From Podochytrium sp. JEL0797 (lineage: Eukaryota; Chytridiomycota; Chytridiomycetes; Chytridiales; Chytriomycetaceae): a stretch of 64,000 nucleotides of DNA. The DNA lies in contig JADGJG010000002.1 of assembly GCA_027596195.1 (NCBI GenBank), positions 90,327-154,326 on the forward strand. The letters run 5' to 3'. Under the pieces are notes generated by a model. That model had not been told where the DNA came from, did not search any database, and worked only from the letters and a program-made list of their open reading frames with translations. Position numbers and translations under genes: made by a program. Shown here piece after piece: positions 1 through 64,000 of this stretch (its first letter is position 1; each line of letters begins with the position of its first letter).

Positions 1-2
1 CA

Positions 3-2381
3 ATGTTCTTGTGGCTCCTTCCCGCTACTTGGGCCCTGTACCGCGTGGCCTTGGAAGTGACGAAGCGGGCTTGCCCGGATGTCAAGAAAAAGGACGCCTT
101 CGCCCTCTACTTTGTCAACCTCGTACTGTCTACGAGTGCAAGCGTCTGCTTCATCCAAAACCTCGCGCCCGTGTATTTTGGCAGCGCGTCCATCTTCCTT
201 TACGCGAACGAGTTCTTTGCCGGCATCAACATTGTTGTGTGCTTGTACGCCGCAGAGATCATGATCCGAAATGAAATGCCAGTGTCCCTCTTGGTCCATC
301 ACGTTTCCTGCCTCATTGTCGCCTTGTGGGGAGTCCTGATGAGAAACGAGCCGCAAATGAAGCAGCTTGTCGTCATGCTGTTGTTTGCGACGCTTGAGCA
401 GCCGTGCCAGATTGGCATGATCTGTTACCGTGTTGGTAGCCCCGCGGTGCGAAAAGCGGGCCTTGCATTTGCGTTTGTGGCGTTTGCAATCACGCGTGCG
501 GCCAACATTGCCATGGTGTTCTGGTTGGCGACTCAGGAGTGGCGGTTGTATGAAACTTCTTTTCAAGTTGTGTTCACGCTCTGGGTGATGTTGATTATAT
601 GGGCACAGTATATGACGTTGGTCATTTACTGGAGTTTGTTGAAGCGCGTTCGGAACCCGAAGGTTAGACGGGTTTCCCATTTTTCAAACCAAATGCTAAT
701 ATCACCTTTATAGACTCGCTCTTCAGCCGGTATTGCAAAAGATACGGACGAATGGGTCGTGTCTGACGGCAACTCGGTGCCAATTCCAGTCGAGCAAATG
801 GTCCAGCTCTCTACCGGTGAGCCATCACCCGAAGACCCACCCCACGCGGAGTCCCGCAAGAAGAATACCACAAGAAAGTCCTTCCAGTCTTTTGCCACTT
901 TCGGTAGCGCCGGTGCCGCACTGCTTGCTTGCGTGTTGATGATCGTGTTCATCCCAAGCAAGGTCTCATACACCCCGTACCATCTCGACGGCTCCAACAA
1001 CCATCCTACCTATCCGGCCTCTGGACAAGCCAACATCAGCTTCGCGAGTCTCCAAGATCCGATCCACCCTGCCAACCTCCCATCCACCAAGGACGTCTGT
1101 TCGCGCGTTTTGAACCGCACGCTGTTCCCTCCTTCCTTTGACCCACAGAGCAGATCTCTGTTTGACGTCAGTTTTGGACAGTTTGTCAGTCACGACCTTA
1201 CCCTGACCTCGACCAACAAGAGCGCATTGCCCATTTTTGTCGGTGCTACTCCGGAGGAAACGGCTTGGCCCTGGATCGACAACAACGAGCAAACTGCCTG
1301 GTTGGATTTGAGCAACCTGTATGGAACCACGCCGGAAGCTCTCCAGTTTGTCCGCAACGCGAGTGACCCGTGCAAGCTCCGTGTCGACCCTTCCGGGAAT
1401 CTGTTGTTTGAGAACGGTCAAGTGGTGACGGGAGACCAACGCGCTACCGAGAGTCCCTTCTTGCTTGGCTGGCACACGCTGTTCACGAAGGAGCACAACT
1501 ACGAATGTAACTTGCTTGCAACCGTGTTTCCAGAACTTACGGGCGACGCGTTGTTCTTCAAGGCGCGTGAGGCTACGATTCTGATGTATCAGCGGATTGC
1601 TTTCTCCGATTACTTTACCGGATATACCGCGGCAGGTGGTCTCCGTTACGGTTTGACGGATCGTAACGTTGATTATCTCGTCAACGAGAAGCAAGTCACC
1701 ATCAACAACGAGTTTGACATTCTCTACCGCCTGCACACCATGATTCCAGATTCCATTAAAATCATTGCAAGCAATGGGTCTTTGGTTGGCACGTATTCGA
1801 TTGACCAGGTCTTCTACAACACCACGCTGTCGAACAAGTACGGCCTGGACGCGATGCTCCGAGGTGCCATGTCAACAGTCTCAAACCAATACGGTCGGGG
1901 ATATCCCGCCGCAATGACCACGGACCGGTTCAACCTCTGCCAAATCGACCTGCTGAGATCGCGTGAGCGAGGCCTCGTCACTTACAACACGGCACGCAGA
2001 GGGTATTCTCTACCACCCGTCACCGAATGGTCTCAAGTCACATCGATTCCGGTCATTCAAGAGTCTCTGAAGGAGTTGTACGCGTCGGTGGATGAGGTGG
2101 AAATGATGGTTGGGTCGTTCTTGGACCCTCTCGCCAAATACAACAGTTTCGGAGTGATTGGATTGCAAGTGATGATGGAGCAAGTGTTACTGGTTGGGCG
2201 CTCTGACCGGTGGGGTATCTTGAATTTTGACGTTGCACCGAGGGATTTGGCGTGGCAGAACCAGTTGGTTCAGAGCACGTATGGTAGATCTTTGTATGAT
2301 GTGATCAAGCAGCATTTGGGGGTCACATGCGTTGCGACGGATGTTTTGCGCGTCGGGGAAGGCCGTCTTGTTTGTGATTGA
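3..2381 (+). CDS. TLC-domain membrane protein spliced in frame to a haem fatty-acid dioxygenase/peroxidase domain (5' end may lie outside window)
   Basis: Exons 3-662 and 714-2381 (775 codons). Exon 1 encodes about 220 residues of hydrophobic spans with the paired His of TLC-type membrane proteins (LLVHHVSCL). A 51-bp intron (GTTAGA...TGCTAAT...TATAG) joins it, phase 0, to a linker, another membrane span (about residues 285-305) and a peroxidase-cyclooxygenase superfamily domain. Visible there: FGQFVSHDLTL with the distal His, an Arg/Glu pair before HTLFTKEHN, and NEFDILYRLH. In the last, Tyr and proximal His have the Y-x-x-H spacing of cyclooxygenases and alpha-dioxygenases, so fatty-acid oxygenation is more likely than plain peroxidase activity (family knowledge). 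The Asp that forms a haem ester in myeloperoxidase is Ser here. Alternative: two genes, the second starting at an ATG near 798. The window edge may hide the true start. Confidence 0.6.
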
Positions 2382-3265
2382 ATCCGACCTCCCCTTCAGT
2401 ATATCTTTTTGTGATCGAAAAATAAAAAATCGTATATCAATCGTTCGGACTACACGTTCTTCGCAAACTACCTGACTTTCCTCGGATTCAACCCAGACTT
2501 CTCCACGAACTTCCGCTCCGAAAATAATCTGCCTTTCCTGTTTTTCGGCGCGGAAATTCGCGGAGAAGCCTGGGTTGAATCTGAGGAAAGTCAGATAGTT
2601 TGCAAATAACCTGGCTTAGTTGTCCGCTGGTGCCTGGGCAAGTTCTTGGGAGGCCACAATAAGCGCATTGACTGGCGATGAAGGAAATGGTCAGTGAAGG
2701 ACAATTCCGGGGTGAAATCGTGAGGAGTATTCATGAATTTTTTTCTAATGCTTCCATGTAAATGGGGTGGCGGGTTCGGGGTTCTTAGGGGGAATCTGGG
2801 GAGGGGGGGGGGGGGGGGGTGTATGGTTCGAGGAAAAAGGTGATTATTTATTTCCTCCCAGATATATATACACAAGATAAGAATTATAAAGAAAGAACAT
2901 CATAATGATGCAGAATGGTAAAGGAGAAACTTGTCACGACGACGATAAAGGCGGAGTAATTGCCCAGATGACTAATTCGGGTGATCACTTTTCCTCACAG
3001 GTTCAGTTCCGGTTCGAATAGCTTTGAATGTGTTCTTCGAGACTGCGTATTTGGCTTCTCACCCTGAACTTTAATTTTGAATATCGGCGGAAATTGAAAT
3101 TGGACTCATACAATATTGTTTCGATTGGAGACAGGAGTGGACAGGGTCGGAAGGGTAATAAATGGTATGCGTTGTCGGCGGAGATGTTTATTTATTGGAA
3201 CTTCACGGGAATTTTATAAACTGTCCTAAAGTTTTAGAGAATGTGGGTCGATGGCAGCAGCTAGT
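2382..3265. other. Intergenic region with a large inverted repeat and a poly-G tract; no convincing gene
   Basis: No reading frame here resembles a protein family. It holds the 3' flank of the dioxygenase gene (an A-rich AATAAA-like stretch near 2420), the long inverted repeat at 2460-2606, a run of 17 G at 2803-2819, and the 3' flank of the PP1 gene that ends at 3266 on the other strand. Confidence 0.6.
2460..2606. repeat. Imperfect 57-bp inverted repeat (hairpin-forming)
   Basis: The left arm 2460-2516 is the reverse complement of the right arm 2550-2606 at 51 of 57 positions, with no gaps. The 33-bp spacer itself begins with CCGAAAA and ends with TTTTCGG, which extends the stem. All six arm differences are transitions, and five of the six become G-U pairs if the minus strand is transcribed. 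It could be a small foldback element, a recent inverted duplication or a hairpin RNA precursor. Confidence 0.85.
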
Positions 3266-4638
<1,373 letters not shown>

Positions 4639-4823
4639 ATTCGAGACGGCGGCGCAAAAGAGAGCTGGCGCAAAGTTGCAGATTGGCGGTTGAAAAAAAA
4701 GATGGAATGCGCGCGCGTAAATCTTTCTCTGATTTGAGAAGGAAGGGCGAATTTGAAAGAAAAAACTGCGTGTTGGAGAACTAACTTTTTTTCGCGAAAA
4801 ACAAGCACCTTGCACGCCATCAA
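4639..4823. promoter_or_regulatory. Shared divergent promoter of PP1 and ZFPL1
   Basis: This is the only DNA between the two opposed start codons. It holds short A/T-rich blocks (AAAAAA near 4693, TTTTTT near 4786) and no open frame. Its function is inferred from position only. Confidence 0.5.
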
Positions 4824-6084
4824 ATGGGCTTGTGCAAGTGTCGAAACGTGACCAACCTTTTGTGAGTCTTCCTTCTTCTCCTATACGCATCCGTTCGTTA
4901 ACCCTTTCCATCAGTTGCTTCGAGCACAGAAAGAATGTCTGTGAGAAATGTATCTCGTCGGACCACGTCAAAGTGAGTTCGAATTGTCATCCTCCTGCTT
5001 CGATCCTTCGTTCTAAACCACACCAATCGTCCATTCTTTGCACTAGTGCGTTGGTAACTATCCGACTCGATTCGTCCAATTCGATATTGGCGTACCGCTG
5101 AATTTAATCGAATCTCTCCGTTCTTCCAGTCAAATCGTATCTGCAGTGGCTGCAAGACTCGGATTATGATGCAGCCTGCCAGATTTGCCACGAATCGCTC
5201 GAACAGGGAGACCTCCTGCGCTTGAATTGTTTGGGTAAAACGAATACGTTGAACCTTTTGCTCCGAGGACTAGGGCCAGCCCCACACCTCATCTCACTGC
5301 CCTGAATGTCGATTCTTAATTTCAATCTCTTGCGATTTGATTCCAGACATTTTCCACCGCAAATGCATTTCCGAACTTTGCGAAAAACTCCCCGAAACCA
5401 CGGCTCCTGCGGGGTACGCGTGCCCCGTGTGCAACGTGAGTCGGATATCTGTTTTCTCCGTCAGCCAAAAAGATTGCTGATCATTATAGTAAAAATGTAA
5501 ACAGGCGAGCGTGATTCCCCCAGACAACGTCAACACACAAATTGCCGAAACCGTGCGTGTGGCCTTTGCGAACGCCAAGTGGGCGCAAAACATTATTCCC
5601 AAGAAATCGGTAAGCACTCTATACTTGTTTTTTTTGGAAGGCGTGGAATTAAACTCAACTTGGCCCTCCTCGCGACCCAGACCATGCCGCTCGAACCCCC
5701 CAAGATTCCTCAAAACGCGCACGTTGTCACGAATCCTGTGATTTCTTCTCACAATGACTCTGTCTCGATCGAGACTGGTAAGCGCAAATGTAATCACACG
5801 TGTTTCAACTAACTTTTTTTGACTGTCAGGAATCCTGCCCACCAAGAAAGTCGCCACGAAACCATCAGTTGGCACACTGAGAGACGCGGATGACGACAAG
5901 TACGGAAAATCGGGCAATTTATCGGCGAACTGGTGAGGAGATCTTTTCTTGGAGTTCGTTTTTCTTTTGAGGCTGAACCAAACAAAGGACTCCACGGGGA
6001 CGATTCTTGTCGCCCAAACGGCTCGCGTTTGGAACGGTTGTGGCGATTGTGCTCGTTATTTTCCTCTACTACTTCATCATTTGA
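4824..6084 (+). CDS. ZFPL1: Zinc finger protein-like 1 (ZFPL1), Golgi membrane RING-like protein
   Basis: Nine exons: 4824-4861, 4915-4972, 5047-5053, 5130-5234, 5347-5435, 5505-5609, 5681-5777, 5830-5932, 5988-6084 (232 aa). ZFPL1 is an integral Golgi protein that helps maintain cis-Golgi structure. Visible: the N-terminal B-box-like block MGLCKCRNVTNLFCFEHR, then CEKC, then the highly diagnostic YLQWLQDSDYDAACQIC, a RING-variant core (C...C...FHRKC...CPVC) and a C-terminal membrane anchor (about residues 213-231). The third exon is only 7 nt (TGCGTTG), yet it restores the conserved KCVVKSYLQ junction. The ATG chosen is the one that starts the conserved MGLCKC. It converges on ERV14, with 69 bp between the stops. 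Confidence 0.93.
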
Positions 6085-6153
6085 GAAATGAAAATGAGGA
6101 ATACCTAATCTTTTATTTTCTTGCATCAAATCCATCCCAAAATCGACCCTTCA

Positions 6154-6819
6154 TCAACGCTTGGGTCCATCGGCAAGGAGACCCACAATCATGCAGTATA
6201 AATAGAAAAAGAAGGACAAGAGGTAAAAGGCGAGTTTGAAGAATGATTCCTTTTTGTGATCAGGCAGCGTTTTGAAAATCTCGGTCGCGTCATATGTATG
6301 TCTGTGGTTCATGATTCTAGAAGGGGAAATAGGATATAAATGATAGCTCTCGCGGCGGGTCGCATGCGGAATCAGATTTTCGTTCGGGGACAAAACATTA
6401 CTTGTTGACGTTGAGAGCAATGAGCGGCACGTTGATGAGGAACGAGATCCAGGCTCCGTTGAACAAAAATAGCAGAGCCAGGATCGCATGGGCAATGTTT
6501 TCGGGGAGGACAAACTGTTTTGAAGGTTAATGGTTTGACTATTTGCGAATGAACTCGTGGACCTGGTTCAGCTTGTTGCAGAGATCGATGGGGTTGATGT
6601 AGTCGCATTCGAGATCAGAGAACATGATGATCTGCAAGAGCTTGTTTTAGCATTTGGGAAGGGAGGAAGGGAAGCGGCAGCGGGTGCTCACAAAGAAGAC
6701 CATGGTGAAGAGCAGCACAGCGGCCATCACGACGGCAAACAAGAACAGCCACTGGATGGGGAGGTGAGTGAGCATGCAGCGGAGAGAACACGAGGGCTAC
6801 GCACGGCTTCTCCGTTCAT
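6154..6819 (-). CDS. ERV14: Cornichon-family ER cargo receptor ERV14
   Basis: Five exons: 6819-6805, 6751-6692, 6631-6563, 6514-6402, 6316-6154 (139 aa). Cornichon proteins load membrane cargo into COPII vesicles at the ER. Visible: the first span WLFLFAVVMAAVLLFTM, then the signature FSDLECDYINPIDLCNKLN, FVLPENIAHAIL, and the C-terminal HTYDATEIFKTL followed by FYLLSFFFYLYCMI. Length and three-to-four-span layout match Erv14. The first coding exon is only 15 nt. It is divergent from CSN7. Confidence 0.96.
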
Positions 6820-6966
6820 TTTTTCGAGAGTTTTTCGTCGTAAGCAAAAACAAGCATTCCGATTCATTCGCTCTTCATATTACAATAAGCTGTGAATAGG
6901 ACCTAGTAACATCGGAAGGAAGGAGAGTGATCCCACCTCCAAAGGGGAAATCAAAAACTCTTCAAA
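6820..6966. promoter_or_regulatory. Shared divergent promoter of ERV14 and CSN7
   Basis: 147 bp between the two opposed start codons, with no coding potential. Role inferred from position. Confidence 0.5.
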
Positions 6967-7944
6967 ATGGACTCTTTCCTGGCCCTCGCCAAAGGCACCA
7001 AGGGAGCTGCCTGTGCCCAGCTGATTCTCGACGCGCTTTCTTCGCCAGGTGTTTTTGTGTTTGGCGAACTGCTGCACACGCCGAATGTTGCCGAGGTGAG
7101 AACAAGTTCACCTGCCCTTGGTGAGAGAGTTGCGTTAACGTGGCTGGCTGGTCCCAGCTCGCCGCGAGCCCCGCCCATTCGCCCAATCTCCGCCTCCTCG
7201 AAATCTTTGCCTATGGCTCCTTCACAGACTACCAAGGTGCGTTGCCCCTCGCTGCCCTTTCAAAACTGAACCCTTTCGGTTCCCACAGCCCACGCCGCAC
7301 AGCTCCCCCCACTGTCTCCCGCCCAGCTCAAGAAGCTCAAGCAACTGTCCATCGTGACCCTTTCGCAATCCTCAAAGGTTGTAACCTCCCGTGTTGTTTC
7401 CTGCCTTGCGAATGCCGACCATTTCTGATCAAATCTCAGGTCCTTCCCTACACGCTTCTCCAATCATCCCTGCAAATTCCTAACGTGAGAGACCTCGAAG
7501 ATTTGATCATCGATACCATGTACCAGTCCATTATTGCCGGCAAGTTGGACCAAAAAAATATGTGTTTGCGCGTCGAAATGGCCATGGGAAGGGACTTGAA
7601 ACCCGGCCAGTCGCAGCAACTGCTGGATACTCTTTCCGCATGGTAAGCGAATCGACTGCCTCCACTTTTCGAAATCCCCTCAACCTTCAATCTCCTCAAG
7701 GCTCGAGACGTCCGACAAAATCCTTGCCGCCATTGACCACCAACTCGAATCCGTCCTTTCGAGCGATGCAGCCTATCTGAAAGAACAGGACGCGTACGAA
7801 AAGCAATTGGAAGTCCAAAAACAGGAGGCTGCCAAATCCGCTTCCTCGCGTTCGTTCCAACTCGACGACGATGACGACAACATGATCAGACGGATGAGTG
7901 GGGGCAGGAAGCATTTTGCGAAGGGACGTAGCAGAAGGCACTGA
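6967..7944 (+). CDS. CSN7: COP9 signalosome subunit 7 (PCI-domain protein)
   Basis: Five exons: 6967-7095, 7158-7236, 7289-7377, 7440-7642, 7701-7944 (247 aa). The COP9 signalosome removes NEDD8 from cullins. The order of blocks is that of CSN7: LLEIFAYGSFTDYQ, LKKLKQLSIVTLS, then the PCI winged helix with RDLEDLIIDTMYQSIIAGKL, a long C-terminal helix (LETSDKILAAIDHQLESVL), a coiled tail, an Asp run and a basic end (MIRRMSGGRK). A decayed copy of the last exon follows downstream at 8088-8206. Confidence 0.93.
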
Positions 7945-8087
7945 GTGATGCGTGTGTTGGATTTTCTTTTGCTGGGTGTGGCTTGTTCCGCGTCGCGTGG
8001 CATGGCATGGGATGAAATTGCTTGAAATTGCTTTGTTTGTTTGTTTCGGAAGTTGCTTTATAAAGTCAATCTTCATCTCGAGAAAGG

Positions 8088-8206
8088 GATCGTATCTGCG
8101 CATGCAGGGCGCGTATGAAAAGCTTGTGGAGACTCAGAAACAGGTGAATGCGCCTCCCACGCGTTCATTCCAACAACAAGGGCAACACATATTACGACGC
8201 ATGAGC
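8088..8206 (+). pseudogene. Broken partial duplicate of the CSN7 3' exon
   Basis: Reads SYLRMQGAYEKLVETQKQ, then RSFQ, then ILRRMS. This is collinear with the end of CSN7 (AYLKEQDAYEKQLEVQKQ ... RSFQ ... MIRRMS, 7763-7899). The poly-Asp segment is replaced by a Gln-rich one, and no upstream CSN7 sequence accompanies it. The rest of 7945-8308 is 3' flank of CSN7 and of the calpain gene. Confidence 0.75.
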
Positions 8207-8308
8207 TGTGTACTCATTTCTATAATTTGGAGGGCGTTTTCCTTTCAAGTGACGCGGTGTGGCAGATTTGGTTATGTTTTGGCCGAGCTTCACAAGATAC
8301 ACACTTTT

Positions 8309-11300
8309 TTATGAAAACATCTCTATCGTCTCTTCTGCTCTTACAGTCAACACTGCCTCCACATCACCGACATTCCCCACTTTCACAGCCACAACAACTT
8401 TATACCTCCGCCCAGCCTTCACCACCGTCTCCACAAACGCAAACTTTGGCCGAAACTCTCCTACACCCTGCAACAGTCCCTCTCCAACCTCCACCCCAGT
8501 CTCTACATCTACCACCGCCACCTTTACCCCGACCTCCGCCTGCGTCTCCACCATCACCAACACATCCCGCGTCGCAATCTTGAAATCCTGCTCCCACTGC
8601 ACCACCCCTCCTTCCTCCACTCCTCCACCTGGAAACAGATGCCGCCTCTTCTCTTCATTCGCATACTCCTTCCCAATCGCCCCAAACAAAAACGGATGCT
8701 TCCCATACGCCCGTAAACTAAATGACAAATCGCGCGTTTTTTCATGCTGAGAAACCACCACCGTGTACCGCGATTTCCGCCCCACAGGAACCTGAAACGA
8801 CGCGAGAATGTGCGGCGAGTTGACGTACACGCCGACGCAAATGACGGTATACATGTCGGGCGAGTACACGCGGTGACAGTCCGTGTCGGCGAATACGTGG
8901 AGCGTGATGTAGTCTTGGTTTGGGGTTGTGGTGGTGGTGGTTGTCATGTGTTTCGAGAGGAGGAGCCATATTGTGGAAGGGGTTGTTGTGGTGGTGGGTT
9001 CTGTGGGGGAGACTTGGAGGCCGAATTGGGGGTTGTGGGCGAAGGTGTAGGCGTCTACGGCGGGGCCGGATTCGAGGGGCCAGGATCTACAAGAAAATGT
9101 CAATGTAGCACTACAAGACGCGTCGAAGAGGGAGAATGGACTCAACAAATGCATCACGTGCTGATAAGTGAACATGGTTGGGTTCCAGTTCACATGGATC
9201 GATTCAAAGTGCTGGAGCACTGAATCAAAGTGGATCCAAAAGATGCCGTCGTCGTGATCCAGCGCCGAGACGCGGTCGTAGTTGAGGGCTTCCGAGAGCG
9301 CGAGGGTCCAGTTTTCCTTGTCGAGATGCGAGAATTTGCCTGAAATCAAAAAGAAATGAGATAGAGTTCTCGTGTGGAGGCATTTGCGAGGCTTTACCGT
9401 TCCAGCGGCAATGGTTCCACGGATTCTTAAGCTGTTTTTGTTGCGAAAATTTGGTGTCCAAAATTTACACACGCACAATCGTGGTGCATTTGCTAACACA
9501 CCTGAATCATGCGTCTTCCCAAGACTTCCCGAACATCCAAAACAGCATACGCATGCGCCGGGACCAGCCCGATTTTCTTAGCATGCGATTCATCCATATC
9601 GACCTGACCAAAAAGAGCTTTTCAGCCCAGACTAGTTGTCTATGCAAGACTCCAATACGCAATGGACTTACAGTTGCTAAAGTGATTAAAGCGCGTCCCG
9701 TGTTGAAACCGCTCATCATCCGTTTCCATTGAATATCCGCGTTCCATTTTGTGCTGCAAACACGCATCAAATGAGACTCAACTCAAGATGCGACCAATGA
9801 GACTCAACTCGTTGATAAATATCTGTTCCGGTATCCATCCCGTCAGAGCTACAAATTGAAATGGCATCAGTATTCGCAAACAAAAGGAAGCATCGCACCG
9901 TACAAATCGATCCCTGAATTGGACCCCGGAAAATCGTATCCCCCGTTCAACTTCATGTACGCCTTTTCGACAATGCTGGGCCAAATTTCGTTCTGGTTGC
10001 TCGAGTACGTGCACATGAGGGATCCTTATGTAGAAATTTGCAAATTCAGCAATGGATTTCAAGTGCGAAGGAATATGTTACCAGATTTACTGACTGGCAG
10101 GTAGTCATCGACCACTATCGTTTTCATTTGAGAAATATGCCTATCAATTTTCGATTCTGTCTATCAAACACAAGGAGATCATAATTTTACCAATCTTGCG
10201 GTGGATTCCGTTGAATATCAATTTCACACTATATTTCCCCGACGGGTTGTATAACGGCACGCCATCCGCGTCTTGAGGAAAGATGCAGGCGGTGATCAGC
10301 TGAGTGAGGTTGGTTTAGAAACTTAGTGAGGAAAAAAGTCTCACTGAACCTGTTTCTGGAATTTACGTTCATAGGCCGCACTAACGCACAACGAAGCGAC
10401 AAACGAGCAATCCGTGACAACATCCTACACAAAAGGGAAATTGCTTCAACATCCAGCATCTCCAACCTCTTACAAGCACACCACACCTGAACAATCGAAT
10501 CCCTCGAAACCCGTGCAATCATGAGCGGATCGTTCATCAACTCAGGAACGCGTTTCCAACACCCAAACGACGCGTTCGTCAAACTCAAGAACCCATCCGG
10601 ATCACAAAAAGGCTCACGCGTCCAAAACGAATCGGTCGAATCTGTTTCGATCCACGGAAGAAACAGACGTCCATTCACGACGGACGCGTCTTTGAGAATA
10701 TCGATTTCGGTTGGTGATAGTTGAGGAAACTCGGATCTCGTCACAGGTGGTTCCATCATGGGTGGTGATTCTTTGCGCGTCGAAATGAGGTGTTTGACTT
10801 GTTCGATGCGGCCCAAAATGAGGGATACTTTTTCGGAGAGGGTTGGTTTGTTTGGCGGTGGGGGAATCGATTCGAGGTAAGATAAGGCGAGTTCGCATCC
10901 GGCCACGTACGCGTCGAACGCTTGGTTCGGTTTGTCCTTTTCGTCAAATTCAAGTCCACGTTCAAAGAGAAACTAGATTCGAACCCCGCAGCCTCGTTCA
11001 GTTTTGGATACAGGAATTCTCTGCTTCGTTATTGGCCGAAAACTCACGTTGATGTGGGACATTCGTGTGGTATGTGAGGTGGGATCGAATGAGTTTTTCG
11101 AAGTGAGTTCCTTGATGATGGATGCACGATCGCAGTATAAGACTGCCTTTTCCAAACACGCATTCCGCACAGATTCATCGGTTTCGTCTGGACAGGATGC
11201 GGGGGGTGGAGATTCAGGATTACAAGCGGATCGTGTCCCAGGCAAATCAAGCAGAAACCTGCAGCGATATCCATAAGGACCTCCGTCAGACGATAGTAAT

Positions 11301-11489
11301 CCACGAAAGCCGCTTTGTAATTGGCGCACCGATCAGCTGATGCCGCCGACGCCTCGAGTTTGGATTCCCCACACACAAAAGCCCCGTTAGTCAGACTTGT
11401 TTGAACTTGGACCCAAGGAACTCTCCGAATCCAAACACAGCACTCACGGCAAGTTCTTTGGCTCGCCGATGCCGCTCGAGTTGGCTCAT
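8309..11489 (-). CDS. CAPN7: Calpain-7/PalB-type cysteine protease with tandem MIT domains
   Basis: Fourteen exons: 11489-11448, 11352-11259, 11187-11048, 10972-10487, 10424-10350, 10299-10191, 10114-10082, 10024-9899, 9848-9809, 9753-9672, 9603-9502, 9431-9398, 9339-9147, 9086-8309 (777 aa). PalB/Rim13 calpains act with ESCRT-III, in fungi in pH signalling. Two MIT repeats are visible (MSQLERHRRAKELA...; FLFERGLEFDEKDKPNQAF). The catalytic triad is present: Cys in DVVTDCSFVASL, His in VPAHAYAVLDVRE, Asn in QLKNPWNH. Two C2-like domains follow (SWPLESGPAVDAYTFAHNPQF; SPHILASFQVPVG). Two introns (9146 and 9808) use GTTGAG donors and are needed to keep family alignment. The acceptor at 11353 is pyrimidine-poor and the least certain junction. 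Confidence 0.92.
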
Positions 11490-11563
11490 ATTGTGGATTT
11501 TTTTTGACAGCCAAACAAAGACACCAAAAGACACAACAAAGCCGAAAATTGCAACGCGCGCAC
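11490..11563. promoter_or_regulatory. 74-bp divergent promoter of the calpain-7 and LRRC45 genes
   Basis: Only 74 bp separate the two start codons. It contains a T-run (TTTTTT near 11500) and A-rich DNA. Regulation of both genes from it is inferred from position. Confidence 0.5.
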
Positions 11564-13847
11564 ATGACGCAACATTTCGCAGATCAATTTGAAGCAGAAT
11601 GTGCAACTCTCGGGGCCTGTGAGGCTGCGATCGCCGTCGTCAAGAACGCGTTGAAAGAGCCCAAAGAGAAGGAAAGGAAAAACAAAGTCGTGCTTCAGGG
11701 ACACTGCATCGACGCGAAGGTAAATGGAATAGGACTATCATCGATATTAAATCGGGCTCGATTCAGGCCTTGACCGCTCTCTGCACAGTCCTGTCAAAAG
11801 ACGTGTTGATTTCGTCCCTTTGTCTCTCTGACACGTTCCTCGGCGACGACGGCGCCATATTACTTTCCGGGTATGAAAACAGAATCAAATCAAATCCGCT
11901 CGTTCTTCTCACAAGAACTCCTTTTGCAGCTGTCTCAAAAAAAACACTACCATCACGCACCTCGACCTTCGTGGCAACAACATCCGCTCCGACGGAGCCA
12001 TCGCACTTTCTCAAATGCTCAAAATGAATGGAACCCTCAAAGGCTTGATGCTCGAATGGAACTGTTTGGGCATCTGGGAAACGGGCGTCAAAGCCCTCGC
12101 GGACGCGTTGCTCGTGAACGACGCGTTGGAAATATTGGATTTGAGAAACTGCAAATTGAGTCCGCAGGGAGTGAATATGTTGAGTTTGGGGCTGAAACAA
12201 AATAAGGCGTTGAGAAAATTGGGTGAGAGACGTTGTCACTTTATATTCTTCGAAAAGTGAATTGAAACGAAATCCAGATTTGAGATGGAATAGCGGGGGG
12301 CTCGTTGGTGGCCGCGGCCTCCTCCAATGTATGAAGCACAACCATACAATTACGGAACTCTCACTCGTAGGGAACGAAATCCCCGAAGACCTCCTGCGTG
12401 CCATCGAAGCGTGTGTCGAACGCAACAAATCGCGACACGACGAGACCATGAATTCGAAACTGAAGGCTGATTTTCTCACGTCCACGTTTCAGCAACTCTC
12501 CGAGAGCCATCAGAATACGATTGACCATTTAAACACGAGTCTCGAGATGTCGAAGGAGAATTCGGGAACTGTGACGGGCAAGTTGGCGGCGGTATCGAAA
12601 GAATTGATTGAAACTAGAGAAGGCAAGAAAGCGGTAGAAGAGAGGTTGAGGGAAGCTGAGAAGGAGAAGGAGGAATACGGGAAGGTGATTTCGGGGCTCC
12701 AAAAAGAAATTCTGAACGAAAAAGAGGTTAGTTTGTTTGATGCTTCGTTTTTCTTTTACAAACTAACTCGATACTCAGAAAATTCTACATCTTGAGCATC
12801 GTGGAGCCAAACACGCTTCCTCTTTGGAAGTCAAAATCAAAGACCTCGAAACCACACACACGGAAATGGATCTTAAAATCAGCGTTCTCAAGAAAGACAA
12901 GGGATTCCTCGTGGAAGAGCTGGACAAAGTGAAGCGACGCGAAAAAGACCGGATCGAATTAAACAATGAAAAGATGGAACGCTTGGAACAAATGCAGCAC
13001 CGCAAAATCCTCGAAATTCAGCAAGACAAGGACCGGCAAGTTGTTGAAAAGGCGCGAGAGTTTGAAGACCGTACGCGAGCAATGGAAATGCAGAAGCAAA
13101 AATTGGTGGAGGAAGTGGACCGCGTCAAATCTGAGTTTGTTGCCGAGAAGCACAAGTTGTTGGATCTGGTGAGCCATACAGAAATCAAGATTCGGAACGA
13201 CGAGGTTAGTTAACGGCTGCACGCCAATTAAATTGAGAATTTCTCTCATTCGTTAGAATTTAGTCCAAGCGGCGGCAATCGTTGGAGCACGAGCTAGACT
13301 CCATTCGCTCCTTGAAAGACAAACTCCAAGAAGAATTGTCCACCCAAGTTTCTATTCACTCCTCCTCTCTCCGAGAACATGAATCCGAAGTCAACAATTT
13401 GACCGCCTCACGAAAGACCCTCACTGAGCAGCTATCCAAACTCGAACACAAACACACAAAACTGTCGTCCGAGTTTCACATATTGCAAACTGAAAATTCT
13501 GCAACCCTCAAAACTTGCCGATCGCAAGAAGAAAAGATTCACGCGTTGGAAACGAAATTGGAGCAGGGGCATGAGGAGGTGGCTCACTTGAAACGATCGC
13601 GGGCAAAGGAGCGGGAGAGTCACGAAATTGCGTTGGCCGAAAAGGATGAGATTATTGCAAAATTGAGAGAAGAGATCAAAAAGTAAGTCCTCCATTCTTG
13701 CCATCAACTCGCATTTAAGCTTTATTCCTTAGACTCGAAGCGGAGATGGAGCAAGAGCGCGATGATCAGGAATTGCGAATGAAGGAGATTTCTCTGCAGA
13801 TCACTTCGGTGCTGGCACAGCGACAAAAGTCGCGACGAGCCAAATAA
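11564..13847 (+). CDS. LRRC45: LRRC45-like centrosome protein (leucine-rich repeats plus coiled coil)
   Basis: Seven exons: 11564-11719, 11767-11870, 11930-12222, 12278-12726, 12779-13204, 13264-13682, 13733-13847 (653 aa). In animals LRRC45 links centrioles and supports cilium formation. RNase-inhibitor-type repeats fill roughly residues 60-250 and match LRRC45 closely: LDLRGNNIRSDGA, LEWNCLGIWETG, LDLRNCKLSPQG, LDLRWNSGGLVGGRGLL, GNEIPEDLLRAIE. The remaining 400 residues are almost continuous heptad coiled coil. The start is the first ATG before a helical cap. Presence of this gene fits an organism with centrioles. Confidence 0.88.
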
Positions 13848-13929
13848 ATTACAGATTTAAACTACAAATTATGCTCGATAGCTTCAAAAAGTTTCGGGCT
13901 TTATAGGTCTAATGCACATTCCAAAACAC

Positions 13930-14706
13930 TCAAACAAAGAAATAGGCAGCAACCAAGCACATGGTCACATTCCAAACACCCAAACCAACGCTGGAAGCCC
14001 CGTTAACAGACACTTTGGCAGTCGCAGCCAAGGTGGAACTAGCGGCTAAAGTGGCAGCTGCCGCAGTCGAGGTGGAAGCCGCGCTCGACTTGGTGGAAGC
14101 TGGCGCCGTCGCAGTCGACGAAGAAGGAACAACGTCCAACGAGGAAGAAGGAGCCACGGCCAACGAGGGCGTCTGTTGCGAGCTGGTTTGACCAGCAAGA
14201 TAGTCCGCCACCGTTCCAACATACGTGTACTTCACAGCTTGGCCAAAAAGTGTGTCGGTCGCGCAGCCGAGTTGCAGCGCCGTGACAGAGACTGGGGTGC
14301 CGGAACAGTCGCTGTTGTCCCACAACATGCTTGCGGTACTGCTCACCGAAGTGGAAGTATACATGATCTTCTTCATTGTCGCCAATACATTAACTTGACA
14401 CACGCCCAACGCGGTGACTTGGAAGTCTCCCTGCGCCGTTGGCTCCAAAGGAGGTGGACACGCTGCCCCAGCATCCCCGAAGGACATTGTTACAAGCACT
14501 TGCTGTGTTGGCGGGAAGAATGCGCCCAGGAACCCGGTGAACCCGTTCTGGTCGCAAAAGCCTTGACTGTTTCCTCCAATGAAGCAGTTAGGGGCCGTTG
14601 GCGGCATAGGGGACTCGGGGCAGACGAAATCCGGTACAGTACTGTAGCGGAACGAGAGCGGCTGGGCGCACGTTCCGTTATACGCTACGTTGACGTGGGC
14701 AGACAT
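13930..14706 (-). CDS. Putative GPI-anchored cysteine- and Ser/Thr/Ala-rich surface protein, function unknown
   Basis: One exon, 258 aa. The first 175 residues are globular, with nine cysteines and an early NGT glycosylation site. Then comes a Ser/Thr/Ala-rich stalk (SSTATAPASTKSSAAS...). The C-terminus has a small-residue site (NGASS) followed by a hydrophobic tail, the layout of a GPI-attachment signal. The N-terminus (MSAHVNVAYNGTC) is not a signal peptide. That is odd for a surface protein and is shared with the array genes at 37-57 kb. I do not recognise the family. Confidence 0.7.
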   Translation of the reverse strand: MSAHVNVAYNGTCAQPLSFRYSTVPDFVCPESPMPPTAPNCFIGGNSQGFCDQNGFTGFLGAFFPPTQQVLVTMSFGDAGAACPPPLEPTAQGDFQVTALGVCQVNVLATMKKIMYTSTSVSSTASMLWDNSDCSGTPVSVTALQLGCATDTLFGQAVKYTYVGTVADYLAGQTSSQQTPSLAVAPSSSLDVVPSSSTATAPASTKSSAASTSTAAAATLAASSTLAATAKVSVNGASSVGLGVWNVTMCLVAAYFFV

Positions 14707-14954
14707 ATTTTGATTGCAACTTTTAATTGATACTGTTCATCAAAAATTTCCCCTTTTTAATGGATGGACCGCGCCGGGACAGCGCTTTTTAATCTCCATC
14801 GAGATAAGCCCCCCCCCCCCGTCATTAGAGTGAAAAAGTAATGGCTCTTATCGTCGCTCAGCTGTCATCTGGCTGGGCAGTGGGCGCGCGGTGTTTTGGC
14901 TTTTCTCCCTCTCCCGAAAATCGAATTCCGATATCCTATTAAATTGGGTATTAG

Positions 14955-15446
14955 TTTCTGACAAGCCTCAGTTCAAGCACAATAATGAAGGCGGACTCAT
15001 TGTCGAAATGGAAGGCCCTTTCAACAGGAACGTTGAGCTCGACAACAAACCAGTTCAGAACCACTTCACTTACGGAATCCTCAAGAACGTCGAGTACGTG
15101 TCCAACACCACCAAGGAAGTCCACGACCTGTGTCTTGCCCTCATCATTGGTGGAGACTACTCCCTCGCCATCGAAACCGTCTTGGGATCCCTCAAGGCTT
15201 ACCCCAAGATGGGACTCATCTGGGTCGACGCCCACAGTAACATGAACACCGAGGAATGCACGACCAATGGAAACTTGCAGGGACTATGCCGCCCCATCGC
15301 ATTCGTGTCTGGACTCACCAAGATCATGTCCCCACTTCAGCAAGTGGTTAAAATCCGACTTTAACCTCTCGCGTCTCGTGTACAAAATTTTACGTGGCCA
15401 CAACATCAAGGCTTTATCCATGACGCAGGTGGTGCGGATAAGCCAT
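14955..15446 (+). pseudogene. Broken arginase copy
   Basis: An open stretch reads like the N-terminal half of an arginase: GGDYSLAIETVLGSL, GLIWVDAHSNMNT, FVSGLTKIMSPLQ. The metal-site motifs are altered: GGDHS is GGDYS, and DAHADINT is DAHSNMNT. After a stop near 15364 the similarity resumes in another frame (KILRGHNIKALSMTQVV, up to 15446), with the usual GLRDVDPGE block missing. The C-terminal metal motif is absent. No intact start is visible. An intact arginase gene lies at the right edge of the window. Confidence 0.8.
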
Positions 15447-15597
15447 ACTCTTTCACAACTACAAATAAAGAATAATGGGAATAGTGGATTGAATCGCCAC
15501 CAGCACCCATCAACTGCTTTTTTTTTCGATTTTTCTTTCCGCATTTCGCAAGCCTGACCTCAAGCCCCCCCGCCCCCGCAAGATCTCGCGCGCCTAA

Positions 15598-16518
15598 ATG
15601 CCATGCATACCCACCGAACTCATCCAACTGATCCTCAGCTGGATCCACCCAAAAGAACTCGCACCCCTCCGCCTTGTCTCTCGGCACATCAACACGAGTC
15701 TCACGACCCGCTCGTTCGCCCTCATGAACCTCCGGCGCTTCGCGGGCCCACCACCGCCCGTTATAGCGGGAACGATCAACACCTCCCCAAACGAATACGA
15801 CGTTCTCTTTTTCCACTTCCCGGAGGCGTACCGGTTCGCATACTCGGAGGCGTTTTGGAAACCGCTCACGGGCCTCGATTGGGGCGAAGATGATGTGTTT
15901 TTGGGGACACCGCTCCCACGCGAGGTCGGCCGACTATCAAACCTCGTGCGTTTGAATTTGATTGATTGCGGACTGTGTGGGGAGATTCCGAGGGAACTCA
16001 CACACCTTGTGACGCTTGAGGTGTTGTCGCTGTATGAGAATGAATTCGAGGGAGAGATTCCGGATGAGATTGGACGGCTGGTCAATCTGACCGAGTTGTA
16101 TTTGGGGCGGAATCAGCTCGAAGGAGAGATTCCGGCTGAAATCGGGTGCCTTCGGTTGCTCAAGATTCTGAACCTCGGGCCGAACCTATTGCAAGGCACG
16201 ATCCCACCCGCGATTGGACAACTCACGAACCTGACCGAATTATATCTGGGAAACAATCAACTCAGTGGTGCGATTCCACGCGAGATTCTGTGCTTACCGA
16301 ACGTGTTGGATCTGTTTTTGCATGGGAATGCGTTGTGTGGGAGCATTCCAAGAGAGATTGGGCTGTTGAAGAAGGCGCGGTGTGTGTATTTCGAGGACAA
16401 TCAGTTGAGTGGGGAGATTCCCGTGGAGGTGCTGCAGTTGAAGAAGTTGGAAGATTTGGATTTGAGGAATAATGCGGGACTGACGTGTTCGTTTACGCAT
16501 CCTTTCATTAAGTATTAA
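15598..16518 (+). CDS. F-box-like leucine-rich repeat protein with plant-type LRRs
   Basis: One exon, 306 aa. The first 40 residues (MPCIPTELIQLILSWIHP...LRLVSRHIN) have the pattern of an F-box, which would bind Skp1 in an SCF ligase. Seven or so LRRs of the plant extracellular type follow, each with the G-x-IP element: LCGEIPRELTHLVTLEVL, LEGEIPAEIG, LSGAIPREI, LCGSIPREIG, LSGEIPVEV. There is no signal peptide and no membrane span, so it is probably intracellular. Its 3' end is partly repeated about 200 bp downstream. Confidence 0.8.
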   Translation: MPCIPTELIQLILSWIHPKELAPLRLVSRHINTSLTTRSFALMNLRRFAGPPPPVIAGTINTSPNEYDVLFFHFPEAYRFAYSEAFWKPLTGLDWGEDDVFLGTPLPREVGRLSNLVRLNLIDCGLCGEIPRELTHLVTLEVLSLYENEFEGEIPDEIGRLVNLTELYLGRNQLEGEIPAEIGCLRLLKILNLGPNLLQGTIPPAIGQLTNLTELYLGNNQLSGAIPREILCLPNVLDLFLHGNALCGSIPREIGLLKKARCVYFEDNQLSGEIPVEVLQLKKLEDLDLRNNAGLTCSFTHPFIKY

Positions 16519-16666
16519 ACATTTGAAGTCGATGTTCGAAATTGCGCATCAGAGCCCAGATCGCCGAAGGGTCGTGGCATGAAGAGAGAGGCCTGAAAAC
16601 TGAAAATTTGAAGTCGAGCTGTTTGCAGCGAACCTGTTTTCGAAGGAGGGGAACAGTATTTTTTTG

Positions 16667-16731
16667 GATTTGTGGAATAATGCGGGTTTTGACGAGTTCT
16701 TTTAACGCATCCTTTCATGAAGTATTAAAAA
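16667..16731 (+). repeat. Decayed duplicate of the 3' end of the LRR gene
   Basis: About 60 bp (GGAATAATGCGGG ... ACGCATCCTTTCAT ... AAGTATTAAA) repeats the last coding bases and stop region of the LRR gene at 16460-16520, with small indels. No LRR reading frame remains in front of it. Confidence 0.8.
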
Positions 16732-16808
16732 GTCCATGTTTTGAAGGTGGATCGGCGGCCAATTGATGGCCAAGCGTTTGTGAGAAATTCCCCGAAAATT
16801 CTGCGGTC

Positions 16809-19457
16809 ATGAATTCCATGCAATACGAATCCGGCTCCGACGACGAGTCGGTGTTCCCCACGTTTACGACGGATGCGCACGTGATTGCCCTGCCTCCGCT
16901 CGGTGCAGCCAATGGACAGCGTGGGCCTTCGGGCTTCGACTCGGACGGCGACTCTGGGCAGCCGCCTTTTGACCTTCTCGTCGAAGACGCTTCGGCGGCG
17001 CATCGCAGCAGCGACTCTTTTGGCAGCGACGACTTTGAAGACGACAAAGACAAAGCGAGGCGTCTTTTTGAAACAACAAAAGACAAAGACGACTTGTTGA
17101 CTCGAATCTATCTCTACTTTAAAGAAAAGGGCTTCGTGGCGATAGTCCTGGCGAGAATGTGTCACCTGATGTGCGTGTCTTTCTTAGCATGTCCTTTCTT
17201 AGTGCTTGCTTTCTTTCTTATTGGAACTGCTTCGCGCTTACAAACATCAACAGCATCCTCGCCTTCATGGTGGCATTCTCAACCTTTGCATTCTCGTGCA
17301 TCGATCACTCTCTACTGCACACGCACAAGCGTCTCGAGGATGTGATTGTGCCACAGTGTCTCTCAAAGTATTGTTGACTTCGCCTCCCTTTTCGAAACCT
17401 CACCCCTCCCACTTCTTACAAACACAGACTCAACGGACTCCACACCTTCTTTCTCCTCCTCTTTTCAGTCTGGTGGATCTTCCAACTCGTTCATTTTCTC
17501 GTCTATTCCCTCCCGAAACTGTTGGAAACGAAACTCATTTTCAACCACTTTCTCGATATCCCCGAACGTCTCATGGATACCGTCACTTGGCCCGAAATTG
17601 TATCCAAACTGACGACACTCAACGAAACCCCCTTTTTGGTCCCGAATCCGGACCCGACCCACGATCGCCAAGACTTGATTCATCTCGATGCCCATTCCAT
17701 CGTCACCCGAATCATGCGCAAAGAGAATTACATGATTGCCCTTTTCAACAAGGATGTCTTAAATTTGAAGGCGCCTGGTCTTTTGGGCACCTGGGTCTTT
17801 AAAGGGCCGGCCGTTGTGACCAAGATTGTCGAATGGTGCTTGTACCTGTGTGTTGTTTTGTATGCGTTTGATGAGCAAGGGCAGTTGAGGGAGCGGTTTC
17901 TCAAGGCGCGGTTTCGGAGGAGGTTGATTGTTGGGTGAGTCGAACAAAGCGATTTGATTTGATGTGGCGCGCAGCGGAGCGAAGCGCAACTCAACACTGC
18001 GAGAATAGCGTCGAAAATGGTCGATGCAAGTTATTGACGCGAAGCGTCTCAAGGGATTGAAGAAACGCGTCGACATTTCTGAATAGCGAACGTGACGCGT
18101 TATATATTTCTCCAAACTCACTGACTCTCAATGCGCATGCACACACAAACACACACAGACTCCAAAAACGATTCGAACTCGTGGCTTTCCTCTCCCTCCT
18201 CTTCTCGCCGTTCCTGCTCGCCCTGACACTCCTCCATTTCGTCTTCACAACCACCGAATCGTACCAAACCTCCCCCTCCACCGCCTTCAGCGCTCGCACG
18301 TATACCCCACACGCACGGTGGCTCCTGCGCGACTTTAACGAACTGCCCCACACATTCGAACACCGCTTGAACCAAAGCCACCCACTCGCCGTTTCGTACC
18401 TTGCACAGTTTCGGAACCAGAAAGTGATTGTCGTCGCGCGGCTTGTGAGTTTAGTGTGTGGTAGTTTTGTGGCGGCTCTGGCCCTGTTGGCGGTACTGGA
18501 TGATCAGTTGTTGGTCGAGTTTGAAGTGTCACCTGGGAGGAGTGCGTTGTTTTACGTCACGGTGTTTGGGGCCATTGTGGCAGGTGCACGGGCTATGGTT
18601 CCTGAGGAGACGAAAGTGTTTGAACCGGAGCGGTTGATGCGGGAGGTTGTGGAAGAGATTCACTACCTTCCGGACGGGTGGAAGGGGAAGTTGCATACGG
18701 AGGAGGTGAGATTTTCGCATCCTACCCCTAACCCGATTGTCGATTTCCAATTGAACCAAAATACACACAATAGGTGCGAAACCAATTCTCTGTCCTGTTT
18801 GACCTCAAAATCGTACAACTCTTGCTCGAAATCATCTCCATCCCACTCACCCCGTACCTCCTCTACTCCACCCTCCCCCTCTGCGCTGAATCCATTGTCG
18901 ACTTTTTCGCCACATACACCGTCTCCATGGACCACGTTGGCCTTATTTGCAGTTACTCGGCGTTTGATCTCGCGCGGTACGGGAACCCGCGGTACGGCGT
19001 TCCCACGCTCCATCCCCGCGATGAGGAAAACGAAGGAGGGGAAGTGTATAGCAAGCAGGGGAAGATGGAGCAGAGTTTCTTGTACTTTCAGGCACAGTAT
19101 CCGCAATGGGAGCCGGGGGCAGATGGGGAGCGGTACCTTGAGGCTGTGGGACGGAGTGTTGTGGGTGGGGGTAGGATGAGGGGGGATGCGAGTGTGTTGT
19201 TTGATGGGGGCGCGTTGGGGAGGAGTCGAAGGAATGTCGGGGTGCCGAGTCCGTTGGGGATGCCGAGCCCGTTGGGGGTGCCGAGTTTGCAGAATGGGAG
19301 GGGGAGGGGTGCGTCGAGGGGTGGTGGGGAGTCGAGGTTTGGGGATGAGTCGAGGTTTGGGGGGTCGGAGATGGAGGGTGGGGAGGAGGTGGTGGGGATT
19401 GTGGGGATTTTGGAGGGGTTGTACGAGGCGAGTAGTCGGGCGGGTGGGCGGTTGTGA
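16809..19457 (+). CDS. ATG9: Autophagy lipid scramblase ATG9
   Basis: Five exons: 16809-17170, 17254-17367, 17428-17934, 18159-18705, 18774-19457 (737 aa). ATG9 is the multispanning scramblase on vesicles that seed autophagosomes. Diagnostic blocks are present: DDLLTRIYLYFKEKGF, FSCIDHSLL, DIPERLMDTVTWPEIV, RIMRKENYMIALFNKDVL, LRDFNELPHTFEHRLNQSH, YLAQF, PEETKVFEPERLMREV, HTEEVRNQFSVLFDLKIV and SMDHVGLICSYSAFDL. The acidic N-terminus and a Gly/Ser/Arg-rich C-tail (SPLGMPSPLGVPS) are low complexity. The third intron (224 bp) is the longest. Confidence 0.94.
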
Positions 19458-19562
19458 AATATTATTGTATAGGCATTGTTAAGTATTTGAATGGTTGTTT
19501 TTGACTACCACCCATCTTGGCATGCGCGTTGCCTTTCGAGAGAAAGTTTTGAGCGAGAAAAC

Positions 19563-20541
19563 ATGTCTAAAATTTCGCAGGTTGTCGCTGTGCTCCTCCT
19601 CGCAGCACTTTCAGTGCAAGCCTCTCTGGTTGCCAAAGTGATTGTTCTTGGACGGGATGGCGTGCAGGTCTCGTCTGCCACGTGAGTGCTTTCTTGTCTC
19701 CAATGATGAATTAAACAAATAACACTTCACAGGACCACACTCCCCAAATCGCTCTCCACAACAACTCGCGTCGGCGACGAAGAAATCCTCGGCCTCGGCA
19801 TCGTCGGCGCCTCCGCCAACCAAGTCTTTGCCCACTTCCGCCACTCCTCCCTCCCAACCATCGAAGCCTCCTTCCCCGTCGAAGGATCCACCAAAAAGCA
19901 ACTCAGCATCGACCTCGCAAAGAAATCCACCTTCTCCTACTCCACCTTCCGCCGCTTCCCGGGTACTTACGAACTGTCCCTCGTGTCGCTCGAGTTCCCG
20001 GAGGGCGTGCGTGTCGGGACGGTGGACTTTGATGTGCGTGAGGTTGCGGAGGCGGCCGTGTTGGGGTCTACTGAGGCGTTTGCGGCGCAGAAAGAGATTT
20101 ATCACGTGTTTCGGGAGCAGGAGAAGATGCCGAATGCGATGATTTCGGTGGTGTTTGCGGCGGCGGTGGTGGTGGTGCCGTGGGTCATGTTGATTGCGAT
20201 GGTACCGTCCTCCCGTTTTATCTTTGGAGTACCAAGCGTTTGCGCACTGCATTCTAACCTCCTGTTTTGCGCGTTCTCATAATAATTCACAGTGGACCAG
20301 CATCGGTGCCAACGTTTCGAACCTCTCCGCCTCCCCCTCCAACCAATTCTGGGGCCCCGCGTTCCTCCTCTCCCTTGCCGCTTCCTGTGCGTTTTTCGTC
20401 GTGTACTGGGTCCAATTGAACCTGTTTGAGCTGTTTGGATACGGAAGCGTGGTGTGGAGTGTGATGGGGTTGTTGGGTCGTCAGGCGTTGGTTTCGCGTG
20501 CGGACGCGAGATTGAAGGACGAAAAGGTGAAGGGGATGTGA
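19563..20541 (+). CDS. SWP1: Oligosaccharyltransferase subunit SWP1/ribophorin II
   Basis: Three exons: 19563-19681, 19733-20201, 20293-20541 (278 aa). It is part of the ER complex that transfers N-glycans. A clear signal peptide (MSKISQVVAVLLLAALSVQA) leads a beta-rich lumenal domain. The C-terminus is the ribophorin II signature: FREQEKMPNAMISVVF, then three spans with SIGANVSNL, FFVVYWVQLNLFELF and MGLLGRQAL. It is shorter than animal ribophorin II and similar to fungal Swp1. The in-frame ATG at 19563 is chosen because it places the signal peptide at the end. Confidence 0.9.
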
Positions 20542-20756
20542 CGTGGGTTTACCCAGTTGAATGGTGGTGAGGAAAGTGACTTGGAATGGGAATAAAGTGG
20601 GTCATGGCACCCTCGAATGGAATCGCGAAACAAACCAACTTGCGCATTTCTTGATATCTGATAGATGGAATTGGTCATCCAACACACCTCCAGACTTGTT
20701 CACGCGAAATCGTTTGCACTTTTTTCCTCACTTCGATTTCACACCCACCCAATCGG

Positions 20757-22253
20757 ATGCATTTCCTCCGCACGGCGCGCTGGTTCTCCACTGGCAGGAC
20801 AACTCCACCCGCCGATTCCTCTGCCGCACTAGGCGCCCTGGCAGGACTCCTCGCCAACACAATGGCGCTGGGTGCCAGTGAAACCGCGGCAAGACCCTCC
20901 CCACCGATACCCACCCCGCGTGATCCAAAGCCCTCGTGGTCATCAACTCTCTCCACCGCTCAGCGCGTTGTCGATGCCAACGGCGACCACAAGCTCTCCG
21001 CCACTTCCCTCGTGGGTGCCGACGTGGCTCTCCTCGCGCAAAACATCCGCGGACTCCTCGGCAGCGATCACCCCGTGTTGAAATCCGTGGCCTCCTACTA
21101 CTTTATGGGAACAGGTGGCAAACACATCCGTCCCATGCTTGTCCTCCTCGTTGCCCAGGCATCGTCCGTAACCGTGACTACCAAGCAGGCACCCCCCCTC
21201 TCCGTTAATGCCATCAACGCGCCCGTCTCCTCCCACTGCGACATTCACTTCTCCCCACCCACTACTCCACAAAGCACCCCAAACATCCTCCCCACCCAAC
21301 GCCGCCTCGCCGAAATCACCGAAATGATCCACACCGCCTCCCTCCTACACGACGACGTGATCGACGCGTCCCTCCACCGCCGCGCACAACCCTCCGTGAA
21401 CGCCGAATACGGCAACAAAATGGCCATCCTCGCAGGCGACTTTCTCCTCTCCCGCGCGTCCGTGGCACTCGCGCGGTTGCGCAACTTGGAAGTTGTTGAA
21501 CTCCTGAGTACGGTGATTGCGAATTTGGTCGAAGGCGAGTTTATGCAGTTGAGGAATAGTTCGAAAGCGAGGGATCCGAGTCAAGGGATTGCGGAAGCTA
21601 AAGGGGAGGATGCGGGGGATCTCGTGATTCCGAGGAAATTGGCGCCGTTGAATGCGGTGTCTTATCATCCGTTTGGGGATGAAACCTCGACGGCTCGGTT
21701 CGAGTATTACCTCCTCAAAACGTACATGAAGACAGCGTCGTTGATTGCCAACAGTTGTCGCGCGTCGGCTGTGTTGGGGGGGTGTGATGGTGTGGTGGCG
21801 GATGCGGTGTATCGGTATGGACGCGCGTTGGGGCTGTCGTTTCAGATTGTGGATGATTTGCTCGATTTCACTGTGACGGCCGATGAGATGGGGAAACCCG
21901 TAAATGCGGATTTGAAGTTGGGGATTGCGACGGCGCCGGTGTTGTATGCTGTGGAGGAGTTTGCGGAGTTGGATGCGGTTGTGGAGAGGGGGTTTAAGCA
22001 GGAGGGGGATGCTGCTTTGGTGAGTGGTTTTGTTTTGAGGTTTTACTTGCGGGGTCATGCCAAACTGATTCGACTTGCTTGCTTCAATTAGGCTTTGAAA
22101 CTCGTACACGCGAGTGCTGGAATTGAAAGAACGCGGCAACTCGCCGCCGCTTTCTGCGCCGAGGCTGTGGACGCGCTGCAACCCTTGCCAGATTCGGACG
22201 CCAAACGCGTCTTGATTCAACTTACCGAAGCCGTGCTCACACGGAAACACTAG
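20757..22253 (+). CDS. COQ1: Mitochondrial polyprenyl diphosphate synthase (ubiquinone side chain)
   Basis: Two exons: 20757-22019 and 22092-22253 (474 aa). It extends isoprenyl diphosphates with IPP to make the ubiquinone tail. The N-terminus MHFLRTARWFSTGR looks like a mitochondrial presequence. Catalytic motifs are present: GGKHIRPML (IPP binding), first Asp-rich motif LLHDDVID, GDFLLSRAS, and second Asp-rich motif FQIVDDLLDF. A Pro/Thr-rich insert between the IPP-binding helix and the first Asp motif (about residues 140-175) is typical of fungal Coq1. Confidence 0.93.
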
Positions 22254-22344
22254 AACATTGCATTTTCTATCATGTTATTCTATACTTTGGGGGGGGTGGA
22301 GGATAAGGGCTCATTTATGATGAGGAGGATTCATGGATATGTGT

Positions 22345-24496
22345 TTATTGGATTTGGGTGACAGATGGAGTGACGGGCAACTCTTGGCCCGTCTGCTCAT
22401 AATAAGATTCCCATAACCGGATCATCTGCAAAGTGAGGTTTCTCGTTATATTAGCAAAACGTGTTTGAAAATGTCCACAAACAAAAAACACGCACCTCCT
22501 TCTGCGTCTCGATAAAACACTTCAACACAGCTTGCACGGACAAGGAGAAATCAGCCACACGTTCGGTGTCGTATCGGTCGAGTTCCTTGTGGATCAAGTC
22601 ATCGACTTTGCGGAACTCGTCGCGTGCAGCTTCGAGTTGCCTTTCGAGCTGCGTTTCCGAACCGAAATTTCAGACCAATTTGCTCCCAAACGAGAACCTA
22701 GAGGGGGAACAATCCTCCCAATCAACTCACCTCAGGCAAATTATTCAACCCCAACGTAATCTGATCCACTTTCCCCCTCCCATCGCCTCGCATGCGCTCA
22801 ATGCTCTCCTTCTTGCGTTTCAACGCGATATCCGCGTTCTGGACCGCCATAAACACTTTCATCCTCCCCGCCAACGCGACGCGCACCGCGCCAATTAGGG
22901 CAAGGTGATCTTCGACCGTGGTTGCGAGGTTCGTGAGATCTATGCTCGCCTTTTTCAAGAATTCAGAACAAACATGTTAATCCCTAAAGAGAAAACGCGA
23001 GAAATCAACCCCTTGATACCTGCTTGTCATGCAACACTTGAATCCGCGCCTGAATCCCTGCAACAGCCCCCAAACACGCACCCACCTCCTTCCCGGCCTC
23101 AATCCCCGCCAAAACACCCAAACTGTCACCAAACTCTTTACTCGCGTTTCCGTAGTCCCTTCTCTGTTTCACCAACACTTCGAGCACGCGCAGCAACTGT
23201 TTGAGCTGCATCTCGTCCGACATTTCAATGTGCAGACGGCGGTTGTCGAGCGTGTAGGAGTCTACTACGCGGCCGGACATGGCGGACGAGGCGTAGGTTG
23301 CGGCGGTGGTGTCAAGGCCGGTGGTGTGGGTGAGGAAGGTGGTGGGTCGTTTTTCCTTTTTCTGTCAACAAGAAAAACAAAGGTGTCAGCCTTGTCAATA
23401 ATGGGAGCGGATGGGGAGGGGCGTACATCCGCACTGAAGCTGTTGGACTCCAAAAACAAGCGCAGGTCCGCGTCCTGTTGCAACAACGCGTGCGAAACGG
23501 TTTTGAGAAGAAATTTTTCGAGACCCGCGCGTCGCGTTTCGATAAAGTCTTGTTGGAAGCGTCCTATTCGTCAAATTGTTTGTGCGTGTGAATATTCGAG
23601 GATTTGTGAGGATGTGCGTTTGTTACCCAGGCTGTTTTTGCCGGGAAGTGTTTGCACGATTGCGCCCGGGTATCGTTCGACGAGTTGGTGGTAGACCCAC
23701 AAAAAGTCAGTGTATCTTCTGCTCACGGAGAAGGACGCGTTGGTGTATCCAGGGCAATTGGTCTGATTGCAAAAAGGGGCTTGTAAACACGCAACGACCC
23801 AGCAACGAGCAAATGACACATTCTTACCCACGTCGACACTTTATACACTACGTGTCCACCCATCAGCTTGTTTCCAACTTCTTGCGGCTCAGAAACGGTG
23901 ACTTGGAACCCATAAATGCGCTATCGACGATAATTTCAGCATTAGGGCTTGGCTTGTGCCAGATCAAAAGACCAGATCGAAAGCGCGCCCGACTTCCTCA
24001 CCTCCTCATTCCCCTCATTCGCATTCGCATCTTCCTGGTCCTCTTCCTCTTCGGGTGCAGCAATATTCGCCAACGGATCGAACGCAACTGGTTTCGGAGT
24101 GATGGTATTCGCCACAGAGATGCCTGCCGTCAGCGGAGCCACACGGGTTTGGGCCATCATTGGGTGCGCGAATGCGGAGGGGGGAGGGTTCCCCCATCCG
24201 CTGTCTTCGCCAATTTGAGAATGGTTCGTCTCGTATTGCGAGGAAGTGGGAGGGTTGTATTCGGGGTTGTATTCGGACTGGGCAAACGGAGAGGTCAGCG
24301 GGTCTTGGTGGTAGGGATCGTTGTAGTGCGAGGACGAGGTGGATGTGTAGGGGTCGTTGGCGAAGGGCTCGTCGTCGTTGAGGGATAGCGAGGCCAGTGG
24401 GTCGCTGGGTGTGGTTGTGTATGGCAGCGAGGTGGGGAGAGGAGCAGGAGCGGACGGGTCGCCCCAAACTTGGGAGCCAAAGTCGTCGGAATCCAT
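22345..24496 (-). CDS. VPS5: Retromer sorting nexin VPS5/SNX1 (PX-BAR protein)
   Basis: The first exons are 24496-24002, 23920-23828, 23762-23627, 23563-23427 and 23361-23020; two further exons lead to the last one, which ends at the stop at 22345. It forms the membrane-bending coat of retromer. A disordered, acidic N-terminus (MDSDDFGSQVWGD) precedes the PX domain: FQVTVSEPQEVGNKLMG, then the PI3P-binding SRRYTDFLWVYHQL and PLPGKNS-like loop, GRFQQDFIETRRAGLEKFL. The BAR domain follows (LKQLLRVLEVLVKQRRDYG; AERQLEAARDEFRKVDDLI-type helices), ending in MIRLWESYYEQTGQ. Its start codon is only 35 bp from the divergent LTN1 start. Confidence 0.92.
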
Positions 24497-24531
24497 TCGT
24501 GTTTTTTTTTGAAGTTTTTCCAAGTCGAGAA
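24497..24531. promoter_or_regulatory. 35-bp gap between divergent VPS5 and LTN1 start codons
   Basis: The two start codons are separated by 35 bp containing an 8-bp T run. Promoter elements for each gene must therefore overlap the other's 5' region or coding sequence. Confidence 0.6.
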
Positions 24532-27500
24532 ATGAACAACAAGAACACGACGAAAGCAAGGTCACCCTTGTTTGATCATGTTCCCCTCGCCTATTCTCAC
24601 ACAGTACTTTACAGCCGCATCGCTGATCTCGTCGGTTCCACGGCTGGATTTGGCGCATTTGGTTCCCCGGCTTCATCCCGCAGTGCCAGTCCCATGTCGG
24701 CCGCATTTGCCTCGCTCTTGCCTGATGAGATGGAGCATCTTGATTCAGAACTCAAGGTGATCACCTGTTGAAATGTGGAATACACTGGCATTCAAATCGA
24801 ATACTCAAAAACTCATCCACCCGGTCAGGTTCTCATCAAACGACTCGCAAAGAAGGACGCACAGACAAAGATTCGCGCCACAGATGACCTTAAAACGTAT
24901 CTGAACAAAGCTACGGACCACGATTTAACCCTGTTTGTGTACATCTGGGTATGGCCGTTTGAATTTCGACGCTCCCATCATCAACCGTTCCAATCTCAAC
25001 ACTAACCCATCCACAGCCCAAAATCTTCAACAAAACAGGTCTCGATGCAGACCGAAAGATTCGCGAAAACTTGGTGGCCTGTCACGCGATTCTGTTTTCG
25101 AGACTCAAGAAGGAAATGGCGCCTGTGCTCAAACAAGTGATTGGCACTTGGCTGTGTTTGCAGTTTGACAATGCGTCTGCGGAAGCGGCGAGGGTGGCGA
25201 TGGATTCGTTTCAGGTGCGGTTTGAGAGAATTGGGGATCAACGTGGGATACGCCAGGCTTTTGATGAATGCGGATTTCTACTCTATTTCATTTACGCGCC
25301 GGGCGATGTCAAAGAAATCTTGCGCTTGCTGTGCCGGTTGCCGCTGCCTCGATTTTCTGACACGTTGGAGCACTGATTCGTGGAATGCGAACCTGTATTC
25401 TGATCTCTATCGATTCAAAAACAGAAAGCGTTCCCCAACAAGACTCCAGACGTTCTTGCCTTTTGTCAATCCGAAATCTACAACTTTGTCAGCGACAACG
25501 TTGTCTACCACACGGTCGAGAGCATGAGTGAGTAGATGGAAAATGCGAATCCATGCACGATTGTTAACATGATTCCAACCAGGCGACTCGAGATTCAACA
25601 CATCCGAAGAAATGCTTGCCAAGTACATTCGAGTCGTCTCAGGATCTCTTTCCATCATTTCGAACCTCTACGGTAACCTCTTCTATTGCCGAACAGCCCC
25701 ATTCGACGTCCAACTCACCCTTCATCTCAGAAACCATCACCAAACTCGATGCCCTCACCGCTGACTTTGACCCCCTCCTCGACGATCCCAAATTCTGGGC
25801 CACCGCCTGCTCACCACACGCACCCATCCGTCGTGCCTTCTACTCTCTCCTCAAAACTCTAGCCTCCGTCTCCCCTTCGCCCCTTGCAAACCGCCTCACA
25901 CCCCTCAAAACCTCCTTCCTCAACGAATGCTTCACGGACAAGGACGCCTCCACACATGACGCGTTATGGGACGCTGTCCTCACCATCACGCGCCACTTTC
26001 CACACGTGTGGACGCGCGAGGACGTGTCCGCCAAAAAGGGCGCGTTGGGGCCCGCGCGCTTCGGAAAGTACCTTGAAAATGGATGTTACGGCAGCGGTTC
26101 GGCCAGCTGGCCGGCGTTGTTGGCGTTTGTGGCGCATTTGCCAAAGGAGGTGGTTGTGGAGGAGGGCGCGGCTGGGTTTCGGACAAGGTTTTTGGATTCC
26201 GTGTGGAAGGGGGTTGGGTCTGTGCATGTGACGCCTGGGAATGCGGGGGTGTTTGTCAAGTCGATTCAGGAGTGTTCGCTGTTTTTGGCGTTGAAATACG
26301 GGTACAGTGCTGCTTGTATGAAATGGGGCGGTTTCTGATCGGTCCTTTTTTATTTGTAGAGACGCGGTTGTTTCGACTGATGCAGGAGACACTGACTTTT
26401 TGAAAGTGGCTCCCGTGACTCTTGTTCGATTGACGGAGGCTCTGTTGTTCCCGTTCCTGGTTTGTCTTTTTCTGTTGGGCGTACCGCTTCCAAAATCTTC
26501 TGACCTCCAGAACTGACAGAATGCAGATGCTCGATTCAAACTCGCCCCTTCCGATTTGGAATCTGCCGTGTCGGGGTATATTTCGAAACTTTGCTCCACG
26601 TCCACATTCTCAACGACATACTCGGAACGCTTGTCCAAGTCCCTGTGTGACTCCGTTTCCGATTCATTTGCGACGGCCAAGCGGTTCGATGGACTGTCCG
26701 CGCTATCGGTTGATGATTATGGCGTGTTTAGTGAACGCGCGGCGGCGCTGGTGACCAATTTGGCAACGGCTGCGGATGGAGGCAAGAGTCCCGCATTGAA
26801 GCAGAAAGCGGATGAGTTGTTGGAGAAGTTGATCTTGAAGTCTATGGAACGCATTCCTATTGCCGATGGTAAAGCAATTCCATTCCCTTTCCTTCCTTCT
26901 GATGCTAATCTATGTTCAGAGCATATGAATGCATCCATCCGAATGCTTATCGGCCTTGCGTCCGCTTCGTCAAACACAACCGCAGTCTCCCCCTCCGTGC
27001 TTGAGTCCTTGACAACCTTCCTCAACGCCTCGTTCCCGACCCTCCTCCAAACACATGAGGAATCCATAATTCCCTTGATTTCCCCTCTCCTCCGCCTCAT
27101 CAGCCGCACGACCCACGAATCCGCATCCATTCTCCACGCATCCCTGCTCAAGCACATTGTGTCATCTCACAGTCTCCTCGGTGTGCAGGACTACCTGTCC
27201 CAATCGCAATCGATGGCCCTTGCGCGTATTGAATCGGCCGATCTCGATGCCCTCGTTCTTGAGCTGATTCGAAATGCTGGGGAGGTGGGATATGGCTTGG
27301 TCGATGCGCTCTGCAAGAATGTGATTGTTCAGAGTCTCGTGTTTTCCTCGCGCGATGGACAATGTGCTGTTTCTCGGGACACTGTTGCGCACATCTCAAC
27401 TTGCGTCGTTGAAGCAATGGAATCGTTTTGGAACAACTGCATCTTTGCGGCAGAGGACCCACGCACATCCGCTTGTGTGTTCTTTATGGAGTTGGTGCAG

Positions 27501-30500
27501 GCCGTTGCGGAAAAGAGCCCCGCAGCGATGCGGGCGTGGCCCAAGGGTGTGGAAATGATGGCGAGTGTGTTGGAGGTGGCGTCGTTTGGGTTTGTGAGGG
27601 TTGGGTTTTCGGACGTGAGTGACACGGCGGCTGCGGTGTGGGAGGTGTGTGGAGAAGTTGCGGATAAAAAGGGAGTTGAGTTGTTGGAGAGGGTGATGCA
27701 GAGGTGGAGGGAGTTTTTGGTGGATTCCAAGTTTCCGGGCGTGTGAGTGTTTTTTGTTGTTTTGTCTGTGGTTTATTGGCTCATGCTATACTCAGGACTG
27801 CCGACTTTGTTTTGATTCATGAGCGAATGTCGTCTTTTTACGCCGACAACTCGGTTGCGCTGGAATTGTTGCAAGCCAAAACTCTGTTTGACGAGTCCAC
27901 TTGGACCGCCCTGATGGATCCATTCAACTTGCTCCGCCCCACTCTCGCAATTATCGATCCGATTTACGTGAATGAACCTCGTGCCAATACTGAACGTCCC
28001 GAAATCAATATTGAGGAAAGCACCGCTGCTCGGTTGGCTTGCACGTTGGCCGTTCTTCTCACCTTGCCCCGCTCTTCGGATGCCTCTGTTCGATCCTTGT
28101 TCCACTTGAACGCGTTTTATTTGAGCGTGTTCAAAACGCTGCTGCTGGACAGTCGAAGCTGCGAGGGCGTGTATGACTTGGAGTTTAAAGACCCCACGGA
28201 ACAGATTGACGGAATGATCGCGCGTGCGGTGTCTCAGGATGAGCATTTGGAGTCCTGGGCTGTGGAAGGAGTGGCGGTGGTGGATGGCAAGAATTTGCGG
28301 GACGGGTTCTTGTTGGATTGTTTGCGGATGGTGGTGGCGGAGCGGGCGTCGGGTCTCGCAGGGAGGGTGTTTGGAAAGATTGCTGGTGTTGCGGTGGAGG
28401 AGATGTCTGTTGCGGGGAGACGCGGGGTTGTGGGGTTGGTGAAGGCGTGTTTTGAATCTGGTTTGTTAGCATTTTGTTTCAATTTTTTTAGATTAGTGGC
28501 TAAACGCAGTCATATCTTGTAGATATGTTCGCAGTTGCGGCACCCCTCAGTTATGCGGCTAGAAAGTATCTGGATGCCGCATCTGCCGACGTTTTCGTCG
28601 CCTCCTTGTGTCGTGCATCGTCGATTCCCAAAACCGAGTTGACCAACCGTGTCTCGATTCGAAAATCCGTCGCTGGTCTTTCCATCCTAACGAGCATTTT
28701 ATTCAAGTGCGAGGACGTGGCCATCGAATCTTTTGCGCTTCCGTTGAAGAACTTGGTCAAGCAGTTTCGTGTGTGGTTCACGAGCGGCAACCACGTTACG
28801 ATTGAACATGTTGCACCCGAGTTGACGGCGCGGGTGGCGCGATTCCTTGTGTGCGTGATTGAGCGGGAGGCGGAGTTTGATATCAATGTGGCTGGGTTTG
28901 TTGTTGAGCTTGCCTCGACGATGGTGACGACTGTGAGTTGCTGTTTTTCTTCGCCTTGATTTGAAGGACGATTCAACCCTTTTTGTTTCTCTTAACAGGC
29001 TACGTCGAAACCGGTACTCTTCAACGCCCTCGAGCTGTACCAGTGCCTGTCAGCGGCCGACCCCGAAACCTGGACAACCGTGGACAAATTCACTTCCACG
29101 ATCCAATCCTCCTGTTTGGACCTCTTCCTGCAAGAATGTACCGGGCCACATCTCCTCGTGGTTTCCGACCCGCAATCCCGCCTGCAATCCCTCCTCGCGT
29201 CCATCTGTGCCGAAATGGACTTTGGTCTTCTGTACAAGCGCCTTCCCGTTGACAAACTGGCCGCGATTCTGTTCACCAACAACACGGAGGCACAGGTTGT
29301 GGCGTATCGATTGTTGAGCAAGCTGACAGTAAAGCTCGTTGAGGTGATCAGTGTGAGGCTGGAGATGTCGGTGAGGACGGTCGGGGAGGATGGAGAGACG
29401 ATTAGCAAGGAAAAGTATGTAGGGGAGGGGTTGGCGGAGGGGTTGGTGAAGGAGATTCCGTTGATGGAGGCGGAGCATTTGATTGAGTCCAAGGTAATTG
29501 CGATTCTGCTCGATCATATTTTTTGATTTCCTGTTTCGTTTTCAGCTGGATTTGCACACTGCGGTCGGAGTTTTGCTCTCGTGGATGACGCTGTTGGATC
29601 ACTTTATTGGGGCAACGTTCGATTTGAAAACCAACATCATCAACGAAGTGAAAGTCTTGGATTCTTTGGACAAGCTGTTGGAGTTTGTTTTCTTTGTGTT
29701 GGGTGTGGGATACACGACTAAGCCGTTTGATTTGACGGGATGGGACTTTTCTGAGATTGAGATTGAAGGTTTGTTCTGTGACGCTTCTTCGATCTTTGCT
29801 CACGGACGGCTGATGTGATTCAGGAATCGATTTCGAATCTGAATTGGGAATCTCGCTGCTCTCTGCTCACCTGTATTATCGGGTCCTTCGAAACATGCCG
29901 TCCCTCGCGCGAACCTGGTGGTCGAGCTGCAAAGACCGGCAACTCACACTTGCGGTGGAATCTTACACAGACAAATTCTTCACCCCTCTGCTCTTGCAAT
30001 CCGAAATGGACCTCGTCCTGACGACTGGAAAGTCCTCGTTTGAGGATGTGGAAATCAAAGCGTCCAAGCAGAGCCGCGAAATCACAGCCATTTACACGAT
30101 GGAAGAAGCATCCACGGATATGGTGGTCAAATTCCCCAACGCGTTCCCGTTGAAACCCGTCGAGTTTTCTAGTGTGGCCGGTGGACGCGCGATTGGGGTT
30201 CCCGAGCCGCATTGGAGGGGTTGGATGTTGAGCGCCAATATTATGGCGCAGAGTACTTCGATTTTGGATGCGCTGGGACTGTGGCAGAAGAATATCAAGT
30301 TGCATTTTGAGGGCATTGAGGAGTGTTCGATTTGTGAGTTCCTCCTTCGAATTTCAACAAGTTCTGACCTTTTCCCTTTCTTCGCATTTTAATAGGTTAC
30401 TCTGTCGTTGGTGTGATTGATAGAACGTTGCCGAGCAAGTCGTGCAGAACGTGTAAAAACAAGTTCCACGCGTCGTGCTTGTACAAATGGGTACGAACGA

Positions 30501-30541
30501 GTGGGAACACGCAATGTCCCATGTGTCGTAGCGAGCTTTAA
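24532..30541 (+). CDS. LTN1: Listerin, RING E3 ligase of ribosome quality control
   Basis: A large gene with about a dozen short introns; first exons 24532-24560, 24615-24756, 24829-24948. Listerin ubiquitinates nascent chains stalled on 60S subunits. The N-terminus after the first splice (SRIADLVGSTAGFGAFG) and LIKRLAKKDAQTKIRA match the listerin N-terminal domain. The middle is helical HEAT-type repeat sequence throughout. The C-terminus carries the listerin RING: ECSIC, then CRTCKNKFHASCLYKW, then CPMCRSEL and the stop. The intron before the last exon splits the first zinc-binding pair. I did not resolve every junction; the frame remains open across each long exon. Confidence 0.92.
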
Positions 30542-31663
30542 TTTAGTTCTCATTTTACCAATAAATATGATACAAGCGCAGAGATTTTCCGCCCATTTCC
30601 TTCATTGTGAGCCACAGTCGAAAGGAGCAACAGCAGCAGTATGAAAATGTGATTGTATTTAGGCGAAATATTATGCCCATGCTGCCCCGAATGGCAGAAC
30701 AGGCAAAAATCGTCGTACCTGATTACCAAATATTCTTCGCAAAAAATTTTGGCACCGAAAATTGTAAATCTTACCGCTTCTTTCGCCACCTGCTCACACA
30801 CCCTTTACCTGATCGTTCTGAAACTTGCCATTGACTGTCAGCGGTTATGTCGCTAGCTAATACTGGTACGAAAATATCGATTTTACGAGTTCTTTTTTGA
30901 TTACCCCAAAAAAATTCTCACCTCTTTTAGCACCAGCAAAAGAAGGGGTAGCGATTTTTTTTTTCCGAACTTCTTTTCCCTTCGATAATCCGGTAACAGG
31001 TGTGGGCCAGCTCTGGTGCCAGTGAGTCGCATCTCCAAATGTCGCTTGTCCATCGCTTCGCAGGGGTCCATACGGAAGGGAGTGTAATGTCAAAGTGGGC
31101 AAAGGAGTCACCGTACCTCATTTGTCGACTCCCTCGTTTGACCTTGGCTCATTCATCACTCATCCCCTCCTAGTCAAATGTAAACTCTCTCATATCAATC
31201 TCGTACTTTCTGACTTCGGTGCCGCACTCGTTGAAGGCAACGCCCGGGTGGCTGCGGGGGCTCGTCATTCTGGAATGAAACTGAGACCGCTTTTTCCTTC
31301 CTTTGCAACGTAAAAAAGGCCGGAATCATCAGATTGGAAGGAAAGGAAAAGGAAGAAGAGGGTTAAGGGAGGTGGGTTGGAATTTGAAGGAAGACAGAAT
31401 GAGAACACTTTGCCTCCGAGTTTTTTTAGCTGGCTATGGTTTCCAGTTGCTGTTTTATTATGATGGCTGGAAGAGTCGCCAGTTTCGATTGAGCGTTGCG
31501 TCGAACTCAACGAAGTGATTTACGTTCGAACTGACAATTCAACGCGCTCGAACGAGGACCACCTCGTTCTCAAGATCCCACCACAACGCGACAACAGACG
31601 CCCACAACAGATTCCATCGATTGCACAATATACCCCGTTTCTCCGTGCCTCGTTGATTACAAT
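30542..31663. other. 1.1-kb intergenic region between LTN1 and the SAD-like kinase
   Basis: Short frames occur on both strands, but none shows family similarity or codon-like composition. A minus-strand frame (about 30800-30550) with a hydrophobic C-terminus could be a small spliced gene starting near ATGGCAAGTTTC, but I cannot support it. No tRNA or snoRNA signature seen. It presumably contains the kinase promoter. Confidence 0.4.
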
Positions 31664-34279
31664 ATGACACCTCCCTTGCCTCACCGACCATCTCCACAAT
31701 CCCCTCGACGGCCCGCGTCAAAAGCTTCGACAGAAAAGCTCAGTAGCAAAATCTCTGCTCGATTACCCAAAGATCAGGGTCCGAGAATCGGTCCATATCT
31801 ACTGGGCAAGACGCTTGGCGTTGGCAGCACAGGTAAAAACGAGTGTTGGCGGATACATTTTTTGACCACCGCTGGCCGAAAACAACACAGGACGCGTCAA
31901 GCTCGGAACACATATCGAAACTCAGCAGAGTGTCGCGATAAAAATTATTCCAAAGGATTCGTTGTTGCGCCAGAGTAGTTCCGAAAGCGTTGATTCGCCA
32001 AGCGAAGCCAAGGCCAACAAACTCACTGAGAAAACGGAACGAGAAATCACCATCATGAAGCTGATCCAACATCCTAACGTGCTGCAATTGTATGATGTGT
32101 ACGAAACGGAAAAAGAATTATTCTTGATATTGGAGCATATCGAAGGCGGCGAGTTGTTTGACTATCTCGTGACAAAGGGCCGCCTTCCAGAATCAGAGGC
32201 TCTTGATTTCTTTCAGCAAATTACGTTTGGCGTAGACTATTGCCATAGGCATAATATTTGTCACAGGGATCTAAAGCCTGAAAATCTGCTATTGAACAAG
32301 GACCTTTCGGTAAAGATAGCAGATTTTGGGATGGCAAGTCTGCAAGTGGCAGGCAGAATGCTCGAGACAAGTTGCGGCAGCCCACATGTGCGTTATTTAC
32401 CATCTTTGTTCTCTCATTTCTTATTTACATCATCATCAAGTATGCAAGTCCCGAAATCATCAGGGGTGTCAAATATGATGGCGCTCTCGCCGATGTGTGG
32501 AGCTGCGGGATCATTTTGTTTGCGTTGCTGACTGGCAACTTGCCATTCGACGACGACAATATCAGAAGACTTTTGAGCAAGGTATATTTTTCCTGTACAA
32601 TACCTCGTAAATGTTAAGAATCGATCTCAGGTCAAAGCCGGGAATTATGAAATCCCAGAACACATCAGTTCGAATGCACGCGATCTATTAAGCAAAATGC
32701 TTGTCGTCGACCCCGCAGAACGAATCCCCATGAGCCATATCTTTCAGCACAGATGGTTTACTTCGGTTGAGCCCAAGAATAGCGAATCGTTCAAATATCT
32801 GGCGGATGACATCACGAACCAAGTTTCCGACACGACGACTTCGACACTCGCCAAATTCCAACCCTTGACCACTGGACTCAACGATCCTGATGCTCTTGAT
32901 TTGGAAGTTGTCAGCTCGTTGGGATTCCTGGGCTGGACGGGGAATGAAAAGGGATTGTTGCAAGCTCTGCTGTCGAACGAAAAGAATATGGAGAAAGTTT
33001 TTTATAATCTCCTGTGCCGCAAAAAATGGGAATCTTTTGAGAACTATGGAGGCGATAATTTCTCATCCTGGGATCTGGCGGACGGGGCGAAACGTCGCGT
33101 TGGGTCGTTTTCAAACTCGCCTAATGGAAGCGTCAACAGCGGGACCTGTAGTCCTTCAATGTCGCGAATCGATATTTACAAAAGCGAGCTCTGTTTGGTT
33201 CGTAAGAACTCGTCAAGCGCCGATTCACTTGTCGACGATTCTGAATACTCTGAAACGGGCTTGCCGACGTATTCCGATACTGGACTCGCGCAAATTTCGA
33301 CGTTGGGCATCGGAAAGCACGATAGTAGTACCAATTTGAGGCTCAACAGCCCATTGTCAAAATTCGTGAATGTCTCAGAGGATTCCGAAAATGCCTCAGC
33401 CTCCAAACTCGCTTCACCAAGGTCTGGGAGCAAAAGCTCTTCTGCGCTTGCAGACTCAGCAACACTGAGAAGCGAGTTGCGCGAATCGAAAGCCGTTCCT
33501 CTGCCCTCAACCCCGCAATCGAAACGAACACCACCTGGATTGCGTTCGTCCAGTGATCCACATAAAAACGTGTCAGTTGCGCCAATCAAAACGGGGTTTG
33601 ACCTATCTCAATCATCGACCACAATTGGCCATCGAAAGCTGAGTAAGTTTGGGTTATATTTCCTGCGCAGGGATGTTGTCGAGTTTTAAACCGCCATTAT
33701 AGGTCTTTACGACGATGGCGAATCCACCACCCCAACCTCATCGCCCAAGAAACGATGGTTCAAGGGATTTCACTATACTCCACCAGAAATCTGCTTGATC
33801 TCAACGCACGAGTTTGCTTCGACCGCCGATGCCGCCGCACTTCGGCTACATGTTTGTGTTATCCCTTTCCTTTCCATTCTAATTACGCGATAAATTAGGA
33901 CCTGAAAATAAAGTACCAAACCGACGACTACGGTATCTGGCGCTGCAAGTTTGAACAGAAATCTGACGAACAACACGACTCGTTGCACCGCCGACCGACG
34001 TCGCCGTTCAAGCAACCCAACTTTATGACCAACTTCACGCGCAAGCTCTCCTTATCCATGAAAGGATCCGAAGGACCCGAGTCTCTTTCACACACGCTCG
34101 TGGACATTCAAAAATCGTCGTCTTCAACCCCCAAAAGTGTGAAATTCAAAATGGAAGTCAAGGCCTCAGTGGAACTTTCTGGAGGCTGCAAAATTGTATT
34201 CACTCATCAGCAAGGGTCTTACTCTTTGTTGCAGTCTGTTGTTGGAAATTTTAAAGAGGCGTGGCCTCTCAGCGCGTAA
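31664..34279 (+). CDS. SAD/BRSK- and Gin4-related serine/threonine kinase
   Basis: Six exons: 31664-31832, 31891-32387, 32441-32581, 32631-33642, 33703-33851, 33899-34279 (782 aa). These AMPK-related kinases control polarity, septins and mitotic entry. Visible: glycine loop [18 protein letters not shown] lysine, [46 protein letters not shown]. After the kinase come a UBA-like segment ([23 protein letters not shown]), a long Ser-rich linker, [11 protein letters not shown] and a C-terminal domain ([21 protein letters not shown]) resembling the BRSK KA1-type domain. It converges on the SH3 gene, with 71 bp between stops. Confidence 0.88.
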
Positions 34280-34350
34280 TTCAAAATAGAAATCATTTAT
34301 TAAACATCGCCAAACCAGTTGGCCTAAGTAAAAATGCAGGAAATTCAAGA

Positions 34351-35824
34351 TCACAAAGTACTGTCATAACGTTGCTGGGACGATCCGCGCATGGAGATGC
34401 CGCGCGCCTTTCCGGACTTCGTTTCGCCGAGGAGCGCAAGGCAGGAAAGAGGCACAGCGCCGATAGCTCCAGTGGATTCCTTCTTGGCAGAAGCCCAACC
34501 GTCGTCGTAACTTTCGAGAACGACGATCACTTCGCCGAATTTCAGAGTCAACTCGTCCGGCTGCTGCGCCATATACTCCTCGACCACTTCCATCTTCATC
34601 AATAAGCCATCGTCGTCGTTGTAATAGCTGCCATTATCATCGTCGTATTCGCTCTCGTCTTGGAATTCACTTTGATATTCACTTTGATATTCGCTTGGGC
34701 TTCGGACGGCCGACTCCGCTCCGTATTCCGAATTGACCTCGACTCTTGGCTGATACTCCGAGTCTGGGCGGGCACCTCCACCAAACATACTCTCAAAGAC
34801 GCTCTTGCGCCCAGTGTTTCCACCCATTTGTTGTCGACGCAGCGTAGCCCTCCCGCGAGCAATCGTTCCGACTCCAGCAAGCTTTTCAGGCTCGTTCATG
34901 TTCTTGTACCGTTCGGGAAGCTGTGACATACCCTCTGGCTGAACCGAAATGGTGGCACGTCCAACCCAGTCCGTTGACTTGACGATGGTCATCCAAGTCA
35001 AACTGGCGAACGCCATGACAGCCCAGGCGATTCCAGAAGCAATCCACGGAGTGTCGCGGGCTGGAAGAATAAGGGCAAACTTTTGGGCTCTCGTCAAAGG
35101 TCCAAGCGGGTTGATTCCCTTGATTGGTGCAGTGGAAGTGGCCGAGACCGATCCCATGTTCTTGCAGAGAGTCGCGTCGATTTGGTCCAGGTTTGTCATG
35201 GCACAGAATGGAGCAGCGTCGGCGGCCAAGGAGAATCCTGCGTGTATGACATCTGCGGCAGTTCCAGATGAGCACACCGCGGTGTCGTTGGAAGTGAACA
35301 TGCTGTAGCACGAATCGAAGTAGACATTGGAGTTGGCCACATTGCCCGGTGTAGTGCTCAAAGTCATGAAGATTTGTCTAGCTTGTGATCCCATGGCCGC
35401 GGGAGAAGGCGTGCAGACGTTTGGATTCGCGAAGAGGGAGTTGACGGAGTTGATGTGACCAAAACAAGAACTCTGGCAGAGTGGCTTGTACGCAACGGGA
35501 GCGGGAGCGCATTTGCTCAAGGAAAAACTGACGAAGTAGTTGCACATAAGAGACTGATGGAATCTGATGTTGTGGCCCATGAAACCCGGGCACTCGTACG
35601 TGGATTGGAACCCGGCAATAAATGCCTGCGAGTTGTCCATTGACTGCGCAATGTAGTTGTCAAATGCCGCAAGGCTGGGAATCTGGGAAGAAGCAACGAC
35701 ACCTGCGAATCATCAGTAACGTGGCGACACGAACACAAACTAATCATCACTTACTGAAACCAGCAAGATCGGGGCATGCCATCGAGTTGGTAAGAGGGAA
35801 GCATGTCGCAGATCCAGTTGCCAT
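34351..35824 (-). CDS. Single-pass membrane protein with cysteine-rich ectodomain and cytosolic SH3 domain
   Basis: Two exons: 35824-35755 and 35702-34351 (473 aa). Residues 1-190 hold about 16 cysteines; the spacing in YECPGF, LMCNYFVSFSLSKC and YKPLCQSSC recalls frizzled-type cysteine-rich domains (weak inference). One membrane span (about 235-260, IASGIAWAVMAFASLTWM) is followed by a basic segment, Tyr-Gln-Ser repeats (EYQSEYQSEF) and an acidic stretch. A C-terminal SH3 domain follows: PDELTLKFGEVIVVLESYDDGW...GAIGAVPLSC. The Tyr of the usual PSNY end is Cys here. There is no signal peptide before MATGSATCFPL, and an in-frame stop lies upstream. A receptor or cell-wall sensor role is inferred from layout. 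Confidence 0.8.
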
Positions 35825-36227
35825 CGTCTTGGATTCGCGGAGAGAATTCGATCGCGTGAAATGACTTTAAAATGAATCTGCGATTCTTGGACGACGAAAT
35901 TTTCATGATCCCACAGGCCATCGAAATGAAGAGAAATGACAACGAACGGCATGGTGACGAGCGGTGACAGCTCTTGACGCGTCCGCTTCCCCGCTGGGGT
36001 GTGGAGGGGTGAGGGAAACCCACGGACGCGACGACAAAGACACGCGAAACAGAAAATATTTTTCATCCAGCGACGCCACCTTCTTGTGGTCTCGTGGATT
36101 CTGTGGAGCGAAAGGTGAACGAAATGCAGGGACGCGTTACCACACACAAAAGAAATATGCTAAAGTCGAAAATGACAGTTTATTATGCACTCATCACTGT
36201 GCAAGTCTGAAAAGGGGGCGAAACCGA
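35825..36227. other. Intergenic region upstream of the SH3 gene
   Basis: 403 bp between the SH3 gene start and the uS8 stop, both on the minus strand. No supported gene; presumably the SH3-gene promoter and the uS8 3' flank. Confidence 0.5.
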
Positions 36228-36917
36228 TCAGTAGAAGAATCCAAGAATCTTTCCTCCGGTCTTCTTGCGACGAGCCTCCTCGTGGTCCATGATTCCAGCA
36301 GAGGTAGTCATGACAATGAATCCGAACTGACGGGATGGCAACAAGTAAGCGACCCAGTTCTCGACATCGTCCTGCTTGACGTTGAAACGGGGGGAGATGA
36401 CTCCACACTTGTTGATGCGTCCAATGAGCTGAACGACAATCTTTCCAGATCTGTGGTCATCGATGATCTCGAATTCACCAATGTATCCTGCAATTTCGAT
36501 ATGATTTTAGAATGCGGCATCGAAAAGGCAAGGGCAAGCGATAAAGATGGAAAGAAGAGTAGGAGGAGTGATGAAGAGAGAGCGCGATGTAGAAGAGAGT
36601 AAAACCCAAATAATGTAAATTGCAAAATGTGGGCTGTAATCTCGTCTCCGTATTCATATTCCGAGGCCTTAAAAAACGCAGGTCGACTCAAAAGTGACGT
36701 AAACGTCCGACAGTGTCTAGTTATAACTTCGGGGATGCTTGGGCAGGAAAGGAGAGAGGGAATGCAAGAGATTCAAGTACGCACCGTGCTTCTGCATGAC
36801 AGAGAGGAACTTGACGATGACCTTGGAAGAAGGACGGATCATAACCTGACGCTTTCCCATCTTCTCGGCGTTGACGATAGACTTAAGGCAGTCGTTGAGG
36901 ACGGAAACGCGAACCAT
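36228..36917 (-). CDS. RPS22: 40S ribosomal protein uS8 (S15a/RPS22)
   Basis: Two coding exons: 36917-36785 and 36487-36228, giving exactly 130 aa, the normal length. Sequence is near-universal: [68 protein letters not shown], and the C-terminus [20 protein letters not shown]. The 297-bp intron is long for this window. An acceptor-like CACAG eight bases before the ATG suggests a further intron in the 5' leader, as is common in ribosomal protein genes. Confidence 0.98.
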
Positions 36918-37787
36918 TTTGACACTGTGGGATCGGTTGGTGTTTAGGACAAGCGCATGAAGGGTCCATGAAAGTGAATCGACGAAGTAATCTATTGCTC
37001 GGCATTCGACACACACAAAGGTATACAGAGAAGAACTGTGGGCAAAAGGAACATCCGACAGCCCCACAAACAACCAATCCCTCACCCCATAGCCCCAGAA
37101 GGAACCAGAGAGGAGGGACCAATCGTTGAGTAGAACCACAAACGAACCCCCGCTACTTTTTCGCCATCGGTGTCCCCCGTTATAACTAACGAAGGAGCGA
37201 TGAGAAAGATGAAAAAGCAGAAACTACTCGAGCCGCAAGGCAAGTGTAGTCCCCAGCCAGTCGATATCCGACGATCCAAAGTGACGCAAGCCGACATGCC
37301 ATCCCGCAGTCATCATTAAACGCCATCATAGCGCAACAAAACCACGGGAAGTGCAATACATACAGAAGGAATCACCCGATGCATGGCATGCAGCCACAAG
37401 GCTGATGCGATGGCAGGGCGGTGGGGATGGAGTGATGGGAGGGGGGGGGCGAGGCATCTCGTACGATTTTGAGTGAAAAAAAGGAGGAAGGGTGGAAGGC
37501 CAAAACCGTGCCAAATGAACGTGCTAAAAGAGCCGAGCGTGGACCACGCGTTAGGAGGAAGGGTGAGGGCCCAGGTTGGCTTGGGCAAGAGCCAAGGCGA
37601 TACTTCAGTGAGATGATCTCTGTGAGCATATTTCTATTTCTATGTGGTTTGACGTATTCTCCGATCTGCCTCTGTCATCCGTGGCAATCGCAACATCTTC
37701 ATCCTTCCCTAATCCTTTCATAAATTTCGCGTAATCCGGTTTTGTTTCGACCGGATCGTGTCATCCGGAATTATATTTTTACGCGAA
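36918..37787. other. 870-bp intergenic region between uS8 and the surface-protein array
   Basis: Divergent upstream region of RPS22 (minus) and the first array gene (plus). It contains a probable leader intron of RPS22, a G10 tract at about 37440-37449 and no supported ORF. Confidence 0.5.
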
Positions 37788-38879
37788 ATGGAAGTCGTCG
37801 CGACCCAAACCCCCCAGGGCAGCATCTCTTCTACTCTTTACCTGTCTTCTACCTACCTCCTGTCAGTTCCTCGCGGATACAATTCTGCTACTGTCGGATT
37901 CGCAGATGCGGGGGGTGCCCTGTGCTCTGCAACGGCTTTGAATCCATCTGCGTCCTCCACTTGCCCTCCATCTATGGGATCCGGCAAATGCGCGACTTTC
38001 AGCTGCCAAAGTATCAGCACTCCCAGTATCACTGGATTGTATGTCGTGCAGGCCACGTTCTCGTTCTGCCCGATTTCTGTGCCTTGCAAGTTCTTGGACG
38101 TCGCATCATCTCAACCCATCTTGTTCTCGGCAGCCAATATCACTACCGCACAGATTCATTCTACATCACTTGCATCAATCACATCTGCAACAACGTTCTC
38201 TCCAATCGCGCCCAGCGCGGTCGCCGCATTGCCCCCTTCACAAGCTTCAGTGTCGCCTCTCGCCTCAACAAATCAACAGGCGGCGGCGGCCGCAGCTTCA
38301 GCTGCAGCATCTTCACAGTTGACTACCGCAGAGTCGTCTAGTTCGGGGCCATCACTCCTCGTTATTGCTGTGCCAATCGCAATCATTGCTGGACTCTTTG
38401 CCGTCATCGCAGCTGTTGTGAACTACGCCAACAAGAAGAATGGAAAGATTGACGCTTCGACCGAATGGTATACGATGAAAAGGCCTTCTCATCAGGTGCC
38501 GGATGTCGACGTGTCTCATACCTTGTCCCACATTATTTCAAAACCAACGAGTAGCAGTCAGCGCCCTATCTCAACAGCATTGCTTAAATCAAGCACCAGG
38601 ACAATAGCTGATGATTCGAGGTTACTCGACGTGATCCTGGAAGAGCCCGAGACGAATTTGCCAGTCCAACTGTTCACGCATCTTGCCCCAGTTAACGCTG
38701 CTCCCAATCACAGTTCTCATGAAGGAGTATTCAAAGTTCCATCAATTCCAGAGATGGGGATATATGGATTTCAAGCGAACGCTCATCAAGATGCTGTGCC
38801 GACAGCATATCCTGGATACTACGACCAGTGGGGGAATTATCACTTTTATCAGCAAAATTACTCACAGGACTTGGTTTGA
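37788..38879 (+). CDS. Array gene 1: single-pass surface protein, YPGYYD-tail type
   Basis: One exon, 363 aa. N-terminal domain of about 110 residues: STLYLSSTYLLSVP, LCSA, STCPP, then KCATFSC (the family C-x4-C) and FSFCP...PC. An Ala/Ser/Thr stalk with NIT glycosylation site leads to one span (about 195-220, SLLVIAVPIAIIAGLFAVIA) followed by NKKNGK, which predicts N-out, C-in. The tail ends with AYPGYYDQWGNYHFY. No signal peptide. An upstream GTG frame is open, but the ATG at 37788 aligns with sister genes. First and intronless member of the array. Function unknown; adhesin or receptor is an inference. Confidence 0.8.
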   Translation: MEVVATQTPQGSISSTLYLSSTYLLSVPRGYNSATVGFADAGGALCSATALNPSASSTCPPSMGSGKCATFSCQSISTPSITGLYVVQATFSFCPISVPCKFLDVASSQPILFSAANITTAQIHSTSLASITSATTFSPIAPSAVAALPPSQASVSPLASTNQQAAAAAASAAASSQLTTAESSSSGPSLLVIAVPIAIIAGLFAVIAAVVNYANKKNGKIDASTEWYTMKRPSHQVPDVDVSHTLSHIISKPTSSSQRPISTALLKSSTRTIADDSRLLDVILEEPETNLPVQLFTHLAPVNAAPNHSSHEGVFKVPSIPEMGIYGFQANAHQDAVPTAYPGYYDQWGNYHFYQQNYSQDLV

Positions 38880-39204
38880 GCTCAATAATGTGCGGGGTTT
38901 CATCGGGGATCGGATATTTCATTCGAGGGCGGGGAGAACCCAATTTGGCGATAATTTTCACTTTTACTCGTTCAACGTAGAAATACACATTTCCGTTTCT
39001 TTCTTAATTTCTAGCATAGAAGGATGAAGTGCAGTCTTGGGAATTATTAATAATATTGCGCCCAAGGAGGGTCGGTCTCAAATTCATTCATAAATAATTT
39101 TGCAATGCATTTCCCTCGTGATTAAATTCATGGATGAACGGCCCGTAATATTCTTCATACATGTTCAATATCGCATTTTTTCATGGAATAGAAAAGATCC
39201 CAGA
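38880..39204. other. Intergenic region between array genes 1 and 2
   Basis: 325 bp with no recognisable ectodomain remnant, although array gene 2 lacks this domain. I looked for the CPAGM/C-x4-C pattern in all three plus frames and saw none. Confidence 0.4.
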
Positions 39205-39901
39205 ATGCCTCTCCCACACATCGCAGTTGCGACGACGACCACATCACTCCACGGTACAACCGAGCCAACTGCTACGCCAACCATCACTGCGTTCGCGAAA
39301 GGAGTCAATGACAACTCTAACTTGGGCCCATTCACACCTCCCATGTCGCCAACGAATGATTTGGCGAGTGGCACAGACGCCAGCGCCAGCTCCGCAATGA
39401 TCGGCGCTCTGGTGGGCGTAATCGTACTTACGTTGATTGTATTTGCGGTTTGCTTTTGGTACAAGCGAAACCAGCGACTCAAACGCAAAAATAATGGCCA
39501 AATGCTCACTTGGGTTCAACCGGTCGGACCGAATGGAGCGAGCCAGCCACAAATGGCTACTGCTGGACAGAACCGCATTGTCGAGGCACAGAAGAATATT
39601 CCCGTGGATCCAAAAGTGCAGCAAGCTGCCTATCGTAAGTTCTACGTGCTTTTATCATTTCTGGCTTTCTGTAACTGTTTAAATAGTGGCCAAATACGGG
39701 AGAACGGATGATTTGCATGCGTACCGTAAGTGTATTTGGGAAAAATATTGGACTTGGGATGGCTGACGATGGCTCAATTTTGCAGGAGCTCGACACGATC
39801 GCAAGGGAAAGGGCCCTTCCACTGCCACAGTTCATCCCACAATGCTGCAGCAATTCCCTGGTTATTATGATGCGAATGGAGGCTACCATTTTTACAAGTG
39901 A
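39205..39901 (+). CDS. Array gene 2: truncated member, stalk-span-tail only
   Basis: Three exons: 39205-39634, 39687-39725, 39786-39901 (194 aa). It begins directly with a Thr-rich stalk (MPLPHIAVATTTTSLHG). A span (about 70-92, MIGALVGVIVLTLIVFAVCF) and KRNQRLKRK follow. The tail ends FPGYYDANGGYHFYK. The cysteine domain of the other members is missing. Either it has been lost or an upstream exon remains undetected. The aromatic tail ties it firmly to the family. Confidence 0.75.
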
Positions 39902-40112
39902 AGAGGGGGTGGGAGAGAAAGGGGGGAAGCGGCTGCTGGTTTAGCTGATTGTTTTTTATGTTTTGCATTTCCATCTGCGTTTGTGTCATCCAACAATTGC
40001 TTTCCTTAATCTTTTTTTGATACCATCCCATGGGGGTGGAGATGGCACGTGCTCCAACCCAATCAAATTTTTTTTGATCCGAAACCTCGGTTGAAGCCGC
40101 ACAACAGCAGCC

Positions 40113-41211
40113 ATGTCCAGCAACGCTTTCTCTGGGCTATTCATCGCTCAACTGTCGCCCTCAACGGTGCAGTACACGGTCATCATCGACTCTAGCGCAG
40201 TGACTTCCCTCAATACGGCGAGGGCCGCATTCACTTCCGGCAATGCTGCCATTTGTGCAGACCAGGGCACAATGGTAACCCGCCTGTCGCTGTCTTGTCA
40301 AGGCCGCAATACTATGAGCTGCCTGTCGCTTCAGTGCGTTGGCGGGTTGCCGGTGAACCCGCAGGCTGTGAGTGCCACTGTCTCAGTGGGCAGCCAGACG
40401 TGGAGCCTCTCGGGTTCTTTGTTGGGTGAGTGGAATACTTTGATTGCAGGGTATGCGCAAACTAATATCAGTTTCGTGCACAGCACCGACAACGAGCGCT
40501 GTAGCAACCTCCACTGCCAGAACATCAACCAAAACATCCTCCACAACCAGCGTGGCACCTTCAACCTCTGCTGCTGCTACTTCCTTTGCCACATCGAGCT
40601 CCGCTGAAATCACTTCGACAGCAACCCCCTCTCCCACCCCAACAGCTGCCGCTTCTAACTCCGGAGGAGGCAATTCAAACAACAACGCCATCATTATCGG
40701 CGCCAGCGCGGGAGGCGGGGCCCTGATTCTCCTCGGAATCATCGCCTATTTCTTGATTCAACGCAACAACCGCCACAAACGCAGGGAGAATTCCCAACAC
40801 GCTCCCTGGAACCAGCCCACGACTCCACCTGTAGTGCCAGTCAAGAACGCTGCTTTTAACGCAGCCCCACCGACGAGTTTGGAGTTGCTGCAGCAAACCC
40901 CTACTCAATCGCGTTTCGAATCTGGGAATACGTCGTCAGTGGTTGGGTACTCTCAGTATGCGCCAGCGGATGTTAACGGGCAACCAGTTTACGTCCAGCA
41001 ATACGCTCCCTCTGGCATCAACATTCAGCCAATGTACGCGCCGCAGCAATATGCTGCTCCTGTTGATCCACCGGTTGGATACTCGCCGCAAGCCGCTTAT
41101 GATACAAATTACGCCGCACCCGCGGCCGGGCAGCAATACCCAGGGTATTATGATCAACAGGGGAACTATCACTTTTACACTGCGGAACAGCTTCAACAGC
41201 AGTATCGGTGA
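40113..41211 (+). CDS. Array gene 3: divergent ectodomain, YPGYYD-tail type
   Basis: Two exons: 40113-40425 and 40484-41211 (346 aa). The intron has an ACTAAT branch site and CACAG acceptor; the nearer TTGCAG acceptor would break the frame. The ectodomain keeps ICADQG, SLSCQG and the C-x4-C (SCLSLQC) but lacks the final [FV]CP...C pair. Thr/Ser-rich stalk, Gly/Asn linker, span (about 190-213), RNNRHKRR, a PxxPxK element (TPPVVPVKN), a Tyr/Gln/Pro-rich tail and the end QQYPGYYDQQGNYHFY. No signal peptide. Confidence 0.78.
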
Positions 41212-41424
41212 AAATTTTGCTTGCCAGAAGTTGGGACTTGTAGATGTGGGGTTGTTTCGCACGCGTGTTGGTTTCCGCCCCTCGAGTTTAGATTAAAATC
41301 ATGATATTGTGTAGAAGAATAAAATGAAATGAATGGAAGTGTAGTATTTTTTCGACCGCGGGGGTTGACAGGTTCCCATCCCGCGGCTGGGCAGCACCTG
41401 TCAAAAAAAAAGCTCCGAATCCAC

Positions 41425-42276
41425 ATGTCATTCTTGACAGGCACCCAACTGACAGATGGCACAATGTCCTGCACTCTCTACATATCCGAGGCGTACCTGA
41501 CTCTCCTTCCAAACACGTCGACAACCCTTCGCGCGTCGTTTGACTTTTCGCTCGGTCACGTCTGTTCCATCGAGGCCCCCCTGTCCACTCCCGTATTGCC
41601 TTGTCCCGCAGCTTTTACATCTGCAGCTTCCGAACTCTGTGTGCAGTATTCATGCAATAGCTCAGGTCAACCTGTTATTCTGCAAAGCAACACGTACGCT
41701 CTCGCAGCCCTTTTTTCAATGTGCCCCATCAATGACACGGTTGGAACATGCGGGTACCATTCGGAAGCTCAAGCACTCGTGATTCTTCAACCTGCAGACA
41801 CACAAACACGTAGTACGTTCAGTAGCGGCACGGTCGCACCACTCGAGAGTCAGAGTGAGTCGCTCGGACAGCCACTTTCTTCGGACCATGCATTTCCCAG
41901 TTCTCCCACAGCTTCTACTCCTGATTTCATTTCTGAGTCTGGCTCTCCAGCCACGGGAGCTTTGCCGAGCTTGACGGCGACAGCCGTGCAAACGCGTTCT
42001 TCTACTTCAACAAGCCGCAGTCTTTCAACCACACTATCCCTCCCCACTGGTGATTTTGCTTCCAGTGACACTTCTTCCGCATCCAAAATTTCCAAAGGTG
42101 GAATCGCCGCTCTGGTCGTATTTTTTGCCGCGATCGTGGTCTCAATCGCGGTCGCCGCTCTGGTGTTGTTGGACAGACGACGCAAACAGAGACACCGGGA
42201 CACAATGAATCGCATCTCAGCAATGATTTTGTCGCCCAATGTTGGCGAAATGATGTCCGACAGGGAATCGACATGA
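41425..42276 (+). CDS. Array gene 4: surface protein with short basic tail
   Basis: One exon, 283 aa. Ectodomain: CTLYISEAYLTLLP, VCSIE, LPCPAAF, LCVQYSC, FSMCP...GTC, so all six family cysteines are kept. A 100-residue Ser/Thr stalk and a span (about 230-252, GGIAALVVFFAAIVVSIAVA) follow. The tail of only about 30 residues (DRRRKQRHRD...) lacks both the aromatic and the PxxP elements. The frame opens at an ATG 96 bases upstream, but MSFLTGTQ aligns with the other starts. Confidence 0.75.
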   Translation: MSFLTGTQLTDGTMSCTLYISEAYLTLLPNTSTTLRASFDFSLGHVCSIEAPLSTPVLPCPAAFTSAASELCVQYSCNSSGQPVILQSNTYALAALFSMCPINDTVGTCGYHSEAQALVILQPADTQTRSTFSSGTVAPLESQSESLGQPLSSDHAFPSSPTASTPDFISESGSPATGALPSLTATAVQTRSSTSTSRSLSTTLSLPTGDFASSDTSSASKISKGGIAALVVFFAAIVVSIAVAALVLLDRRRKQRHRDTMNRISAMILSPNVGEMMSDREST

Positions 42277-42375
42277 CCCCATTCAGCCCCATTCTCTCAG
42301 TTTTATATTTCTCTCGTTCCTTCTTTCTTTTATTGTTTTCATCTTACAATATGTACACAAGACTCTAATTTATTG

Positions 42376-45300
42376 CTAATTTATCCGAATTCCAAACCGC
42401 AAAGCTGCAACAATCACCAAAAACGCTCTCCGCCACCGCCTCCTCGGCGCACCCTTCCATCCCAGCACCAGCTCCCCAGCATCCTCCGCACCAGAGCCAC
42501 CACCACCGCCACCGACCTGTTGAATTAGCAATCGCTGGGACGCAAGCAAATCCGCAATCCACAGTTCAAAGTAGCGTTTTTGGAAAATCAGGTCGCCTCT
42601 CCAAGCCGACAGCCGCACGTTCATTGATTTGAAGTAAAAAAGGGCGTCTTTGAGCTCGGCGATTCCTTGGTCGAGGTTCAGAAGCGTGTCTGGGTCGCAG
42701 ATTTCGCGTACGAGGTCCCAGAGGGACATTTCGAGGTACCGGACCTGCAAGCAAACAGTGTTTCAGAATCGCGCAAAGTAAAATCAAACTGCGAAAAAAG
42801 AACAGAGAAACAACAAACCTTTTCATCCTCCACTTCCTTCAACAAGCCAATTTCATCCTCCAACATTTGAACCCTCCCCTCCCTCTCCTCCAACACCGCA
42901 TCCTTCTCCCACTTTTGCCTCTCCAACGTATCCAACACATCCCCAAATACCTCATCCAAAACACCACCCCCACTCCCATTCAACTCCCTCCCAACCCGAA
43001 ACAAACTCGCCTCCAACCTCTCCACACAATCACACAACTCCCTCTCCCTCCCTTCCCACACCCTCCCTCTCCCCTCCCACTCTCTCACACACCGCGACAT
43101 CTCCTCCACCTCCCTCACGATCCCGACCTCGCGTCCTTCCGCCTCTCGCAACCGCTGCGCCGTCTGCGCCTCCACCTCCTTCACCCGCGCCAACAGTCGC
43201 GCGTGGTCGTCCGACATGCGGTGGTGTGTTTCGAGCTCGAGACGGAGAAGACTCAAGGTGTCTGCGTCACGTGCGGTTTGGTGCTGTGCGAGGTGGAGGC
43301 TACGGGTGAGTTGGTCAATGTGGGAGTGGAGTTGATGGATTTCTTGTTGGTGGTGGTGGCTTTGTTGATCGAGGAGGGGTTGGGGTGGGTATTGAGGGGA
43401 AAAGGCGGAGGAAGACAGGTTGGAGGAACGGCGGGAGAGGCGGCTCGTGGGTCGGAAGGTGGAAGGTGGGGTGTGTGGTCGTGGGTCCGAAGGGGAGGTG
43501 TTGGTGCGGTGGTTCGCGAGGTTGGATAAAGAGGATGCGGATTCGAGTTGGGTTTCGAGGTGTCTGCGTCGAAAGTTCGTTAGATTTCAATCGAAAACGA
43601 ACGAGAAATGGAGACTCTCAACTCCAGGCACTCGAGAATTGTCGCAAGTGAGACTGAGACGGGCCTTGTGTAACCGGGCCAGGAGTGTCGTTCCATGATT
43701 TGTGCAATCGGAGCTTCGAGCTGCCGAGCGCGATCCAATCCAGCCCGGATGGACGCGAAATAATCATCCCGTCGTGCAACCCCAACTCCTCCCAGCACCA
43801 TCATCGCTTCCGAATCCTCCGAAACGAGCATCCCCACGCATTCTTTCACAATCGACTCCAACATCCCAACCTCCCGCTCGTCCGCCAACCCCTTTTCCAC
43901 CGCCTGCGCGAGGCTCTGTTTCAACTCCTCCTGGTGCTCTTTCAGCTCCTTGATCACGTTCTCGAGATCCTGGACTTGCTCCTCCATGGCCTCGTTCACA
44001 TCCGAAAACTGGATACAGTCGTCCTGGAGTCCAACGACTTCGAGTTGGAGGGCCTCCACTTGTGCTTCCAGACGAGATTTGTCGATTGTAAGGGCGGATA
44101 GAGCGGCATTGTGATTGGCGTTGGAAGCGCTGTTGGCCAGGTAATGAACAGAGAGTAGTTGTTGCTGCAGCTCGAGCACCTTTGAATCCTTCTCCTCCAA
44201 CTGGGCCACACCCTCCAACTTGGACTTCTGCAACTCGGCCTGCAACGCCGCAAGTTCCACCTCGTGCCGTTTCGTTGTCGACTTCCATTTGGCGACAGCT
44301 TCGGCCACCAACTCAAGCAAGTTTCGAACGCCCTTCACATCTGCTGACCCCGAAAGATGCCCTTCGTCTCGCAACGTTTCCGCCAGCTGATTCGAAAATG
44401 TCTCAAACTGTTGGTCTCGAGTTTTGATGTCATCTGTCAAACGCGTCAACGAGGCTTGCATCCCGTCTCGCTCGTCAACCAGCCGCTTGTTGTTCCCTCG
44501 CTCCACGTCGAGCAAAGATTGCAGATTTGCGGCTTCTGAAGTGGAGTTGTCGCATGATCGCTCAAGTTGGGCCAGACGGTCTGTGAGCGTATCGTGCTGT
44601 TGTTGCAGTGATTTGAGAGAATCATCCTTTGCAGAATATAGCTGAAAGATCATGGAGTGCTCTTGCATCGATTTGTCCAAGGAAGCAGAGAGTTCGTCGA
44701 CTCGGAGTTGAAGGTGACTGTTTTGTGTACGCAGCTCGTCTCGATCGCCCACCGCTTTCGCAGCTTCGCGCAACGCCTCATTTTCGTAACTCAACGACAC
44801 CAGCTGAGCTTCGAGTGACCGAATGCTTGCGGACTGTTCGTCAATTCGGTCCTTGCATTCGATGAGATCCGATTCAGCGAGAACCTTGTCACTCACGGCC
44901 ATTGAAACGCTGTTTTCGAGCTCAAGAAGTCGAGTTTGGAGGGATTCAAGTTCCAGCTGCTGCTGTCGCGCGACGCGGCGGTCCGAGTCCGAATGCGGCG
45001 ACGAGTGCAATTTGAGGGAGGCAATCTTCTTCAACAGACGAGAGTTTTCGGATTGCAAAGATTCGAGCTTAGTCATGGCGTGAGAGAGGGACGTTTTGCA
45101 TGTGTCGAGGTCGGCAGAGATGCGAGCGTTTTCGGCGTTTGCGATTTCGACGATTTCCGTCATTTCGCGGGAGTAAGTTTGGGCGAGGAGGGTATCACTT
45201 GTTGCAGCTTCGAGTTGGGATTCGAGGGATTGGATTTGCGCTTGGACGTGGGAGACGGTGGTTGGGTCCGTGAGGCTGGATCGCCTGCTGGACGGGTTCG

Positions 45301-45980
45301 CGACGGACGCGTAAGAAGGAATGGTTTTGAATTTCTTTGAGTTCAATTCGGTCTCGAGTGAGAGAATGTGGGCGTCTCTGAGAGCGAGGTCTTCTTCGCT
45401 AAGAAAGGGATTAAAATAAATAAATAGAAAATAAATAAACTCACAGCAGAGCCACGCGCATTCTGTTCTCTTCGTACTCTGCAAAGTCCTTTTCCCACTG
45501 GGCGACTTCTTCGATGCGCCTTTCGTCGCGCTGTTCGATCTGCTCTGTTTTTGCCGCGAGACTTCGCTGCAGAGCCTCGACGGCATTCGCAAGTGTTTGC
45601 TTGTCGCGCCGCAGAAGAGCGACTTCGCTGTCGTCTAAGAAGGGCGCTGGCGGCGTGTCCTGGAATGCGTCAGCCCTTCCCTCGACTTTAAAGAAACAAC
45701 ACACCTCGTCCCTGGCCTCAGAAACACTGCCCAACTCTTCCACCACCGCGAATTCAGCGAATCCAACGCTACGATCCAAGCCCGTTTCTCGCTCGCCGTC
45801 AAGGTCCAGTTCATCAAGTGACCGCAACAAGTCAGATTGGCTCTCCGAGGTCCGGATTCGCTGCGGTGAGAGGGTGCTGCTTCGATCCGGTGATATGGGA
45901 AGGTCATCGTGTGTGGGTGATGTGTGGATCGACGACACGGCAACGCCGGCGGGGTCGACAGAGACCTCAAAGTCGCTCAT
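42376..45980 (-). CDS. Long coiled-coil centrosomal protein with C-terminal PACT-like domain
   Basis: Four exons: 45980-45445, 45398-43623, 43563-42819, 42744-42376 (1141 aa). An acidic/Ser-rich N-terminus (SPTHDDLPISPDRSS) is followed by about 800 residues of heptad coiled coil (ALRDAHILSLETELNSKK, ENSRLLKKIASLKL). After a Ser/Pro/Thr hinge, more coil leads to a C-terminal region with RGDLIFQKRYFELWI, a Gly-rich linker, and RRRWRRAFLVIVAALRFGIR. Those last two elements resemble the PACT motif that targets pericentrin, AKAP450 and Pcp1 to centrosomes. The second intron has a GTTGAG donor. It lies inside the surface-protein array on the opposite strand. Confidence 0.72.
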
Positions 45981-46158
45981 TTTTGGGGAATCAAGATTTC
46001 AAGAAGGGGGCCCTCCCCTTCCCCCGCCCCAATCGTCGTTCTTTTCCAGCTTGCTGTCTACTGAAAAGTAAAAGCCCAGTCTGTCTCTTTCTTACATCAT
46101 AAGACGGAAGAAAAGAGCGAAACAGAGTTTGAAATTATATTCGCAAGTATCCCCGAAA
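45981..46158. promoter_or_regulatory. Divergent upstream region of the PACT gene and array gene 5
   Basis: 178 bp between the two starts. Role inferred from position only. Confidence 0.4.
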
Positions 46159-47263
46159 ATGGGCCACACCCCCGTGGTCACAGCTGCCCAGAACGCCGAT
46201 GGATCCGTCACAGCAACTCTCTTTCTCAATAGCAGCTACTATGCCTCCATTGCAAGCTCATCTGGGGGTAGCGACATAATTACGGTCCAAATGTCGGGAG
46301 CAGTGAATGGCAATTTGTGTTCTGCCACCGAAGGAATTACAACATTCTCTGCTCGTTGCCCCGATGCAATGTCGAGTAGAAATCCATGTATCGCGATCTC
46401 ATGCCAGGCTCCTGCCTCAGCGATTGCAACCTCCGGCGCTGACCAGATCCAAGTAATGTCATTCTCGAAATTCGGAACTGTTTCTTTGAACCAAACGCTG
46501 ATGCAAACACTTTCAGGCCATATGGACCATTTGCCCAAGTCAGAGACCAAGCTGCAATTCAGGAGGCAGTTCTATTTCGAATCCTATTCAACTCGCGGCT
46601 CCTGCCGGGGCGCCAGTGCCAGTCGCGCCAGCGCCGATGGCACCGGTAGCAGCGCCAGTTGCGGCAACTCTGATTGCCCCAGCGGTAGTCGCGCCAGTTC
46701 CGACCATCATCGCTGATGTTGCTGCTCCTGACGTGCCTACTGCCGAAGTTGCCCCGCTACTCGCAGTTTTCACCACCGCGACAGTCCCGAATCCTCAAGC
46801 TCCAGATGCGACACAAATCATGTCCAGCCAAGCCATCAGCTCCAGCGTCGCTATTCAAGCATCCGTTGTCGAACCAGTGACGGCGTTCAACCCAGCTCAG
46901 CAAGATGTCTCCGTCCCAACTTCTGGGGCGGGAAACCACTCCCTCGGAGTGGGAGTTGGGATTACAGCTTTCATCATGATTCTCGTTGCCGCCTTGGCCT
47001 TTGTGTACATTTGTCGTCGACGCTCGAGCCTGAAAACCCCCCCAAGTGTGCCAGAGCACTACCAAAATCAACAACCAGCTGTTGTGGCCAAATCCGCGAA
47101 AGAACTGGATCCAGATAGTTATAGTCGACTGTTGTCTTTCTATTCCAGCGACACTCAGATTCCTGGAGGGGCTGAAAGGTTGGAAGTTGTGTCCAAGATT
47201 CTGCCTCCACTTCCCGTCGTTTCGCGCGTTGAACGATCGCAACGACGAGCCAACTTTACCTAA
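46159..47263 (+). CDS. Array gene 5: surface protein with SH3-ligand-like tail
   Basis: Two exons: 46159-46452 and 46517-47263 (346 aa). Ectodomain: VTATLFLNSSYYASI, LCSATEG, ARCPDAM, PCIAISCQAPAS, IWTICPSQRPSC. The phase-0 intron falls just before the AIWTICP block, as in array genes 6-10. A Pro/Val/Ala repeat stalk (APVPVAPAPMAPVAAPV), then a span (about 250-272, VGITAFIMILVAALAFVYI) and CRRRSSLK. The tail ends with SKILPPLPVVSR, a textbook [RK]xxPxxP SH3 class I ligand pattern. No aromatic YPGYY element, no signal peptide. Confidence 0.8.
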
Positions 47264-47358
47264 TTCTGTATAAACGAATTTTGAAATAAATTTAGAAATT
47301 GGTTTTTTTACTTCCCACGCGAAACGAGAAACTGAAATTGAAAAGCTCAAACAAACAT

Positions 47359-48501
47359 ATGGCCCACAGCTTGGTCACAGTTGCCCAAAACACGGACGGA
47401 TCCGTCTCAGCAACTCTCCATCTCGATGCTAACTACTATGCGTCGATCATGGCGACAGTGCTTACCGGCCAGAGCGCCTTCACGGTTCAAATGTCCGGTG
47501 CAAAAAATGGCAACTTGTGTTCTGCCTCTGGGCTGCAAGCTATTTCATCACTTTCTGCTTCGTGTCCAGTAGGTATGTCAGCTGGAAGCGTATGTGTGGA
47601 GATTTCATGCCTAGCTCCTGTCTCGGCAATTGTGACCTCCGGCTCTGATCGCATCACGGTGTGTGCTTTCCTACTCCCCTCTTGCCCCCTGTGACAAATC
47701 GTCTAAATGATTTTCCAGGCTGATTTGACTGTTTGTCCAAGTATGACACCAAGCTGCACCACTGGAGACAATCTGACGTCCGTTTCGAATTCTGTCGAAC
47801 TCGTGTCACGGGTGGCCGCCGCGTCATTAGTTGCACCGGCAATAATCGCGCCAGCACCGACAGGGATGGTCGCACCAGTGATAATAGCACCAGCACCGAC
47901 AGGGATAGTCGCACCAGCACCGACAGGGATAGCCGCACCAGTTCTGACCGCTAACGCCGTGTCCGACGTCGGTGGAGTGTCACCGCCTTCCGAAAATGTG
48001 AACGCGTCTGCTTCGCCTCCTCCCATCATTGCTACCACCACTGTCCCGCCAAATCAAGCTCAACCTTCAGAAACGACTCAAGCAACGTCCCACACTTCCA
48101 CAATGTCGACTCGAGCTCCAATACAACCAGTCAGCGCAACGAATCCAACACTCCAAAACTCCTCGACCACCCAAACGTCTGGAACAGCAAACAGCTCCAT
48201 CGGAGTGGAAGTGGGAGCTGCGATTTCCATCACAATTCTGGTTGTCGCTTTGACCTTCTTTTACATCCGTCGTCGACGCGCGGGTTTGAAGACCTACCCA
48301 AGTGTACCGATGCACTATATGAGCCAACACCCTTCTGCTGCACCGGTCATAAAAGAGGTGGAGACAGGCTGTTACAGTGGCGTGTTGGCGTTTTATTCGG
48401 ATGAAAAGGGGGGGTTAAAAGAAGATAACATTTTTAGGGGCACACCTTCCAGGCAGTTGCCCCCAGTTCCCGCGGCCGCGCGAGGCGGACGCAGACAATA
48501 A
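47359..48501 (+). CDS. Array gene 6: surface protein with SH3-ligand-like tail
   Basis: Two exons: 47359-47658 and 47719-48501 (360 aa). Closest to array gene 5, 95 bp upstream: VSATLHLDANYYASI, LCSASG, SCPVGM, VCVEISCLAPVS, TVCPSMTPSC. The stalk contains repeated APAPTGI/MVAPVII units, then a Thr/Ser/Pro stretch with NSST sites. Span about 275-297 (VGAAISITILVVALTFFYI), then RRRRAGLK. The C-terminus has SRQLPPVPAAARG, matching [RK]xxPxxP. No signal peptide. Confidence 0.8.
47842..47945 (+). repeat. Short tandem repeat coding for A-P-T-G-[IM]-V-A-P in the stalk of array gene 6
   Basis: Units of the form GCACCAGCACCGACAGGGAT followed by AGTCGCACCAGT-like sequence recur about four times with small changes, so stalk length could vary by slippage. 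Confidence 0.75.
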
Positions 48502-48601
48502 TAGAATTGGATAAAATGTATAAAATATTGATTAAATCTCAATTTTCCCCACGTGCAACACGCACGCGGAGATTTGAATTGAATTTTTTTTGATCTTCAA
48601 A

Positions 48602-50047
48602 ATGTCGAACACGAACCTCGTCGTCTTCCAAGGCCCCTCTGGCTCCATCACGTCCACGTTGTATCTCGATGCGGCTTTCTTCAGGCAGATTCCGTCCACT
48701 TCGAACTTGATCTCTGCCCAAGTCGTTGCTGGCGGAATCTCGTTGTGTTCGACAACCGCGACAGTGACTGCACCGTCAGTTGCTTGTCCTGCTGGAATGT
48801 CGGGAAGTCTTTGCATGGCGGTCTCCTGCCAAGCTCCTGCGTCGGCCATAAAGGAGACGATAACTGAACAAGTCGTGGTGAGTGTGTCTTTCGGGCTTGA
48901 GTCAATATTGATAAGGCAGATCACTAATCTGGTTTAAAAGGCGGTTTGGACCGTCTGTCCTACCAGTAGGCCATGTACTACCGCGTTTCAAGCAACCTCC
49001 CAGCCTGTTCGCTTGATCGCTGCGAGCAGTAACGGCGGATCTGGCGGAGCTGTCGTACCAAGCCTTCCCGCAGCCGCTGTCACCACCACCTCTGCTTCTG
49101 GTCCTATCGTAGCCCCTCCAGCGACATCAGCTGCAGCTGTTGAAGCTACCTCGGCTGCCCCTGATTCCGGAAACCCACCCACAACCGCGGCTGTCGACCC
49201 AGTCCCTTCCGTTGCCGGCAGCGCCGCACCCATCTCTACCACCACCTCCAACCCAGCAGGTCCCATCACCGCCTTCAAACCCCAACCTACCACGACGCAA
49301 TCCACGTCCACCACCACCATCACCACCGAAACCGCGTCGATCCCTCTCTCCACCATTCTCGCCGTCGCCTCAACCGTTGCCGTCCTCGCCTTCATTGCCA
49401 TCGCCGTATTCCTCGGGCGCAGAAAAAGGGCTCAATCGAAGCGCAACACTTTGCACCGCCTCTCCGAATTCCACAGCCAACAACAACCCCCTGTCCACTT
49501 CGAATCGAGAGACCCCGACGTGGCCATGTCCGACCTGGTCGCAAAACCATCACAAGAACCACAGCGGGAACGCCCTTTCCCTGTTCAAAGTACCGTGGTG
49601 GCCATGAACGCGAGTGTTGTCGTGCCACCTGCAGCAGCACGTTCAACTCCGGTTCCAACAACGGCACCAGCCTCCACTTCTCCCACTGCTGACACCCTCC
49701 CAGAGCAAGCAATCGTGATTCAACAGCAGCAAGTCATTGATCAACAGCAGATAAAAGCTCTCGAGGAACAACAACGCGTCGAGTTGATTCAAAAGGAGCA
49801 GGTCATGTATCAGCAGCATTTGGAGCAGATGCAGGCGCTGCAGACGCAGATTGAGCAGATTCAGCAACAGCAGCAGCAGGTTGCTGGGCGGGATCCGAAT
49901 CAGGTTTTGTATGAGCAGCAGTTGGTGCAGCAACAGCAGCAGATGGCGCAGCAGCAGCAACAGTATCCTGGTTATTATGATGAAGCTGGTCAGTATCACT
50001 TTTACGCTCAGCAGCCCCAGCAGTCCCAGCAGCCACCACAGCAGTGA
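48602..50047 (+). CDS. Array gene 7: surface protein with Q-rich coiled coil and YPGYYD tail
   Basis: Two exons: 48602-48877 and 48941-50047 (460 aa). Ectodomain: STLYLDAAFFRQIPSTSNLI, LCSTTATV, VACPAGMSG, LCMAVSCQAPASA, WTVCPTSRPC. A long Thr/Pro/Ala stalk, then a span (about 248-270, ILAVASTVAVLAFIAIAVFL) and GRRKRAQSKRN. The tail has FESRDPDVAMSDL, then a Gln-rich coil with QQRVELIQKEQVMYQQHLE, shared with array genes 8 and 9, and ends QQYPGYYDEAGQYHFY. The largest member; no signal peptide. Confidence 0.82.
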
Positions 50048-50487
50048 TGATTTCAAAATTTTGGCTGTTTCCAAGTCTATTTCTCGTTCGTTAAATAAGT
50101 AAAATAAAAAATATTTTTTGATTTTTTGTGGAAGCAAATGGTTGAAGAAATGGATAACAGCCAGGTTAGTTAAGTAAACCGCCGTTTTCAATCATTGTTG
50201 AGTAAAAAAGCTAAAAGCCGGAGGAATATGCGATCATTCCTCCACTAGAATTTTCGCTCTCAAAATGAGCGACACGAGCCGCGTTCTTCGTCCAAATTCC
50301 GTCTACACATGTCGAATTTTTTCGTTACTTTCCCCCATATTTTGAGTGTATAAAAACATGTCAAGGAGAATGTTAAAATGAAGGTCCGCAACCCCCTCCC
50401 CCCGGGAATATCTTAAATTTTCAATCCACCCAAACGAGATCTGAATCTCTCCGTCTCCTTTCAAAATCTCTAAATTTGATCGCAGAA
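50048..50487. other. Intergenic region between array genes 7 and 8
   Basis: 440 bp, the longest gap inside the right half of the array. A/T-rich, no supported ORF. The last bases before the next start read GATCGCAGAAATG, so a leader-intron acceptor next to the ATG is possible. Confidence 0.4.
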
Positions 50488-51706
50488 ATGAACTCGAATC
50501 TCGCCGTCTCCCAAGACTCCTCTGGTGTTGTTACGACAACCCTGTATCTCGATGCGGCATTCTTTGCGCAAATTCCAACCAGCTCAAACCTCATCTCCCT
50601 CCAAACGTCGCAAGCCACTGGAAACCCGTTGTGCTCAACAACTGCAACGGTCAGCACCCCCTCTGTTGCTTGTCCTGCTGGCATGTCGGGAAACCTCTGC
50701 ATGGCGGTCTCCTGCCAAGCCCCCGCGTCGGCCGTAGCTCGCGTAAGCGCCGCGACACAATTCGTGATGGTATGGTGATGGCACGATGCATTATTGTGTT
50801 ATGATTGCTGATGTGCCTCTCCTTTGCTTGCAGGCTTCTTGGACGGTTTGCCCGAGCACGAGCCCAAATTCAAACGCGTGCACCAGTCCATTTCAAGCCA
50901 TCTCTGCACCGATTGCATTGATCGCAGCTGCGCCAGCTATTGCCCCACCCACATCCGCAGTTATACTTGCCCCACCAATCGAGACATCTGGTGTTGCTAA
51001 AACCGATGATCAACGACTTGCCAGCACAAGCGCCTTGGCAGCTCCCATGACTTCGCCCCCAAGCACCGGAGTCACTTCTGAACCACCAAAAGACTCCAGC
51101 ACCGGCGGCTTCCCTCTTACCATTGGTCTCGCCATTGGTGCCGGCGTAGTTCTTTTGGCGCTCATCACTTTTGGCTGTGTTTTCGTCCGCAGAAAGTCCG
51201 CCAAAAACAACCGCGATATGCAACTCAAGGAATTCACCAACGCCCCGTCTTCATCCACGCACTCGTACTATTCCAGAGACTCACAAGTCGCCAGGTCCGA
51301 ATTCAGCTACACCAAATCGGATCATTTTTCTGCTCAAGGTGTCGTCACAACGCCTGCTCCATCTGCGGACATCAAACCTGCCCCCAAGACAAACGGCACC
51401 GCTCATCTCGAGATGACCACAACTCTGCCCCAGCACCCCAACCTCCAACAACAGCAAATGAGCGCTTTCGAAGCCCAACAACGCGTTGAGTTGATTCAGA
51501 AGGAGCAAGACATGTATCAGCAGCATTTGGAAGCGATGCAGGCCCTTCAGGCACAAATTGACAAGATTCAGCAGACGCAACAAGTGCGGCTTCCCCAGGC
51601 AGCAAACAAGCAGCTGTCGCAGCAACAGAAACAGACGGGGCAGGAGTACTCTGGATATTATGATAATGCGGGAGTGTATCATTATTATTTGCCTTCGGAT
51701 GAATGA
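50488..51706 (+). CDS. Array gene 8: surface protein with Q-rich coil and variant aromatic tail
   Basis: Two exons: 50488-50769 and 50834-51706 (384 aa). The ectodomain is nearly the same as array gene 7 (TTLYLDAAFFAQIP, LCSTTATV, VACPAGMSG, LCMAVSCQAPASA, WTVCPSTSPN). Span about 200-222 (FPLTIGLAIGAGVVLLALI), then VRRKSAKNNRD. The tail carries SRDSQVARSEFSY, QQRVELIQKEQDMYQQHLE and ends YSGYYDNAGVYHYY, a variant of the aromatic element. The TTG frame upstream is ignored in favour of the ATG. No signal peptide. Confidence 0.82.
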
Positions 51707-51983
51707 AGAGTTCCGAGCGCGTATTGTACATGAGAAATAGAAAAAGTAGGATCCAAAGAATAGGGGTGTTTCGTTGGAATTGGTTTTTCTTATTCGCCAC
51801 GGACTTGCGCGCAAGTGACGCGCGTGTGCTTTCCCCCCTGGGTACGTCAACCAATCCCGGTGGCCACATCTCCTCCACTTTCCTTCCTCACGTGATCATC
51901 TAAATTGAAAAATTTGCGACAGACTTGCGAACATCGCGCCTCCCGGCAGCCAATTTCTTCATCTCTCACGGAATCGAAGAAAA

Positions 51984-53378
51984 ATGAGTGATACCTCAGT
52001 CTCCGTCTCCCAAGATGGCTCTGGCACAATCAAGGCGACGTTGACCATCAACGCGGGATTCTGGAGCAATATCCCGTCAACGTCGAACTTTCTCCAAGTT
52101 AAATTCACGGGCAATGGCGTCGAACTGTGTTCGACAGCCGGCTCTGTTACCACTCCATCGATGAGCATTTCGTGTCAAACCGATGCCTCTGTGATCACCG
52201 GGACTGTCACTGAATCCATCACGGTGAGAGTCCGAGCGATCAGCGAATTGAACTCGCGTGAATCAATCAACTGATTCCTCATTTGTCACCCCCTTCAGGC
52301 CAGCTGGACAGTATGTCCCAGATCCAACCCGTTTTCCAACAACTGCGCGCAGCCGTATTCCGCAACCTCGCAGGCAGTTCAGCTGGTTGGAACCGGTGGA
52401 TCCGGAAGTGGCGGAGGCAGCCCCCCACCTCCACCACCTCCTCCTCCTCCCGCTCCTCCAGCCGCTACCACTGCAGCTGCGGCAGATGCCGGACCACCCG
52501 CGGCGGCCGATGGCGGAGCAGGAGCTGCCACGACGGCCGCAGGCCCCTCAAACGGCAACAACGCGAACCCAATCACGTCCTCAGGTGGAACCGCGGCCGT
52601 CACCGGTGGCTCGAATAATTCAGGATCTAAATCCCCATCCACCACCGGCGCCTCTCCCCAAGTTCCAGGCTCCCCTTCTCAACCCAACTCTGGCTCCGCC
52701 ACTCCAAACAGCGACAGCACCAGCGGGAGTAGTGGTGGCTTCCCTCTCACGATCGGCCTTGCTGTCGGCGTGAGTGCCTTCCTCTTGGCTCTCTTCGCGT
52801 TCGGATGCATCTTCGTGCGTAGAAAAGCCGCTCAGGCCCAACGCAATGCACGATTCAAGGAATTCGATGCCGCAAACAACGCGGCGCCTCCCATCCGTTT
52901 CGATGAGTCCAGTGACCCCGAAGTTCCGATGTCCGAATTGAGCACTAAGGCGGCCACGGAATCTCGCGCTCGCCCGTTCCCTGTTCAAGCCAAGGCGGCT
53001 ACTCCGGTTATGGCATCGACTGCTGTCAGACCTGCTCCCAGGGCAGCTGCCACCAGGGAGCAAGAGGTTATGGCGAACCAGCAGCAACATCAGCTCCATC
53101 TACAGCAGCAGCAAATGGCTGCGCTCGAGGGCCAGCAACGCGTTGAACTGATTCAGAAGGAGCAAGCCATTTACCAACAGCACTTGGAGCAGATGCAGGT
53201 GCTTCAAGCGCAGATTGAGGAAATCCAGCAGAGGCAGAAGACGCAGAATCCCGCTCAAGCGCAGCAGCAGGCGGCATATGAGATGCAACTCCAAAAGCAA
53301 ATGATTCGCGAACAGCAGCAAATGCTGCAACAGCAGGAGTTGTTGCAGCAGCAGTACGCCGCAGGTTTCCAACAATAA
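51984..53378 (+). CDS. Array gene 9: surface protein that lost the CPAGM...C segment and the aromatic tail end
   Basis: Two exons: 51984-52223 and 52299-53378 (439 aa). The ectodomain keeps KATLTINAGFWSNIPSTSN, LCSTAGSV and SWTVCP...NNC, but where sisters have CPAGMSGNLCMAVSC it has only PSMSISC: about 11 residues and two cysteines are missing. The stalk starts with a 10-Pro run and is Gly/Ala/Asn-rich. Span as in gene 8 (FPLTIGLAVG...), then VRRKAAQAQRN. The tail has QQRVELIQKEQAIYQQHLE and a polyQ end (QQYAAGFQQ) without the YPGYY element. Confidence 0.8.
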
Positions 53379-53533
53379 TTCGGGTTTTGGGTTGGGGAGA
53401 CCGCTGTTTATTTGCTTTTATAATTCACTATGTAGAAAAGAGGAAGGAAGAAGAATAATAAAATCTATCGTGTTGAACATCGCACGTGCCCATTCCGTGC
53501 CCGGGAATCAAAAATTTAATCTCAAAAATTTCG

Positions 53534-54857
53534 ATGTCCCTCTGCTTGCTGGGCCCACAAGATGCCTCTGGCGATACCTCGGCCACGCTTTATGTCTCCA
53601 TCGCGTCGGCAAATGTGCCGAACGGATTTTTCGACGTGAGCTTCTCGTTCGCGGCCACCAATCAGTTCGTTTGCTCGACGCAAGGATCCCTTGCTGCCGC
53701 ATCAGTGCAAACAACATGCCCCATGGCAATGCCTGAATCAGCAGGACAGCCTTGCTACGCCTTTCAGTGCCAGATCCTTGGTGCGGCGATCATTCACACT
53801 TCGGCGTATCAAGTCACGGTGTGTGTATTTTTTCATGAAAGGGCCTGTCTGATCACTTTCAACGATAGGCGGCCTTCTCGCTCTGCCCTGCCAATTCGCC
53901 GCAATGCGGGGACAAGCAGTCCACAACGTCCTCGCCCGCCTCGCTGGTCGGAACCCAGGGCGGATCGCCTGGTGGATCGCAGCCAGTCGAACAGCCCGGG
54001 ACGGGTCCTGTTTCGGGCGTGGCACCGGGCAGCGCCGTTGTTCCCGGCAGCACAACAACCACGGGAGTATCCTCGGACTCAGCAAAAGGCGGTCTTTCTG
54101 GAGCCGTCGTCGGAGTGATCGTCGTGGGTGCGCTGTTGCTGTTGGGAGGCTTGGGTGCGTTTCTGATGCACAAGAGAGCTCAAAAGAGAAGAGCTGAAGC
54201 GACGGAGAGACTGCAGTACCATTTGGACCGGCATCCTCCGCAATCGCCGTTTTCGTTCGCGAGTGACCGCGCCGCTCCTCCTTCCCCTCCTCCAAAAGCG
54301 CAAGTTGAACGAGTTCCAGAGCAATCATCTCAACCGGCTGTTCCCAACAAGCGGGCAGCGGCGGCTCCGAAACCAGCAACCTTCCAATCTGCGGCCCCCT
54401 TCTCCTTGTCCGATTTGGAACAGCGCGCGCCTTCGAGTCAATCACAGCATGCGGCGAGAGGGGTTCCAGAGGGAACTTTGGTTGAACCGAGAGTGGGCGA
54501 AGTTTCGCACTTGGAGGAGTTGGAGACGGTGTTTGTTCCGCCACCGATCAACCCGGAACAATTTGGATTACCGCCTATCGCTCTACAAAATTACTCTCCA
54601 CAGTACGGGCAGCAGCCAATTCCGGCTGGATATTCTCATTACCCTCCTCCTGGTATGTTACTGATTGTTTTTGATGACTTGATTGCTGACGCGATTGAAC
54701 AGCGAGCCTCACCTCATACCCACCGGCTGCATATGGAGACATGCAACAACAGCAATACGCTCAGTATTACGCCGAGCAGCATCAGCAACAGCAATACGCG
54801 CAGTTTTACGCGATGCAACAATCTCAACAGCCACCCCAGCACTTCCAGCAACAATAA
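53534..54857 (+). CDS. Array gene 10: surface protein with PxxP and Tyr/Gln-rich tail
   Basis: Three exons: 53534-53818, 53869-54652, 54703-54857 (407 aa). Ectodomain: SATLYVSIASANVP, VCSTQG, TTCPMAM, PCYAFQC, FSLCPANSPQC. Gly/Ser/Pro stalk, span (about 183-206, VVGVIVVGALLLLGGLGAFL), HKRAQKRR. The tail has PPSPPPKAQ (PxxPxK), Pro/Tyr-rich sequence and ends in repeated QQYAQYYAEQ-like units, a degenerate relative of the aromatic element. An additional 50-bp intron lies within the tail. No signal peptide. Confidence 0.8.
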
Positions 54858-54988
54858 TTTCGTCACTGCCAAAGAAAACTTGAATAAACTGACAAGAAAC
54901 GGCAAAATCAATTTAATCACGATTGCACGTGCATGATCATGGGTGACAGAAAATTGCAATTTGGAGATCGCCCCAACATTCCACAGAA

Positions 54989-56134
54989 ATGAGCACTTTT
55001 GTGTCGGTGTCGCAGTTGCCCAGCGGTGCGGTTGCCGCCACTCTTTACCTCGACAGTCTCTACCTTCTTGGGATCCCTTCCAAAGCCAACACCATCAGCC
55101 TCGAATTCGATTATTCGGCAGGCGTCCTCTGCAAGACCACTCTTCCCGTGGGATCTCGTTCGTCCTGCCCCGCTGGAATGTTGTCAATCAGCTGTGTCTC
55201 TTTCTATTGCCAAGGCCCTGCTCCCAGCGTCAGTGTGAAGGACACGATCCAGGCCCAATTCTCGTTCTGCCCCGCAAACGACCCAACCTGCGGCATGAAC
55301 GCCGACTCCGCCACGTCGAATGAAGTCTCTTTAATTGCGGCTGGATCGAGCGGCAAACCTGGGTCGCCGGGAGTGGGGCCAGGCGGCGCTGTCGTTCCAA
55401 ATCTCCCAAGCGCCACCAAAGCCGTCCCGGCCGCAACCAGCGCCGCCGCTGCAGCTGCAGCTTCTGCTTTCGTGGCCCCAGTTCCGCCCATGGTCATCAC
55501 TTCCATGGACTCGTCGCCGAACCCTGCGTCCAATTCCAACACCGGCGCGTCGCCCGGTTCTTCCGGCGGCCCTTCGATGGCCGTCATTGGTGGCGGCGTC
55601 GCTGCTCTCTTGGCAGTCCTCGCAGTCGGCTTCTTTGTATACCGCCGCCACTCTTCTAAAGCCAAGCGTTTGGCGGCGCAGCAACGCCTCTCCACCGTGT
55701 TTGGAAACGGACCCGTCGCGTTTTCGTCTACAAAGGACACCCTGCCCGTCGTTCCCGTTCTTGCCGACCCCCAAGTGCTTTCTTCTCCAGCTGGTCTGAG
55801 AAATGGATCGCAATTGGCCTCTACCAATTCCGCGGCTTCCTATTCGACTGTCCCCGCTGAGCTCGGGGTTGCCAGCCTACAGCAGCAACAGTTTGAACAG
55901 CCACAGTATATTCAACCCCAACAATACATGGTTCCACCACCACAGCAGCAGTTTGTTCAGCAGCCCGTTGCTCAGTTTGCGCCGCCGCAGAATCACGTCT
56001 ATCCTCCGCAAAATCAGCAGCCAGTTGTTTATCCTGGATTTTACGACCAGCAGGGCAATTATCACTATTATTCGGCAGAACAACTGCTGCAACAGCAGCA
56101 GCAATTGCAGCTCCAGCAGGGTGCTGGACAATAA
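54989..56134 (+). CDS. Array gene 11: surface protein, YPGFYD-tail type
   Basis: One exon, 381 aa. Ectodomain: AATLYLDSLYLLGIPSKAN, LCKTTL, SSCPAGML, SCVSFYC, FSFCPANDPTC. Ala/Pro/Ser stalk, span (about 198-222, MAVIGGGVAALLAVLAVGFF), YRRHSSKAKR. The tail is Gln/Pro/Tyr-rich and ends VYPGFYDQQGNYHYY plus a Gln run. It is intronless, like array genes 1, 4 and 12. The start codon lies directly after CCACAGAA, so an unseen leader exon cannot be excluded. Confidence 0.82.
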   Translation: MSTFVSVSQLPSGAVAATLYLDSLYLLGIPSKANTISLEFDYSAGVLCKTTLPVGSRSSCPAGMLSISCVSFYCQGPAPSVSVKDTIQAQFSFCPANDPTCGMNADSATSNEVSLIAAGSSGKPGSPGVGPGGAVVPNLPSATKAVPAATSAAAAAAASAFVAPVPPMVITSMDSSPNPASNSNTGASPGSSGGPSMAVIGGGVAALLAVLAVGFFVYRRHSSKAKRLAAQQRLSTVFGNGPVAFSSTKDTLPVVPVLADPQVLSSPAGLRNGSQLASTNSAASYSTVPAELGVASLQQQQFEQPQYIQPQQYMVPPPQQQFVQQPVAQFAPPQNHVYPPQNQQPVVYPGFYDQQGNYHYYSAEQLLQQQQQLQLQQGAGQ

Positions 56135-56321
56135 TAAAAAAATTCCCTTTTCCCTCCATTGGTATAAATAAAATCAGATAGAGAGTTATTCTTGTGAAGA
56201 ACCCCTGAAGAACCCCCCCAGCCACCCCTATCTCCCAACTGTGCCTGACAGCTCACAAGCCCACGCGTGTCGCCCAAAAATTCGCCGACGTTTTCTTCCA
56301 AGGGATCCGCAGCCATCACTC

Positions 56322-57353
56322 ATGGCCGACTCTCTGACCACCATTGTCCAATCCGCCGATGGTAACGTCGTGGCTACTCTCTTTCTGAGTAGTCGGTATC
56401 TTGCCGGCATCGACCATGCTGACGACACGATCATCCTCGACTTCGACTCGAGCTTGGGCATCCTTTGCCAAATCACCACGGCTCTCGGATCTCCATCTAT
56501 GCCATGTCCTGCAACTATGTCTGGTGGAGAGTGTGTTGCCATCTCGTGTCTGGGCCCTGCACCACAGAGGGTGTTCACTGACGTTTTCCTCGCCCAGTTT
56601 TCAATCTGTCCTTCGAATGCAGTCACTTGCGGACTGAACTACCACACGATTTCGTCTGGCACAGTGTCTCTTAGTCCTGCCGGTCAAATTGCGCAAGTCC
56701 CACTGCCCAGTCCAATTCCCAACGATCGCGGACTTGGCAACGGAGTAGTCACAACGGCGAACGCGGTCGCGACGGCCATCACAATCATCGCACCAGGCGA
56801 CCAGAGTAGTACTGTGTTTGCTCCTGCCAAAACCATTTTGGTCACGAGTCCAGCCAATTCAACGGAGATCACGCCGTCTACCCAAGCATCACGCGGTCCC
56901 CCGATTGCTGCCATAGTCTGTACACTAGCTGCAGTACTGGTATTGCTCTGCATCGCCATATGCTTTGTGCTCCGTCGCAAAAGACAAAGAGCGAAAGCCA
57001 ACCGCCAAGCAGCTCGAGAATCTCTTTCGAGAGTGCACACAAGCGGCCCCTATTATTTCTCCTCCACGGCACCCGATACCCCCGTTCCACCTATCCCACC
57101 CTCGAAAGATTCTTCCTCGGCGGTGCTCAGAAGCATGGCTTCCTCCACTTCTTTGGATTCAATCAAGCGGTTCTATCTTGAACGCGCTCCTCGGCAACAG
57201 AAACAGGAACACGAGACGAAAGTGGAGATTCCGAATTTTGTCCCGCACCCGGATCAGTTGGCTGCAAGACCTTTTTCGGCGGGGAACGCGCAGCAACATG
57301 CTCGCACATATCCGCCTTCAGCTGGGGATGCACTTTTCTCAAGAGTTGAATAA
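56322..57353 (+). CDS. Array gene 12: surface protein with SH3-ligand-like tail
   Basis: One exon, 343 aa. Ectodomain: VATLFLSSRYLAGI, LCQITTA, MPCPATMSG, ECVAISCLGPAP, FSICPSNAVTC. Thr/Ala stalk with NST site, span (about 193-217, PIAAIVCTLAAVLVLLCIAI), then LRRKRQRAKANRQ. The tail has YYFSSTAPDTPVPPIPPSK (PxxPxK) and a basic middle, and no YPGYY end. The frame is open upstream to 56241, but MADSLTTIVQ aligns with sister starts. Last member of the array. Confidence 0.8.
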   Translation: MADSLTTIVQSADGNVVATLFLSSRYLAGIDHADDTIILDFDSSLGILCQITTALGSPSMPCPATMSGGECVAISCLGPAPQRVFTDVFLAQFSICPSNAVTCGLNYHTISSGTVSLSPAGQIAQVPLPSPIPNDRGLGNGVVTTANAVATAITIIAPGDQSSTVFAPAKTILVTSPANSTEITPSTQASRGPPIAAIVCTLAAVLVLLCIAICFVLRRKRQRAKANRQAARESLSRVHTSGPYYFSSTAPDTPVPPIPPSKDSSSAVLRSMASSTSLDSIKRFYLERAPRQQKQEHETKVEIPNFVPHPDQLAARPFSAGNAQQHARTYPPSAGDALFSRVE

Positions 57354-57587
57354 TGGGTAGTTGGTAATATAATTGCGTTGCGAGAACGCAGCAGAACGAT
57401 AATAAATCAAAAATCATTTATTAGAAACATGGAGCAGAAAAAAGAAGATTGGAGAGTATTCTTCTCTTCTTCCGCCCTTCTAATTGTGCGCTAATGAGTA
57501 GGGAATGCTGAGATTAGAGCCACGTTGCAGGGAATCATTTCGAACTTGCACCAGCATTTTCTTTTTTCTCCCAATCCAAACCGAAAA

Positions 57588-58452
57588 ATGGTGAGCCCTT
57601 CGCTCGTTCAATCACCTCCCCTCGTCGCTGACCTCTCGATTCCAGTCCTCCAGACACGACATCTCAGATACATCAAGAGACCCCTGCCCCTACATCATCG
57701 TCTACGATATCGGTGCTGCCTTCACAATGGGAGCGATCGGCGGGTCCATTTGGCACGGATTCAAGGGATACAGAAACTCTCCCAGGTTCGTCTGCATTCG
57801 AATTGCTTGATTTTCGAAACTAATGAACCTGGCAGGGGTGATCGATTCGCTGGAACTCTTGCTTCCGTAAAGTCCCGAGCACCCGTCGTGGGAGGAGGGT
57901 TTGCTGTCTGGTCTGGTCTATTTAATGCGGGAGATTGTACGTTGGTTGCGATTCGAGGGAAGGAGGACTCGTGGAATGCGATCATGGTGAGCAGTGTTCA
58001 ACTTTTTGCGGTTTTGCGGTCGTGTCTCGAACGAGGCGGGGGGCGCACTTCGACTGTTGCGTGAGGCATGGGAGCTTGCTTAGGGGCACATGAACTGCGT
58101 TGTTGACCACGATCCTGACGCTCGTGTGCTGGATGCCGCTCTTTCGAAACTCCAGTCAACCCGAGAGATTGCAGAGTTCTAACTTGCGAAAACCCAACGA
58201 CAGGCTGGTGCCGCCACCGGAGGAATCTTGGCCGCTCGCTCAGGACCCCAGGCGATTGCCGTTTCGGCCGTGTTTGGAGGATTGATTCTCGGAATCATGG
58301 AAGGAGTGGGAGCCATGCTCGGAAAGCTGTCATCGGACTCATACAAACCTGTGGCTCCCCAATTGGATCTGCCGGCGGCTCCTGTGGCTCCTGCGCCGGC
58401 TGCGGAAGCACCTGCGCCTCAGCCTGCTCAGAAGCGTGGTTTCTTCCAATAG
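57588..58452 (+). CDS. TIM17: Mitochondrial inner-membrane translocase subunit TIM17
   Basis: Exons 57588-57590, 57646-57785, 57836-57986, 58204-58452 (180 aa). Core channel subunit of the TIM23 complex. After the first splice the protein reads [19 protein letters not shown], then [49 protein letters not shown] and a fourth span, [12 protein letters not shown]. The Cys in RDPCP is kept; a second Cys follows in GDCT. A Pro/Ala C-tail ends QKRGFFQ. The first coding exon is the ATG alone; without that splice no in-frame start precedes the conserved N-terminus. Confidence 0.93.
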
Positions 58453-58612
58453 ATTCGTTGAGGTTGCGCACACACAATTATCATAATTTGGGATTCATGA
58501 GGGTTGAGGGATGTTCGGAACAATAGTGAATAAATCGTTTCAAGTCAGTTTGTGAAATGAGGGTGTTGCGTTGTGTGTTTGGAGTTTGTTTTTCGGAAAG
58601 AAGCATCCGAAA

Positions 58613-59408
58613 ATGGGCCTTCTCTCCATCCTCCGCAAGCTCAAATCCCGCGAAAAGGAAATGCGAATCCTGATCTTGTAAGAGAGATCTCTATAACTAC
58701 CTGTCCGTGAAGAGACTCATTCGTTCACCAGAGGCCTCGACAACGCCGGCAAAACCACCATCCTCAAGTGCATCAACGGAGAGGACACGAGCGAGATTTC
58801 ACCGACACTCGGATTCAACATCAAAACACTGGAGCACAATGGGTTCGTGCGTCCCGTTTCGAGTGACTGTCAGAAGGGCTGAAATCGAAAACCTCGCTGC
58901 AAAACAGATTCAAACTCAACATCTGGGACGTTGGCGGTCAAAAGTCGATTCGATCGTATTGGAGAAATTACTTTGAGCAGACTGATGGTTTGGTGTGGGT
59001 TGTGGATTCCGCGGACAGGCCGGACCGCATGGAAGATTGTCGGAGGGAATTGGCCGCCCTGCTTCAGGAGGAGGTGATTATTATTTCTTCTTGCCCAGAT
59101 GTGGGAGGGATTTAATTGTTTTGATTCGCAGAGGCTCGCGGGTGCAACTCTGTTGATTTTCGCAAACAAGCAAGATCTTCCGTCAGCGCGATCGAAAGAG
59201 CAAATTGCCGAAGTACGTAGAATAAGGATCCATTGAAGAGAATCATGAGGTTAACAGGTTGTTGTCTCTCTAGATTCTCCATTTGTCCGAAATCCAAACG
59301 CACCACTGGACCATTGAATCATGTAGCGCCGTGACTGGCGAGAACCTGTTGGAAGGAATGGATTGGATTGTGGGGGATATCGCGGACCGTGTCTTCATGC
59401 TGGACTAG
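58613..59408 (+). CDS. ARL2: ARL2 small GTPase
   Basis: Exons 58613-58677, 58732-58842, 58908-59073, 59132-59212, 59274-59408 (185 aa). ARL2 acts in tubulin folding and mitochondrial maintenance. All G motifs are seen: GLDNAGKTT (P-loop), PTLGFNIKT (switch I), [18 protein letters not shown] (switch II), NKQDLPSA and [10 protein letters not shown]. The N-terminus [20 protein letters not shown] is the ARL2 amphipathic helix. Confidence 0.95.
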
Positions 59409-59452
59409 ACTCTTTCGTTCGCCTTTCCTTTCGAAACCCCAAATAAAAAAAG

Positions 59453-60600
59453 ATGGGTCACATCGAAGGTGCCTTTCACGTCGGCCTTCGCTGCCACCAA
59501 ACGTTCTAACATCCTCATCCCCTGCATCATGCACAGATCTCTCCATCGAGCCGCTCAAGGATCACCCGACAAACTTCGTTCACGGCTTGCTCGGCATTAC
59601 GCCCAAATTGGCTATCCGCGGGAGCGTCAAGTTCACCATCACCAAAGCGAAACCCATCAACAGCATCAAGCTTCTTTTCCTCGGAACCATTCGCTGCGCC
59701 CTGCGTCCCGAGTCCCACGATCACACCGTCTTCGAAGAAGCAAGAGTCATCTTTTCGAAACCGGTCGATTTGGATCTCTCGGCGTTCAACGAAACTGTTG
59801 GAGCCAAGGACTTGGCATTCCATCTTATTTTGGATCAAGGCGAACTGATTGGACTCCCGGGATCGATCTCGTACGAGCTCGCAGAGACGAAAGGCGTGAA
59901 TGCGTACAAGGGCGACGCTGTCCACGTTGTCTACCAGCTCTCTGCGCAGATTGAAACGAAGGGAAACTTCTTCTCTGGTCCCAAGAAGTTTCTGTGCACG
60001 GAAGACGTCGACCTGCCCCTGTACAATGTGCCCAGACTGGTCAAGTCCGAGCGATCAGACACCACCAAATTCATCAGCGGCGTCACCTCTCTCCTCGATT
60101 ACCGTGTGACAGTGTCTCGTGGAATCTTCTCTCTCGGCCAAACCGTCGCGTTCACGGTCCACCAAGTGCAAACCCTCAACAAAAACAACACCATCAAATC
60201 GGTCTCCACAAGAATCCGCCAAGACACGACAATCTGTGTCAAGGAACGTTCCAAGACCATCAGCACATACATTGCTTTGGGTGCCGGGAAATTCCACCCT
60301 GCACCGACCCAAACTGTGGCAGCTGGGCTTGTGTCGTGGGTGGGAGAGAGCGTGGCCAAAGTGGATGGAATCCACACCGTCAATCGAAAGGAAAAGAACA
60401 TTATCGATGCGTTCAGCAGCACCGAGATGGTAGAGGACATGTTTGAGATCAAACATTTTGCGGAGTTGGTCGTTGTCATGAAGGACGGCACGGAACTTTG
60501 CTTGGAGACTGCCGTGGAGTTTGAGGCAGTGGATGCTGAGACAAAGGAGTGGTTGATCATGAATACTCCTCGGATCACTCGAGAGGATCAAAGCACTTGA
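59453..60600 (+). CDS. Arrestin-domain (alpha-arrestin-like) protein
   Basis: Exons 59453-59468 and 59537-60600 (359 aa). The first exon gives only MGHIE plus one base. The N-terminal arrestin fold includes GLLGITPKLAIRGSVKFTI and ISYELAETKGVNAYKG; the C-terminal fold includes LDYRVTVSRGIFSLGQTV and IRQDTTICVKERSKT. The layout suggests a trafficking adaptor, as for fungal ARTs, but I see no PPxY ubiquitin-ligase motif. Confidence 0.72.
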
Positions 60601-60680
60601 AATAGAAAATAGAAAATCAAAACAAAAACAAAACAAAGAGGAAACATACAGCGGCTCTAAGAAACACAAGACCTTTTATT

Positions 60681-61330
60681 TTATTCCTTTTTCTCAATCT
60701 TCTGACGACCGTCTCTTCCGATCGACTTGAACCACACACCCAAAAACTGCACCGCAGCAACCGAAGTAATAATGAGCGAACCGATGGCGATAATCGAACG
60801 CATCTGGGACAGCATTCCGGCGAGTCTAGCGAATTCAGAGTTGCTCGTGAGGATGGCCGCCGTGAAGAGGACTGCCTCCACCATGTGTTGAACTCCGTTC
60901 ACGACGGGGAGCTGGTTCACAACCAAAAAGTTCTCGCCAGCTTTCCCGACGGACTCGACGGCCCATGAGATGACAGACGATCCCAGGAACGAGAAGGAAG
61001 AGATGGAGCTGGCACAAAGTATCAGTTTTTTGGTAAATTGGGGCTCGTCGCTTTCATTTTTTGACAGCTGCCAAAGCGGGTAACTCACATCAAGTTGACA
61101 AGGGTGGCAAGAGCGAGGAAGAGCGGGTTGAGCTCGTCATTGGCAAGGACTTGGTCGGCAGAGTAACCGAACACGAGGCTGAAGTCGGGGGCGAAAGCCA
61201 ATGCCCTCTCCTCCGGGAAGAAGGCCGCATTCGTTCTCTTGAGGATCGAGTAAGAGAAGAAGAAGACGGCTCCGGCAATGATGACGTTCTGCTCAGTTGC
61301 GGCCTTGGCGAGGAAGTGGAAGGGTGCCAT
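60681..61330 (-). CDS. Small multispanning membrane protein, function unknown
   Basis: Exons 61330-61089 and 61008-60681 (189 aa). About four hydrophobic segments: VIIAGAVFFFSYSIL, LFLALATLVNLMSISSFSFL, VEAVLFTAAIL and IIAIGSLIITSVAAVQFLGV. The C-terminus is short and basic (GRDGRQKIEKKE), perhaps cytosolic. No signature residues that I recognise. The open frame across a spliced junction and the single ATG support a real gene. Confidence 0.75.
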
Positions 61331-61981
61331 GTTGGTTTTGGGAGGTGTTTTTTGGAAGAGGCGCGAAATTGGCAGGCGAAAAAATTGTGAAAAAAAATTG
61401 CTTTCGACGGGGCCCAATCGACCGGATCAATGGAGACACAGGTCCTGGGTATTTGTTGATTTTAGCTTTTTCAGTAAAAGAAGAGGGAGAGAGGGACGGC
61501 GCAAATTTGGTCTCCACGAGCTGAACCAAAAGGCGGACGGATCGCGTGATCAATCACCATCAACCAATGGCATTCATCCCTTTTTCGTGAGGAATATTGT
61601 AGATGGTGATACTACGTTCTTAAGAAACGCGCGGTTTATGCGGAAATGACGAAATGTTCGTAATAGTCAAAATGAAGAATCGAAAGAGTTCCGCATGACG
61701 AGATCCCAACGCAATCCCAACTTGCCCAAAACGTGTTTGAATGTTTCTCATTCCAGCCTGCAAAATTCAATTCCGTTTTGATAAGGGCTTATTCGAGTGC
61801 AATCTGCTCGTGTCTTCCGCTCTTTTGATCACATTCTGCATTCCCTGTGCACGTTCTTCGTGGTGCCCCCTTTTTTTCGACAACCAATTTGGGGAATCAG
61901 TTGTCCCAATTCTCCGCCAATTCGCCGATGGCCCGACCACTTCGTTTTTTTCTTGTCCTCTTTGTGGTGTCACTTGTCGTC
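61331..61981. other. Intergenic region upstream of PSD1
   Basis: 650 bp between divergent genes. No supported gene. An in-frame ATG at 61928 would add 18 hydrophobic residues to PSD1, but the presequence reads better from 61982. Confidence 0.45.
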
Positions 61982-63497
61982 ATGCTCGCTCTCACTCCGC
62001 GCATTCTCGCTGCCACCACCCGCCAGGCCACTCTCCGGGTTCCCAAACTGGGCGCCAGTGTTTCCATTCGATTCACCCACTCAACCAGTTGAGTGCCTGG
62101 CTTGCCCCAAAACTTGGCCGATCGAATCTGGCGCTCACCAACCCCCTTCTCCAAACAGACAACTCTGGCTACAAGGAATACACGACCCCGCCTCCACCCC
62201 GATCGTCCTTCTACGCCCCTGTTCCGTTGATCCTGGTCGGTTTGGTGGGAATCGGCGGATTGCATGCCTGGAATGTGCGGAAGCAAACCATGAAGACGAT
62301 CGAAGAGTCTGGACGCCCCGTTGACCCAGACATGGTTGTCGAAGGCTCTTGGCCAGTTGAGTTCTTGTTGTCCCCCTGCTCCCCCAGAATTTGGGTGGTT
62401 CGAAGCGAGGAGATTGTGGGGCTTGACCTTGTTTTTATTGATACTGCTTGCAGATTCGTGTCTATGCTGCCCTTCCGTTGCGTGAAGTTTCAAGAGCTTG
62501 GGGATGGATGAACTCGCTCACTGTCCCAGTTTCGCTGCGCAGCACTCTGTATGGCGCGTACTCGAACGCCTTCGGATGCAATCTCGACGAAATGGAGGCT
62601 CCGTCTGTCGAAGTGTTTGAGAACCTCGGCACCTTCTTCTACCGCACCCTCAAACAAGGTGCGCGAGTTGTCGACTCGAAAGCGGATCTCGTGTGTCCCT
62701 CGGACGGCAAAATTTTGTGCTTGGGAAAGATTGAGAACGGCAGTAGACAGGTCCCTCTGGTCAAGGGTTTGACGTATAGTTTGGATGCGTTGCTGGGGAA
62801 GGAGAAGGCGTGTGTGTTGGCAGATTTGGAGGGAGCAGACCGAACAAAGTTGAATGCGGCCGCCGAGCGGAGTGTCAAGAAGGGAAACTCGCTGCACTAT
62901 TGCGTTATTTATTTGGCTCCTGGGGATTACCATCGCTTCCATTCCCCAGCAGATTGGAGCGTGAGCACGAGGAGGCACTTTGCAGGTACGATCAATCAAA
63001 TTGTTGATTTCGTTCACTAACTTTCCTCACCTTCAGGCGAACTCCTCTCTGTCTCCCCATGGATTGTTGAAAAGATTCGCAACTTGTTTATCCTCAACGA
63101 GCGGGTGTCCCTGTCTGGGCAGTGGAAGCACGGTTACTTTTCCATGATTCCCGTTGGCGCCACGAATGTTGGATCCATCGTCATTAATTTCGACAAGGTT
63201 TGTGCTGTTGGCGAATGTTTCCGGGAACTCGGTGAATCTAATCGCAGGTTTTTTTTTCCGAAAACGTAGGATTTGGCCACCAACACCCCCGACGTGCCGT
63301 CCACCACTTTCCCCCTCGGCACCTTCACAGAAAAGACTTTCGCTGGCAAGGAAGCCGTGACGCTTCGGCGTGGAGAGGAAGTCGGAGGATTCAAACTCGG
63401 GAGCACGATTGTGCTCGTGTTCGAGGCGCCAGAAAAGTTTGAGTTTGCCTACCAGGACGGGGATATCGTCAAGATGGGAACGCGGCTGGGAAAATAG
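61982..63497 (+). CDS. PSD1: Mitochondrial phosphatidylserine decarboxylase proenzyme
   Basis: Exons 61982-62057, 62159-62355, 62454-62985, 63037-63197, 63270-63497 (397 aa). It makes phosphatidylethanolamine in the inner membrane. Presequence-like [19 protein letters not shown], then a membrane span (about 45-62, [16 protein letters not shown]), then the PSD core: [43 protein letters not shown] and [10 protein letters not shown]. The self-cleavage motif LGST lies at [14 protein letters not shown], where the Ser becomes the pyruvoyl group. The second intron uses a GTTGAG donor. An internal in-frame stop at 62092 is removed by the first intron. Confidence 0.93.
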
Positions 63498-63760
63498 AGA
63501 AGCATATGCGAATAAAAACAAATCTCTTCGCCTCATATTTCCTCTATCCCCCCCCCCTCCCCACTTCTGCGTTCTATGTTGCGAGACACCGCGAATTGAA
63601 AAATGCGACCGCCGAAGGTGGGGTGCGAAGAATAACGCTTACCAGGATTTGCGGTGACGGCGGACCCGAAGCGTTTAAAAAAGAGAAACGAAAAAGAAAA
63701 CGCGACCAAATAAATGCTTAAATTCTTTTATTACATGTGCATATCAACCTTGTACATAGT
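63498..63760. other. Convergent 3' region of PSD1 and arginase
   Basis: 263 bp between two opposed stops, with AATAAA on the plus strand at about 63709 and a C8 tract near 63550. No gene seen. Confidence 0.5.
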
Positions 63761-64000
63761 CTAGTACAACAATCCCTCGCCCAACATGGAGCGAACCAGG
63801 GAGCATCCAACAGCAACCGTCTTGGCACGGTCCTCGGCACTACCAAGAGCCGGGTTCACCTCCATAATGTCAACAGCCACCAAAGATCCAGAGTGGTGCA
63901 AAGCCTCCATGATGTAGTGTCCCTCTCTGTAAGAGAGACCACCCTTGACGGGAGTTCCAGTGGAAGGCGCGAACGCAGGGTCCATACCGTCAACGTCGTA
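63761..64000 (-). CDS. CAR1: Arginase, C-terminal part (gene continues beyond right edge)
   Basis: The last 79 or so codons are in the window. Visible: YDVDGMDPAFAPSTGTP, which holds the C-terminal Asp-x-Asp metal ligands, then VKGGLSYREGHYIMEALHH, AVDIMEVNPALG and the end GEGLLY. It hydrolyses arginine to ornithine and urea. It is intact here, unlike the broken copy at 14955-15446. Confidence 0.95.
   Translation of the reverse strand, partial: YDVDGMDPAFAPSTGTPVKGGLSYREGHYIMEALHHSGSLVAVDIMEVNPALGSAEDRAKTVAVGCSLVRSMLGEGLLY

Follow-up and report, generated by a model that had tools for sequence, protein, structure and literature searches.

A tandem array of twelve genes for single-pass membrane proteins with a predicted immunoglobulin/fibronectin-III-like head in the chytrid Podochytrium sp. 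JEL0797

Analysis of a 64,000-nt stretch of Podochytrium sp. JEL0797 DNA (the window), located on the contig labelled C112, revealed 12 complete plus-strand reading frames of one plan (positions 37788-57353; gene models built from DNA; Table 1). The encoded proteins consist of an N-terminal head, a Ser/Thr/Pro/Ala-rich stalk of variable length, one hydrophobic span (12/12; Kyte-Doolittle 19-mer 2.25-3.18), a basic stretch after the span (net +1 to +8 over 15 residues) and a tail. The gene models, spans, basic stops and tails bear out the original prediction of twelve plus-strand paralogues that form an unfamiliar tandem family of single-pass proteins. We favour, with moderate confidence, the view that these are lineage-restricted plasma-membrane sensors of contact or of the cell wall, Wsc-like in build, with an Ig-like head, type III topology and signalling through the tail.

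The introns of the array genes are of the GT-AG type, and the spacers between genes measure 95-440 nt in 10 of 11 cases. The remaining spacer, before G5, measures 3882 nt. As a correction to the original prediction, a minus-strand gene (approx. 42376-45980) splits the array once, between G4 and G5. When 13 heads were compared with the window by tblastn, the best 15 of the 56 matches outside the gene bounds included none below E 0.66, except two that correspond to G1 itself. A search with 4227 Rfam families gave no match at the gathering score.

Table 1. Genes of the array, with positions in the window and features of the predicted proteins
Gene	Position	Strand	Exons	Length (aa)	Features
G1	37788..38879	+	single exon	363	head, stalk and span; GYYDQWGNYHFY close to the end of the tail; head AlphaFold pLDDT 90.3
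G2	39205..39901	+	39205-39634, 39687-39725, 39786-39901	194	headless; tail motif GYYDANGGYHFY
G3	40113..41211	+	40113-40425, 40484-41211	346	cysteines 5 and 6 missing from the head, the most divergent one; tail motif GYYDQQGNYHFY
G4	41425..42276	+	single exon	283	very short tail (34 aa)
G5	46159..47263	+	46159-46452, 46517-47263	346	two class I SH3-ligand consensus matches in tail
G6	47359..48501	+	47359-47658, 47719-48501	360	two class I SH3-ligand consensus matches in tail
G7	48602..50047	+	48602-48877, 48941-50047	460	Q-rich tail, motif GYYDEAGQYHFY
G8	50488..51706	+	50488-50769, 50834-51706	384	tail motif GYYDNAGVYHYY
G9	51984..53378	+	51984-52223, 52299-53378	439	head without cysteines 2 and 3; Q-rich tail, no motif
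G10	53534..54857	+	53534-53818, 53869-54652, 54703-54857	407	Y/Q-rich tail end, no motif, four SH3-ligand consensus matches
G11	54989..56134	+	single exon	381	head 47% identical to Rhizoclosmatium P0002; tail motif GFYDQQGNYHYY; head AlphaFold pLDDT 90.5
G12	56322..57353	+	single exon	343	tail with PVPPIPPSK (class II SH3-ligand consensus), kept in its contig C53 copy

The head (107-130 residues) is present in 11 of the 12 proteins. The exception, as had been predicted, is G2, in which about 63 residues without a cysteine precede the span. Six cysteines are conserved per head, with four in G3 and in G9, and the head alignment revealed that they vanish in pairs (2 and 3 in G9, 5 and 6 in G3). 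The same alignment confirmed that the C-x4-C element is kept in 10 of 11 heads, G9 being the one without it. Two other proposed elements had to be redefined: [FV]CP...C is real, but its pattern is [FVILM]CP...C and it is missing from G3 as well as from G2, while LCS is replaced by LCK, LCQ, VCS or ICA in some heads.

The heads retrieve each other in searches with E-values down to 1.4e-31 (G7 to G8, 68% identity), so their likeness exceeds chance; identity ranges from 39 to 68% across six pairs compared within the array. When four heads were used to query the genome, 10 of the 11 heads were recovered. The G3 head, 21% identical to that of G1 in the alignment, was found by none of the four, and its membership is therefore based on alignment, position and tail peptide only. 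In the head tree, 6 of 10 inner branches, deep ones among them, are open.

The relatives found comprise one Rhizoclosmatium protein (P0002) and two copies on contig C53 of the same genome. P0002 was the only relative outside this genome in protein searches that depend on shared 5-residue words, one of which was confined to scoring the 8000 candidates with the most words in common. No head matched Pfam, NCBIfam (five proteins) or PDB sequences above the cut-offs, in agreement with the earlier statement that no named family is known to have this pattern; matches below the cut-offs lay mostly over the span. The strongest of them were GPS-CTERM of NCBIfam (E 1.4e-5, 25.2 bits against a cut-off of 28) and TM_ErbB1 of Pfam (E 5.8e-4, 20 bits against 27.1), both over the span of P0002. 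DUF7908, which matched the G3 head alone (E 0.015, 16 bits against 27), gave nothing in a genome search and was rejected. None of the titles and abstract openings listed in literature searches on chytrid surface families describes such a family, and the available part of PMC12115818 contains nothing on it.

Fold prediction, carried out with two heads, and a Foldseek search had been suggested as checks of the original prediction. The AlphaFold models of G11 (pTM 0.83) and G1 (pTM 0.82), computed for different targets from the same 19 aligned rows, have an identical strand order and form an all-beta sandwich with roughly seven strands or more. For both models, GH2 enzymes, the erythropoietin receptor and transglutaminases are among the best structural neighbours, with Z up to 8.2 and 7.9 over their Ig/FnIII-like domains. 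The head is thus predicted to be an immunoglobulin/fibronectin-III-like beta-sandwich. No specific family stands out (top Foldseek match: a porphyran-binding module, E 3.1e-3, TM 0.46), and the structures of Wsc1 and Flo11 are absent from the best 50 matches of each structural list. The Pfam Ig and fn3 families gave no match in 10 of the 12 full proteins, 12 heads or P0002.

By hydropathy, rather than a trained predictor, all 12 proteins lack a signal peptide, their N-terminal 19-mers reaching at most 1.39 as against 2.25-3.18 for the span; P0002 (0.85) is alike in this respect. Nine WSC matches of the same genome were considered as controls, but their frames resemble internal exons, and an ORF of the window whose start is evidently hydrophobic (2.13) was therefore used for comparison. 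In 14/14 proteins, lysine and arginine rise from 1.1-3.0% of residues on the N-terminal side of the span to 4.9-22.9% on its C-terminal side, and the flanking charge changes from 0 to -2 before the span to +1 to +8 after it, a pattern also reported for N-out signal anchors of human proteins (PMC13220792). The paired loss of cysteines implies disulfides and a head on the outside. Together, the lack of a cleavable signal peptide, the positive-inside span and the paired cysteine loss make a type III (N-out, uncleaved) topology likely for the family.

The absence of a signal peptide would also suit the reverse orientation, with a cytosolic N-terminal domain and a lumenal or extracellular tail, which we consider most improbable, since positive charge follows the span in every one of the 14 proteins, the paired cysteine loss suggests N-terminal disulfides, and 13/14 tails are free of cysteine. 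It is also unlikely that the proteins are of type I and have their signal peptides encoded in upstream exons that escaped recognition. The models were built from DNA alone and the frame continues without a stop for 21-153 nt before the ATG; on the other hand, all 11 heads, and P0002, which was annotated separately, start at a similar distance from the first conserved strand, and five of the spacers are only 95-187 nt long.

Two classes of tail are distinguished by their motifs. One ends in G[YF]YDxxGxYH[FY]Y, which was found in 7 of 14 proteins, that of the other genus included; a genome search with a tail as query detected six places, all of the array family and the query itself among them. 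The other class carries SH3-ligand motifs, with 12 consensus matches observed in tails versus 3.3 expected from shuffled tails; elsewhere in the window, a protein with an SH3 domain is encoded at 34351-35640. The pN/pS values were 0.28-0.65 for heads, 0.64-0.81 for stalks and 0.43-0.71 for span plus tail, and the head was below its own stalk in 7/7 paralogue pairs, which share members. Tails are about as constrained as heads, and heads more than stalks. The constraint on span plus tail and the C-terminal peptide common to two genera suggest that the tails have a cytosolic function.

These values bear on the proposal of a diversified set of surface adhesins or receptors. Stalks and tails do vary on a shared head, but the sense in which the heads themselves diversify is unsupported, since they change more slowly than their stalks. 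The same result makes it improbable that the array is an allorecognition or immune-evasion repertoire with heads diversified by selection, a reading to which the tandem arrangement, the head identities of 39-68% and the variable stalks and tails would lend themselves. The main rival view casts the heads as binding modules for substrate or other cells (in a homotypic or lectin-like manner) and gives the tails no role beyond anchoring or sorting the protein; it is possible though doubtful. An FnIII-like head reportedly serves adhesion in yeast Flo11, as the title of a 2015 report by Kraushaar has it, the S/T/P/A-rich stalks vary in length, and the top Foldseek match binds porphyran. Against adhesins stand the constrained span plus tail and shared C-terminal peptide, the use of a span with a tail and not a GPI anchor, and the scarcity of aromatic residues in the heads.

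Judged by sequence, the array proteins share the head-stalk-span-tail anatomy of Wsc1-3, with an S/T-rich stalk, one span and a tail, but lack the signal peptide that Wsc1 has. Sensors of the WSC type signal to Rom2/Rho1. Wsc sensors are described as having a small Cys-rich extracellular head, a glycosylated Ser/Thr-rich region, one span and a cytosolic tail (PMC9024836, PMC6685044), and Wsc1 as having eight cysteines (PMC9024836), whereas the array heads have six conserved ones and a predicted Ig/FnIII-like, not PAN/Apple, fold. PF01822 (WSC) gave no match in 12 heads or in the 10 full proteins scanned (all but G2 and G8), and none of the 64 WSC-domain matches above the cut-off in the genome lies on contig C112. 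WSC-type membership was rejected on the lack of a PF01822 match and on the cysteine count (six, or four in G3 and G9, versus the eight, in four disulfides, of a WSC head). Mid2 membership was likewise rejected (best PF04478 match in G3, E 0.081, 13.1 bits against a cut-off of 23.2, in the same 10 proteins); the S/T-rich stalk plus span is a likeness to Mid2-type proteins, to which headless G2 is probably closest.

Flo11-type adhesins also have an S/T-rich stalk; the array proteins differ from them in their span and tail in place of a GPI anchor and in their few head aromatics. An FnIII-like head at the cell surface is described for Flo11, and its A domain displays sixteen surface aromatics (PMC7156268); the array heads are predicted to be FnIII-like and contain 0-2 Trp and 1-5 Tyr per 107-130 residues (13 heads). 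Flo11 membership was rejected on this difference and on the absence of a PF10182 match in 10 of the 12 full proteins, 12 heads and P0002, a family for which the genome-wide search gave no control match. Fus1 is without a cleaved signal peptide and carries an SH3 domain, whereas the array proteins have SH3-ligand consensus matches, no SH3-domain match (10 full proteins and P0002) and, in addition, a folded head. Yeast Fus1 is described as a single-pass O-glycosylated plasma-membrane protein (PMC3718343), and the array proteins are also single-pass.

The lack of a signal peptide, the pairwise cysteine loss, the tail peptide, the SH3-ligand motifs, the C53 cluster and the Ig/FnIII-like fold add to the original prediction. 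In the sensor model that we favour, the head would be a disulfide-bonded Ig/FnIII-like sandwich, its cysteines expected to pair 1-4, 2-3 and 5-6. Its export would need no signal peptide, with the one span serving as a reverse signal anchor of type III (N-out/C-in). The stalk, probably O-mannosylated, would extend the head into or through the wall, and contact of the head with a wall polymer, the substrate or another cell would cluster the protein. The tails would relay the signal, one class via a tail, often Q-rich, with G[YF]YDxxGxYH[FY]Y at its end and the other via SH3-ligand motifs. Under tandem duplication, head and tail would stay constrained, the stalk changing most.

To our knowledge, the receptors that allow chytrid zoospores and rhizoids to recognise walls, substrates and one another are poorly known. 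The family provides concrete receptor candidates, together with a topology question that is open to direct test. Genes of this kind can be broken up by automatic gene models, and the family may be kept out of domain databases for that reason. It is possible, though less likely than not, that these are chytrid-specific Ig-like receptors, in which a complete, disulfide-bonded head together with the stalk (172-264 residues) would be exported N-terminus first, with no signal peptide, and contact would be read via different tail classes on a common head. If so, this receptor repertoire would be a fungal, independently built counterpart of the Ig-domain receptor clusters of animals.

Twelve heads, 11 from the array and one from contig C53 of the same genome, align across approximately 120 residues, with strict conservation of the initial methionine (M1), a Q, a T, an A and two cysteines and near-strict conservation of four more cysteines. 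Both the family and the fold of this N-terminal domain are well supported by computation. When the genes (G1–G12) were rebuilt from DNA, all 12 reading frames were open and the introns were of the GT-AG type. A phase-0 intron is common to G5–G10, directly before the segment A-x-[WFL]-[ST]-[VIL]-CP; G10 carries one additional intron, G2 and G3 have introns at other sites, and G1, G4, G11 and G12 are intronless. The spacers measure 95–440 nt in 10 of 11 cases and 3882 nt ahead of G5, where a minus-strand gene lies whose 670-aa frame gave no Pfam match at E 0.01. The array is located on contig C112 (154326 bases, with the window at its end) of a 24.4 Mb assembly, and G11 matches the public protein record HDU98_004286 of Podochytrium sp. 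JEL0797 (Chytridiales, Chytriomycetaceae).

In the head tree, G5 grouped with G6 (94/92), G7 with G8 and G9 (80/88, drawn open), and all five with one another (94/93). The sole starred branch unites G12 and its C53 copy (99/100), and the deeper forks are open. This grouping of neighbouring genes fits tandem duplication. Genome queries with the heads of G11, G7, G1 and G5 returned 10 of the 11 array heads and two copies on C53; a weak row on contig C33 (E 0.147) was taken as chance. The head of G3 was not recovered by these queries, and its membership rests on alignment (21% identity to G1), position and tail peptide. The C53 pair (sequence L001, 7197–9552) is collinear with G11–G12, its G11-like copy being broken in the head, and a segment downstream of G12 partially matches C53 in the same order (sequence L002, 972–1174; 82% over 203 bases); the pair was therefore taken as a segmental duplicate. 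The sole relative detected outside this genome by protein searches, P0002 of Rhizoclosmatium sp. JEL0117 (same family of fungi), agrees with the array proteins in its start, carries six cysteines in the head and likewise has the stalk, the span and the tail peptide.

All three public gene models returned by the searches within the array conflict with the pattern seen among the paralogues. In P0001 (G11), 19 residues are missing, and with them three of the six cysteines; the start of P0003 (G10) falls within the head; and P0004 joins the end of G2 to G3 and is 20 residues short in the G3 head. We read these discrepancies as probable prediction errors, although transcripts could show otherwise; such faulty models may explain the absence of a domain model for the family.

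Features of the window
Feature	Position	Strand	Remarks
Haem peroxidase, animal type	759–2381		PF03098, E 4.2e-54; hydrophobic span-like segment near N-terminus
F-box protein	15598–16518		leucine-rich repeats
SH3-domain protein	34351–35640	-	PF00018, E 3.7e-9; cysteine-containing N-terminal part, a single probable span (by eye); upstream of array
P0004	39205–41211		public model, G2/G3
Minus-strand gene	42376–45980	-	long coiled-coil-like frames (by eye); within array, G4/G5 gap
670-aa frame	43580–45592	-	in the gene between G4 and G5
P0003	53534–54857		public model, G10
P0001	54989–56134		public model, G11
Segment with C53 match	60695–60897		downstream of G12

Hydropathy revealed no N-terminal signal peptide in any of the 12 array proteins or in P0002; the C53 copy of G12 scored higher (1.65), yet below a control ORF (2.13). 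In all 14 proteins (G1–G12, P0002 and the C53 copy of G12), K+R amounts to 1.1–3.0% ahead of the span versus 4.9–22.9% beyond it, and the charge next to the span is 0 to −2 on its N-terminal flank and +1 to +8 on its C-terminal flank. Human N-out signal anchors show a positive-inside, mildly negative-outside bias, according to PMC13220792. G9 lacks cysteines 2 and 3 together and G3 lacks 5 and 6 together, most simply explained by three disulfides (2-3, 5-6 and 1-4), which would place the head in an oxidising, extracytosolic location. The tails are cysteine-free in 13 of 14 proteins. Taken together, the lack of a signal peptide, the spacers, the K/R asymmetry, the flanking charges, the paired cysteine loss and the cysteine-free tails make a type III topology (N-out, uncleaved signal anchor) likely. 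Against it counts the unusual export of 172–264 residues, since N-out anchors are typically tied to EMC, and short flanks (<50 aa) to Oxa1-type insertases (PMC13220792). The heads are very low in charged residues (K+R+D+E 2.4–9.2%, 13 heads), which possibly eases translocation.

The peptide G[YF]YDxxGxYH[FY]Y stands at or near the C-terminal end of 7 of the 14 tails (G1, G2, G3, G7, G8, G11 and P0002), and a similar one occurs in the broken C53 copy. The tails of G9 and G10 are Q-rich and lack it, and G4 is nearly tailless. A genome query with the G3 tail end found six places including itself, every one in the array family, and missed G8. Matches to the SH3-ligand consensus were found in G2, G3, G5, G6, G10, G12 and the C53 copy of G12 (12 observed in 14 tails versus 3.3 expected by shuffling, the paralogues not being independent), with an excess over their own shuffles at P<0.05 only for G5, G6 and G10. 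One might speculate that the SH3-domain protein upstream of the array is a partner of these tails.

Pairwise pN/pS, calculated for seven overlapping pairs among G1, G5–G9, G11, G12 and the C53 copy of G12, was 0.28–0.65 in heads, 0.64–0.81 in stalks and 0.43–0.71 in span plus tail; only the ranking was used, since several pairs approach saturation at synonymous sites. Heads ranked below stalks in all seven pairs, and relative to span plus tail were lower in four, equal in one and higher in two, a ranking that speaks against arms-race diversification of the heads.

The genome also holds 64 WSC-domain matches over the cut-off among 68 rows, several of them clustered on some contigs (C87, C811, C874, C493, C548, C790 and C35 are among those with matches).

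Fungal wall sensors such as Wsc1 have the same anatomy as the array proteins (PMC6685044 and PMC9024836), and an FnIII-like head, as predicted for the array, is known from Flo11 (PMC7156268). Testing against the WSC, Mid2 and Flo11 families placed the array proteins in none of them. Given this anatomy without membership, we rate them as a variant of the head-stalk sensor or adhesin kind, putative in its way of working and outside every named family tested. Adhesion itself seems rather unlikely as their role; the preference for sensing is a judgement, and there is about an even chance that the array encodes sensors.
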